DNA of 64,000 nt from Nymphaea colorata (taxonomy: Eukaryota > Streptophyta > Magnoliopsida > Nymphaeales > Nymphaeaceae): the NCBI RefSeq assembly GCF_008831285.2, contig NC_045145.1:22008802-22072801 (forward strand), written 5' to 3'. Below, in pieces: positions 1-64,000 of this stretch. Position 1 is the first letter of the stretch. Each line of letters starts with the position of its first letter. The translations under genes were made by a program, and so were the position numbers. The notes below the pieces were generated by a model that saw nothing but the letters and a program-made list of their open reading frames with translations, did not search any database and was not told the origin of the DNA.

Positions 1-378
1 GAGCAACCTTGCTGCCCAGTTGCACTACGCTCCTTAAGTTTACACGCTTACATTTTACATTTTGCCTATGATTTTAAAATTGATTACTTTTTGTGGTTTT
101 CCTAATGAGAGCTAACTTTTTGGGAAAATTGTCAATTGAGAATCCAAAAGTGATTTTTTATTAACTTGAGCAACTAAAAGCGCCAGTTTCCCAATTTTCT
201 TTTCTCAATGTTATTCTTTATCGTTAAATTGTATTATTACCGTTTTAACTATAGATTCTTGTGTTTGTTAGCGGAAGTTTTATGTTCGGCTTCATTCAAC
301 AATTTTTTTGCAAGGTGTAAAACATCTTGAAATTATGGGCAAAAGTTTAGGCCTGAAAATGGAATTCTTTCTTTCTTT

Positions 379-428
379 TGAACACACACACACTCTCTCT
401 CTCTGTGTGTGTGTGTGTGTGTGTGCAC
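379..428. repeat. Compound (CA)n/(CT)n/(GT)n microsatellite
   Basis: Runs of CA, CT and GT dinucleotides follow each other directly, downstream of the KJC 3' end. The open reading frames across it are low-complexity and not genes. Confidence 0.85.
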
Positions 429-510
429 GCACGCACTTGTGTTTTGAGCTTGATGGTAGGACTAGCTGTCTGATTCTGATCCCTGAGGCTTGTATATATA
501 AAAACATGGT

Positions 511-516
511 TTTATT
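511..516 (-). terminator. Candidate poly(A) signal of the KJC gene
   Basis: AATAAA on the minus strand lies about 146 bp past the KJC stop codon, a usual distance for a plant 3' UTR. It is only a motif match. Confidence 0.4.
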
Positions 517-661
517 TAGTCAAAATGAAAGAAAATACAATGAATAAATAAGGAATGACAAGTTTCAAATAAGCTTCTCGAACACACACGTGAAACACTT
601 CAAATGAAAGGTAGACAAGCCAAAGCAAAGGGACACACACTCTGGACATGCACTTGTTTCC

Positions 662-3600
662 TTATAGAATAATTTCCTGTTGTACGCTTATATTTAGGTT
701 CTTATGGGGCAGCACGATACAGTTACGAACCACTACTTCATCCTCCACAATCACGGATTCACCTGTGCACATAATAGTTCAAAAATATCAGCCTTAATTG
801 TCACATTTGTTTCCGACTAATGATTGCGTATCACGTAAACCAAGGATCAGTTTAAGAGAGACATCAATGCCTACCGAGGATTGTTATCCCAAGTTGTGCA
901 ATGTAATCATCTTCTCCCTGAAATATAGCCAGAATAAACATTGAACGGATGAATTTCATTAACTACAACAGATTATCTTACATAATTCATCAGGAAGGAC
1001 ATAGAACGCGCTATTTTAGTAGCTTGCAATTGAGAATAACATATGTAAAGGCACATGACAGCGAACTGATACCGGAGTGTCCCTGTGACAAATCTATTTC
1101 AAACGCCAGTCAACATGCATAATAAATGGTCCATCAAGGGACATCTGGTGTGACTGTCCTCATGGCTACAATATGGATGGAATGTGAATTGTGACGCCAA
1201 TATATGCAGGAAAGAAAAATATTGTTTCTTATATTTAGTAATAAAATATCATACGAAAACACAAGGTTGTACCAGAGAAAAAGATCAGAATCATTTGTCA
1301 GTGCCACAGTAGTCAGCCTCTATCTCATGGTCATTTCTTTTTAGATATGAGACTCAAAATTTTCCTGGCTTTGCTGGATAGATATATCAGTTCCTAAATG
1401 CATATTACGTGAACCATTCCTAATCTGATGCCAGCTCAAGGTTGGCCATGACAGTCGGGGAACTCTATCTTTACTTGCAGAGAGCAAGGGGTCGCGTCTA
1501 CTGTCATCAAAAGATAGTAAGCATAGTTCAGGAAAGATTTATGATCTCTACTGACAAGAGGAGCGAAGCCTGATAATGTTCATCGACAGTGAATATCTGA
1601 TCAGAAACTAAAGCAGTAAAATCATCAAATGCCATAAGCCACAAAAGCGTCTTTTATCAGCTTAATATAGCTCTTATATGCGAAATGACAACAGTCGGGG
1701 AACTCTATCTTTACTTGCAGAGAGCAAGGGGTCGCGTCTACTGTCATCAAAAGATAGTAAGCATAGTTCAGGAAAGATTTATGATCTCTACTGACAAGAG
1801 GAGCGAAGCCTGATAATGTTCATCGACAGTGAATATCTGATCAGAAACTAAAGCAGTAAAATCATCAAATGCCATAAGCCACAAAAGCGTCTTTTATCAG
1901 CTTAATATAGCTCTTATATGCGCAAATGACAACAGTAGAGAAACACCTCTATTCAATTTGTGGGGAAACACCAGTATCCCCTACCCTCCATTGTGTACTT
2001 AACCAGATACACCGTCATTCGTTTCCCTGTTTGTTTGTTTTTGTTTTTGTTTTTTTTTTTTTTGGTTGATAGGTGCTGATTAAAAACTTTAGGTATTACA
2101 TTTAGGAATTCCTGGGACGGGGTCAAATTGAAATAGCTGTTCACCAGGTGGATGTGAAATCATCTAGTATGGTACTGAATCTACTGATCATTTCGAACCT
2201 GGCTATTCAGGAATATCGAACCTCTTGAATAGGAGGTAATAATATGGTAGAGTGAATCTGTAAGAGCGCTGGTGAAAAGCGAACCAGGAAGTTTGGTTAA
2301 AAGACAGCAAGAACTGCTGAAGGCAAGCAAACAGACTAATATGAACATCTGGTACTGTGGTACATAAGCCCGCTGTCCTACGGGAATATGTTAAGATAAA
2401 TGACGATGACAGTCTTGACTTATCGGGTGTAACCATTGGAGATACTACTGCCGTAGCCGACCCTAAAAGTGTGTAATCGGATAGGCAACCACGTTAAAGT
2501 CTTTCCTTGTGCCTTTCGTTTGTGGCGTCTCCGAACCTTACAGTGATGTAGTCTGGTACGATGATCAACGCTGGGTAAATGACATGTTTTAAGCCGTCAG
2601 AAAAGAAAGTAGAACCGGATGAGTTGTGTGCACTAAGAAGCTACCAGCGTGCACCTTTCCTTAAATTGACACCATTCCACTACAACAATTTGGATACTCA
2701 CTAAAAAAGTGAAAATCAGAAGTCACGCAAAAGAAAAATTTACCTCAACTCGCGACCATCTCCCTATAGATGACTTCCAACCCACAATTGCGTGAGTAAC
2801 TAATGCATGTTCCTGTTGTCACAGAAAATTATTTAGCTTTCAAAAGAAAACGTTACCATCCATGTTCTAATGTATATAGTCTCTGGTAGATAAGTGAAAC
2901 AACCTTGATTTCAACATCATCTAGAATGATACAATTGCTAAGCCTTGCACCAGCTCCAACACGAGCATTTGCAGACATTGAAACATTTGGACCAATCTGT
3001 TCACGACCAAGTTGCTGGAGTGAGTCAGTCAGGACAGAAGCAATAGAAAAAGTAACAGAATGCATATAAACGTCATTACCTTTGCAGTATGATGAACTTT
3101 TGCAGAAGGATGAATATAAACATTACCAATTATGGTAGCTCCACTTATGCCATCCCCACTAGCCAAAAGATTGGGGCAAGTGTGCCCAAACTGAGAGAGG
3201 TACAAACTCGAGCATCTGAGTGACATCCTATAGAAATATACCATAGGCTATGATTATATAGTCCAAGCAGTGATCCCCATATCTAATACATGATCAAATG
3301 TTACTCGTTCTCACCCTGGTGTCTTGATCTGCTCCCAGAAGTCCATAGTCTTACATGTATACAGCTGCTTCTTTCCAGCTAATGGAGACAAGATATCCTG
3401 ATCTAACCTCACAAAATCCATGGGAAGAGCCCTATGCAATTTTCACGGTTAGACTCAGTATGCTCTTTCAGTTGTAAAGAAATTAAGCTCCACATTTAAC
3501 AGGTGTAGCAATGTAGCTCCTTTAAGATTCATAACTTAAAACAGAAAGCTCTTAAACAGATAACATAAATAGATAAAATATCTGACGTCCATCCACTTGC

Positions 3601-4163
3601 AGAGGGCTCCTAGTTTTCTCTGAATATCATAATTCATAAGGGGTACGCTTTAAAGCATGAAATTTTTCTCTGAGTCAATTGCTTGTTCCATTTCCAAAAT
3701 GCAGTGGCAAGGACATGCCTTGTGCAATCATGAATAACAGAAATTGGTGAATTCATTATGATGGAGCCTGTAAATGCGTTTGAATGAAACTGCAACCTAT
3801 ACACCACTTTCTTACTTTGTTGCAGACTGAAGGGCTTCAAAGCTGGATAGACGTTGCAGGATAGCTGAAAGTACCAAAACAAGATCGAAATGAATTACAA
3901 GATTATATATTGAGTAAGTGATTACAAATAACAATATATATAAGAAAAAAAACTTGCAAAAGAAACTATAAAGTTTACAAGACAATTAAAAGGAAAAATC
4001 ATTCAGACGTTGTTTTGCTGTTCCTCGGGAAAATGACACAGCCACTGCTACAGAAATATTAGTCATCTTGCGATCAAAAGTCCTTTTTTCTTATGCCATT
4101 ACGTTTAATAATAACAAAGGTATTTGTCATAACTTGTGATGTTCCTCAATGAAATGGTACACC

Positions 4164-4196
<33 letters not shown>

Positions 4197-6767
4197 AGCC
4201 TTCCAAAGGAAAAGGGAAAAAAAATTGCCTCTATCTTCAATGAATGCATTGTGGAACGTTTAAATTGTCATATTCTTAACCCCCAAAACAGATCGTTAAT
4301 GGTTCACGCTGAAATACGCATGCATCTAAACTCTGATGCTTATTGACAGTCTGAACTGCGTGGAAATTTCTACGTAACATACTTGTGACTATTTTCATTG
4401 TATTCTTTTTCATCGTTATGAAAAATTTCAAAAATTGAAAACAGATAGTTTTGTTATTATTTTTTCCCTTAGATTTTCGGAAATCTCAATGTTTCTTCCA
4501 TAAAGAACAGCATCATTTGTCACATAAACACAGCGACATCTAATCCCTCTGCTGTGTTGACATGTATGCATATGAATCAACATGAGCATGTTTAGAAGCC
4601 TCATTTTCACAAATTAGGAAATTTACGTGCAAACAGAAAAAAAAAGGAAAAGAAAATTTCATCATTACTTTTCTCTTCAAGTTTGACCAACCTCTGTCTC
4701 TTCGCACGTTAGCAACATTCTGGATGGCTGTAAAAACTTCAGGTGTGAAAATATAAACCCCACAGTTTATTAGATCACTGACCTACAGAAAACCAAAAAC
4801 AGGAAAAAGAGGAAGAATTACAATCAACTGACACAAGCATGCACGACATTACATAGAAGATAGAACAGAAACTCAGTTTACATACAAAAGTCTCCGGTTT
4901 CTCTGTATAGTGCAGCAGCTCATTAGTCAGTGGGTCTGCCACCAACTCACCAAACTGGTTTGCCGACTCACTAGATACCTGCGTATGTGAACATTATATT
5001 ACTTAAATAAAATTCTTGAACTGTTATTCGGACTAGAATTGGAACGTCCCTAGAGACCAAATTTCACGTTGTTCATGCAACATGACATACGGTGATCATT
5101 TAATATGCAAATAGAAAAGATTACTTTCTGGGCCTCTGGCACAGGTTTTTAAGAGTTGAGACGATCAATCCATACATATTCTGTTGCCTTAAGTTCAACA
5201 ACTAGACCTGGCGTCTGAGCCTACCCCTGTCCAATCTTTGTAATCAAGAAGCGTGGTGATAAAGCAGGTCCTTACTCCTAGGCGGAATAAATGCCTACTC
5301 TGATCATGTCTCTGTTCTGTCCAGATGATAGAAATCTACTGCTGCTTTCAGTGGAAGCATGCATTTCAGTCTTGACATTGGTGGAATCCTCCACAGTTCT
5401 TGAACATCCATTATGTGCATTAGCTGATACTATCCAGATTACAAGAACTAAGGAGCAAGTACACACCAAGAGACCAGTTGAAGCGAAATCAAGGATCGTG
5501 GCTCTTTGACACATCAGTGTTGCCCCTCTTTGCCTAAGAATTGGCTCGACTTCTGCGCCAAAAGCCAAGAAATTTTCCAGAATCAACAGTCAGCTTACCT
5601 GGCTCACTAGAATCGTCCCCATACCACCATATCTTTTATGAGCCTCTGTAGTCAAACAATAAACAAACTGATATGAGCAAACAGAGATAATCTGAAGAAT
5701 TGGCTGTTAATACGGGTGCAACGAATAGTAAATTAATTCAGTTCATTATATGAGATGGGGCTGGAAATGATCAGAGGGAGAAAAAACTATAAAATCCTCG
5801 AGAAAAAAATTTGTCTTGAATGAAATTTTTTTGTCGAGTTGCATAAGCTTACCAAGCATGTCTGACAATGGGAAACTGCAGCAAACGTCACAATTTAACA
5901 AAACTATATGCGACTGTTAAATAAAATCCAGAAAAAAAAAATTGTCAGTATCCAAATAACAGCGCGTTGATCAATCAGATGAAGAGGGATATAGATTTTA
6001 AGCTAAAAATCAAACAAGAAGCATAATGCTGTAGAAAATTGGGCCTAGACAAATAAGGAAAATTCGCCGCTTTACTAGATGCAAGAAAGATGGTAACCGG
6101 GTCATCTTCCATGATCAAATCCCTGAAGTTGTAAAGTCCACCTGCCGATCCATGTGGTTTGTCTTCCTTCAAGTACCTAATTCACGGTCCACACTAACTC
6201 AGATCCTCCGTAGTTTTAAGCCCAGCCATGACGAATGCTCCACAAACAGTAAGCAATACAGAAACAGATTGAAGTCTGCAAATCATTACCTAACTGGAAG
6301 CTTCAATTCATTAGAGACAGATGAGACGAATAGCGCAAGCTCGCGCTCCTCGTAAAAGCCTATGAGATAGATTTGTTCTAAGTTGGGGATCTGTCATTTA
6401 TATTCGAAACCAGTTCTTCTTAGGAACAATAAAGAATTAATGCACGGATCTTTTCGAAATAAACAAAACGTGGAAACAGAAATTGTGGACCTTTTTACAG
6501 GCGGAAATGGGATGGTAGAGCATGGGCTGCCCAGCAAGAGGAAACAGAGGCTTTGGTATGTTAAGCGACAGGGGTCTGAAACGCGTCCCTGAAAATTTCT
6601 CAGCAGCACCAACCAAATATAACGACCACCGGCAAGAAATTCTGACAAAGAAGTGAATGAAATCAACAGAGACTTGAAGACTTTGAAGATCGGAAGAAAG
6701 TCTACTCACCCTTAGTTGGCCCGCCGACCAATATCACGGCCACCACTCTCTCATCCAAGCTGCTCAT
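662..6767 (-). CDS. KJC: GDP-mannose pyrophosphorylase alpha-like protein (KONJAC type), 15 exons
   Basis: Exons, 5' to 3' on the minus strand: 6710-6767, 6491-6588, 6290-6390, 6098-6176, 5853-5913, 5599-5645, 4886-4978, 4692-4782, 3816-3864, 3315-3431, 3080-3227, 2904-2996, 2744-2812, 875-917, 662-762. They total 1248 bp, giving 415 aa plus stop. All phases agree and all introns are GT-AG. The N-terminal nucleotidyltransferase domain starts with ILVGGPTKGTRFRPLS. The longer loop between GG and GTR is the mark of the alpha-like class rather than catalytic VTC1. Later blocks are LLNCDVCCSFPL, FGELVADP, SDLINCGVYIFT and FVRLDQDILSPLAGKK. A left-handed beta-helix of hexapeptide repeats follows (IGPNVSMSANARVGAGARL, CIILDDVEI), ending VQQEIIL. 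In Arabidopsis, KJC proteins stimulate GDP-mannose pyrophosphorylase and so supply GDP-mannose for glucomannan and ascorbate in the cytosol. The start ATG at 6767 is chosen by homology (MSSLDERVVAVI). The intron 918-2743 is long and holds a tandem duplication. I see no frame-breaking lesion. Confidence 0.93.
1451..1931. repeat. Tandem duplication of 240 bp in a KJC intron
   Basis: Copy 1 spans 1451-1690 and copy 2 spans 1691-1931. By eye they are identical apart from one extra C near the end of copy 2. Both lie in the intron between exons 13 and 14 of the KJC gene, so the protein is not changed. The near identity points to a very recent event, or to an assembly artefact. Confidence 0.95.
4161..4197. 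repeat. (CT)n microsatellite
   Basis: A CT run with one interruption lies in a minus-strand KJC intron (3865-4691). Confidence 0.85.
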
Positions 6768-8395
6768 TTCATGGGAAGAGGAAAAAAACAGGGATCTATA
6801 TGCAGGGAGAGAACAATTCTCCTGATTTCAGGAACTTATCTCCACTACAGTAAGCAACCCACTTCACGGTCTTGAAGAATTCCGAACGAGATTCTATTTC
6901 CCTGCAAGCCAAGAGCTACAGAAACAAGAAGATCCAAAAAAAAATTGAAAATGAACTAGAAGAAGATTTCTTCGTAAAGAAAAGAATGTGCAGATCGTCG
7001 TATCCTGATCATTCTCAAAACGCCGAGTAAATGCATGATGTAATCTTTCATGAGAGGAGATGTTCCTTTAATTTAGATTGTACGTGATTAATGGCTGCTG
7101 CATATTTCACATAATAAATAACTGCAATCTCCATTTTTTATCTTCTGTATTTGTTTTCATCCAAACAAAATATACGTTATCTACAGTCCACAAGCATTAA
7201 AAAGTTGTTGCTAGGTTGTCCAAATTTTAGAAACTAGGTTTTTCTTGGCGGGATCCGGTGGTGGATCTCAACTGCAATTTCCACTCTGTCTTTAAACTAA
7301 GTAAATAATTTCCACTCAGCTGACAATGCTTGCACGTAACCATACTTGCAGACCAATTAGGTTGACTCTGCCACTCTGAAGCAATTAAAGAACATTTTAG
7401 GACATCTCAATTCAATTTTTCTGGATGTATGGACCACCCTTCGTTGGATTCTACTCCTGATGGATCCACACAAATTATTAAGGAAACTTTGCGAAGACGC
7501 AGTTAAAGATTTAACAACTATAAAAAGCACACTTACTTTTTTATATTGTTCAAAATAAGCTCTGCCCAGAAACGGAAATTATCCTTCCATCAATTGTTGC
7601 TACTAAGTTACGATATGTTAATGAGATAAAGTAACTAAAATTTTAGTTACTTTTCGGCCCGAATCAGCCGACCACATGTCATGCATTAAAAATTCTTTTA
7701 ATATATTATTCTATTTATTTTTTGGCAGATGATTTTTTAACATTCTTAGCCAATTCACAACCGATTCACCGAATCGGCGGCATCATCGATTAAGTTCAGC
7801 AACAGATTTTAATAACACACTCTAAAACACATTTACTATAAAACTTTTTTATATTCGAAGTTCATATTAACCCTTGTAAGCATACCGAACACTCTCTAAG
7901 ATTAACGTTTAGCTATATCTAGAATAGCTTTCTTAATATCAAAACTAATTTAGGTGAATATTACTTTTTTTTTTCTTTAACGCATGATGGTGTATTTGCC
8001 AAAACATAGAATTTCTTAGTACGTTCTTTTTTTTTTTTGGGTTTTGAGAGAGAAAATGGTATCTTTAACTGCCTTAATATTTGGCTTGCAGAAAAACTTG
8101 TGAATATAAACAGCTTAAAATGCGACTTAGCAATATCAAAAGGTCTGGTCTGTTTCTTCATATTTTCAAATTCTTAAGTGTCTTTTTGAAAAAATTCTCA
8201 AATATTTGTGCACCATAATTGCATTGGATTCATAGCCGTTGGCGCATGATGCGACCCAACATCTTTTTTCAGTGAGAGATATTCTTTACAAGTGCTTCAT
8301 CTCTGGTCAATGGAAAATTACCAAGGAAAGAACACTTAACTCGCTTATCTGGTGGAATGAGAAAATGTGTTCCTTCTCTGTTATACATTATTTAC

Positions 8396-8637
8396 CAGCT
8401 ATCATGCTCTCCTGTTCGCAACACTGCCCAAATATCCTGAAACCAGAAATCGAGTAGTTTCTTAATTTAAACAAGCAAAAAGGAAGAACATCTAGGTGCC
8501 CATTTAATAATGGTGAAGTTGATGTCCGTTGCAGCTTACCCTTGTTGGATCTACTCCAGCTTTTTGAGCTTCTGTCAAAAATTTAATTGAGCTAGAAGAA
8601 CCATGGCAGCGATCTGCTCGATTGATGGATCGTGAAG
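8396..8637 (-). pseudogene. Unrecognised exon-like pair
   Basis: Two minus-strand segments look like consecutive exons: 8540-8637 and 8396-8436. The first follows a CTTTTAG acceptor and ends at a GTAAGC donor. Its open frame ends FLTEAQKAGVDPTR. The second follows a TTTCAG acceptor, stays in phase, reads DIWAVLRTGEHDSW and ends at GTAAAT. I do not recognise the protein. No further exons are evident on either side, so this may be a captured or decayed gene fragment. The evidence is only the agreement of splice sites and frame. Confidence 0.3.
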
Positions 8638-10831
8638 CTAAAAGCAAGATAACAATACAATTAATCTCAGATGAACTCCACTGATACTTTTAGCTTTCTT
8701 TTCGTCACAACAGATAAGTTTCGCTAATATTTTATATGTAACCTGAAAATAATGGTCTAGCTGGTAGCTCCACACCATCAATGCTTCTTCATCAACAAAA
8801 GAATCCTATCTGTCTGATCATGATGCCACTTCATTTTGCAGTTATTACGGGAAGATAGACCATTCCTATAGCATTTATTGAAGAAGGACAACGTGTCTCG
8901 ATTTTGTTAGTCGATCAAAGATCGAGGGGATCTTCTCATGGGGAATATTTTTCTTTTTCTTTTTTCCGGTTAATAAATTATCCGCAAGTTGTTGAAAGGA
9001 AAAATACATGTAGCATAATTTATAGTGCACCTGAAGGTTCTTTCACTAAAAAAATCGATGAGTAGGCATTTGAACTATCCTTTGCTTTTGAGAAATAAGA
9101 TGAAAAATGCTCATTATCTTTCTGAATATCTAAGACACAAGTAGAAAAGATGAGTTAGCTAATAAAATACCGTAGTCAGATAATTCAGTAGCTTAGACTT
9201 TGTCTCTTCATAAAATATAAGAGTGGAAATTAAAAGATGAGTTACTAAATGTCATGATTACAACATTCTGCGGACATCACTAAAAATAACCAGTAAGTTC
9301 AGCAACCTTTCAAATATTTCTCATCCAAACAAGGAAAAAAAATCATAAAAGTAGATTGAACGGTTGTTGCCCATTAAGTCCAGATCATCAGGCCATGCCA
9401 TTTCCAGCAAATACCATGCTTCATTTAACATCATTCAATGCTTTCAGTTTTACTCCGTTTTTAGAGCAATTTCTAGATGTGCTTTTAAAGAGAAAACTGG
9501 ACTCATATAACCAAATGATCATAGTTGCAACCGTATTCCTGAAACTAAGTTGTTTGGATGTCTAATTCAGATCATTCTTTGGAGTTTACTACACTGACAA
9601 AGGACAGTTAGGTGGGTGATTTAAGATACTACCTTTCTTCACGCATAAAAATAACTATCTTTAAGATGGTAGGCAAACAGTGCTTAGGCTTGCAGCGAGC
9701 TCGAGATTAAACAAGTCGTGCCTAGCTCACTTAAGAACAATACATTTTCCAAAACCTGATTAATTTCAGAGTCAGCAATACGTTTGGACTTTGAAGCCCA
9801 AACACGCATTGATACTTTTGCTTTGCGGAGTACTAGTGAAAGTTATCAATACTAGTTGTTACATCAAATCGTCTTGCCGAGTTACTTCCATGAGTGATGC
9901 CGAGTCGAGCACTTAAATAAATGTTAGATGAATTCAGGCCTAAACTGCACGAAGCTGTCACCTTGTGTTCCAACAGAAAAACTGCGTTCTTGGCACCAAT
10001 GGCAGGAAAGAATAAGATCTCCATTAGGATGGCCTTATTAACCAAACTAGGGAAAACAAAGATGATTGCATCTTTAAAAATGGTTGCAAGTTAGAAGAGA
10101 TGCTCCACCATTGAAAAATGACCTTATATGAATTCCTAGTGCAATTTGCGGCCGGCGCGGAACAGATAGAGCATACATATAAAGAAAAGTGGGAGTTTAG
10201 AAATTCAACCCTCACCATATAGACTGGTTTTACGTTTTCTCCATGTAAAAGACATTCAATCCTCATCAATGTTTGTGGTCTCCTTTCACACTTCTATGCA
10301 TGCATCAGGAGACGTGCTATGAGAGGCCGGTGGACCCTCCGGGTGAGTCTCTCTCTCTCTCTCCCTCTCTCTGTGAATCGAACGGGTTGATTTGTCCCTT
10401 GTGGTTTATCCATGCCAACTTCCAGTTTCGAGTCACTTTCCCAGGAGTTATGAGTCAAAACATGTTTAGGAATCATTTAAGTCGAAAGGAATTGATGTAG
10501 CTTTGGAATCTTGGTTTTCTTTCGTTAGTACCAGATTCAACTGGCTTTTATTTCGCACAAGCATATCCAAAACTAATGAAAAGGTCTACATCTTCAGAGC
10601 CACTGTAAAGTGGGACCTTCCTTGGTTTTGAAATGGCTATACAAGCTACCACCGTCTTCCCCCTTATATCTTGCTTTGCTTTCGGCGGTTCCCTCATGCA
10701 AATATAACATACCATTAACGCTGGAATGGCCAAGTATAAACTCCAACCGGTACCGAGGTATCAAAGAGGCGCACTTATGGAAGAGGACGAACATGACAAT
10801 AACATGAACAGAACTCTACACCACAGATGAC

Positions 10832-10837
10832 TTTATT
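10832..10837 (-). terminator. Candidate poly(A) signal of ALDH10
   Basis: AATAAA on the minus strand lies about 147 bp past the ALDH10 stop codon. Motif match only. Confidence 0.4.
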
Positions 10838-10983
10838 TCAGACATGCCCTTCGTGGTCATGTTAGTGACTGGCATTGTCATTGAACACAAGTAGGATCGT
10901 TTATGACCTTTCAAGCTTCATCGGTGGTGTGGCAAAGTTTTGACAGCCAACGGCACGTAACAATTGCGACTTCGCTTCATTCT

Positions 10984-13900
10984 TCAAAGCTTAGAAGGTG
11001 ATGGATACCAGCCCCATGGGTCATCTGAGATGTATTCTGTCACCTGCTTTACACTCAAGTAGTTATCGAGGCCCCTACAAAAACAAGAAAGAAAGAAAAA
11101 AAAAAATCAGTACAGGAAAAAGAAAAAGGTCAGTTCACTCTGGTTTAGGGAATTAATGATCGAACCATTCCCCCAGTTCACGACCAAAGCCACTCCGTTT
11201 GGTTCCACCCCAAGGTGCCTGGCAGAAGCACGGTTGGGAGCAGTTGACCCATACTATCCCAGCCTGAAGATGCTGAAGTGCAAAAGAAAATTCTTAGTTC
11301 ATGTCGGCACCACCAGCATTTAATCAAATGTACAAGAGACATCAGAGAGAGAGAGAGAGAGAGAGAGACCTTTGTGACGCGCTCACGCAATTCTGGGTCC
11401 TTAGATAAAACAGCACCAGCTAGACCATAGCTGCAAAAAAAGGGGAAAAAGAAATCCATAAATTCTTTGCAAGCAGAACACTGAACAACCAAAATGTAGG
11501 AAGAAAAACAGATTTAACCGTGTGTCATTAGCCAGCTCAATGGCCTCTTCTTCTGTTTTAAATGTTTTCATACAGAGGACAGGCCCAAAGACCTCCTCTC
11601 TCCATATCTGCATTGATGTATCCACATCTCCTATGATAGTTGGCTCCACAAAGAACCCTTTGCTTAAATGCTGCCATTCGTTCATATGAAAGGAAAAACA
11701 TCACCGGGACATAAAACATAAGGTGAGTTCTGAAAATAGCCACAAAGACAGACTTACCTGAGGGCGTCCTCCACCACATAGAATGGTTGCCCCGTCACTC
11801 TTAGCTGTGGAAATGAACTTGAGCATCTTCAGATACTGAAGGACAGGGTAACATTGTTAGTCTTCCATTTGAGGAGATAAATCAAATTTGTTAATGATAA
11901 ATAAATAAATAAATATGAATACATATATATATTATATATATATATATATATATAGACTAGTGAGAGCACTAGCATCCAACCAAAAGGTCGTTTAATTTAA
12001 ATAATTAATACAAAGTAGCATTAGCCACTAATTAATGAAAATAAAGGTGTCAGATATGCATGTGGTATACTGGTATCATAATCGCTGCAAACCAACATAA
12101 CAAATCGAGTGAAACCTGAAATATCATGTTTAACATTCAAAATCTAGTATGACAATATAAACATTCCCTAAAACACACATTTTACAGAAAATTTATCATT
12201 ACCTTAACATGATTAACATTATATGTGTTTCTTTATATTTTTGTTTATATGCAGACATTTTCCTAAAATCAAACCAGATTTCTCAAAATATAGCAATTTT
12301 CTCTTAATCTTCCTAAGTAAGAATGCGATTCCAGAATGGCTGTGGCTAGGAAACATTCATGAAGAGATATGGATACATCTCAAAGCTGAAAGCACCAAGG
12401 ATAATCTATGTCTTGCAAAATCATCACAGTACAGAGCGGCTAGAAAAGTTTGTTACTGCATGACTCTGCTCCCGATCAGAAACACAAAATCCAACTAGTC
12501 ATAGGATAACTACAGCAGTCACTGCAAAGGAAAGAGGACTTAGAAAAAACCATATGCAATAGTCACAAGGGTCAAGATCTGTAGGAGCTCAACTTGACTT
12601 AAATATGAAGTCATTTGTACATAATAGCAGCAAATAAGCACTTCAGTACCTGTCCTTCACTCACAACAGGACCAAGCCTGCAGCCTTCCTCAAGGGGGTC
12701 AGAAATCTTAATGCTCTTGGTCCAATTAACAAGTTTCTCTACAAACTCATTTGCAATGCTTTCCTGCAAGGATAGACAGAAAATATGGATGTCAATAATT
12801 ATAAAGAAAATGAATAAGATCCTTAAACAAGCTAATATTGACATTCCAAACTTCACATAAGATTTACTTCATGCTTACAAGAAAAAAAAAGGAGAAAATA
12901 AAGAAACTGAACAGATGAGACTAGAAAGTGAAGATGAAGAGTGTATCACAGTAATATAGCCCCCATAGTGAGAAAGCAGCAAGCTATTACACAAATTTCA
13001 TGTTCAAGCACTTCTCAACTTCATTGGTTCAAGGTTACCCATGCATACCAGGACCTGGAGCCATCTTTCCTAAGCATGTGTGGTGATGATTTACTTTTTC
13101 CAAAATGAATCAGTTTTCAGTTTTTCAAGACCCAAAAAAAGGTTTAAATCGAGAAATATGTGGAAACTGTAAAATTATGCCTAAGCTGTACTTTCTACTA
13201 GAACTTCTGTATATTAAGTTATACTGTGATCCCGTAACCATTTTTCTCCACCCAGTTGAAGTCTAGAACCAATGACAGCTGTGAACATGGCAAGAGAGCA
13301 AACAATTCTTCTGGACTCCTAACTCTCAAAAGGTGTTTGCATAATTATGAACAATATTTCAATGGATACCAAGTTAGATTTTATGAGATTGGAGACCTTG
13401 AAGTGACAAAATTATTATAATTAGTGTCTGTTAAAAATTGTCAACCGGTTCAGTACATCCTGAATATATAACTCAAAATTGTTAGTAAGTGACACAATAA
13501 ATAAACAAAAGACACGTTTGTTAACAAAATAATATTCTTCAATTGCTTACCTGAACAAGAAGGCGAGATGTTGCACTGCAGATTTGTCCGTTCGTCCAAA
13601 ATACACCAAACATGGTCCACTCGGCAGCTAGTTGACAGAATAGAAGAATAAAAGCAAAATAAGATGATTTTTCTAAGGATGTAGAAGGGCAAAGCGAAAT
13701 AAGATGAATTTCCAAAGGGACATCTCTCTCCAGTTGAATCTTTTCTTAAAGGAAACAAAAATCAAAAGTTGTATTCCTATTATACAACCTTTATCAATAT
13801 CAACGTCCTCAAACACAATTATTGGGCTTTTCCCACCAAGTTCCAGGGAAACTGGCTGCATGATGATATCCAAGTATAAAGTATGAACAACATTAGTGTG

Positions 13901-16900
13901 AGTTAACAGTAGAAACCAACAACAGAAAGATAGAGATGCAGGAATCTAGAGATATGTTAACCACACAAATATCTTGTAAATCATGGCATATAAACAAGCG
14001 AGAAGAGAAAAGGAAGGGAACAAACAAAAAGAAAAAATCTGTGCCAAAAACAATATAATATAAAACTAGTAAACTAGATACGAGGCATGTGGATGCAGAA
14101 CAGAGATCAATCATAAGGACCTGCTAACAACATTGGAGAAGGCATGGTAACAACTAAGAACTATGAGATAGCTAATCTTAGATGGGCCATGCTTGGTCAT
14201 TGGCAGATAGACTACTTTACTAGCATGATAAACCAGGACTAGAACCTGCCTCACGCAAGTAGCAACTTATCTTAAACATGCAGGTCTTGTTTCTCTGAAT
14301 GCACAATGTTGTCATTCAACATTTACAAAGACCAGATGCAATCATGTGAATTTTTCTTTAATCAGTTAGTGCATTTAAAGGAAAACTGTGGGTACTAATC
14401 TATGTTGTTAAGGCGTCCAGGCGCTGCCTAGGCACCAGGCAGCACTAGGTGTGCCTAGGCGAGGCTTAGGCAAAAAAAGTGACCGATTTTTTTTTTTTAG
14501 TTACGTTAATATGTCAAGTTATTTTGATTATCTATTACTAATATTTGTAATATAGAGAGTAGTAATATAACAAGCTTTATCACCTTGAACAATCAAAATT
14601 TAATTGTTTACTTCATTGAATATGCAAAATCAATAGAAGTTTAACATTACTCATTAAATGTAATCTAATACAAGAAACAAAAAACAAACTAGATCTAATC
14701 TCTAGAAGAAGGAATGTAAATCCACAAGAAGGCTTTAATCCATTTGTACTTAAAGAAAGACATAACCATGCTAATGTATAATAGACTAAGTGACTAACAG
14801 TATATACATATAAGTATATAAGAGTATACATATAACAACATAATCAAGATAACAATACATAAAAATATGTAATCAATATGACATAAAGTACATAACAATA
14901 TATACTCAATTGAGAAACTTTAATTGAAAGGAAATGTGACATTTCACTTTCCCGTGGACTAGGCGCATTTGAGCCTATGCCAGCCTAGGCGAGCTTAGGT
15001 GCCAGTCTAGGCACCAACACATATCCCGTCGCCTAAGTGGACTCAGGCGACAGGTGTGCACTCACGCTTAGTCCACACCTAGGCGAGGCCTTAACAACAT
15101 AGGTACTAATCGATGAACCATTCCAGTACTCATAGTTTATACTGAGTTCACCAAGGTCAAGATTCACTGTGTAGCACAGGTAAGATCAAACATATCTATG
15201 TGCCACAAGCTGAGATCATGGCCACACAACAACAAAATGTCAAAAAATCATGATGTTGATAAAAAAAAGTAGTGCCAGTGTGCCACACAATATGGCAATA
15301 AATTAATAGGATAACATAGCAAGAAAACGATTTGTAAAGCCTCTTTGAATTTTTTTTTATTATTATATTATCTGTATGCCTAATTGTTCATGCTATTACC
15401 TTAACCATTTGAGCAGCAGCAGTCATGATTGCTTTTCCAGTTGCAGTACTTCCAGTAAATGCAATCTTGCCCAAAAAGAATGAAGAAAAACCATTTATCA
15501 GCACATTGTTGAGGCACAAGATCATATTGTGGATCCTGAATTAACAACAGTATAAATTATAAACATTTGGAGAACAGGAATTAGGACACTCAACCTTGTC
15601 AACTAGAGGATGAGATGCCAATGGAGCACCAGCTTCTGGACCTAATCCAGTCACAATGTTTAAAACACCGGAAGGAAGGCCAATTTCTTTACATATATCA
15701 GCCAACTCCAAGCAAGTCCTGAAAAATCTTAAAATAAGAAGATGGAAACTACATCCCAAAATTAGTCATATGATCCGCCAAGTCTTACACAGATGCCAAT
15801 TCTGAAGGCTTTAGGACAGCTGTGCATCCAGCTGCTAAGGCTGGGGCAACTTTCCATGTGGCCATTAGTAAAGGATAGTTCCTGTAACATTCCAAACTCA
15901 TAAAGCTGCTAGGGTACGTTGTTTTAACAATATAAAGCCAAACGGAAAAAAAAAAAAACATGAACTTGTTTCTAAGCAATCAAGTAACAGGAAGCAGATA
16001 GGAAGTGCATTAAGAAGTTATGCAGTTGCGTAATGCTATAGACAACTACTTGAAAAATGCACCATACAAATATTTATCCTTTAGTCCATTAATGGGAATG
16101 TGTGGTGGGATTGGAACATAAATCACAATGTTTGTCTATACAAAAAATGTTGTTTATAGTAGTATTCGATTCTCCTATTTTCTGAGAACCAGATTCATTG
16201 GAAGAATGTTTTCCATGATGTAGAAGCAAATTGTTGGAAACAAGCAGTTTTACATCTACAAGTGGCTCTCCAGGAAGCATCCTCTCAACATAGAAGAAGC
16301 ATTTGTCTAACCATGGGCCTCAGTGAAACATAAACCTCATGGAGGATTCTTTTAGAATTTTACTGCTCCTACCGTCAGATGATGTAATAGTGAATATCTT
16401 AACAAGAAACTTTAGTGAAGCAAAAAACTTAAGCGACTAAATAAAGAAAGTAAGTTCAAGTCAAAAGGGCCAATAAAGACAATAGCAAAACTGCTTTATG
16501 CATGAACCCAGAAGCACAAACCAAAGGAACTGCCTTAATTTGGATAGGATAAGTTTTAAAGACTTTCTGCATTCCAACAATGTTTACTTTAGAAAGAAGA
16601 TCTTACTTGAGAATGCTGAAATTTTAATTAACAACAAAAATTTAAGAATTAGAAATAAACTTAGTGTGATGTGCTATTATGTTACCCCATAAACACTGAT
16701 CGGTGAAATAAGAGAATCTTTAAGAAGCATGAAAAATTCTGGAAACAAGTCAATGACAGCAAATGGACAAGACTGCTGCAAAGCATTTCCCACTAGAAAC
16801 CAATATCCCACTCATTAAATATCAACTCGCAGAAAGAACAAATTAGATACATCAATCTACATAAAAAACAATGGCCTTTCACACAATTAAAAAAAAAATT

Positions 16901-18186
16901 AACATGATAAAATGTCATTCCCCACCAACAGCATCCAGCTACTTGAATTGGCATGTATCTGGTAAAAGGAGCCGCCCATTTGTGAGAATATAAACTATTA
17001 CCATGGTGTGATTAAGCCAACCACCCCAAGTGGCTCCTTAAGAACGTGGCTCTTAAAGGTTTGCATTGGCAGAGAAACAGGAGCCTTTTGTTTCTGGTCT
17101 AATGCCTCACCAAGATCAGCATAGTACTCAAAGCATGCAGCAACATCATCCTAAAAGAAGGAAATCAAGAAGTTACTTCTCCTTTCAAGAAAAAAGAAAA
17201 AAATTCCCAATAAAATGGACATACTATGTCCCATGCTGCTTCATCAAGAGGCTTCCCACAGTCAAGTGCTTCCAACTTAGCCAGTAAAGTCTTCCTCTCA
17301 ACTATCTGATTGGTAGCATAGTGAAGTCAGTCTTGTTGTATCAAATTGTCAATCAACAAAGATGGCATAAATGTTCTCAGCCTTAAGGGATAAAAAAGAG
17401 GGAAAAGAATGCTACAAGTACAGCACCATGACCAAGTGCCTTAAATTCATAGTTGTTAGTTATTTGCTATAAAGGCCAAGTTCCTCAATATAAAAAACCC
17501 TGGGATCCTCGATCTTTTTGGCCCCATTACATAATTATATCGCGAAAGGCAATGGGAAAAAAATCAACGGCCATTTTCGAATGTACATAAAAGTATGAAT
17601 AAGGAAAAACAATTGTGGAAAAAGAAGACCTTTGAAGCAATTGCACGCAAGTACTTAGCACGGAATGCTCCAGATGCACGAGACCAGTCCTTCCCTCGGT
17701 TTCTTGTAAGAGCCCTACGGGCAGCATCAACTGCCAATTCAATATCCTCAGCGGTGGCCGCAGGTATCTCCCCTATCAGTATCACAGTTGTGTTCAGATC
17801 GAGCAAAGTATTCCCAGGAAAGAGGAAGTTTATTTACGAGGACAAGATACAGAAGAAGTTCAACATATCACCCAAAACCAAATCAATCCAAGCCTCTCGA
17901 AAAGATCAACACCGGAATAACACAAACAGCAAAGATCAAGAAAACCACTTACCCAAACAATACATTTTAGAAGTTGGGTACCGCATAAACCAAATTAAAA
18001 GAAACTGGGAGCAAAGGGGAAAAAGACCCAAGAAAAATGATCCCATGCATAAATGAGCAAAAGAAAAGAGCCACCACCTATTGTTTCCTCTGTGGCAGGA
18101 TTGATGACGGGGAGGCGCTTCCCCTTGACCGGCTCCTTCCATTCCCCGTTGATGAAGAGCTGGCGGGAAGGTACAGCAACCGCCAT
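10984..18186 (-). CDS. ALDH10: ALDH10 family aminoaldehyde / betaine aldehyde dehydrogenase, peroxisomal, 15 exons
   Basis: Exons, 5' to 3': 18078-18186, 17630-17772, 17225-17305, 17002-17150, 15789-15881, 15595-15718, 15400-15465, 13789-13855, 13551-13627, 12650-12763, 11758-11835, 11519-11670, 11370-11430, 11166-11272, 10984-11074. They total 1512 bp, giving 503 aa plus stop, with all phases consistent. The 15-exon layout is usual for plant BADH genes. It starts [16 protein letters not shown]. The catalytic Glu260 is in [10 protein letters not shown] and the catalytic Cys294 in [12 protein letters not shown]. Aromatic box residues Tyr163, Trp170, Trp288 and Trp459 are present. The enzyme oxidises aminoaldehydes from polyamine breakdown with NAD+. 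The residue equivalent to spinach 441 is Ile444 ([11 protein letters not shown]), which in this family goes with poor betaine aldehyde use. The C-terminus WYPSPSKL is a type 1 peroxisomal signal. An inverted-repeat element lies in the intron between exons 7 and 8. Confidence 0.95.
11340..11370. repeat. (GA)n tract at a splice donor
   Basis: A GA run on the plus strand directly adjoins the donor of ALDH10 exon 13 (exon end 11370), so the intron begins with a CT-rich stretch on the coding strand. Confidence 0.7.
11920..11955. repeat. (TA)n microsatellite in an ALDH10 intron
   Basis: AT/TA dinucleotide run inside the intron between exons 10 and 11. Confidence 0.85.
14401..15101. mobile_element. 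Non-autonomous inverted-repeat element with 10-bp target duplication (Mutator-like)
   Basis: The ends are TATGTTGTTAAGGC and its exact reverse complement GCCTTAACAACATA. The target duplication GGTACTAATC is perfect at 14391-14400 and 15102-15111. A 10-bp duplication fits Mutator-like elements. Both subterminal regions are rich in GCCTAGGCG-type words, while the centre is AT-rich with no transposase frame. It lies in the ALDH10 intron between exons 7 and 8 and leaves the splice sites untouched. Confidence 0.85.
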
Positions 18187-18401
18187 GATCCACGATTCCT
18201 GTCACAGAGTCGGCAGAGCAATGCTAAGAGTGTGGGGTCTCCCAATTTCTTTGCTCTACTTTTGGATTTTGCCAACAATTCCGGCCTGAATCCTCGTGCA
18301 GACGGAAGATGACCCAAAGGAGGTGCTGGTGGGCCCCTGCTGACTCAGACAAGCCCGTTGGCTGTTTGGATCGAAGTTGCTGGCTGTCATGCGTTCTAAG
18401 T

Positions 18402-18747
18402 AAGGCTGCACGCGATTGAGCTCAAACTGGAGCGAGCTTGATCAAACATCAAACTCGAACTCAACCCATTTAACTCATTCTTGTTAAGTATACCTCATTT
18501 ATTTTAACTCGACTAATTCGATTAGTTGCTGCTCTTTTAACTATTTTTTTATTATAATTTAAAATTTATTATATTATCAAGCTGAGTTGAGTTTCAACGA
18601 TAGAGTTCTTACCACTCAAATTTCACTTGTTTAACATTTGAATTTGAGCCAACACATTTGAATTTGAGCCAACTCATTTGTAAATGAGTCGAGTTTGAGT
18701 TGAGTTTTGAAGAGCGACTTCAAACTTGACTGACTCATTGTGAGGCC
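18402..18747. mobile_element. Possible hAT-like MITE upstream of ALDH10
   Basis: A stretch dominated by words such as GAGCTC, AACTCGA and GAGTTGAG resembles the clearer MITE at 32244-32704. The hexamer CTAAGT flanks both sides (18396-18401 and 18748-18753). The terminal inverted match is weak, so the boundaries and class are tentative. Confidence 0.35.
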
Positions 18748-18753
18748 CTAAGT

Positions 18754-21700
18754 CTATTTGGATCACACTCAAGAGAAATTGGAGATTATGTTTGTTAACA
18801 TTTTTCTTTTTCACGCATTGAGTTGCCAAGGTGCGCTTAACAATATATCACTCTCTCATCGGAGAAAAGTAAAAATTTCAGAAAAAAGTAGTTATTTTTT
18901 TGTTCTTCTATTCTTCAACAAACTTGAAGCTCACTTCGATGATCTTCTTAAAATCAGGTTCTTGTAGAAGTCATTTGGACAGAAACTTGGCTTTGTGATC
19001 AAGTTTTTGGAAGAGCAAAAATTAGGTTTTGTCTGTTTAGATCATAATTAAAAACTTGGCTTTCATTTTATGCAGCATCTTTTTTGTTTGAATGACAATA
19101 AACCATGTTTTTCGAGTGTTTAGTAAAGCAGATGAGTACAACAAAGAAGCCCATTTGAATCTAAATTCAAATTCAAAGTAACATATCGAAACCAAGCCTT
19201 TCAATGAAGCGAAGAGCTACGTTCTTGAAGCTTCTTCTTGCGTTTTCTGAACCATGACATAAGCCTTTCTTTATTCAGTTTCCGTGGTGAAAGCGACGGA
19301 ACTGGATTTCTCTTTCTCTTTGGAAGCATTATCTACCGGTGTTTCGTGGGTCGGTGAGTCGTTCCAATCGACGCTGGTCGGTAACCATTTTTTCATTGTT
19401 GACTCGACCAATCGTCACAGGAGACGCTCATGGTGTTCCTCGGGCTGTAAAGCGGCAGACAGTAGTATATTCCCTTTGGTCGTTGCGTTTGCCCGTCCCT
19501 CGTCGTCCCGTTCCTTCTCCTCCCTCTCTCCATCTTCTGCAACTTTTGCAACAGAAGCGAGCGCGCATAGAGCTTTATCTTGGAAACAAAGCTGTTATGA
19601 ACCCGTCGGCCGGCCGCAAATCTGTGGAGAGGATATTGGATGGAGAGAAGTGTATGATGGCAGCTTGTTAATCCTCTTATTCCGTCACCTTTTGTTCGAC
19701 TTGCCGTCTTCATTCTGGCTTTCGCTATGGTTTGGTAGCTGCTTCCATCTCGCATAGAAACCGTGATGCTTCACAAATTATTATTATTATTAAAAGCACC
19801 ATCCTGCCGGCATCGCCAACCCGAGTACCGAGGGCCTGGCCGGCGTGATTATTTAACCCCATTCTTCTTCTTTTCTCTTTTTCTCTCTCATGCTCTGATA
19901 GACGTCGGCGTCTCCCGAATTGCCGGCCAGTAGGAGGCGTTGACGGCCTTTGACTTTCCATCTTCCTTTATGCCCTTTTGACTTCCCATCTTCCTTTATG
20001 CCCTTCTCTCTCTCTTTCTCTCATGGTGTCACTGGTCACTGCCAAGAGTTTCACATAGAAATTCTCAGTGCCAGGCAGAACCCTCAGCAGGGACAATGAG
20101 GTAGAAAGCCCCGCGGCCGCTGAGGGTTTAGTTTCTGCCTACAGAAAACTCAATCCCAATACAATAATGGGGTTACTGTCGATAGAAACCAAGCCCCTGG
20201 CGACGGGGGTTTGATTTCGGCCAATAGAAACGGGGTTCGTTTTTCTGATGACAGAAACCAAACACCTGTTGGGGTTCCTCTCGTTTGCGTAGTTTTTTTT
20301 CTGAAGACTACAACTTGTTCAACTACAACCCCGAGGAAGGGAGACTCACCTCTCCCACCTGAAGGTTCAATTATTCACTCAACTTTTTGTTGCTTTAGGA
20401 TACAAGACCAATTTTCATGTCTCCCAATGCTTCTTCTTCTTCGCCTAAGGTTTTGGCAAGCAGAAGAAACGAACAAAATTTTGGCAATTCAATGGGAGGT
20501 TGAGACCGTCTCTTTCCCGCATCCCGAGAAAATCTAAAGCAGCCCAAAGGAGTAGTGCTCACGAGGAGTTCGTCTGCCTGATAACCCGACAAACTACGTT
20601 ATGCTTCTCAAGGCTTACAAGAAGCAATTTTGAGAGGATACGAGAAAGGATGGTACAAAACCTCTACCCAACGTCTGGAGATTGGTATCGTTAAATCTTG
20701 GAAAAAAGTTAACCCCTTCAGAGTCGTCCAAGGATGAGACCAAAGATGGTTCTGCGCAGTGGCTTGAAGACGTCGAAACACACCTTTCACGAAGTGATCG
20801 GAATATGTCAAAAAAAACTTCACTTTGCAAAATCATCTTTAGGACCTTATTAATTTTGCAGATTGCGGCCTTAGAATTTGCAAGATACGAGAAGTTCTTA
20901 TTGTCCAATGACGCAGGAAGTGAGGTAAAATACAGGCACGTCAATTGCTGGTTGAAACTACCACGTATTCGTCCAACTGTTACAGGCAATACATGGAATG
21001 AACTAAATGTAGCATTCTTGACCGAAAGGTGTAGACGATAATGGTGGATATTTTGCTGCAATCAGATATGGATTCAACATTTGCCAGATGCATTCGAAAG
21101 GACTTTACTATTTGGCTTTTGGTTAGCATTAGAAGCAATTTTCTGCCCACATTTGCTAATAATAATAAACGGTTGATTTGGAGAGCCTAAGGATAAAGAA
21201 GAAGAGGGCAGCTAAAAATCATAATTTGCTGAAGAGCCACGATCTCCACAAAATGCTAGACTCTATGATGTCAAGTTAACTCGCTGCCTAAGCAGGATAC
21301 TGCAATTTCAGCATTTTCATAGCACAGGAATAGTGCACACCCTTTTGTCTCACTAATTTCCTCCAGTAACATCCATGGCAAAGGAAATTATTAAACTGCT
21401 TCAAATAACTGACTTAGGCCTATTTTTTTAAGCACTCTTTAGTCACAGGATTTATTTGCAATATGAAATTCCTGGTGGACAAGCCACATTGTTGCCAACA
21501 AGCTGCATATAATACAACTTCTTTCTTACACCCATGTCTAGGCACTATCCTAACAGGAGGTCATTGGCAAAACAATGTTTGGATATGGTAATGGTGCCAC
21601 TTCCTCTCAACAAGAGAATAAAAGTGGACATCAAGCAATTTTACTCTGTACTGTCAAACAGTTCAAAAACTGCTTGAAAACGAAAAGGAGCTCCCAAACA

Positions 21701-22304
21701 GCTGGTAGAGGCAGAAATTCCATAAACATGATGATGACAATGCTTCACCAATGTATGGAAATCATATCTGAAAACTAGACCCCTCAAACGGAGCTTTAAA
21801 GGCAATCAAACATGGCAAACCAACCTCAGATAAAGAATTACAAGGCAAAACTCAATTTACATATGGAAAAACAGCAGCGAATTCCAAATAATGCTAAGCA
21901 TCACAGAAAATCTTTGTATGAATTTTGATGCAATTTAATGTTAACGTTACACAACGATGCAGCAGATGCAATTTAATGTTATAGTACATGACAATGCAGC
22001 AGATAGAAGGCTTTGCCAAATTTCTGCTACTAATAATTCAAGCGGACTAGCTCATGTGACCCATACAGCATTTCCATTAGGTCATGAAAATTCAAGAAAT
22101 GAGACTGAATACTTGGTCAGCTGTATAGCCTTTAGGACAATATTGCTTCGTTACCTGATTCCTCTAAAATCCCAGGTGCAGGCTACAGGTGGGATGCAAT
22201 ATGGTATTTTCACATTGCTACAGCAAATGTGAATGAAACAATAATAATTTTAAAAAGCTGCAGACTGGAGTCTGTACATGTAACAAAAAATTGATGCGAA
22301 ACCT
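18754..22304. other. Intergenic region between ALDH10 and MTP12
   Basis: No gene could be supported. Several open frames of 90-157 codons exist (for example 19284-19757 and 20682-21041), but none shows a family motif or conserved block I recognise. The part at 20030-20350 is GC-richer than its surroundings. The MTP12 3' flank occupies the right end. I cannot exclude a short non-coding transcript. Confidence 0.4.
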
Positions 22305-24938
22305 TTATTTGCCTTTTACATATTCCACCTGAAGGGTTAAATCATTGATTCCTGCATGGTGCAAGACATTAGCAACCTGTTGCTTTGTAGCTTTGTCACT
22401 TTCAGCAGATAGATGAAGATGGAAGGTTCCCACAATCTCTGTGTTTGTCAAACTCCATACATGAATGTTTTGAATATCACAAACACCCTTTAGCTTCATA
22501 ACGTCATTAATGGCTTCTTTTACTTCCTTTTCATGAAATCTGGGGACTCTTTGAAGCAATATCTCGGCAGAGTTCCTGAGCAGTGGTATCACAGAAGATA
22601 CTATCATGACTGAAATAAATATTGAACAAGCAGGGTCAGCGGCTAGCCATCCCTTGTACTTTATGAGAAGAGTTGAAATTACAACTCCTAAGCTCCCCAT
22701 TGTGTCAGCAAGGACGTGTAAAAATATTCCCTCCATATTGTGGTCGATATGATTATGCATCTTGGACCCTTTCTGCAAATTACTGTTCAAATCTCCTGGA
22801 TGTGAATGCTTATGCTGCAAGGAACAATGGGAGTGTGCATCAGGATGCACCATGATGCAATTCTCTGAAGGATTTCCATGGGAGACTTTCAAATTATGCA
22901 CCCCAACATGGCTCTGGTTATCATGAACATGGGAATGGGCATGTGCGTGGCCTTTTCCCTGGCTGGAACATGATTTCTCAGTGCAAGTGTCTTCCAGGTT
23001 GCTGCTATTTCTGTGGGCCTGCTGATGACTTTGAGTACCACTATATAACGAACTTTCAATGTGATGATTATCATGACGATGATGATCATGGTGATGATTA
23101 TCATGACAATGGTGATCATTATCATGACAATGGTGATGACTGGAACTTCTTGTCTCACACATGAATTCTCTTTCCTGATCATGGTCATGATGATGATGGT
23201 GATGGTCAACGTCACTGGCGACGTTGCAAATTTTCTCGTCATGAGGATCATTTCTGGAACCACATGTGCTTTTAGTCACAGACTGGTCATGTCTCCAGTT
23301 ACTATGGTCATCATGCTTGTGAGAGCAACCATGTTCATGTTCATGGGAATGGGAATGATGCCCATGAGAATGTGAGCATGCCCCAGCTCCACCATGAGCA
23401 TGATGATGCTCTTCATGGAAAAAAATCAAGCCAACCAAATTGACCACAAGGCCTCCAATAGACACCGACAACAAACTACCGGTGGAGATCTCCTGGGGAT
23501 CAAGAATCCTCTCAAATGACTCCACAACAATAAGAGCTCCAACCAATACAAGGAAAACTGCATTGACATAACCAGAAAGAACTTCAAATCTACCACGCCC
23601 AAAATTGAACTGCGAATTTCCAGGCAACCGCGAAATATATGAAGCATAGAGCCCAATGGCTAGAGCAGCACAATCGAACAACATATGACAAGCATCTGAG
23701 ATAAGGCCCAGGCTATTACTCATGAATCCCACAATAAACTCCACAAACATATAAAGAGTATTAATCAAAAGAAACAGAGCAATCTTTCTTGATTTCCTTT
23801 CACTCAGAATGTGGCGAATGGGACCCATGACCATCGAAAATAGAGACTCCGAAGAACCTGATCCCAATTCTGGAGATTTCGACAGTTCGGGACCCAATTC
23901 ATTAACTGCGACCCAGAGTGCAAAGCTAACTACTACGAAACCAAACAGAGAAAACTCAGAGAAGTAGAAGAGCTCCAAGACACAAGTACAGCACAAGAGA
24001 ACCAAAAACTCCCTTTCAGAAATTCTCTGTGAAGGCGAAGATCCAGCACCCCCTGAACGCTCTTCGCCATACAATTCAGTCAGAATGACACCAAAAAATA
24101 TTGAACAGAACAAAGGCCAAATCAGTCCTCCGAAACTAACGGCATCCGAACCCCAATTCCCCTGCAACCAACTCACAAACGCGAACGGAGAGAGAAAAGC
24201 CGAGGCAAACCAGAGGGAATATAACCGGACACCTTTCTTACCCAGCTGCTTCAGCGATCCCCAATTCGATCGCTCCAAGTACCCCAGATAACCCGAAGCG
24301 AAGGGGCAAACAATCCGTAGGATCCCAAAACACTTGAATGAATCTGAATACCAATTTATATAACTGGACGAGAAGCAATCGGTTCGATCCCAACCGAAGG
24401 CAAGAACAAGCAGAGCGAGAAGAAGAGAGGTGATACCAGAAACCCTTCGGAAGCGATCCCCATTGGCGACAGCCTTGGCGGCGAGGGAACCAGAGAAGTC
24501 CGCGAGGATGGTAGCGGCGGGCCCGGCGACGTGGAGCGACTGGAAGCGAAGGAGAAGGACGAGAGAGAGGAGGGCCCCCTTGACGGCGAGGGGGCGGAGG
24601 ACGGGAAGGGAGAGGGAGGGACGATGCTGCGAAGAGAAAAGTAGAGAGAGGATGAGGGAGGAGGAAAGGGTAAGGAGGAAGGAGAAGGGGAGGACAGACA
24701 GAGTTGGGGAGGAGTTGAGGAAGGGGTGGAGGGTGTAGAGGGAGAAGGTGGAAAGGAAGGTGGTGATGAAGAGAGGGGTGGTGGTGGCAGTGGCGGCGGC
24801 CGGTTGGCTGAAGCTGCGGCGACTGGAAGGCGTCGGCGTGGGGGTTGGGGTCAGGAGAGGCGGGTACAGCAAGTATGGTCGGGATTGACGGGCCGGGAGG
24901 GAGACTTTCAGAGACTTCTGGTGGCGGTGGTGGTTCAT
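22305..24938 (-). CDS. MTP12: MTP12-like (ZnT5-type) cation diffusion facilitator zinc transporter, intronless
   Basis: A single exon of 877 aa starts MNHHRHQKSLKV and ends VEYVKGK. The first ~370 residues hold many hydrophobic segments, the N-terminal extension that distinguishes MTP12/ZnT5 from ordinary CDF proteins. The CDF domain follows. The TMD2 zinc motif is His418-x3-Asp422 (SDACHMLFDC) and the TMD5 motif is His741-x3-Asp745 (HVLADTMGS), the HD/HD pattern of zinc-selective members. Between TMD4 and TMD5 lies a very long loop (about residues 506-731) packed with His, Asp and Gly. A cytosolic C-terminal domain follows (VWSLTNTEIVGTFHLHL). In Arabidopsis, MTP12 pairs with MTP5 to load zinc into the Golgi, and I infer the same role here. 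It is slightly longer than Arabidopsis MTP12 as I remember it. Truncated copies of this gene recur downstream as part of a tandem array. Confidence 0.93.
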   Translation of the reverse strand: MNHHRHQKSLKVSLPARQSRPYLLYPPLLTPTPTPTPSSRRSFSQPAAATATTTPLFITTFLSTFSLYTLHPFLNSSPTLSVLPFSFLLTLSSSLILSLLFSSQHRPSLSLPVLRPLAVKGALLSLVLLLRFQSLHVAGPAATILADFSGSLAAKAVANGDRFRRVSGITSLLLALLVLAFGWDRTDCFSSSYINWYSDSFKCFGILRIVCPFASGYLGYLERSNWGSLKQLGKKGVRLYSLWFASAFLSPFAFVSWLQGNWGSDAVSFGGLIWPLFCSIFFGVILTELYGEERSGGAGSSPSQRISEREFLVLLCCTCVLELFYFSEFSLFGFVVVSFALWVAVNELGPELSKSPELGSGSSESLFSMVMGPIRHILSERKSRKIALFLLINTLYMFVEFIVGFMSNSLGLISDACHMLFDCAALAIGLYASYISRLPGNSQFNFGRGRFEVLSGYVNAVFLVLVGALIVVESFERILDPQEISTGSLLSVSIGGLVVNLVGLIFFHEEHHHAHGGAGACSHSHGHHSHSHEHEHGCSHKHDDHSNWRHDQSVTKSTCGSRNDPHDEKICNVASDVDHHHHHHDHDQEREFMCETRSSSHHHCHDNDHHCHDNHHHDHHRHDNHHIESSLYSGTQSHQQAHRNSSNLEDTCTEKSCSSQGKGHAHAHSHVHDNQSHVGVHNLKVSHGNPSENCIMVHPDAHSHCSLQHKHSHPGDLNSNLQKGSKMHNHIDHNMEGIFLHVLADTMGSLGVVISTLLIKYKGWLAADPACSIFISVMIVSSVIPLLRNSAEILLQRVPRFHEKEVKEAINDVMKLKGVCDIQNIHVWSLTNTEIVGTFHLHLSAESDKATKQQVANVLHHAGINDLTLQVEYVKGK

Positions 24939-25059
24939 GGTGGTGGCCGTGGACGTGACGGTGGTGTTCTCACTCTCCCTCTACAGTGTCTCTGAGACCG
25001 CGGTTGGGTGGTGGTGGTGGTGGAAGCCGGGCTTCGGACGCCGGGAAGCAAAAGCAACT

Positions 25060-27590
25060 CGAAGTCAAGTCAAAAAGAGGGCGCCCCCGCGCCTTCTTTG
25101 GGGGTAGGGCCGACAATTCTTCGCACCGCAACGTCAAGCCGCCAATTACTTTCTGAATTACAAAGCTTTTGATTGTTTCTCTAGAAAAAAAAAAGTGATG
25201 GTCAATTGGAATTTATATAGCGCAAAATATGACATTTCAGAATTTAAAATACCACATGTACGTCGAAAAAAGGAACTAATTCCAACGAGACTGTGCCTAT
25301 CCCCATAGAAGATATTGGAGCCCATACATCTCCAACCTTTTCTGTTGATGGATCTTCTTTTGCCTTTGGCATTAGAAGTTGATGCTTGGTGCTGCTGTTG
25401 AACTTTATTTTGATGATGATTTCTCCAATCCCACTGGTAAACCAATCCACTAATCTCAAACTCCGCAGTTTTAATTTGTTCCACAGCTAGTCTTCTTCTT
25501 AAACTTTGTCCACATGCTTCTTATTTTCATCATGCTTAGTAACACCCATAATTTTTTTAGTAGCCGAAGAATATCTAATAGTGTCATTCTTTTCATAGCA
25601 AATGGTGGTACACTGCCCCGCACATAGGGCTGTTCCTTGAGTCGAACCAACTTGGGCTCAACTGGAACTTGTTAGGTAAAACTCTACTTGAACTCAACTC
25701 TTTAATAAACAAGTCGAGGTTGAGTAAAAAAATGAACTTGTTTAATTTAATGAGTTAAAAGTAAGCTAGGCAGGCTCAACTCGACTCATGGAGAATGAAC
25801 ATGTAAAAAATACTTTCATTTTTTATCACAAGGGAAAAGTTACCCTAACCAACCCACAGGTTCGGGGTGTAGGGGTTTAGGTTCCTCAGCATGTTACTTT
25901 ATAGTAAAAATAAGTTTTTATACATGGCTTCGCTAAGCTCCAACCGAATCTAGCTTGAGCTTAGCTAGGTTTGAGCTCTCTAAGCTCGAGCTGGAGCTTA
26001 CTAACTTGAGCTCGAGGCAACCTTAAGTTGTGGCTTATGCTGGCTTGCTCAACTCAAACTTGGCTCATGAACTGCCCTGCTAGTCGCACTACTCCCACTT
26101 CCTTCTACATGGAAAACGAACGAGGCACTTCACTGAGGATGGGAATGTCTCCTTTCTAAAGCTGCGATCGAGCTTGACAAAATTAATGAACATGAATGTC
26201 ATTGATAACAGTGCATCTACAATACTAAATCTAACAGCGTGATCCTACTTTTGTTAATAGATACCATAGTGACGGTTGCCTTTGTCAATGCATCATATTT
26301 GAATATTGTATATGCTTAGTGTATCCACTTTATTGGATCTTCATATATTTAGGTTCAAATTCTGGTTTAAGTATGAACGAAGAAAAGTTTGTATCGTGTC
26401 TGAATCCAAATGTACAATCTAAACTCGATCAAGGTATACCAAAAATTCGAATCAGATTCCAACTTTAATTTAAACCGAACATGAAAACATGTTAAGAACC
26501 GACTTGCCAAATGCAAATGTTATTACATCTATGAGATTTACTTAAAACTAAATCTCAAGATGAATCTGTAACCGTTCTGGATATTTGTTTAATTCTAAAT
26601 CCGAATCCAACTGAATGTCATTTCTTTAACTTGATTAATATCCAATTTCTTAATAAAATGTTAATTTTTTATATCTGATTTTGTTGAAATACTAGTTCTG
26701 TGAAAATTTCATTCAAATCTGACGTATTGACACCCCTAATTAAATAGGTCCCAAGAGCAACACAGCCGACCTTGACCTTTCACAAGGCTTGGACATACAA
26801 CACAATGCACAGACAATTTGTTTGATGGATTATCATGCAGTTAATATAGTTGCTGGAGTTTGGATGGATATACGGTGTACTATTTTATCAAGCTAACTAG
26901 GGTTGGTGATAGACTTTATTGCAGGCATACATTCCAGTAAAAACAACTATTTTCCTTCATATTTTGAGGAAAGGACATCTGCATCGGCCATTGTAGCCAT
27001 CACTCTAAACTTGCAAGGGTGAAAAAAAATTGCTGTAAGGTGAATATCATTGTTGCTATTACAAGTTGGTAGAGCCCAAAAGTTCACCTTGAAGGGCAGA
27101 ACTTTAAAAAGAAAAATACAATGGTAAAGAGGCACTGACATGCAAATAGTCAAATGGCTATGAGACACTAATATGCAAATAGAAGCAACTATTTTTGGGT
27201 TTTGTTAAGTATAATAAAGTTTGTTAAATGGCTTGCCTTGTATTCGGAAGGGTTATAGCTGTACTGGTAAATATCACACCTGCACACGCTCAATGTACGT
27301 AGATCCTGATCAAACAACTATCTGAGATAAACTGAAATAAAACTATTTAGTTAAGGATAACAATAATCAAATAATTGTTTGATTAGTAAATATGTTACTA
27401 ATAGATAGTTGTTTAAGCTATTTAAATGATTGATTATTAAGATATAATCGTACACATCTACCGATGTTTTGCGGTCATTTATTAAAATGAATGGTAAAAT
27501 GTTTTCCCATGCTTGTGTCACTTCTACCAATGTTTTTCGGTTGCCGGTAATAGGCGTATCGTTTGTAGTGATGCTTTTAGTTTATTAGTG
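25060..27590. other. Spacer of array unit 1 (MTP12 5' flank to MMP 5' flank)
   Basis: No gene. The left part is the MTP12 promoter side. The rest is a spacer that recurs in diverged and partly deleted forms around 31.3-33.6, 36.3-39.3 and 48.9-50.3 kb. It holds a MITE (25625-26079), a block resembling an hAT-like end near 26690-26745, and an MMP-proximal part shared by all units. Open frames here are short and unconserved. Confidence 0.7.
25625..26079. mobile_element. MITE, unit 1 copy
   Basis: The left end is TAGGGCTGTTCC and the right end is a degenerate inverted copy. The better copy at 36483-36940 shows ends TAGGGCTGTTC and GAACAGCCCTA. The interior is rich in GAGCTC/AACTCG words. I see no clear target duplication, probably because the element is old. 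It travels with the tandem unit. Confidence 0.6.
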
Positions 27591-27819
27591 TCATTAGTTA
27601 ACTTATGTGGTGCGTTGCGCAAACCAATGTGGTGTGTGCAATGACACATATATTGTCTGATTTAAGTAAGAAAAGATGCACCATGATTCTTTTAGAGAGA
27701 CATTTGATTCTATCAACTTTTGAAGCTGCTGAAATCAGCATGCATATACTTCTGCATGGAGTTACTTTAGATGTGGTTCTATGTAAGAGCCATGTGTTTC
27801 TTTGGTGTATTTTCCCCAT

Positions 27820-27946
27820 GATCAAGTTCCTCCAGTGCCCAAAATGGTTTCTACATTATCCTTTGTTACAATCCTCATGCTTGATCAAGTTCCTCCAGGT
27901 GCCCAAAATGGTTTCTACATTATCCTTTGTTACAATCCTCATGCTT
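27820..27946 (+). repeat. 63-bp tandem duplication in MMP pseudogene 1
   Basis: The block starting GATCAAGTTCCTCCAG at 27820 repeats at 27883 with one extra G. It covers the leader and the start of the signal peptide and breaks the frame there. Confidence 0.9.
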
Positions 27947-28324
27947 CTCGTCTAGACCAACTATATGGAGTGGGCTTCTGGTCACAATGGCGACTTCCAT
28001 TACTAGGCAGGGGCAGAATTCCTTAACCTTCTGGCTATGGCAAAGGACAAAGCCATAAAGTGCTCCCCTCCCTGAAAAGATATTTTCAACATTTCGGCTA
28101 TTTGGACACGGTTGCCGACAGAGGATTCTCTCTTGTTTTTTATGAAGATCTAGAAGCTGCCGTGAAGAAATACCAAGCGTTCTTCAGCCTGCCTCAATGC
28201 TACTGGTATAGTCGACACAGCAACAATGCACCAACTAATCCAGCTGAGATGTGGCGTACCAAACATAATCAAAGATCCAGTGCCGGCAAAATTCCACCAG
28301 ATTAATGTCACCGGCAACTCAAGT
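27844..28324 (+). pseudogene. MMP pseudogene 1, truncated (matrixin, M10A)
   Basis: It matches the 5' half of the intact MMP genes: signal peptide, propeptide (YFQHFGYLDTV) and the cysteine-switch region. It carries the 63-bp duplication, a TAG in the same place as in pseudogene 2, an extra stretch in SLPQCYW, and lacks the usual TATA box upstream (CTATGTAAG instead of CTATATAAG). It stops after the sequence for VTGNSS, where it is joined to a small MTP12 piece at 28325. The catalytic domain is absent. Confidence 0.9.
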
Positions 28325-28390
28325 GAAAGAACTTCAAACCTACCATGCCCAAAATTGAACTGCGAATTTCCTGGCAACTGCGAATTTCCA
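28325..28390 (-). pseudogene. MTP12 fragment 1 (66 bp)
   Basis: This piece matches the MTP12 gene around 23578-23640 (the TMD3 region, FGRGRFEVLS side). It is fused on the left to the truncated MMP pseudogene 1 and on the right to mid-spacer sequence matching about 26958. Two deletions removed the rest of this unit. Confidence 0.85.
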
Positions 28391-29270
28391 GTATCTTGAG
28401 GAAAGGACATTTGCACCAGCCACTACAGCTATCACTCTGAACTTGTAAGGGTGAAAAAAAAATTGCTGGTAAGGTAAATATCATTGTTGCTCTTACAAGG
28501 TGGTAGAGCCAAAGGTTCCCCTTGAAGGGTAGAACTTTAAAAATAAAAGCACAATGGTAAAGAGGCACCAGCATGAAAATAGTCAAATGGCTATGAGACA
28601 CTAATACGCAAATAATAGTAACTATTATTAAATTTTGTTAAGTATAATATAAAGTTTATTAAATGGCTTGCTTTGTATTCAGAAGGGTTATAGCTGTACT
28701 GGTAAATATCACACCTTCACACACTCAATGTATGTAGATCCTGATCAAACAACTATGTGGGATTAACTGAAATAAAAACTATTAACTAACATTTAGTTAA
28801 GGATAACAATGATAAAATAGTTGTTTGATTCGTAAATAGGTTATTGTTAGATAGTTGTTTAAGTTGTTTCAAACAATTGATTATTAGGATATAGTCATTA
28901 CACACAGTGTGGATACATTTACCAATGTTTTTCGGCCAACAAAAGTTTTTACCGAGCAAACCATCAGTAAAATGTTTTCCCATGCTTGTGTCACTTCTAC
29001 CAACGGTTTTCGGTTGCCGGTAATAGGCGTATTTTTTATTGATGCTCATCATTTACTAGTGTCATTAGTTAACTTATGTGTCGCGTCACGCAAACCAAAG
29101 TAGTGTGTGTCATTACACATGTATTGTCTGATTTATGTAAGAAAAGATGCACCATGATTCTTTTAGGGAGACATTGGATTCTATCAATTTTTGAAGTAGC
29201 TGAAATTAGCATGGATATATTTCTTTATGCAGTAACTTTAGATGCCATTGCTCACCTGGTTCTACATGCC
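28391..29270. other. Shortened spacer of array unit 2
   Basis: This matches the spacer from about 26958 to the MMP 5' flank of unit 1. It has no gene of its own. Confidence 0.8.
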
Positions 29271-29273
29271 CTC

Positions 29274-29280
29274 TATATAA
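29274..29280 (+). promoter_or_regulatory. TATA box of MMP pseudogene 2
   Basis: TATATAA in the context CCTCTATATAAGAGCCATG, conserved at the same place before four other MMP copies. Confidence 0.7.
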
Positions 29281-29328
29281 GAGCCATGTGTTTCTTTGGT
29301 GTATTTCCCCATGATCAAGTTCCTCCAC

Positions 29329-30276
29329 ATGCCCAAAATGGTTTCTACATTATCCTTTGTTGCAATCCTCATGCTTTTGGTCCAGACCAACTATATGGAG
29401 TGGGCTTCTGGTCACAATGGCAACTTCCATTACTAGGCAGGAGCAGAATTCCTGCAACTTTCTGGCTATGGCAAAGGACAAAGCCATAAAGTGCTCCCCT
29501 CCCTGAAAAGATATCTTCAACATTTCGGCTATTTGGACACGGTTGACGACACAGGATTCTCTCTTGTTTTTGATGAAGATCTAGAAGCTGCCGTGCAAAA
29601 ATACCAAGTGTTCTTCAGCCTCAATGCTACTGGTATACTCGACACAGCAACAGTGCACCAACTAATCAAGCCGAGATGTGGCGTACCAGACATAATCAAA
29701 GATCCAGCGCGGGCAAAATTCCACTAAATTAATGTCACCGGCAACTCAAGTTCATCATTATACAGTCTCAGAAACGAACGTTGGCCACCATCCAACAGGA
29801 GACTATTGTATAATATCTCGGTGAACGGGCACATGCCATTTCGTATAGCAAATCTGAGGCCTGTCATCCATGAGGCATTTGAAACATGGGCTTTGTTCTC
29901 GCCATTTGACTTCACAGAGACTTCGATCGAGAGAATCGCTCAGTTGCGCATCGGATTCTACAGATGGCAGCACTTAAATTGTCCAATTTCGTTTGATGGA
30001 CCAGACGGCGTGCTCGCACACGCATTTTATCCGCCATCTGGGAAGCTTCACTTCAACGCAGATCGTATATGGGCGATGGACCCTGAGAGGTTGATGAACA
30101 CGAGAGAATCATACGACCTTCAATCGGTCGCCGTTCATGAGATCGGCCATCTATTGGGGATGGGTCATAGTACAGTTCCAGAAGCAATCATGTATCCTAG
30201 CTTGGATCCTCAAACAAGGAAGGTGGAGCTGCATGGCGATGATATTGCAGGAATCAATGCTATGTATCCTAGCTGA
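29329..30276 (+). pseudogene. MMP pseudogene 2, two nonsense codons
   Basis: The reading frame is collinear with the intact MMP genes from ATG to stop, but it holds TAG at 29434-29436 (CAG in the intact copies) and TAA at 29725-29727. I see no frameshift. The cysteine switch (PRCGVPD), the zinc site HEIGHLLGMGHS and the Met-turn EAIMYP remain. The TATA box is kept. Decay seems recent. Confidence 0.92.
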
Positions 30277-30592
30277 TTGATTCTTGGAGTTAATTCTTAC
30301 AAGGCTATGAATCCTTAGGCATAGTGATTCTTAGGGTTTTGACTAGGTTATGCATCCTAATCTCACTTGCCACATTTTTGTGACAAATTGTCACCCAATA
30401 TTTTTGTTAATCAATTTCTATTTTTTGTTGGCTCCTTCTCTCTCGTTCTCTCTCCCCCACAATTTGAATTGTAACCTATCCTGAGCCCTGAACCCATGAT
30501 GGTAGAATTAAGGATGTGAATGGATTAGATTCAAATAAGATATAGCCTTAAACCATATCCGCTTTTTCGGATAAACAGATATTCACCATGTT

Positions 30593-31320
30593 GACATTGC
30601 AAATTTTCTAGTCATGGTTGTAAGATTTGTGAAGACTACAAGGATAATTTCTTGAACCACATGTGCTTTTAGTTAGAGACTGGTCATGTCTCTAAGTCAC
30701 TATGGTCATCATGCTTGTGAGAGCAGCTATGTTCATGTTCATGTTCATGGGAAAGAATGTGAACATCACCCAGCTCCACCATGAGCATGATGATGCTCTT
30801 CATGGAAAAAAAATCAAGCCAACCAAATTCACCACAAGGCCTCCAGTAGACACCGGCAACAAACTACCGGTAGAGATCTCCTGGGGATCAAGAATCCTCT
30901 CAAATGACTCCACAACAATAAGAGCTCCAACCAATACAAGGAAAACTGCATTGACATAACCAGAAAGAAATTCAAACCTACCACGCCCAAAATTGAACTG
31001 CGAATTTTCAGGCAACCGTGAAATATATGAAGCATAGAGCCCAATGGCTAGAGCAACACAATCGAACAATATATGACAAGCATTTGAGATAAGGCCTAGG
31101 CTATTACTCATGAATCCCACAATAAACTCCACAAACATATAAAGAGTATTAATCAAAAGAAACAAAGGAATCTTCCTTGATTTCCTTTCACTGAGAATGT
31201 GTCGAATGGGTCTCATGACCATAAAAAATAGAGACTCCTCAGAACCTGATCCCAATTCTGGAGATTTCGACCGTTCGGGACCCAATTGATTAATAGCGAC
31301 CCAGAGACGAAACCAAACAG
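30593..31320 (-). pseudogene. MTP12 fragment 2
   Basis: It matches MTP12 from about 23220 (histidine loop) back to about 23955 (before TMD1). It starts at the shared junction with the hAT-like sequence behind MMP pseudogene 2. It keeps the TMD1-TMD4 region including SNACHILFDC, but most of the histidine loop is degraded, and both the N-terminal part and the C-terminal third are missing. Its right end runs directly into spacer sequence (GTTCGGGG). Confidence 0.93.
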
Positions 31321-33640
31321 GTTCGGGGTTTATATTCCTAAACATCTTACTTTATAGTAAAAATAAGTTTTTGTACATGGCTTGGCTAAGCTCCAACCGA
31401 ATCTAGCTTGAGCTTAGCCAAGTTTGAGCTCTCTAAGCTCGAGCTGGAGCTTACTAACTTGAGGTTGAGGCGACCTTAAGTTGCTGGCTCTGCTCAACTC
31501 AAACTCGGCTCATGAAGAGGCCTACTACATGGAAATTGAACAAGGCACTTCAGTGAGGATGAGAATGTCTACTTTCTAAAGCTGCGATCGGGCTTGACAA
31601 AATTAATGAACATGAATGTCACTAATAGTAGTGCATCTACAATATTAAATCTAACAGCGTGATCCTAATTTGTTAATAGACATCATAATGACGGTTTCTG
31701 ATGTCAATGCAACATATTCGAATCATGTATATGCTTTATTGTCTCCACTTTATTTGATGTTTATATATTTAGGTTCAAATTTTGGTTTAAGTATGAACGA
31801 AGAAGAGTGTGTATCGTATCTGAATCCAAATTAACAATCTAAACTCGATCAAAGGATACCAAGCATTCGAATCAGATTCCAACACTAATTTAAACCGAAC
31901 CTGAGCAGACATGTTAAGAACCGACTTGCCGAATGCAATTGTTTTACATCTATGAGATTTACTTAAAACTAAATCTCAAGATGAATCTGTGTCCGATTTG
32001 GATATCGTTTTAATTCTAAAATCCGAATCCAATAGGATGTCATTTCTTCAATTTGAGTCATATCCAATTTCTTAATCAAATATATATGATTTTGTTGAAA
32101 TACTAGTTCCGTCGAATTTTTTATTCAAATCTGATACATCAAACACCTAATTAAATAGGGCACAACAATTACACCACTAATCATGACATCACACGGCTTG
32201 GAGTTACAGAACAATGCACAGCCAATTTGCTTGATGGATTATTATGGGTGAACAACGAGTCGAATAGCTCAAGATCGACTTGTTAAAGCTCAGCTCGTGA
32301 ATGAGTTTGAGCCGAGTCATTTGCTTAATGAGTCGAGCTCGAGTTCATGAGTCGACTCGTTCAAATCATCGAGTTGAGTTCGAGCTCAACACATAACTGC
32401 CGAGTCGAGCTTGAACCTTAATCAAGTTTGTTGAGCCTCAATCAAGTAGATATATTCAAACGATTTTACGAGTTTGTCGAGTCTTAATCGAGTTGAGCTT
32501 GAGCTCAACATGTAACGATGAATATCAATTCTATTCAAACAAGTTTGTCGAGCCTTAATCGAGTCGAGCTCGAGTTCAAGACATAACTGTTGAGTTGAGT
32601 TCAAGCTACTTCCGTCGAGCCATTTTCGAGCCCGAGGTTTCATTAGTCGAGCCGAGCTCGAGCTAACTGAACTTGGGCTCGACTCAGCTCATGTTCACCC
32701 CTATGGATTATTGTGCAGTTAATAGAGTTGGTGAGGTTTCGATGAACATACGGTGTACTATTTTATCAAGCTAGCAAGGGTTGGTGATAGACGTTATTGC
32801 AGGCATACATTCTAGTAAAAACAATAATTTTAGTTCATATTTTGAGGAAATGCAACTGCCACTGTAGCTATCACTCTAAACTTGTAAGGTGAAAAAAAAA
32901 AATTCTGGTAAGGCAAATATCATTGTTTCTATTACAAGTTGGTAGAGAAAAAAAGGTTTCTTGAAAGGCAGAACTTTAAAAAAAAAAACCGCACCTATTT
33001 TTGGGTTTTGTTAAGTATAATAAAGTTTATTAAATGGCTTGCTTTGTATTCTGAAGGGTTATAGCTGTACTGGTAAATATCACACCTTCACATACTCAAA
33101 TAATGTAGATCCTGATCAAACAACTATCTGGGATAAACTGAAATAAAACTATTAACTAACATTTAGTTAAGGATAACAATGATCAAATAGTTATTTGATT
33201 GGTAAATAGGTTATTGTTAGATAGTTGTTTAAGTTGTTCAAGCAATTGCTTATTAGGGTACAGTCATTATATTAGAGTGTGTGGACACATTTACCGATGT
33301 TTTTTTGGCCGACAAAAGTTTTTACCCAGCAAAACCATCGGTAAAATGTTTTCTGATGCTTGTGTCACTTCTACCAACGTCCCAACAATAGAAGTATTTT
33401 TTTGTAGTATGCTCATCATTTATTAGTGTCATTAGTTAACTTATGTGGTGCGTTGCGCAAACCAAAGTGGTGTGTGCCATGACACATATATTGTCTGATT
33501 TAAGTAAGAAAAGATGCACCATGATTCTTTTAGAGAGGCATTTGATTCTATCAATTTTTGAAGCTGCTGAAATTTGCATGCATATATTTCTGCATGGAGT
33601 AACTTTAGATGCCATTGCTCACCTGGTCCTACATGCCCTC
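31321..33640. other. Spacer of array unit 3
   Basis: It corresponds to the unit 1 spacer from about 25860 on, so the left part including half of the MITE is missing. It carries an extra MITE insertion (32244-32704). No gene is visible. Confidence 0.8.
32244..32704. mobile_element. hAT-type MITE with 8-bp target duplication
   Basis: The target duplication GGATTATT lies at 32236-32243 and 32705-32712. The ends are ATGGGTGAACA and TGTTCACCCCTAT, inverted copies of each other with one missing base. The interior is built of GAGTCGAGCTCGAG-type words. It interrupts the spacer only in this unit, so it came in after the units had separated. An 8-bp duplication fits hAT. Confidence 0.88.
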
Positions 33641-33647
33641 TATATAA
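33641..33647 (+). promoter_or_regulatory. TATA box of MMP pseudogene 3
   Basis: TATATAAG, in the same position as in the other MMP copies. Confidence 0.7.
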
Positions 33648-33695
33648 GAGCCATGTGTTTCTTGGCTGTATTTCCCCATGGTCAAGTTCCTCCTG

Positions 33696-34649
33696 ATGCC
33701 CAAAATGGTTTCGACATTATACTTTGTTGAAATCCTCATGCTTCTGGTCCAGACCAACTGTATGGAGTGGGCTTCTGGTCACAATGGCAACTTCCATCAC
33801 CAGGCAGGGGTAGAATTCCTAAAACTTTCTCGCTATGGAAAAGGACAAAGCCATGAACTGCTCCCCTCCCTGAAAAGATATCTTCAACATTTCGGCTATT
33901 TGGACACGGTTGCCGACACATAATTCTCTCGTGTTTTTGATGAAGATCTAGAAGTTGCCGTGCAAAAATACCAAGTGTTCTTCAGCCTCAATGCTACTGG
34001 TATACTCGACACAACAACTGTGCACCAACTAATCCAGCCGAGACGTGGCGTAGCAGACATAATCAAAGATCCTGCGCTGGCAAAATTTCACCGGATTAAT
34101 GTCACCGGCAACTCAAGTTCATCACTACACAGTCTCAGAAATGGACGTTGGCCACCATCAAGTAGGAGACTATTGTATAATATCATGGAGAACGAGCACA
34201 TTCCATTTCCTATAGCAGATCTGAGGCCTGTCTTCCGTGAGGCATTTGAAACATGGGCTTCGCCATCGCCATTCGACTTCACACAGACTTCGATCGAGAG
34301 AATCGCTCAGTTGCACATCGGATTCTACAAAGGGCAGGACTTAGATTGTCCAATTCCATTTGATGATCTTGGTGACTTTCTGGCACACGCATTTTATCCG
34401 CCATCTGGGACGCTTCACATCAACGCAGATAAAATATGGGCGATCGACCCTAAGATATTGAAGAACACGGAAGAATCGTACGACCTTCAATCGGTCGCCG
34501 TTCATGAGATCGGCCATCTACTGGGGTTGGATCATAGTAGAATTCCAGAAGCAATCATGTATCCTACCTTGGATTCTCAAGCAAGGAAGGTGGAGCTGCA
34601 TGGCGATGATATTGCAAGAATCAATTTTATGTATCCTCGGTCCAGCTGA
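33696..34649 (+). pseudogene. MMP pseudogene 3, one nonsense codon and lost cysteine switch
   Basis: The frame is collinear with the intact copies apart from TAA at 33921-33923, where the others have GGA. The cysteine switch, PRCGVPD in the others, reads PRRGVAD here, so the zinc-blocking cysteine of the zymogen is replaced by arginine. The zinc site HEIGHLLGLDHS and Met-turn EAIMYP are intact. The stop comes in the propeptide, so only a short secreted peptide is expected unless it is read through. Confidence 0.9.
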
Positions 34650-34920
34650 TTGATTCTTGGAGTTAATTGTTACAAGGCCATGAGTCCTTAGGCATAGTGA
34701 TTCTTAGGGTTTTGACTAGGTTATGTATCCTATTCTCACTTGCCACATTTTTGTCACCTTTGTGACAAATTGTCACCCTACATTTTTGTTAATCAATTTC
34801 TGTTTTCTGTTGGCTCTCTCTCTCTCACAATTTGAACTGTAATGTGAATGGATTAGATCCAAATCAGATATACCCTTAAACCATATCTGCTTTTTCGGAT
34901 AATCAGATATTCACCATGTT

Positions 34921-36066
34921 GACGTTGCAAATTTTCTCATCATGGTTGTGAGATTTGTGAAGACTACAAGGATCACTTCTGGAACCACATGTGCTTTCAT
35001 GGTCATCATGCTTGTGAGAGCAACGAGCAACCATGTTCATGGGGATGGGAATGATGCCCATGAGAATGTGAGCATGCCCTAGCTCCACCATGAGCATGAT
35101 GACGCTCTTCATGGAAAAAAATCAAGCCGACCAAATTGACCACAAGGCCTCCAATAGACACCGATAACAAACTACCGGTAGAGATCTCCTGGGGATCAAG
35201 AATCCTCTCAAATGACTCCACAACAATAAGAGCTCCAACCAATACAAGGAAAACTGCATTGACATAACCAGAAAGAACTTCAAATCTACGACGCCCAAAA
35301 TTGAACTGCGAATTTCCAAATCGAACAACATATGACAAGCATCTGAGATAAGGCCTAGACTAGTACTCATGAATCCTACAATAAATTCCACAAACATATA
35401 AAGAGTATTAATCAAAAGAAAGAGAGCAATCTTTCTTGATTTCCTTTCACTCAGAATGTAGCGAATGGGACTCATGACCATCGAAAATAGAGACTCCGAA
35501 GAACCTGATCCCAATTCTGGAGATTTCGACGGTTCGGGACCCAATTGATCAACTGCCAGAAGAAGAGAGGTGATACCAGAAACCCTTCGGAAGCGATCCC
35601 CATTGGCGACAGCCTTGGCGGCGAGGGAACCAGAGAAGTCCGCGAGGATGGTAGCGGCGGGTCCGGCGACGTGGAGCGACTGGAAGCGAAGGAGGAGGAC
35701 GAGAGAGAGGAGGGCCCCCTTGGCGGCGAGGGGGCGGAGGATGGGAGGGGAGAGGGAAGGACGATGCTGCGAAGAGAAAAGTAGAGAGAGGATGAGGGAG
35801 GAGGAAAGGGTGAGGAGGAAGGAGAAGGGGAGGAGAGACAGAGTTGGGGAGGAGTTGAGGAAGGGGTGGAGGGTGTAGAGGGAGAAGGTGGTGATGAAGA
35901 GAGGGGTGGTGGGGGCAGTGGTGGCGGCCGGTTGGCTGAAGCTGCGGCGACTGGAAGGCGTAGGCGTGGGGGTTGGGGTCAGGAGAGGTGGGTACGGCAA
36001 GTATGGCCGGGATTGACGGAGCGGGAGGGAGACTTTCAGAGATTTCTGGTGGCGGCGGTGGTTCAT
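34921..36066 (-). pseudogene. MTP12 fragment 3 with in-frame central deletion and intact start
   Basis: It matches MTP12 from the shared junction near 23220 to beyond the start codon, including about 230 bp of 5' flank. A large central deletion joins SLLLA to VDQLGPEPSK in frame. A second deletion after CHMLFD shifts the frame. The ORF 35122-36066 (314 codons, starting MNHRRHQKSLKV) therefore holds the N-terminus, TMD1 and part of TMD2 and then an out-of-frame tail. It has no TMD5 zinc motif and no C-terminal domain, so it cannot transport zinc, but it could still be transcribed. Confidence 0.92.
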
Positions 36067-36482
36067 GGTGGTGGCCGCGGATGTGACGCTGGTGTTCTCC
36101 CTCTCCCTCTATAGTGTATCTGCGACCGTGGTTGGGTGGTGGTGGTGGAAGGCGGGCTTCGGTCGCCGGGAAGCAAAAGCGACTCGAAGTCAGGTCGAAC
36201 AGAGGGAGCCTCCTTTCCTGCTTTAGGGGGAAGGCACGTCAAGCCGCGAATTTGTTTCTGAAATACAAATCTTTTGATTGTTTCTGTAGAAAAATAAAAT
36301 AGAGCCATGGTTGAATCCAGTCATCTCAAACTCCACGGTTTTAATTTCTTCCATAGCTAGTTTTCTTCTTAAACTTTGTCCACATGCTTGTTATTTTCAT
36401 CATGCTTAGTAACGCCCAGAATTTTTTAGTATCTAATAGCATCATTTTTTTCATAGGAAATGGTGCTGAATTGCCCTGCACA

Positions 36483-36940
36483 TAGGGCTGTTCCATGAGT
36501 TGAACCAACTCGGTCTGGGCTTGAACTCGTTAAGTAAAACTCTATTTGAACTCAACTCTTTAACAAACAAGTCGAGGTTGAGTCAAAAAATGAACTTGTT
36601 TAATTTAATGAGTTAAAAGTAAGCTAGGCAGGCTCAACTCGATTAAACTCAATTAGGAAGAACATGTAAAAAATACTTTCATTTTTTATCACAACTAATG
36701 GTCTTCTTTGAGGTAGCCAACCCACAGGTTCGGGGTTTAGGTTCCTGAACATCTTACTTTATAGTAAAAATAAGTTTTTATACATGGCTTCGCTAAGCTC
36801 CAACCGAATCTAGCTTGAGCTTAGCCAAGTTTGAGCTCTCGAAGCTCGAGCTGGAGCTTACTAACTTGAGTTTGAGGTGACCTTAAGTTGTGGCTTATGC
36901 TGGCTCTGCTCAACCCAAACTCGGCTCATGAACAGCCCTA
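36483..36940. mobile_element. MITE, unit 4 copy
   Basis: Ends TAGGGCTGTTCCATGAG and CTCATGAACAGCCCTA are inverted copies differing by one base. It is the cleanest copy of the element carried in the array spacer. Confidence 0.75.
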
Positions 36941-37339
36941 CTAGTCACACTACTCCCACTTCCTTCTACATGGAAAACGAAGAGGCACTTCAGTGAGGAT
37001 GGGAATGTCTCCTTTCTAAAGCTGCGATCGAGCTTGACAAAATTAATGAACATGAATGTCACTAATAACAGTGCATCTACAATACTAAATCTAACAGTGT
37101 GATCCTACTTTTGTTAATAGCTACCATAATGACGGTTATGGATGTCAATGCATCATATTTGAATCATTTATATGCTTAGTGTATCCACTTTATTGGATCT
37201 TTATATATTTAGGTTCAAATTCTGGTTTAAGTATGAAGGAAGAAAAGTTTGTATCGTGTCTGAACCCAAATTTACAATCTAAACTCGGTCAAAGCATACC
37301 AAAGATTCAAATCAGATTCCAAGTTTAATTTAAATCAGA

Positions 37340-37917
37340 TTCAAAGCTACGTTAATTTTTTATATATTGGTATCCTTTAAAGCATAGAAATTGAAATATT
37401 TTTTAAAATAATGTCCTTTCGCCTAAACATTCTTGCTCCGCCTGTGGCCAACTATGATAGATAAGCCAAATTTTGAACCCATCTATATCTTCATCCTACG
37501 TGGATTTGGTAAGGAAGCGAAGATGTTTCTAGTTAGCCCGTGACTTCATGAAAGCCGCCAAGCAGTTCGGAGTATATTGGTCTCTTCTTGTATCTTCTGT
37601 CTTTTCCTCTATGTTTTACATATTGACAAAAGGAGAGTTTTTTTTTTTTTTTTTTTTTAAAGCGAATATGGACAACAAATGGAGTTGATTACTTCCTTCC
37701 TCGGGGATTATGCTTTTTCCCTTCTCAGGGTTCTTACCTCATGGTTTATGATCTTCTCCTTTTTTGTGAAATACTTTTGGGCATTTCTCGTTTATAGGCT
37801 CAAACAAGGGCAGTTGGATTTTCTGATGCAGATCTTGATTTTGGTGGCAAATGCCAAAGATGCTCCAGGTTTACCTTTTCATTTTGCAGATATGGACACT
37901 TTATTTTTCCATGTCAT

Positions 37918-37984
<67 letters not shown>

Positions 37985-38085
37985 GAGAGAGAGAGAGAAA
38001 GAGATTGGAACGCATGTGAAGCCTAAAAGGAAAGCTACCCAAGTGAAAGAACAACTTGCATCTCTATGTAAAAGCAAAAGCGTGT
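37340..38085. mobile_element. Unit-specific insertion with poly(T) and (TA)n
   Basis: Compared with the unit 1 spacer, about 740 bp are added between sequences matching 26470 and 26505. It holds a 22-nt T run near 37637, a 60-nt (TA)n run and a short GA run. The open frame at 37679-38026 is partly dinucleotide-encoded and I do not regard it as a gene. The origin is unknown. Confidence 0.55.
37917..37979. repeat. (TA)n microsatellite
   Basis: An uninterrupted AT/TA run except for one G, followed by (GA)n. Confidence 0.9.
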
Positions 38086-39403
38086 AAAAAACCGACTTGC
38101 CAAATGCAAATGTTATTACATCTATGAGATTTACTTTAAACTAAATGTCAAGATGAATCTGTATCGGATTTGGATATTTGTTTAATACTAAGTTCGAATC
38201 CAACCGAATGTCATTTCTTCAATTTGATTAATATCCAATTTCTTAATCAAATGCTATTTTTTTTTTATATATCTGATTTTGTTGAAATACTAGTTCTGTC
38301 AAATTTTCAGTTCAAATCTAATACATTGACACCCCTAATTAAATAGGGCACAACAGCAACACCGCCGACCTTGACATTTCACAAGGCTTGGAGATATGGA
38401 ACAATGCACAGCCAATTTGTTTGATGGACTTTTATGCAGTTAATAGAGTTGCTTGAGTTTGGATGAATATCAGGTGTACTATTTTATCAAGCCAGCTAGG
38501 GTTGGTGTTGGACTTTATTGCAGGCATACAACCCAGTAAAAACAATGATTTTCATTCATATTTTAAGGAAAGGAAATCTGCATCGGACACTGTAGCTATC
38601 ACTCTAAACTTGTAAAGGTGAAAAAAAAAAAATGCTGGTAAGGTAAATATCATTGTTACCATTACAAGGTGGTAGAGCCAAAAGGTTCCCCTTGAAGGGC
38701 AGAACTTTCAAAAGAAAAACACAATGGTAAAGAGGCACCAACATGTAAATAGTCAAATGGCTAAGAGACACTAATATGCAAATAACAGCAACTGTTTTTG
38801 GGTTCTATTAAGTATAATAAAGTTTATTAAATGGCGTGCATTGTATTCGGAAGGGTTATAGCTGTACTGGTAAATATCACACCTGCACACACTCAATGTA
38901 CGTAGATCCTGGTCAAACAACTATCTGGGATAAACTAAACTGTTTAGTTAAGGATAACAATGATCAAATACTTATTTGATTGGTAAATAGGTTATTGTTA
39001 GATAGTTGTTTAAGTTGTTCAAGCAATTGATTATTAGGATATAGTCATTATATTAGAGTGTGGACACATTTACCGATGTTTTTCGGTCAACAAAAGTTTT
39101 TACCGAGCAAAACCATCTGTAAAATGTTTTCCCATGCTTGTGTCACTTCTACCAACGTCTCGGCAATAGGCTTATTTTTTTGTAGTATGCTCATCATTTA
39201 TTAGTGTCATTAGTTAACTTATGTGGTGCGTTGCGCAAACCAAAGTGGTGTGTGCCATGACACATATAGTGTCTGATTTAAGTAAGAAAAGATGCACCAT
39301 GATTCTTTTAGAGAGGCATTTGATTCTATCAATTTTTTGAAGTTGCTGAAATTTGCATGGAGTAACTTTAGATGCCATTGCTCACTTGGTTCTACATGCC
39401 CTC

Positions 39404-39410
39404 TATATAA
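39404..39410 (+). promoter_or_regulatory. TATA box of MMP gene 4
   Basis: TATATAA lies 60 bp before the chosen ATG. Initiation about 30 bp downstream would exclude the in-frame upstream ATGs at 39353 and 39416 from the transcript and so supports the start at 39464. Confidence 0.75.
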
Positions 39411-39463
39411 GAGCCATGTGTTTCTTTGTTGTATTTCCCCATGATCAAGTTCCTCCACCCAAA

Positions 39464-40396
39464 ATGGTTTCTACATTATCCTTTGTTGGAATCCTCATGC
39501 TTCTGGTTCAGACCAACTGTATGGAGTGGGCTTCTGGTCACAATGGCAACTTCCATTACCAGGCAAGGGCAGAATTCCTGCAACTTTCTGGCTATGGCAA
39601 AGGACAAAGCCATAAAGTGCTCCCCTCCCTGAAAAGATATCTTCAACATTTCGGCTATTTGGACACGGTTGACGACACAGGATTCTCTCTTGTTTTTGAT
39701 GAAGATCTAGAAGCTGCCGTGAAGAAATACCAAGCGTTCTTCAGCCTCAATGCTACTGGTATAGTCGACACAGCAACAATGCACCAACTAATGCGGCCGA
39801 GATGTGGCGTACCAGACATAATCAAACATCCTGCGCTGGCAAAATTCCACCGGATTAATGTCACCGGCAACTCGAGTTCATCACTATACGATATCGATAA
39901 CAGCCGTTGGCCACCATCAAGCAGGAGACTCTTGTATAATATCGAAGAGAACGAGCACATGCCATTTCCTATAGATGAGCTGAGGCCTGTCTTCCGTGAG
40001 GCATTCCAAACATGGGCTTTGTCCTCACCATTCGACTTCAGAGAGACTTCGACCGACAGAATCGCTCAGTTGCACATCGGATTCTACGGAGAGGGGCACT
40101 TAGATTGTCCTCTATTTGACGACTTGCTCGCGCACGCATCTTATCCACCACATGGGATGCTTCACATCAACGCAGATTATGAATGGGCGATCGACCTTGA
40201 GATCTTGCTTAGCACGGAAGATTCGTACGACGTTCAATCGGTCGCCCTTCATGAGATCGGCCATCTACTGGGGTTGGGTCACAGTACACTTCCAGAAGCA
40301 ATCATGTATCCTACCTTGGATTCTCAAACAAGGAAGGTGGAACTGGATGACGATGATATTGCAGGAATCGATGCTATGTATCCTCGGTCTAGCTGA
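39464..40396 (+). CDS. Matrix metalloproteinase (matrixin, M10A), intact copy 4
   Basis: 310 aa, single exon. A signal peptide (MVSTLSFVGILMLLVQTNC) is followed by a propeptide with a peptidoglycan-binding-like fold (VLPSLKRYLQHFGYL). The cysteine switch is Cys114 in RPRCGVPD. The catalytic domain has the zinc site His263, Glu264, His267, His273 in HEIGHLLGLGHS and the Met-turn in EAIMYP. There are glycosylation sequons in NATG and NVTG. Plant matrixins are secreted zinc endopeptidases of the apoplast, involved in growth, senescence and defence. This one ends MYPRSS, without the hydrophobic GPI tail seen in the Arabidopsis MMPs, so I expect a soluble enzyme. The start follows from the TATA spacing. 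It is convergent with MTP12 fragment 4, whose sequence begins about 290 bp downstream. Confidence 0.92.
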   Translation: MVSTLSFVGILMLLVQTNCMEWASGHNGNFHYQARAEFLQLSGYGKGQSHKVLPSLKRYLQHFGYLDTVDDTGFSLVFDEDLEAAVKKYQAFFSLNATGIVDTATMHQLMRPRCGVPDIIKHPALAKFHRINVTGNSSSSLYDIDNSRWPPSSRRLLYNIEENEHMPFPIDELRPVFREAFQTWALSSPFDFRETSTDRIAQLHIGFYGEGHLDCPLFDDLLAHASYPPHGMLHINADYEWAIDLEILLSTEDSYDVQSVALHEIGHLLGLGHSTLPEAIMYPTLDSQTRKVELDDDDIAGIDAMYPRSS

Positions 40397-40683
40397 TTAA
40401 TTCTTGGAATTAATTCTAACAAGGCTTTGAATCCTTAGGCATAGTGATTCTTATGGTTTTGACTGCGTTCTGCATCCTACTCTCCTTGCCACATTTTTGA
40501 GACAAATTGTCACCCTATATTTTTGTTTATCAATTTCTATTTTTGTTGGCTCCCTCTCTCCCACAACAAATTGAATTGTAACCTGCATGATGGAAGAATT
40601 AGGGATGTGAATGGATTAGATTCAAATCAGATATACCCCTAAACTATATGTGCTTTTTCGGATAATCAGATATTCGCCATGTT

Positions 40684-41841
40684 GACGTTGCAAATTTCCT
40701 CGTCATGTTTGTGAGATTTGTGAAGACTACGAGGATCATTTCTAGAACCACATGTGCTTTTAGTCTGAGACTGGTCATGTCTCCAGTTACTATGGTCATC
40801 ATGCTTGTGAGAGCAACCATGTTCATGTTCATGGGAATGATGCCCATGAGAATGTGAGCATGACCCAGCTCTACCATGAGCATGGTGATGCTCTTCTTGG
40901 AAAAAAATCAAGCCAACCAAGTTGACCACAAGGCCTCCAATAGACACCGACAACAAACTACCGGTGGAGATCTCCTGGGGATCAAGAATCCTCTCAAACG
41001 ACTCCACAACAATAAGAGCTCCAACAAATACAAGGAAAAGGGCATTGACATGACCAGAAAGAACTTCAAACCTACCACGCCCAAAATTGAACTGCGAATT
41101 TCCAGGCAACCGCGAAATATATGAAGCATAAAGCCCATGGCCAGGGCAGCACAATCGAACAACATATGACAAGCATCTGAGATAAGGCCTAGGCTATTAC
41201 TCATGAATCCCACAATAAACTCCACAAACATATAAAGAGTATTAATCAAAAGAAACAGAGCAATGTTTCTTGATTTCCTTTCACTCAGAATGTGGCGAAT
41301 GGGACTCATGGCCATCGAAAATAGAGACTCTGAGGAACCTGATCCCAATTCTGCACATTTCGACAGTTCGGGACCCAATTGATTAACTGCGACCCAGAGT
41401 GCAAGGCTAACTACCACGAAACTAAACAGAGAGAACTCAGAGAAGTAGAAGAGCTCCAAGACACAAGTACAGCCGAAGAGAACCAAAAGCTCCCTTTCAG
41501 AAATTCTCTGCGAAGACGAAGATCCAGCACCCCCTGAACGCTCTTAGCCATTCAATTCAGTCAGAATGACACCAAAAAATATTGAACAGAACAAAGGCCG
41601 AATCAGTCCTCCGAAACTAACGGCTTCCGAACCCCAATTCCCCTGCAACCAACTCACAAACGCCAACGGAGAGAGAAGAGTCGAGGCAAACCAGAGGGAA
41701 TATAACCGGGCAGCTTTCTTACCCAGGGACGATGCTGCGAAGAGAAAAGTAGAGAGAGGATGAGGGAGGAGGAAAGGGTGAGGAGGAAGGAGAAGGGGAG
41801 GAGAGACAGAGTTGGGGAGGAGTTGAGGAAGGGGTGGAGGG
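40684..41841 (-). pseudogene. MTP12 fragment 4, main part
   Basis: It begins at the shared junction (histidine loop) and runs through TMD4-TMD1 into the N-terminal region. A frameshift lies near ALAMGFMLH, and a deletion of about 380 bp joins sequence matching 24243 to sequence matching 24620. At 41842 it is interrupted by a copia element. The remainder continues at 48587. Confidence 0.92.
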
Positions 41842-42002
41842 TATTAGACGTTATGCAAATCTAGTCGATATAGGCAAGTTGAATCTTTCCAAAGATCTTA
41901 CCGTTGTAAAATCCCTCTTTTCTTTCCTTTTTCTGAGAATAAGATAACACTTGGACGTTATGATTAATCAAATTCCAGTTTTCTTCCATACATTGTTTAT
42001 CA
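41842..42002 (+). repeat. 5' LTR of the copia element (shortened)
   Basis: 161 bp. It lacks about 36-40 bp present in the 3' LTR, including the TATAAATATT stretch. It begins TATTAGACG rather than TG and ends TATCA. Confidence 0.9.
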
Positions 42003-43900
42003 TGGTATCAGAGAGCCTGGTCGAAGTCGACCAAGGCAAGCACGGGCAGCATCATCTTCATCTCCCGCAGGTGTTTCTTTGCAGCAGAACACTGCAGAAC
42101 CTTCTTCTCTGTTCAACAACAGTCCTGCACTCTTTTTTTTCTCCTACACCCACCACCACCTGCCAACTTCATAAATTCGCCGTTTTTTCCACCGACCATC
42201 TCTCACCGTGAGACTCTATAGGAACCATCGTTTTTCCGTTGGGCTTCCAACGGTCCAGTGCTCGACCGAATCCGACACCTGTGCTGGTCGGAATCACACT
42301 TTTTCCGGCAGCCTACCCCTGTGCGGTCCCCTGTTTTGGGCAAGAAGTCCCTGTTTTGGGCGAGAAGTTCCTTGCTTCAACTGACTCCGACTCTACTTGT
42401 CTCCTCGCTTAAGGGAAAGTGATCAGACTGCCTGACTGCCTGATCAGTGAAGAACTTTATGTGAATGCCCTTATTGCAGACCTAATGGACCAGATGCACA
42501 ATCCCACCAGTGATGGACGTTTTTCCCATGGTGGAGAGTAGCCTCAACATGGTATGATGAAGACAATCCATTTTATCTCAATCATTTTCGGATAATCCTG
42601 GTACTGTTCTTGCATTAATGGGTGAAAACTATGAAGTTTGGCGTTGGCTTTGCCAGCCAATGAACTTGGTTTTGTAGATGGTTTCATTCCTAAGCCAACG
42701 TCTCCTAAATCTCTTGTTGTTTCCTGGGAGCGATGCAACAATATGGTCTTGTCATGGGTGCTGAATTCTCTTCATAAAACCTTGTCGTCAACAGTGATTT
42801 ATGCTAACAACGCAGTCATGTTTGGACTGAACTTAAAACTCGTTTTTCTCAGTCCAATGCTCCTAGACTTTATCAGATACAACTACAGATTATTAACTGC
42901 AAACAATTGCAGTCTTCCATTAGTGTTTATTACACTCAGCTTAAATCTCTATGAGCTGAGTATGATTCATATGTTATTTTGCCTACATGTGATTGTGGTG
43001 CCATGCGACAAGTTAAGGATATATATGAACAACAACGTTTACTTGAATTTTTAATGGGGCTAAATGAAAGCTACAATGCTATTCGTAGCCAAATCCTCCT
43101 TGTGGAGCCAACACCTTCCATTCCACATGCTTATTCTTTACTTGTTCAAGAAGAGCGTCAACGAGATGTCCATATTTCTCTCCCATCCCAAAACATTTGT
43201 GCTGCAGCCATTCAATGACAAAATAATGAGAGGGACCTTAAGTTTAAAGGCAAATGACATATGCAATGTGAGCATTGTGGGAGAATGGGGCACACTAAGG
43301 CCCGATGTTATCACATTCATGGTTTTCCTAAGAGGGGCGTCTCTAATTCTAAAAGCCAGCAACTTAAGGTAAACTCTTCAACTTATGATGCTTTATTGCC
43401 AACTCATTCACCATCAAAACCTCGAACCGATGGCGTCAGCTTCACCCCAGATTTGTACTGCCAATTCATGGATTTATTAAACACACAAACTCCCAAGGTG
43501 AACATTGCAGGTATGATATCCCAACCTGTTGCTTGTTTTGTTTATTCACCAAGATGGATTATAGATACCGGAGACACCCATCACATGGCAAGTTTCGTTT
43601 CTATTCTCTCTTTTCCTATTCGAGTAGATTATAACCCTGTTAAAATGCCTAATGGATCAACAACACCTGTCACTCACACAGGACAGGTTTGGTTAAATCC
43701 ACTTCTCACGTTATCCAATGTTCTTTGTGTCCCAACCTTTTCCTTTAATCTTGTTTCAGTTCCTAAACTTGTAGCTGAAAATAACTGTGATGTTATTTTT
43801 AATGATTCTTGTTGCATTGTTCAGGACCGTCACTCGAAGAGGAAGATTGGGCGGGGTAAATTGGAGAATGGCCTATACGTTTTGGAGATTGAGAAGCTGC

Positions 43901-46900
43901 TAGGGATGTCAATGGATCGGATTCGGATCACCGATCCGAATCGTCTTTAAAAAATCGGATATGGTAACCAATTTAATATCCGAATAAGAAATCGGATCGG
44001 ATTCGGATTTAAGAATTAACATCCGAATGGCTGAACTCAACAAAATAGACATTTTTAAAAATATGAAAATTAATCGTAAATAAATATATTTAATACAAAA
44101 AAACAGCTAAACTCATAAAATTGTTTTATTTATCAAATTATCAATTATTTTATTTAATCAATCAATTTAATTATTTTGTATAATCATATAATAAGTCTAA
44201 AAGTCTTAGGTATTTGATATATAACACATAATTCACAAATTTAAAAACAAAAATCTTTAATTAGTAGGAAAATAACAAATTGTTTGATTTAACAAATTAT
44301 ATGATTTTATTAAATAATACAACAATTTTACGTAAAAAAAAAACAGCTATTGCAATGAAGCTAAGAGGATTAACCCAAGGAGTTAGTATCATGAAAGTTT
44401 GACATTATTGAACATATTTTTTACGGATGAAATGCAAATTTTTGTAATTAACACATCCTTTTGTAATTATTTGTCTAACTATTCAAACATATCATTTGTT
44501 AAAACATGCAACCTCATAAAAAAATTATTTAGTTGATAAACTAGTTGTTTTAGATAAATATTTAAAAAAAGATAACTGGTCAAAAAATGTACTTGAAAAT
44601 AATATAACACATCCTTTTCCTAACTTAAAGACATAGAAATCAAATATGACGAATTTTGAGTATGAAGAACTTATTGAGAAAATAGATAAGTTAACAGTTA
44701 AAACATCTTAAGCAACTCAGTCAAAATCAAGTAATAAATATTTGTTCATAAAAAAAATTATGAAAATGTAAAAGATCATAATAAAATTATTTATCCAAAG
44801 AACTTAGGAATAACACTCAACAATATTTTACAACTTGTTAAATTAAAATCACTTAAAAAAGATCAAAATAAATAAATAGGAACTAAGAAGTTTATTTGAA
44901 CACAAAAAATAAATATTAGAGTTAAAACTTTCATAAAAGATGAATACGATGTCACAAGACAAGATGATAAGTCAATTCCTTAATAAAAATTTCAGTACTA
45001 AACCATATAAAATCACATGAAGGAAGAAGTAATCTAACTTTTACTAAAATATTTATAGAAGAAAAAAATTATGGCTACCTTCCAATCAATATATTCTGAA
45101 ATTAAAGATAAGTTTTATATTTAAAAAAAAAAGAACTGAAAATTTTTAGTTTAGCGATATGATATTTGGATCCGAGTTTAGTTTAAGCCCACCCAAATCC
45201 AACCCACAACCCACAAAACCCAGCCCGCCCCTTTCGTTTGCCTTGAAAATGGCAAAATTGCAGTGCCGCTGCAGCAGGAAGAGAGTGAGAGGGAGAGAAC
45301 CAGAGACAGGAGATCGAGAAATAGAATGAAAGAGTGAGGAAGGGAGCACGAAAGACGGAGAGAGCACTAAGCAGGGCTGCAGGCAGCAGGAAGGAGGTCT
45401 GTAGAGAAGAGGAGAAAGAAGAATGTGAGGAAAAAGGACACAAGCAGACACAACGGTCCCCAATCACCAGAAGCGGAAGAAGAATATAGTAAAAAGCCCA
45501 TAAATCATAATCAAATTCTTCTCCTGTGATCCTTCACCTTGTTGGTCAGTATTTTTTTTCTCTGTTGTTTCGGGGATGATTCATTTCCGTCCGTCGATCT
45601 TTTTGCAGACCCTGCGGTGATTCAGCAGTTCAGCTATAAGAGGCCACCATGTATAAGCAGGTTTCCCTCTTGTTTTGATGCTTCATTCTTATTATCAACA
45701 AATTGTTTGTGAGGATGCTCATTGGTTTTAAGGTTTCAAGGCCAAAAGGTTTCTTGGTTAGGATTTAAATATGGATACTTTCATGAGTATATTATCTTGC
45801 TTGTTTGCACACTTTGTGTTTACACAGACTCAGCCATCATAGAGCTACAAAAAATACACTGCTTTTGTTGTTGGTCAAGGTAAATATTTAAAAAATAGAG
45901 TATTGTGATGAAGACTTTGTACAGTGTTCTGCTTACATTGGTTCTGCCTCAATTAGGTGATTACTGGTTGCAAATTTATGTGATTTTTTTCTGATTAGTA
46001 ACGTTTGAAACCTTTGCTTTAGCTTGCCTTTTCTCACTTGAAGAAAAACACGCTTTACGACTTTTCTCATTGTATTTCTTTCTTGTTGTGAAGTTTGATA
46101 GGGAACAAGTGGAGTGGGTGACGTTCAGAGTCTTATGTTAAGAGTCAATGCATTATTATTTTGGGCAATGGTTTTGAATAATGACACCTGATATAAACCA
46201 AATGAGCGACCTGATATAAACCAACTGAGCGCAATGATTGTATCCATATCATACACGACCTGCAATTGAGAAAGTTGTCCACCTTACTAGCAGTGATGGG
46301 AAAATACACAGCTAAACTTTTGTTTCATATCATAGTTTTGTTTTGAGAATTAAGGTTTTTGCTTCTTTCTCACTAATTACTTTCATTTGTATGTTATAAC
46401 AGTTCAAGTGTAAATGAGTCTTGAGTTCTTTCAAAGAGATTCCATCAAGTTTCTTTGACAACCTCAAGTGCCAGAAGACTCACTAAATTTAATGATTATG
46501 AAGTACAAGAATTGAGGCGTTGAAAGCTTTAGACTGTATAGTTTTTTGCAGATGCCTAGATATTTAATTGAAACTTATTAGGCAGTCTGGCGCGCCCTTT
46601 ATGCTTTGGGCGTTTTTTTGTTTTTTGTTTTTTTTAAAAAAACTCATTGGTAATTAACGTCCATGGAGGCTTGGATTAACGTTCTTGGAGGCTTGGTAAA
46701 AAAATACATGATACTTTGTTAGGCAGGCAGAATGTGCAGCTATTGTAGAGACAATGTCTTAGATATTGCCTAGAGCCTAGTGGGCCATTTCTTGAGGTGT
46801 GAGAAACAAGAAGTGGTGGAATGAATTTTTTTAGCAATTTAAAAGTTAGTTTTGGATGCCAAATTTGAAAGTCTTAAGATGAGAATAGGAACTTTACATA

Positions 46901-47250
46901 TAAAATTTGGATTCGGATTGAAATCGGATAATGAAATAAAAAGTCAGATTCGGATTGAAATCGGATATTGAAATAAAAAGTCGGATTCGGATTGAAATCA
47001 GATATTGAAATAAAAAGTCGGATTCGGATTTCAATCCGATTTCAGATTTTTGAAAGCAGATTCAGATTCGGAACTAGATTTTGATTTAAAAGTCGGATTC
47101 GGATCAGATTCGGATATGGTTTTAAAAATCAGATTCGGATATTTTTTAGATTTTTTTTCATCCGAATTCGAATCTGAAAATATGTATATCCGAAAAGTCG
47201 GATATGATAAAGAGTATATCCGATCCGAATCTGATTCGTTGACATCCCTA
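43901..47250. mobile_element. hAT-like non-autonomous element nested in copia
   Basis: The ends TAGGGATGTCAA and TTGACATCCCTA are perfect 12-bp inverted repeats, with further imperfect GGATTCGGAT inverted similarity inside. The flanks share AGCTGCT on both sides, or 6 of 8 bases if TA is counted in the element, so the duplication boundary is uncertain by one or two bases. It splits the copia frame between protease and integrase. The interior is very AT-rich (44000-45150), with a GA/CT-rich block near 45250-45480 and no transposase frame that I can recognise. Confidence 0.82.
46909..47019. repeat. Three 37-bp subterminal repeats
   Basis: Units start at 46909, 46946 and 46983, each beginning (A/G)GATTCGGATTGAAATC and ending AAAAAGTC. 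They lie near the right end of the hAT-like element, where transposase-binding repeats are expected. Confidence 0.85.
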
Positions 47251-48384
47251 GCTGCTGCCCATGTAACGCTTGATTCTTCAACCTTATGGCATTACCGTCT
47301 TGGTCATCCTTCATTCTCTAGATCCACATGGGTATATTTGATGCATTACAAGCATGAAACCTTTTTTGCAATTCAAAATTTTATCTCTATGGTGGAAAAT
47401 CAGTTTCACACAAGGATAAAAAAGATTCGTAGCGACAATGGAGCATAATTTTTTTCAAATAATATGACACAATTTTTGCAAAACAAGGGCATAGAAAGAC
47501 AACACTCTTGTGTCGGCACTCCACAACAAAATGGAGTTGTCGAACGAAAGCATAAGGATCTTCTCAACATAGCTCGCGCTCTTAGATTTCAAGCTAAACT
47601 TCCTTTAAAATTTTGGGGCGATTGTGTCTTAACTGCAGCATATTTGTTAAATCGTTTGCCTACAAAACCATTAAAGGACAAAACTCCTTTTAAAATTCTT
47701 CATGGCAATCGTCCAACTTATAATTATATTCGGACTTTCGGATGCTTATGTTATGCCTATAATATTTCAAAACGTCATAAATTTGATGCTCGTTCGTGAA
47801 AGTGTGTCCTCATTGGATATCCGTTTGGACAAAGTGCTTATAAACTTTACGATCTTGAAACACATGAAGTCTTTACAAGTCGTGATATTTCAACATTGTT
47901 ATTAAAGGATTTTGTGATTCAGACTGGGCGTGCCCAATGACAAGGAGATCAACTTCTGGATTTTCTATATTTATGGGAGACAACCCAATATCATGGAAGG
48001 TTAAGAAGCAATCTACCGTATCAAAATCTTCAGCAGAAGCAGAGTATAGAGCCATGGCTCTAGCCACTTGTGAAATGACTTGGATAAAATATATTCTTAA
48101 AGATTTTGGAATCATTCATGAGCAGCCTATGGAGTTACATTGTGACAATAATGCAGCCAAACATATCGCTGCAAACCCAGTGTTTCATGAAAGGACTGAG
48201 CATATAGAGATTGACTGTCATGTTGTTCGCGAAAAAATCCAAAGTAAAGAAATCTGCACCAAACACGTAAGCTCTGAAAATTAAGTTGCTGATATCTTTA
48301 CAAAGCTTTTAGGAAAGGAATCATTTTTCATGTTAAGAGGTATGTTGGCCTTAATTGACCCAGGAGCTCCAACTTGAAGGGGAG

Positions 48385-48581
48385 TATTAGACGTTATGCA
48401 AATCTAGTCGATACGGGCAAGTTGAATCTCTCCAAAGATCTCACCGTTGTAAAATCCCTCTTTTCTTTCCCTTTTCTCAGAATGAGATAACGCTTGGATG
48501 TTATGATCATTCTTGTATAAATATTGTAATTCGTAAACAATGTAATTAATCAAATTCCAGTCTTCCATACATTGTTTATCA
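48385..48581 (+). repeat. 3' LTR of the copia element
   Basis: 197 bp, TATTAGACG to TATCA. It has a TATA-like TATAAATATTG that is missing from the 5' LTR. Otherwise it is close to the 5' LTR. Confidence 0.92.
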
Positions 48582-48586
48582 GAGGG

Positions 48587-48890
48587 TGTAGAGGGAGAAG
48601 GTGGTGATGAAGAGAGGGGTGGTGGTGGCAGTGGCAGTGGCCGGTTGGCTGAAGCTGTGGCGACTGGAAGCGTGGGGGTTGGGGTCAGGAGAGGTGGGTA
48701 CGGTAAGTATGGCCGGGATTGATGGGCCGGGAGGGAGACTTTCAGAGATTTCAGGTGGCGGTGGTGGTGGCCGTAGATGGAACGGTGGTGTTCTCCCTCT
48801 CCCTCTACAGACTACAGTGTATCTGCGACCGCAGATGGGAGGTGGTGGTGGTGGTGGAAGGCGCGCTTCTGTAGCCGGGAAGCAAAAGTG
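48587..48890 (-). pseudogene. MTP12 fragment 4, remainder (N-terminal and 5' flank)
   Basis: It continues fragment 4 after the copia insertion: the low-complexity start of the protein and 5' flank. A small deletion has removed the ATG (the TTCATGG of the intact gene is missing). Confidence 0.85.
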
Positions 48891-48899
48891 ACTCGAAGT

Positions 48900-50370
48900 C
48901 AAGTAAAAAAGAATGTGCGCACTTCCCCATAGTTCTTCATACCGCAACGTCAAGGCGCCAATTAGTTTCTGAACTACAAATGTTTTGTTTGTATCTGTAG
49001 GAAAAAAAATACAGCCATGGTTGAATCTATTCATCCCAAACTCTGTAGTTTTAATAATTTGTTCCATAGCTAGTCTTCTTCTTAAACTTTGTACACTTGC
49101 TTGTTATTTTCACCATGCTTAGTAACACCCATTTTTTAGTAGCCGAATAATATCTAATAGCGTAATTTTTTCCACAACAAATGGTGGTGCATTGCCCTTC
49201 ACATAGGGCTGTTCCATGAGTCAAACCAACTTGAGGTCGACTCGAATTTGTTAGGTAAAACTTTATTTGAACTCAACTCTTTAATAACAACTCGAGGTTG
49301 AGTAAAAAACTGAACTTGCTTAATTTAATGAGTTGAGATTGAGCTAGGCAGGCTCAACTCGATTAAACACAATTAAGCTCGTGGAGAAAGAATACGTGTA
49401 AAATACTTCCTTTTTTTCTCGCAAGTGAAAAGTTACCCTAATGGTCTTCTTTGAGGTAGCCAATCCCACGTTCAGGTTTAGGTTCCTAAACATCTTACTT
49501 TATAGTAAAAATAAGTTTTTATACATGGCTTGGCTAAGCTCCAACCGAACCTAGCTTGAGCTTAGCCAAATTTGAGTACTCTAAGCCCGAGCTGGAGCTT
49601 ACCAACTTGTGCTTGAGGCGAGCTTAACTTGTGGCTTATGCTTGTTCTGCTCAACTCAAACTCGGCTCATGAACAGCCCCACTAGTCGCAGTACTCCCAC
49701 TTCCTTCTACATGGAAAACGAACGGCGCACTTCAGTGAGGATGAAAATGTCTTCATTCTAAAGCTACGATTGGCCGAAAAACATCAACAGATGCAATAAC
49801 ATTGGCATTTGGCAAGTCGGTTCTTAACATGTCTGTTTAGGTTCGGTTTAAACTAAAGTTGGGTTCTGATTCAAATGTTTAGTATAGTTTGATCGAGTTT
49901 AGACTGTAAATTTGGATTCAGATGCGATATAACTAGTTGTTTGATTCGTAAATAGGTTATTGTTAGATAGTTGTTTAAGTTGTTCAAACGGGTACAGTCA
50001 TTATATAGAGCGTGTGGAGTGTGGACATATTTACCGATGTTTTTCAGCCGACAAAAGTTTTTACCAAGCAATCCATCGTTAAAATGTTTTCCCATGCTTG
50101 TCACTTCAACCAACGTCCGGGTAATAGGCGTATTTTTTGTAGTGATGCTCATCATTTATTAGTGTCATTAGTTAACTTATGTGGTGCGTCACGCAAACCA
50201 AAGTGGTGTGTGCCATGACACATATGTTGTCTTATTTAAGTTAGAAAAGATGCACCATGATTCTTTTAGAGAGGCATTTGACTATCGATTTTTGAAATAG
50301 CTCCAATTAGCATATGATATATTTCTTCATGCAGTAACTTTAGATGCCATTGCTCACCCGGTTCTAAGTG
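48900..50370. other. Spacer of array unit 5
   Basis: A shortened spacer with the MITE at 49204-49681. From about 49780 sequence is lost or rearranged relative to unit 1, part appearing in the other orientation (CAAGTCGGTTCTTAACATG). No gene. Confidence 0.7.
49204..49681. mobile_element. MITE, unit 5 copy
   Basis: Left end TAGGGCTGTTCCATGAG, right end CTCATGAACAGCCCCA. Same family as 25625-26079 and 36483-36940. Confidence 0.65.
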
Positions 50371-50375
50371 CTCTC

Positions 50376-50382
50376 TATATAA
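50376..50382 (+). promoter_or_regulatory. TATA box of MMP gene 5
   Basis: TATATAA lies 54 bp before the chosen ATG. The ATG at 50388 is too close to be in the transcript. Confidence 0.75.
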
Positions 50383-50429
50383 GAGCGATGCATTCTTTGC
50401 TGTGTTTCCCCATGATCAGGTTCCTCCAA

Positions 50430-51392
50430 ATGCCCACAATGGTTGCTACATTATCCTTTCTTGCAATCCTCATGCTTTTGCTTCAGACCAACTGTATGGA
50501 GTGCGCTTCTGGTCACATTGACAACTGTCACATTGACAACTTCCATTACCAGGCAAGGGCAGAATTCCTGCAACTTTCTGGCTATGGCAAAGGACAAAGC
50601 CATGAAGTGCTCCCCTCCCTAAAAAGATATCTTCAACATTTTGGCTATTTGGACACGGTTGCCGACACAGGATTCTCTGGTGTTTTTGATGAAGATCTAG
50701 AAGCTGCCGTGCAGAAATACCAAGCGTTCTTCAGCCTCAATGCTACTGGTATACTCGACACAGCAACAGTGCACCAATTAATCCAGCCGAGATGTGGCGT
50801 ACCAGACATAATCAAAGATCTAGCGCTGGCAAAATTCCACCACCGGATAAATGTCACTGGCAACTCAAGTTCATCACTGTACCGTATCAGAAATAGCCGT
50901 TGGCCACCATCAAGCAGGAGTCTCTTGTATAATATTGAAGAGAACGAGCACATGCCATTTCCTATAGAAGAGCTGAGGCCTGTCTTCCGTGAGGCATTCC
51001 AAACATGGGCTTTGTCCTCGCCATTCGGCTTCAGAGAGACTTCGACCGACAGAATCGCTCAGTTGCACATCGGATTCTACAGAGGGCAGCACCACGCAAG
51101 TTGTCCTCCATTTGGCGACTTGCTCGCACATGCATCTTATCCACCACATGGGATGCTTCACATCAACGCAGATTATGTATGGGCGATCGACCCTGAGATC
51201 TTGAAGAACACGGAAGAATCGTACGATGTTCAATCGGTCGCCCTTCATGAGATTGGCCATCTATTGGGGTTGGGTCATAGTACAGTTCCAGAAGCAATCA
51301 TGTATGCTACATTGGATCCTCAAACAAGGAAGGTGGAGCTGCATGGCGATGATATTGCAGGAATCAATGCTATGTATCCTCGGTCTAGTTGA
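50430..51392 (+). CDS. Matrix metalloproteinase (matrixin, M10A), intact copy 5
   Basis: 320 aa, single exon, no lesion. The signal peptide is MPTMVATLSFLAILMLLLQ. The propeptide follows, with the cysteine switch at Cys122 (QPRCGVPD). The catalytic domain has His273, Glu274, His277 and His283 in HEIGHLLGLGHS and the Met-turn in EAIMYA. Relative to copy 4 it has a short internal duplication (GHIDNCHIDNFHY) after the signal peptide and an extra His (FHHRINVTG). It lacks a C-terminal membrane anchor, so a secreted soluble protease is expected. It is the last unit of the array, and the hAT-like element downstream is unbroken here, marking the original right edge. Confidence 0.93.
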   Translation: MPTMVATLSFLAILMLLLQTNCMECASGHIDNCHIDNFHYQARAEFLQLSGYGKGQSHEVLPSLKRYLQHFGYLDTVADTGFSGVFDEDLEAAVQKYQAFFSLNATGILDTATVHQLIQPRCGVPDIIKDLALAKFHHRINVTGNSSSSLYRIRNSRWPPSSRSLLYNIEENEHMPFPIEELRPVFREAFQTWALSSPFGFRETSTDRIAQLHIGFYRGQHHASCPPFGDLLAHASYPPHGMLHINADYVWAIDPEILKNTEESYDVQSVALHEIGHLLGLGHSTVPEAIMYATLDPQTRKVELHGDDIAGINAMYPRSS

Positions 51393-51605
51393 TTGATTCT
51401 TGGAGTTAATTCTTACAAGGCTATGGATCCCTAGGCATAGTGATTCTTAGGGTTTTGACTAGGTTATGTATCCTATTCTCACTTGCCACATTTTTGTCAC
51501 CTTTGGGACAAATTGTTACCCTATATTTTTGTTAATCAATTTCCATTTTTTGTTGGCTCTCTCTCTCCCAACCCATCCTGAGCCCTGAACCCATGATGGT
51601 AGAAT

Positions 51606-51930
51606 TAGGTATGTGAATGGATTAGATTTGAATTAGATATATCCTTTGTGTGCTTTTTCGGATAATCAAATATTCATATTCGAATACAAACAAAAAAAGA
51701 CATCCAAATTCAATATTTGAACCAAATTTGGCATATTCTCAAAATGTATTTGTTTAAAAATAAATTCAATCAAAATCTGTATCCGAAATTGATCCCATAT
51801 GTGTGTATATTGAATCTCAACCCAAATCCGAATCTGATCTGATTTCTTAATTAGATTTTTTTTTAATATCTGATTTTTTGAGAATGGTTCAATTGGATAT
51901 CCAATTGAAATCGAATATATTGACATCACC
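51606..51930. mobile_element. hAT-like MITE at the right edge of the array, unbroken copy
   Basis: Left end TTAGGTATGTGAATGG and right end TATTGACATCACCAAG are imperfect inverted copies, with the interior rich in GGAT/ATCC words like the hAT element at 43901-47250. Behind MMP copies 2, 3 and 4 only the left ~75 bp is present and is joined to MTP12. Confidence 0.7.
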
Positions 51931-52344
51931 AAGTAAATTACACCATTATCAATTGTGGTACAAACAAACAAGGTAACCACAAAATCTGGGATTATCTGTA
52001 GAATATACAGATTGACCCTACCCAAAATTCATGGGTAGTGCCTGATTCTTGTATTGGACCATGCCGAGTGAAGGTTTTCCTCGTGCGGGAAAGTGCACAC
52101 AATCTACGCTTACTAGTAAAGTTTTGAAGGAGTAAAGGGAAGGACTAAAAGAGAAGTGAATTCAATAGTTTCAGCGAGACAATTGAAGTCTTCATAAATC
52201 ACATGATTGAGGTGGTATGTTTATAGAACAAGAGATAAATTAGACTCCACCATTTACTTGGTAGAGGGAGCTCTAGTCCCACATATGAATGAGAAAACAA
52301 CTTGGTTCTCCATTGGGATCAATTTTACATGCAAAGAAATAGAG

Positions 52345-52412
<68 letters not shown>

Positions 52413-53640
52413 AATGTAAATCTGGTTGTCTAGATATTAACAAAATGGCCATAATCCATAAACAAATGGCTATTAATTTTTTTGCGATTATCAAATCCAC
52501 GCTCATGGCAAGTCCCAAACTGCCACCTCCCGAAGGAAACATCAAACTGAACCGTTAAAATACAAAACTGTCCTTTAATCAAATTTGTCTCTTAAAAAAT
52601 GAAAATTACAAGAAATGCCATGGCCCCTCTGGGCTGCCTCTGCACGGTGAGGACCAGCGGAGGGGTCGACGCTGTCAACCCGTTCAGCAAGGGTCGATCA
52701 TCGCCGGTCAGGCAGGAACGCTTACTTTTGGGTGTAAAGGGAAGAAACTTCAAAAGATTTGTTGCTATTTCATTTTCCTTTTTGGTGTTTCTGGTGTCGT
52801 AGATAGGTTTGAGGATAGCTTTAGGAGTAAAGGAACTATCTGGACGGATCTTTTACCGGAAAGCGACCGGGTTTTGGTGGAGTTTTTGCCTAAAACTATC
52901 CAATGCGCACCAGTATAGATAGCCATTCCTTTTGTTCTTCTTGGTTTTGATCATTTTAATCAGATTTTTTTTCTCTCATGTTCTCAGTGTGATTGTGGAG
53001 TTTCAGCCGGAAATCAATCGGATTTCAGTCCATTTTCACCCAAAACTGTAAACAGGATCGGCTGTCGTTGTAGTTGATTTTCTAGCGACTTCATCTGTTT
53101 TTTTACCCCATTTCTTGTTGGATTCCTATCACAGTTGTGTTCTAGTGTATAACTACTGATTTGAATGTTAAAACACCGTTTCCAGACTGGATTTTGCCAG
53201 AATATGTAGCGTTTTGTGCACTTCTCCCGTCAACATAGAAACTTATGGCACCGCCCAAAATTTTGGTGCGAAAGAGATTACTTGTGTGGGTGATCCCACT
53301 GCCTGAGCAAGGTCGCAGCTCCCTTCCTTCCCTTCCTCCCCTCATCTTCCTTTTATAGAGTTGTGTCGGTTGGTACCAAGGGGTCAGATGTCCATGTACT
53401 TCAACGGACCTACCCCTTTTTATAGTTCAATTTTTTCAGAAACAACGTTGATTCAGGGTTACTTTTATAATTTACTAAACCCTTTCAACGACTGTCCGAG
53501 ACTTTGCCTCAAGTTAAAAAGTGGAGCGGTGATTTGTTAATCTCCCATGTCGGCTCATTGGAATTTTGTCAAATATTTAATTGAGGAGAAGGAGGACCAA
53601 ATAGTTGTTTGAATCATTGAGAGTTGATCGTCACATAGTA
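51931..53640. other. Region between the array and the old MMP pseudogenes
   Basis: It holds a (TA)n tract (52347-52411). The remaining sequence shows no gene, and the open frame at 52599-52802 has no features I recognise. Sequence near 53640 begins to match the MMP 5' flank. Confidence 0.5.
52347..52411. repeat. (TA)n microsatellite
   Basis: An uninterrupted AT/TA run of about 65 bp. Confidence 0.95.
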
Positions 53641-53898
53641 ACTAGATCGAGTGCGTACTCATCATTTATTAATGTCATTACTTAACATATGGTGTGTGCT
53701 GCACAAACCAAAATGGTACGTGGCCTTGTCACAAACACATAGAAATATATTGTCTAATTGAGAAAAGATGCACCACCATTCTTTTGGAAAGACACTTGAT
53801 TCTTTTTTTTTTTTTTTGAAGCAATCGAAATTGGCATACGTATTTCTTCTTGGGGCAACTTTGGATGCCATTGCCAGTCACTTTATCTCTACGGCTTT

Positions 53899-53905
53899 TA
53901 TATAA
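53899..53905 (+). promoter_or_regulatory. TATA box remnant of MMP pseudogene 6
   Basis: TATATAAG in the MMP promoter context, within a 5' flank (53650-53910) that still resembles those of the array copies. Confidence 0.6.
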
Positions 53906-53910
53906 GAGAA

Positions 53911-55180
53911 ATGTGCTTCTTGCACTATTTTCACAGGGACCAAGTTCTTCTTGTCCTTTATTGCAATAATTTTGCTTCAGCTGAATGCCACCGGTTTCCC
54001 GTCACGACGACAACTTCCACAACCACGCATGGCCAGAACTCCGGCAGCTTTCTGGCTAGGGCACAGGGCACAGCCATTCAGTACTCCTTTCCCTGAAAAA
54101 ATATCTTCACACCATCTTGTTTATCTGGACACAGTTGGAGACATAGGAACGTTCCCTCATGTTTTTGATGAACATCTCCAGGCAGCCATCAAGATATACC
54201 AACTGTTCTTCACCTCAATGCTATAGGAATACTCGACTCTGCAACAGTGCACCACCTGATCCAACCGAGGTGCGGCGTAAGAGATATCCTCAAACCCCCA
54301 ATCTGGGCAAAAATCCACGGGAATATAAATGTTATCGCCAACTCAATTTCAACGCTCTGTAAGCTCAATGGGGCTAGCTGGCCAGCATCAAGGAGGAACT
54401 TCTTGTACAAGATCTGGAGGACGGCCGACCTGCCATATCCTATGACCAGTGTTCCATGCAGCATTTGAAACATGGGCCACCGTCTTGCCATTCGAGTTCG
54501 TAGAGACGTTATTGAGACCAGCCAATCTGCACATCGTGCTTTACGGAGGGAAGCATGTGTTGGTGTATAGAATTTAATCCATACTGGACACTCATCTGCA
54601 ATACCGCGGATCTACGGAGGGAATTTTTTCTTATGTAAGGACATTTATGCTATTTTGTACAAATGCGGGTTTGCCCTAATCCTTATGTTGTGAGGGGGGC
54701 CGCAGTTTCTTTTTTGGGTCTTCTCTCTGAGAGTGTCTGTGTTCATCTGAGAGTGAATAGTGAAAGATCTGTTCGACCGTGGAGCAACCACGTAAATCTT
54801 TGTCTTCTTCCTTGTTGCTTCTATTCCCCTCTTGAGAGTGCGAGAGGAGAGTTGTGTGTGTTGTTCCTAACAGCATGTAAGTTGTCCGATGGCATTTGAT
54901 GGTCGTGGTAGATCGCTGGCGCACTCATTTGATCCGCCGATTGGGATCACTCACTACGACGCAGATGATTTATTGGCGATCGACCCTCAGAAATTGGCAG
55001 AAACAGAGGAGCGAATGGCCTGCAGTCCGTAGCCCTTCATGAGATGGCCATGTGTTGGGGTTGGATCATAGTTCAGTTCCTGAAGCAGTCATGTATCCTT
55101 CCCTGAAACCTCAAACAAGGAAGGTGGAGCTCCATGCGGATGATATTGCAAGCATCAAGGCTCTGTATCCTGACGGCTGA
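53911..55180 (+). pseudogene. MMP pseudogene 6, old, split by a solo LTR
   Basis: It is more diverged than copies 1-5. Recognisable blocks are VYLDTVGD, HHLIQPRCGVRDI (cysteine switch), GASWPASRRNFLYK, AHSFDPPIG and, at the end, ALYPDG. Several frameshifts are present, including a missing base in the zinc site, which reads HEM instead of HEIGH. A 315-bp solo LTR lies in the catalytic domain at 54558-54872. It shares the promoter region with the array copies, so it descends from the same family. Confidence 0.88.
54558..54872. mobile_element. Solo LTR with 5-bp target duplication
   Basis: Begins TGTTGGTG, ends CCTAACA, flanked by GCATG on both sides (54553-54557 and 54873-54877). When it is ignored, the MMP reading frame continues directly across the site with one copy of the duplication. 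There is no internal retrotransposon sequence, so it arose by LTR-LTR recombination. The TG...CA ends and 5-bp duplication fit an LTR element; the superfamily is unproven. Confidence 0.92.
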
Positions 55181-55435
55181 TTGATTCTCAAGGTTTTGAC
55201 AAGGCTCTGTATCCTCAGGGTTTAGTGATTCTTAGAGTTCAATTTGACAGGGTTATGTTTGCAATTAGGATCAAGTCTCAAGATCTTCTCCCTCGCGACA
55301 TCTGTTACCGAGAACGTCAAGGTTGCGTGCACAGGAGTTTGCATGCAACAAAATGTGCACTCAACAAAATAAGAAGGAAAGTTGGGGGCTCTTTAGAATT
55401 TTTTTTATAAAAACATCTAAATTTTTAAATTTTTC

Positions 55436-55436
<1 letters not shown>

Positions 55437-55477
<41 letters not shown>
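55437..55477. repeat. (TA)n microsatellite
   Basis: AT/TA dinucleotide run. Confidence 0.9.
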
Positions 55478-55480
<3 letters not shown>

Positions 55481-55669
55481 TTCACTGGTTCTATTTTATC
55501 ATTACACATCCTCATGCATGCAAGGCGTGTGCAACTAACCAGTTTGGTTGTTACCTTGGTGATAATTTGTCGATTACATTTTGTAATCAAATAATTCTAT
55601 TTTGCTGTTTCTCTCTCTCTCTCTCTCTCTCAATTTGAATTAGTAGTTGTTGTCGGCAAGCCTTTTGTT

Positions 55670-55674
<5 letters not shown>

Positions 55675-55734
<60 letters not shown>
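55675..55734. repeat. (TA)n microsatellite
   Basis: AT/TA dinucleotide run of about 60 bp. Confidence 0.9.
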
Positions 55735-55735
<1 letters not shown>

Positions 55736-56400
55736 CTCGGCAAATTTGTCCAGCATTAGATTTGGACAACTGTCGTGCTTCTGAAGTTGATTGTTTGTAA
55801 GGAGAAAGAAAAGCAGAGTCCATAGAGATGATAATATTATCTGATTTGGATCAGAATTTAACTGAACCATTCCGATAAAATAGGATACGAATAAAAAGGC
55901 AATTAATACCCAAGTAAGAAATCAGATAGGATTTGGATTTAAGAAATGTTATTAGACTGGATTTGGATTTGGATTTACATATACACAACTGTCTGATCAA
56001 ATTCGAATTCAAATTCATAACAATATTGGTTTTAAATAATTGTCCAATACTCATAATCGGCCAGGGCCAGGATAAGAAATTGAGAGAGACAAAAAGGGCT
56101 ATTAAAAAAATTGAAAGAGAGAGAGAAAAAGAAGAAAAGGTTAACGTCGTTCAGAGAAATCTCCTACTTCCATGATGTACCTCACCACTCTACTATCACC
56201 ATGATGAGATTTCCACTATGAAGGTACCACATTACAGTCATGCCAAATTGAGGAGATGTTTCTCCTTTATTTTATTAAGGAAGTTACATTTGATTTTATC
56301 TTGAAGACATTCTTCCTGCGCAAAATCGGTGACATGCTTGGAGTTGCCAGATTTGCTCCATGCTTGAGTAGGCATGGATTTGGTTTATAGGCAGCTATTG

Positions 56401-56734
56401 CTCGCCGGCAACTCAACTTCAATGCTCTACAAGCTGACAGATAACCGCTGGCCACCATCTCGCCGTCCAAGTTCTCAGAGTTGCCACAAAGTGGTTGTCA
56501 CGGTAGCCGATTTGCATTTCACATTCTTCACAGGAAAGCACCCAATTTGTAAAAGGCCATTTGATGGTCGTGGGGGAACGCTGGCACACTCAACCTATCC
56601 GCCGGTTGGCAAGAGTCACTATAATGCAGATGAAATATGGGTGATCGACCCTAAGAAATTGGCAGAAATGGAGGGATCGAGAGACCTGCAATCTCTCGCC
56701 CTTCATGAGATCGGCCATCTTCTGGGGTTGGGTC
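56401..56734 (+). pseudogene. MMP pseudogene 7, internal fragment
   Basis: It begins at the sequence for AGNSTS, equivalent to VTGNSS of the intact genes, so signal peptide and propeptide are absent. Blocks DNRWPPSRR, FDGRGGTLAHSTYPP, YNADEIWVIDP and SLALHEIGHLLGLG remain. It is cut within the zinc site by the LTR of a copia element, so the third zinc histidine and Met-turn are missing from the window. Confidence 0.9.
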
Positions 56735-56940
56735 TCTTAAGGAAAGTGACGACTCTACCAAAGAAAGGCTCAACAGTAAAAGAATTGAAGATGGAAAGAA
56801 GCTCGGTGGTAATGGTAAAAGAATTGAAGTTGGAAGCAGGATGAAGAAATAGAAATCAAAAAATGATCTCTAGTGGATGTAAGTCAAATTGACTGGACCA
56901 CGTAAACCTGTCTTTGCTCTGCTCTTTCTTCTCTCTTTTA
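56735..56940 (+). repeat. 5' LTR of the outer copia element
   Basis: It starts where MMP homology stops (TCTTAAGG) and ends just before the primer-binding site. The start resembles TGTTAAGG of the inner element. The partner LTR is outside the window, so boundaries are approximate. Confidence 0.65.
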
Positions 56941-58905
56941 TGGTATTAGAGCCAACTTCAGGTCTTGTTTTAGCCTGTATTTCAGCGATCAAGACTGATA
57001 ACCATGGTGGATTCTCCAGCACCAACATCAGAAAATTCAGGATCTTCAATCAATACAAGTTCTGGTATGATTTTCACTTCCCCACCATGCAATACCCCAT
57101 CAATTTACAACATTTCTTAAGCATCAAGCTTAATGCAGAAAACTACTAGATATGGTAATCTCAGTTTGTTTCTATCTTGATATCTTGTGATTTAATGGGG
57201 TTTTTTAATGGCTCTAATGCCACCCATATATGTGGATGGAAGTGGGACTGTAGTCAACCAAGACTATGTTCTGGCTTAGATAGGACTACCTGTTGTTAAG
57301 CTGGATCAAATGATCCTTATCAAAAAGCATTCACACTCAGATCGTAGAGCTGAAATCCTCTGCTGAAGTATGGAAATATCTCAAGTAGTCATATGCTGCT
57401 CATTTTAGGTCTAGAATTATGCAACTGAAGTCTGAGGTATGAGACCTCAAGAAAAGGATTTTAAGCATGGATGCATATGTTCATAAGGCCAAAATGATAG
57501 CACATCAATTAGCTACAACATCAAAACCAGTTGATGAAGATGATTTGGTCCTCTATATTCTTAAAGGTTTACCTTCAAAGTATGCTGCCTTCAAAACTAG
57601 CATATAGACTAGAAAGGAGGCTATAACATTAAATGAGTAGCATGGCCTCCTCTTTATGCAAGAGGCAAACCAATAGGAGAATGAAGTCCAAGTTGAGTCT
57701 TTGACTCCATCTGCTAACATTGTGACAAAGATCAATTATGGTATGCATCAAAACTATAAAGGAAGAGGGAGAAATAATTATCAAAACATGAACAAAAATT
57801 TTCAAGAAAAAGAAAGACTGACTTGTCAAATATATGAGAAAGTTGGGCATGTGGCTAAAAACTCCTATTCATCTTCTCAAAGAAAAATGACCTAACTTGG
57901 GATCGAGTCTTCAAGCCTATCACTCTTCAACTGGAAACTCTTACAACCAACAAGTAGGAGACGATAATTGGCATCTGGATTCAGGCACGACACACCACAT
58001 CACCAATGATATTAACAATTTATCTATTCATACTGAATATTTGAAGGGATAATAATATTTGTTTTGAATTTCATCCTGACTTGTGTTTTATTACAGACCG
58101 AGTAATAGAGATGGTGCTTCGCCAAGAAACAACTAGTGGAGGTCTATACAAAGTAAAGCTTGACAACAAGAATAAAGAAGCATTGAGTAGCAATAAGGAG
58201 CCTATTGATCTATGGCACATACGTCTTGGACATCTAGCAGTTTCATTAGTTAAAAGAATTTTAGTTAATTCTGATTTGCTTTATGATAGCATGTTTTTTG
58301 TGTCTTTGTGTGAGCCTTGTCTTAAATTGCAGTCAAAATTGCCTTTTAAAACCTCTACATATAAAGCGTCTATTCTTCTTGAGATTGTTTATTTAGACAT
58401 TTGGGGTCCATCTCCAATTACAAGTTCAAATAATTTTAGATACTATGTGATTTTTGTGGATGGTATCTCTAGATACATATGGCTATCCTTGTTGAAAAAT
58501 AAATCTGATGTTTCCATCATATTTAAAGCTTTTAAATCTCTGATTGAAAATCTTACACTTTACAAAATTAAATATCTTCATACAGATGCAGACAGTGAAT
58601 TTGTAGGATTAAAATGCGTTTTGATTGAGCATGGCATCGATCACAGGATCACATGTCCACACGCTATTGAACAAAATGGTATGTCTGAAAGACGTCACCG
58701 ACACAAAGTAGAAACTAGTCTTGCACTTACGGCTGAAGCTAATGTTCCAAAAAATTTCTGGTCATATGCTTTTTCTAGTTCAGTATACCTTATTAACTGA
58801 ATGCCAGCGAAAACTCTTGATTATCTATCACCATTAGAAAAACATTTTAAAAGAGCATAGAATTACAATTTCCTAAAAGTTTTTGGTTGCGAGTGTTTTT
58901 CTTAT

Positions 58906-59148
58906 TGTTAAGGAAAGTTTTGAATGAAGATTGACGATAATTGTGGATCTAGCTTGATGATAATTGTGGATCTAGATTGACGATAATTGTGCATCTAATT
59001 TTCATACCTTGTCCTTTTTATTTATTGTAACCTACCATTGTACTCTCTATGTATATACGTTGTATTCTCAATCATACACATAAGAGAAAAAGATTTCATC
59101 CTAAGCTCATATCCTCTCTTTCTCTCACAAATTTCTTGATGTTTTTCA
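58906..59148 (+). repeat. 5' LTR of the inner copia element
   Basis: 243 bp, TGTTAAGG to TTTTTCA. It has three copies of a ~25-bp unit containing GATAATTGTG, versus two in the 3' LTR. Confidence 0.92.
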
Positions 59149-62100
59149 TGGTATCATAGCCCATCATCGAGGAAAGGCCGGCAAGATCGAAGAACTGTCT
59201 GTTGTGGCCTGCTGCAACAGCAAACTATCCCTCTGCTCTTTGGCCTGTATATTAATATCCAACTGTTGGGTTTTTGTAAAAACGGACCATTGCATTCCCA
59301 ACATCCTCCCGGTTCCGACGAATCATAGCTCGCTTAAATCGGAGTTGTAAGCTGGGAGTTACAAACCCGTGAACAGACCCTGTCTACCATTGAGTTCTGT
59401 CTGCCGCACCTTCCTATTTCACATTCATTGCTGCTCAAACCCAATGTGCTTGACATCCCCACGTTTCCAACAAGCTATTGCATGCCCAGAACCGAGCTGT
59501 GGGTTAGTAGAAAAGTGACTGTAAGTAGGAGACTGGCCACTAGTCATGTTTGGTGACCTTTTTCTAGCACTCTACCAGTCGGATATCTATGAGTCAGGTA
59601 CCGTTAAATTCCTCTTGTCCTTACGGTACTAACGAGATACTATTCGTTTTGTTTGGAGCTTTATTTAGAGAGCAACGCATCGGCGAAGTTTTGTCTGTCT
59701 CTCGACTAAGATAGGGAACAACACCTGCGACAACAAAGAACTAGACTTTGTTTATCTGCCACTGCTGGACCCCTCAAACTCAGAATCATCCTCTTGCTGC
59801 TGCTGCTGCATTCCTGATGTTCTCAGCTTTCCAGCAAGCCTGAGAACGAGACATTCTACCTACCCTACAGGGAGATACGAGTCAGCCAAGGAAGCACATA
59901 ACCATCATCTTCTTCCTCTAGAAGTTTTATGACAAACTCGTTGTCAACGCAATGGAATGCTATCGCTGCACTTGTCTCTGTGAAACTTAACCAAGACAAC
60001 TATCTACTATGGAGCTCTCAACTGGAGCCGGTCATGGAGTCCCAAGAACTTGTACAGTTCATAGATAAGATGTTCCCATCTCCTCTAGAAACCATTGTGA
60101 AGGATGACAAGATTGAAGTAAATCTGGAATTCACTCTTTAGAAGAGGTTTGATTGACTAGAACTAAGTTGGATCAAGGCCACCATCTTCAAACCAGTTCT
60201 CAGACAAATCGTGACTAGTAAATCATCGTTTGAGGCATGGAATACGCTGAAAAAGTCATTTAGTTCTTAATCTCCTTTGAGAATAATGCTGCTGCGAAAG
60301 GAGTTACACTTCATTCAAAAAGGCAATATGAATATGCAAACCTACTTAGAGCAAATCAAATTTCTTGTAGATACACTATCTGCTGCTGGATTAGACACAA
60401 CGGATGGTGATCTTGTACAAATCACAATGAACGGTTTGCCTATTGAATACGAAAGTTTTGTGACTCTTATTAGTGTTAATTCTTCAAATGCCTCAATTAT
60501 GTTCTCTGAGTTGTTTGATCTTCTGCTCACACAAGAAAATGGGCTTGATATGTTCAAGTCAGCTATGGTCAATCCTCACAAATCTGTCCAAGCATTACCG
60601 CAGGCTGAAAATCAAATTACCTTCAACACATTTTGAGGGTGCGGAAGAGGATGAGGTGGCTTCAGAGGTCGATTTCAAGGGAGAGGAAATCAACCACATA
60701 TACAAACTCGATCACAATAAAATGGAGATTCAAACAACAACGCAGAAAATGGAAGCCATCCTTGCACCATCATAACGTGCCAATACTATGGACGGAAGGG
60801 TCACTCAGCAAGGACATGTTATCATGATATTCTGTGTGCATTCTCGACTATGAATCTACAGGAATCCACCAGCGAATATTGGTATCCCGACTCGGGAGCA
60901 ACCAATCATATTGTCAACAACAATGAGATGATGCACAACAAGACGACATATGATGGATCGAACAATATTAGGATTGGTAATGGTTCAGTCTCCCTATTAA
61001 GCATATAGGGAATTTATTAGTTAATATGCAGAGACTGTTTCATATTAACAATGCCCTGCATGTGCCCAAAATGGCTCATAATCTTTTATCAGTGGGAATA
61101 TTTACATCTTGAAATGATTGCATTTTTCAATTCTCACCACATGATTTTGTTATTAAGGATCGACAGACGGGCAATGTTCTACTTCAAGGACCAAAGATGC
61201 GTAACAGGCTCTATCCCATCAAGGCGACAAGATCAAACATTGATTTGTTTTCAACTAAGAGCAGCGTTTAGTTGCTGGTTTCGAGCAGACGTCAATAAAA
61301 TTTCAACATCATTTGAACTATGGCATCGGCGTCTTGGTCATGCCTGCAAGAAGATCGTCGGTTTTTTAATATCCAGTAGATTCATATCAATAAATTCTCC
61401 TATTCCAAAAGGAGTATGTCAGTCTTGTTATTTGGGAAAGACACATAAACAACCTTTTCAACTTCTGATTTCTCACGACCTTTTGAAATGCTTCATATGG
61501 ATGTATGAGGACCTGCCCTGATCACCTCTTGAGAGGGATTCAGATCTTTTCTACTCATCGTTGACAATTATTCTAGATTTTCATGGCTGTTTCCTCTTAA
61601 AGCTATGTCTAAAGTTGTATTATGTTTAAAGAATTTTAAGATCTTGGATGAAAAGCAGTTAAATGTACATATATGCTTCGTTCATTCTGACAATGGCAAG
61701 GAATTCATGAACTCTGACTTAACTCAATTTTGTGATGAACATGGGATTTTGCATCAATTTTCTTGCCCTTATACTCCAGAACAAAATGGTATTCTTGAAT
61801 GAAAAAATCATCATGTCATCGAAGCAAGATTAAGTATGCTTTATGATGATGGACTATTCTATAATTTAACGGTTGATGCTTTTCACACTACCATTTATAT
61901 CATCAATCACTTACCAACTTTGAAGTTGTAGCGCAAATTGCCCTTTTATATGCTGTTTCACAAGGATCCAAAATATGCACACTTGAGGGTTTTTGGAACC
62001 ACATACTATCCACTACTGACGCCTATGAATGATTCCAAATTTCAGCCCCAAGACTACAACATGTATTTTCTTGGGTTATGCTAGTCATCATAAGGGATAT

Positions 62101-63662
62101 TTATGCTATGACAAGAGACATCATCGTATTCTAATATCTCAGCATGTTGTCTTTGACGAAACTGATACCAATGGGTCTGATTGTCATGAAGATTTCTCAG
62201 ATGAACTAGTTTCTCGTTGGCTGCCAAATACGACCTATGTCTCTCCCTCTAGTCTGGTCAATCCAATGTGTGATCCAACACAGTCCACGACAGCCTCCAC
62301 TTACACTGTGTTACCACCTCTTCCTATGGTTGAAACCTCTGCCATGGTTTCACCTTGTGAGCACCTAAGTCTGTCACTCAATGAGGCAAAAAATCCTACA
62401 TCAGTGCTGCCATCTATTCTGGGTGCACCAAGTACGGCTATTGATGCTGCCACCACCAGTCTTGCTCCTCCCATTTGATCTCATTCAATGCTGACCTGTT
62501 CCATGACTAGTTCATCCAAACCAAAAGCTTTTTCAGCCATCGCAGCACAAAAGGAACCACAGACTTTTAAAGAAGCCATTCAATCTTCATGTTGGCATAA
62601 TGCTACGCAGAATGAGTTCTCAGCGTTGCAGAAAAACAAAACCTGGCATCTTGTACCCCCACAGCCAGATTTTCATGTTATCAGTTCCAACCGGGTTTAC
62701 AAAATTAAATGTCACCCTGGTTCCATCACACGACATAAAGATTGCCTTGTAGCTCGGGGCTTTCTTCAAGCAGCGAGCATTGACTATCAAGAAACTTTTA
62801 GTCCCACTGCAAAGCCCACCACTATTAGAGTGTCACTCTCTTTAGCTGCCCATTTTGGTTAGTCTTTACGACAACTTGATTTTGACAATGTGTTTCTTAA
62901 TGGGTATCCTTTTGAAGATGTCTATATGGCTCAACCTGAGGGATTTCAAGATACCACCTTTCCTCATTATGTTTGCAAACTAGATAACGCACTCTATGGG
63001 CTCAAGCAGACTCCACGCGCATGGTATCATTGCTTGAGTTGCTTTCTTAGTGATCTTGGCTTCGTGGTTTCTCAATCTGATGCATCCTTTTTATTTACTC
63101 CTGCGATGGTCATCAGCTTTATCTTCTTGTTTACGTTGATGATTTGATCATCACTGAGTCTACACCAACTCTCATTTCTTGTATCATTATACAACTTGGT
63201 TCCACATTTTTAGTTAAAGATCTTGGCCCTCTCACGTATTTTCTAGGCATTGAAGTCAATCAATGACCTAGGGAGATATGCCTGTGCCAATAAAGTTACA
63301 TTAATAGCAGTCTTCACAAAGCTCAAATGGATAATGCTAAATCCATGACGTCTCCCATGTTGACTACCAAAAATCTCACAGCTGCTGAATAATCCTCTTT
63401 TTCGGATCCCACGCTATATCAGAGTGTGATGGGTGCATTACAGTATAGTTTAACAGCAAATCTAGTCTTCCATGCTCGTACCCATTGAAATTGATTTTCA
63501 CTTCGTTAGAGATCACGTCAATAAGGGAGAGATACAAGTGAAATTTATTTGAACCAAAGAGAAACTAGCAGATGGGAGGACAAAGACTCTTGGAGGAACA
63601 ACATTCACAAATTTCAGAAACAATCTCAACGTCGTGGAACCACCGTTCAGATTGCGGGATAC

Positions 63663-63880
63663 TGTTAAGGAAAGTTTTGAATGAAGATTGACGATAATTG
63701 TGGATCTAGATTGAGGATAGTTGTGGATCTGATTTTCATACCTTGCCTTTTGGATTTATTGTAACCTACCATTGTACTCTATATAAATACGTTGTATTCT
63801 TAATGATACACATAAGAGAAAAAGATTTCATCCGAAGTTCGTGTCCTCTCTTTCTTTCATGAATTTCTTGAGTTTTTTTA
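63663..63880 (+). repeat. 3' LTR of the inner copia element
   Basis: 218 bp, starting TGTTAAGG. It has two copies of the ~25-bp unit, and its end reads TTTTTTA instead of TTTTTCA. The TATATAAATAC promoter-like stretch is present. Confidence 0.9.
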
Positions 63881-64000
63881 CTTATCTTCGTCCATATACC
63901 AAACATAAACTTGACCATAGATCAGTAAGAAGTGTCTTTCTGGGGTATGCCCCACAACAAAAAGGCTACTATTGTTTGAATTTGAAAAACAACAAAATTT

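Follow-up and report, generated by a model that had tools for sequence, protein, structure and literature searches.

The maize P1-wr cluster consists of eleven nearly perfect 12-kb repeats arranged head-to-tail. According to Goettel and Messing (2009, PMC2686159), two genes became linked there by end-joining with filler DNA, the cluster is flanked by chimeric genes, and the amplification steps were reconstructed. The metalloproteinase (MMP) genes of tomato (Sl-MMPs) are intronless; plant MMPs carry a PRCGxxD cysteine switch and an HExGHxxGxxH zinc site, DLESV is the motif given for plants, and tomato and Arabidopsis are reported to have five MMP genes each (PMC4465618). Arabidopsis MTP12 is described as a cation diffusion facilitator zinc transporter with a His-rich loop, which forms a Golgi heterodimer with MTP5 (PMC10932157). 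No composite MTP12/MMP array was named in the titles and abstract beginnings of the literature searched, in which MTP12 together with metalloproteinase yielded one paper, an unrelated one on cancer.

Here, a 64,000-bp stretch of Nymphaea colorata DNA (the window, C8:22008802-22072801; genome of 407.8 Mb in 783 contigs) was analyzed together with its flanks, covering ext -30000 to 244000 (274 kb), where ext coordinates are C8 positions minus 22008801 and equal the window numbering inside the window. Self-comparison of the window, as suggested in an earlier prediction from the bare sequence (the original prediction), revealed five units (U1 to U5), all head to tail. The intact MTP12 gene lies on the minus strand, and the MMP copies after it lie on the plus strand. 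Very probably, the array arose by a single join of a hAT-like MITE to MTP12 beside an MMP array, with direct duplication and then multiplication, deletions, exchange, and insertions. The features of the window are as follows.

22305..24980, minus strand: intact MTP12-like zinc transporter gene, 891-codon open frame, first ATG 24938-24936, Pfam Cation_efflux 2e-43
23220..23243, plus strand: site of the intact MTP12 matching the break point, codon ~587, His-rich part
25444..27881, unstranded: unit 1 spacer from MTP12 to MMP1, partly repeated in units 2-5
27882..28324, plus strand: MMP1, 3'-truncated pseudogene
28325..28391, minus strand: 60-base MTP12 piece and a short repeat of its end, between MMP1 and unit 2
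29338..30276, plus strand: MMP2, full length, two in-frame stops
30577..30605, plus strand: junction J2, hAT-like side to 30585, filler 30586-30592, MTP12 from 30593
30593..31306, minus strand: unit 3 MTP12 remnant, 92.0% identity over the part 30641-31306 versus 23244-23918, three stop changes
32243..32703, unstranded: unit-3-specific insertion, a predicted hAT-type MITE by its ends, 8-base target duplication TGGATTAT
33705..34649, plus strand: MMP3, one in-frame stop, cysteine switch changed to PRRG
34905..34933, plus strand: junction J3, filler 34914-34920, MTP12 from 34921
34921..36299, minus strand: unit 4 MTP12 remnant and adjoining spacer, 5' end present, internal part absent
39464..40396, plus strand: MMP4, open, PRCGVPD and HEIGHLLGLGH
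40668..40696, plus strand: junction J4, filler 40677-40683, MTP12 from 40684
40684..41841, minus strand: unit 5 MTP12 remnant, first part, 94.9% identity to the intact gene over 40731-41726
41842..48581, plus strand: Copia-like LTR element within the unit 5 MTP12 remnant, target duplication GAGGG, decayed LTRs with 92.7% identity over 124 bases
48582..49009, minus strand: unit 5 MTP12 remnant, 5' part with spacer
50439..51392, plus strand: MMP5, open, PRCGVPD and HEIGHLLGLGH
51606..51931, unstranded: unbroken hAT-like MITE behind MMP5, TAGGTATG to CATCACCA
53997..55177, plus strand: MMP6, decayed copy of another subtype
56386..56826, plus strand: MMP7 fragment, Matrixin 1.9e-16

Junctions J2, J3, and J4 sit behind MMP2, MMP3, and MMP4, respectively, and alignment gave one break position, one filler, and one MTP12 base in all three, as anticipated by the original prediction of a single recurrent junction. 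In each, the hAT side runs to ATATTC[A/G], followed by the 7-base filler CCATGTT and by MTP12 sequence from GAC[G/A]TTGCAAATT. On the hAT side, AGATATTC occurs at 30577, 34905, and 40668 and once more in the window at 8277. The MTP12 word starts at 30593, 34921, and 40684, with its counterpart in the intact gene at 23220; one base of it is changed in junction copy 2 (GACATTGCAAATT), leaving 23220, 34921, and 40684 as the only positions of the exact word. A 29-base pattern written from the three junction copies, with up to 3 mismatches allowed, had three matches in the window, all with 0 mismatches, and none in 100 shuffles, and its 28-base core matched three times in the whole 407.8-Mb genome, each with 0 mismatches (control, 0). 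The hAT-like part at the junctions corresponds to the first ~70 bases of the element, and on the MTP12 side the break point maps to about codon 587 of the 891 codons, within the His-rich part. Where the junctions carry the filler, intact MTP12 has CACTGGC, and the filler may thus derive in part from altered MTP12 sequence.

Two further differences accompany the join. An insertion of ~6 bases on the hAT side is common to the three junctions and absent from all four unbroken copies of the element. In an alignment of seven tails, the junction group had six fixed columns (five from one insertion and one substitution), the highest value of all three-copy groupings, the next having four. On the MTP12 side, each of the three remnants contains 24 bases (bearing 1, 0, and 2 changes) that the intact gene lacks, and no other copy was found in the 274 kb at ≤5 mismatches. 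These bases keep the reading frame and may have been added at the join or, instead, deleted in the intact gene. All remnants further differ from intact MTP12 by three substitutions. The junction copies did not form a strongly supported group in the tail tree (support of 38 and 54 on the branches concerned), and the case for a single origin therefore rests on the join and the indels. Since the break, the filler, the ~6-base insertion, and the 24 bases are all common to J2 to J4, a single origin followed by amplification is well supported. The unjoined state was seen on both sides, in four copies of the element and in the single intact MTP12 gene. Three of the four expected junctions were observed, and the one due between MMP1 and MMP2 is absent.

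The unbroken element, of ~330 bases, was found in four copies, one behind MMP5, where it had been predicted and spans 51606-51931, and the others at ext ~67350, 93217, and 97735. Its left end reads TAGGTATG, TAGGAATG, or TAGGGATG in MMP5, M8, and J4 and is decayed in M9 and M10 (M8, M9, and M10 being the MMP units at ext 66178, 92044, and 96580), with TAGG kept in some; its right end reads CATCCCTA in M8, M9, and M10 and CATCACCA behind MMP5. The element thus has terminal inverted repeats near TAGGG..CCCTA, and such termini are typical of hAT elements. Dispersed relatives gave at least 44 matches on 11 contigs, with 40 of 1,260 candidates scored, and in a related element at ext 84278-84739 ATCTGGAG stands on either side as a perfect 8-base flank. 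Given the termini and the dispersed relatives, the hAT label of the original prediction is reasonable, although a target duplication is clear in only one of the four copies: 7 of the 8 flanking bases agree in the 93.2-kb copy (GGTAAAAT and AGTAAAAT), and 5 of 8 agree in the other three. The element behind the MMPs is plausibly a hAT-type MITE.

The leftmost MTP12 alone is whole, as predicted, and was the sole full-length match in the genome search. It encodes a cation diffusion facilitator with a long N-terminal part and a His-rich loop, and its best solved relative is Zinc transporter 7 (9.9e-65); the name MTP12, as opposed to another long ZnT5/7-like member, is assigned by length and family match. 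In the 274 kb, tblastn with MTP12 gave matches from 22308 to 48740 only and nothing to the right of ext 48740. Elsewhere in the genome, C10 contains short pieces with 88% and 58% identity, and the remaining matches are remoter family members or weak. The later MTP12 copies had been predicted to be cut at one base, which holds for three of the four pieces; the fourth (28325-28384, behind MMP1) is 60 bases long and has no junction. Over its 60 bases, this piece shares 90-95% identity with three MTP12 copies, being closest to the unit 5 copy (95%), and over 47 bases it shares 93.6% with the unit 4 copy; it is either a remnant of a lost MTP12 copy or templated filler. Likewise, the 3' loss was as predicted, but the damage goes further: the unit 3 remnant lacks the 5' part, those of units 4 and 5 lack ~505 and ~370 bases, and the last is also interrupted by the retrotransposon. 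The aligned parts of all three remnants contain frameshifting indels, several in units 3 and 4 and one lost base in unit 5.

In the MTP12 tree, which is nearly star-like, the intact branch (0.006) is shorter than the remnant branches (0.035-0.056), as expected for one constrained gene with decaying copies. Among 68 private substitutions in the three remnants, 29 are synonymous and 39 are other changes, a synonymous share above the neutral 23-29% (binomial P of 0.0002 to 0.0097, depending on transition bias). This excess counts against plain neutral decay and could reflect a bias in mutation, a period under constraint, or conversion templated by the intact gene. It might also mean that the 3'-truncated copies were once expressed and kept, for example, as a short MTP5 partner or as a source of small RNAs against MTP12, in which case the array would have tied MMP copy number to zinc transport; we regard this as very improbable. 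The remnants, with their broken frames, are presumably without function.

The original prediction that MMP genes were amplified whole does not hold, as only MMP4 and MMP5 of the five are open: MMP1 is truncated at 28324, two stops interrupt MMP2, and MMP3 has one stop and lacks the cysteine of the cysteine switch. MMP4 and MMP5 have the Matrixin domain, the zinc site, and the cysteine switch and are predicted to be plant MMP (M10A) proteases; before the zinc site, they read DVQSV in place of DLESV. Open copies of the close MMP types read D[VL]QSV, and three copies at ext 135-147 kb read DLESV. For MMP4 versus MMP5, the overall dN/dS ratio is 0.63 (N-terminal part, 0.87; catalytic part, 0.53); values of up to 0.99 were obtained for pairs that include the pseudogene MMP2. 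Positive selection on the MMP catalytic domain was considered, and the MMP4-MMP5 value there shows no sign of it. With MMP6 as the outgroup, the tree of the N-terminal part was not usefully rooted (supports of 34-48).

The central idea of the original prediction holds, but its reach was too narrow: the window contains only part of the cluster. A tblastn search with five MMP queries revealed, after merging, 21 MMP-like loci spread over ~27.8 to 150.4 kb; all of them lie on the plus strand, and the final one is a 90-base fragment. The cluster extends ~86 kb past the window, and the five MMP units of the window form its left end. It includes nine open frames of at least 230 codons with the zinc motif, eight of which keep PRCG, the ninth being the part of MMP3 behind its stop. 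Genome-wide, 27 of the 38 MMP5 matches (matches, not genes) fall in the cluster, and the other 11 are on C3 (three), C4 (one), C12 (one), and C8 at 21.19-21.22 Mb (six). Directly to the right of the window lies a further MMP unit with an unbroken downstream element, and more follow beyond. The MMP-hAT arrangement of the window recurs in the outside copies at ext 66178, 92044, and 96580, with the element unbroken and without MTP12, which gives the junction a polarity. They are about as diverged as the units are among themselves. Because these copies lack MTP12, the junction event looks local, and the capture of MTP12 seems to have taken place at the left edge of a more extensive MMP array that is probably older.

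The K2P distance between units is 0.04-0.21 in every measured segment except a 116-base MTP12 segment, in which it is 0 between units 4 and 5 and 0.017 to unit 1. Trees including the outside copies were built per block, omitting units without a match in a block and dropping rows with coverage under 0.6 (M9 and M110 in the upstream block and M110 in the N-terminal block). The upstream block grouped U3 with U4 and the catalytic block grouped U4 with U5, with bootstrap values of 100 each. Among 52 informative sites in the four-copy alignment of U2 to U5, 11 of 14 favored U3+U4 upstream and 19 of 24 favored U4+U5 in the catalytic part; the site pattern switched 18 times versus 32.9 expected, a value as low being reached in 0 of 20,000 shuffles. 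Since unit 4 is sister to unit 3 upstream and to unit 5 in the catalytic part, exchange between copies is indicated. A single tandem duplication with breaks in the His loop and the hAT element, followed by amplification and deletions, as originally proposed, agrees with the common breaks, filler, and indels, but the mosaics need unequal exchange or gene conversion in addition to simple one-unit amplification. Units also carry private deletions and private insertions with target duplications, such as the MITE at 32243-32703 of unit 3, which is absent at the matching place in units 1 and 4.

The following history is proposed. A tandem array of intronless MMP genes, several with the ~330-base hAT-like MITE behind them, would have adjoined MTP12. 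A single nonhomologous join, probably by an end-joining type of double-strand-break repair that left the 7-base filler, would have connected the His-loop part of MTP12 with a point ~70 bases inside the MITE belonging to an MMP unit adjacent to MTP12. The direct duplication would have produced the order intact MTP12, MMP, junction, 3'-less MTP12, MMP, and unbroken MITE; because MTP12 is transcribed away from the MMP, every new copy would lack the MTP12 3' end. Homologous pairing of the ~5- to 6-kb units could then have allowed unequal crossing over to multiply the junction, and later deletions, exchange between units, and transposon insertions would have left five units and three visible junctions, the fourth, between MMP1 and MMP2, having probably been deleted. 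In this history, the join and its copying are evident from the sequence, and the repair route and the mode of exchange are the proposed parts.

Other explanations have to be weighed against this single join. Three separate joins at identical bases would require a hot spot, such as self-cutting by hAT or a fragile repeat. Each junction does have a transposon on one of its sides, and hAT elements are able to trigger rearrangements; the break, however, falls ~70 bases inside the element rather than at its end, and the common filler, ~6-base insertion, and 24-base difference are not expected to recur in independent joins, making this explanation extremely unlikely. The hAT-like element at one edge would also suit Pack-type or Helitron capture, in which a transposon moved the MTP12-MMP block, as opposed to direct tandem duplication. 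This seems exceedingly improbable for units that all lie head to tail in one place and for a junction without a copy elsewhere in the genome.

Tandem repeats are difficult to assemble, and the repeats could in principle be an assembly product. The private mutations and unit-specific transposon insertions argue against this: units differ by K2P of 0.04 to 0.21 outside the one 116-base segment, deletions and insertions with target duplications are private, and no N occurs in the 274 kb, so an artifact is extremely unlikely. That the MTP12 event made the whole MMP cluster would agree with the close MMP copies of the window all lying in MTP12-bearing units and with the similar size of the outside-copy divergences. 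It is very unlikely in view of the MMPs at ext 66178, 92044, and 96580, which have the unbroken element and no MTP12, and of MTP12 matches being absent to the right of ext 48740, both by tblastn in the 274 kb and in the genome search. A single join of the MITE to MTP12, amplified at the edge of an existing MMP array, is therefore preferred.

The locus illustrates how a plant gene cluster may grow at its edge, where a chance join takes in part of an unrelated neighbor and the junction multiplies together with the units. Gene history, but not junction history, becomes blurred by exchange between units, and the junction indels told more of common origin than the gene trees did. Compared with the five MMP genes each reported for tomato and Arabidopsis (PMC4465618), 21 MMP-like loci form one cluster here, eight of them open with both motifs, an expansion that may merit its own study. 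Like the Sl-MMPs and At-MMPs described there, the MMPs here have an uninterrupted frame, the cysteine switch, and the zinc site, whereas D[VL]QSV replaces the plant DLESV (PMC4465618) in open copies of the close types; the three right-hand copies keep DLESV. The transporter, like Arabidopsis MTP12, belongs to the cation diffusion facilitator family and has a His-rich loop region (PMC10932157). The nearest precedent found for the array as a whole is maize P1-wr, as far as it is described in PMC2686159, which is likewise a plant head-to-tail array with a join containing filler DNA, end-joining being the probable route here. In P1-wr (PMC2686159), the chimera is a gene made from two paralogues and the repeats are nearly perfect, whereas here the neighbor is an unrelated transporter gene, its pieces are broken, and the units differ by several to ~20%. 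The Nymphaea array illustrates well a type of event that is already known.

Within the head-to-tail MTP12/MMP repeats, a 116-base stretch of the broken MTP12 remnant is the same at every base in unit 4 (35759-35874) and unit 5 (41727-41842), and it differs at 2 positions from the intact zinc transporter gene. The adjoining segments diverge by ~7 to 11% between the two units. Recent conversion is possibly behind the identity of units 4 and 5 over this stretch. Across the MTP12 remnants (30593-41390), the synonymous share of private changes is greater than neutral decay predicts. Small MTP12 fragments, with protein identities of 88% and 58%, are also found on another contig (C10:6344423-6344715).

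The cluster of matrix metalloproteinase (MMP) genes runs ~86 kb beyond the right edge of the window, from 66178 to 150354 when the window numbering is extended (C8:22074979-22159155), and this part contains larger, nested duplications that take in additional MMP subtypes. Three open MMP copies at extended positions 135078-147110 are of a distinct type that keeps the DLESV motif before the zinc site, whereas the remaining open copies of the cluster have D[VL]QSV.

Other repeats in the window include a tandem repeat of ~250 bases with near-identical copies (98.4 to 99.6%) at 1451-1944 and a Copia-like element at 58903-63877, which has an LTR likeness of 81 to 88% and a reverse-transcriptase piece; a separate integrase piece lies at 58045-58800.
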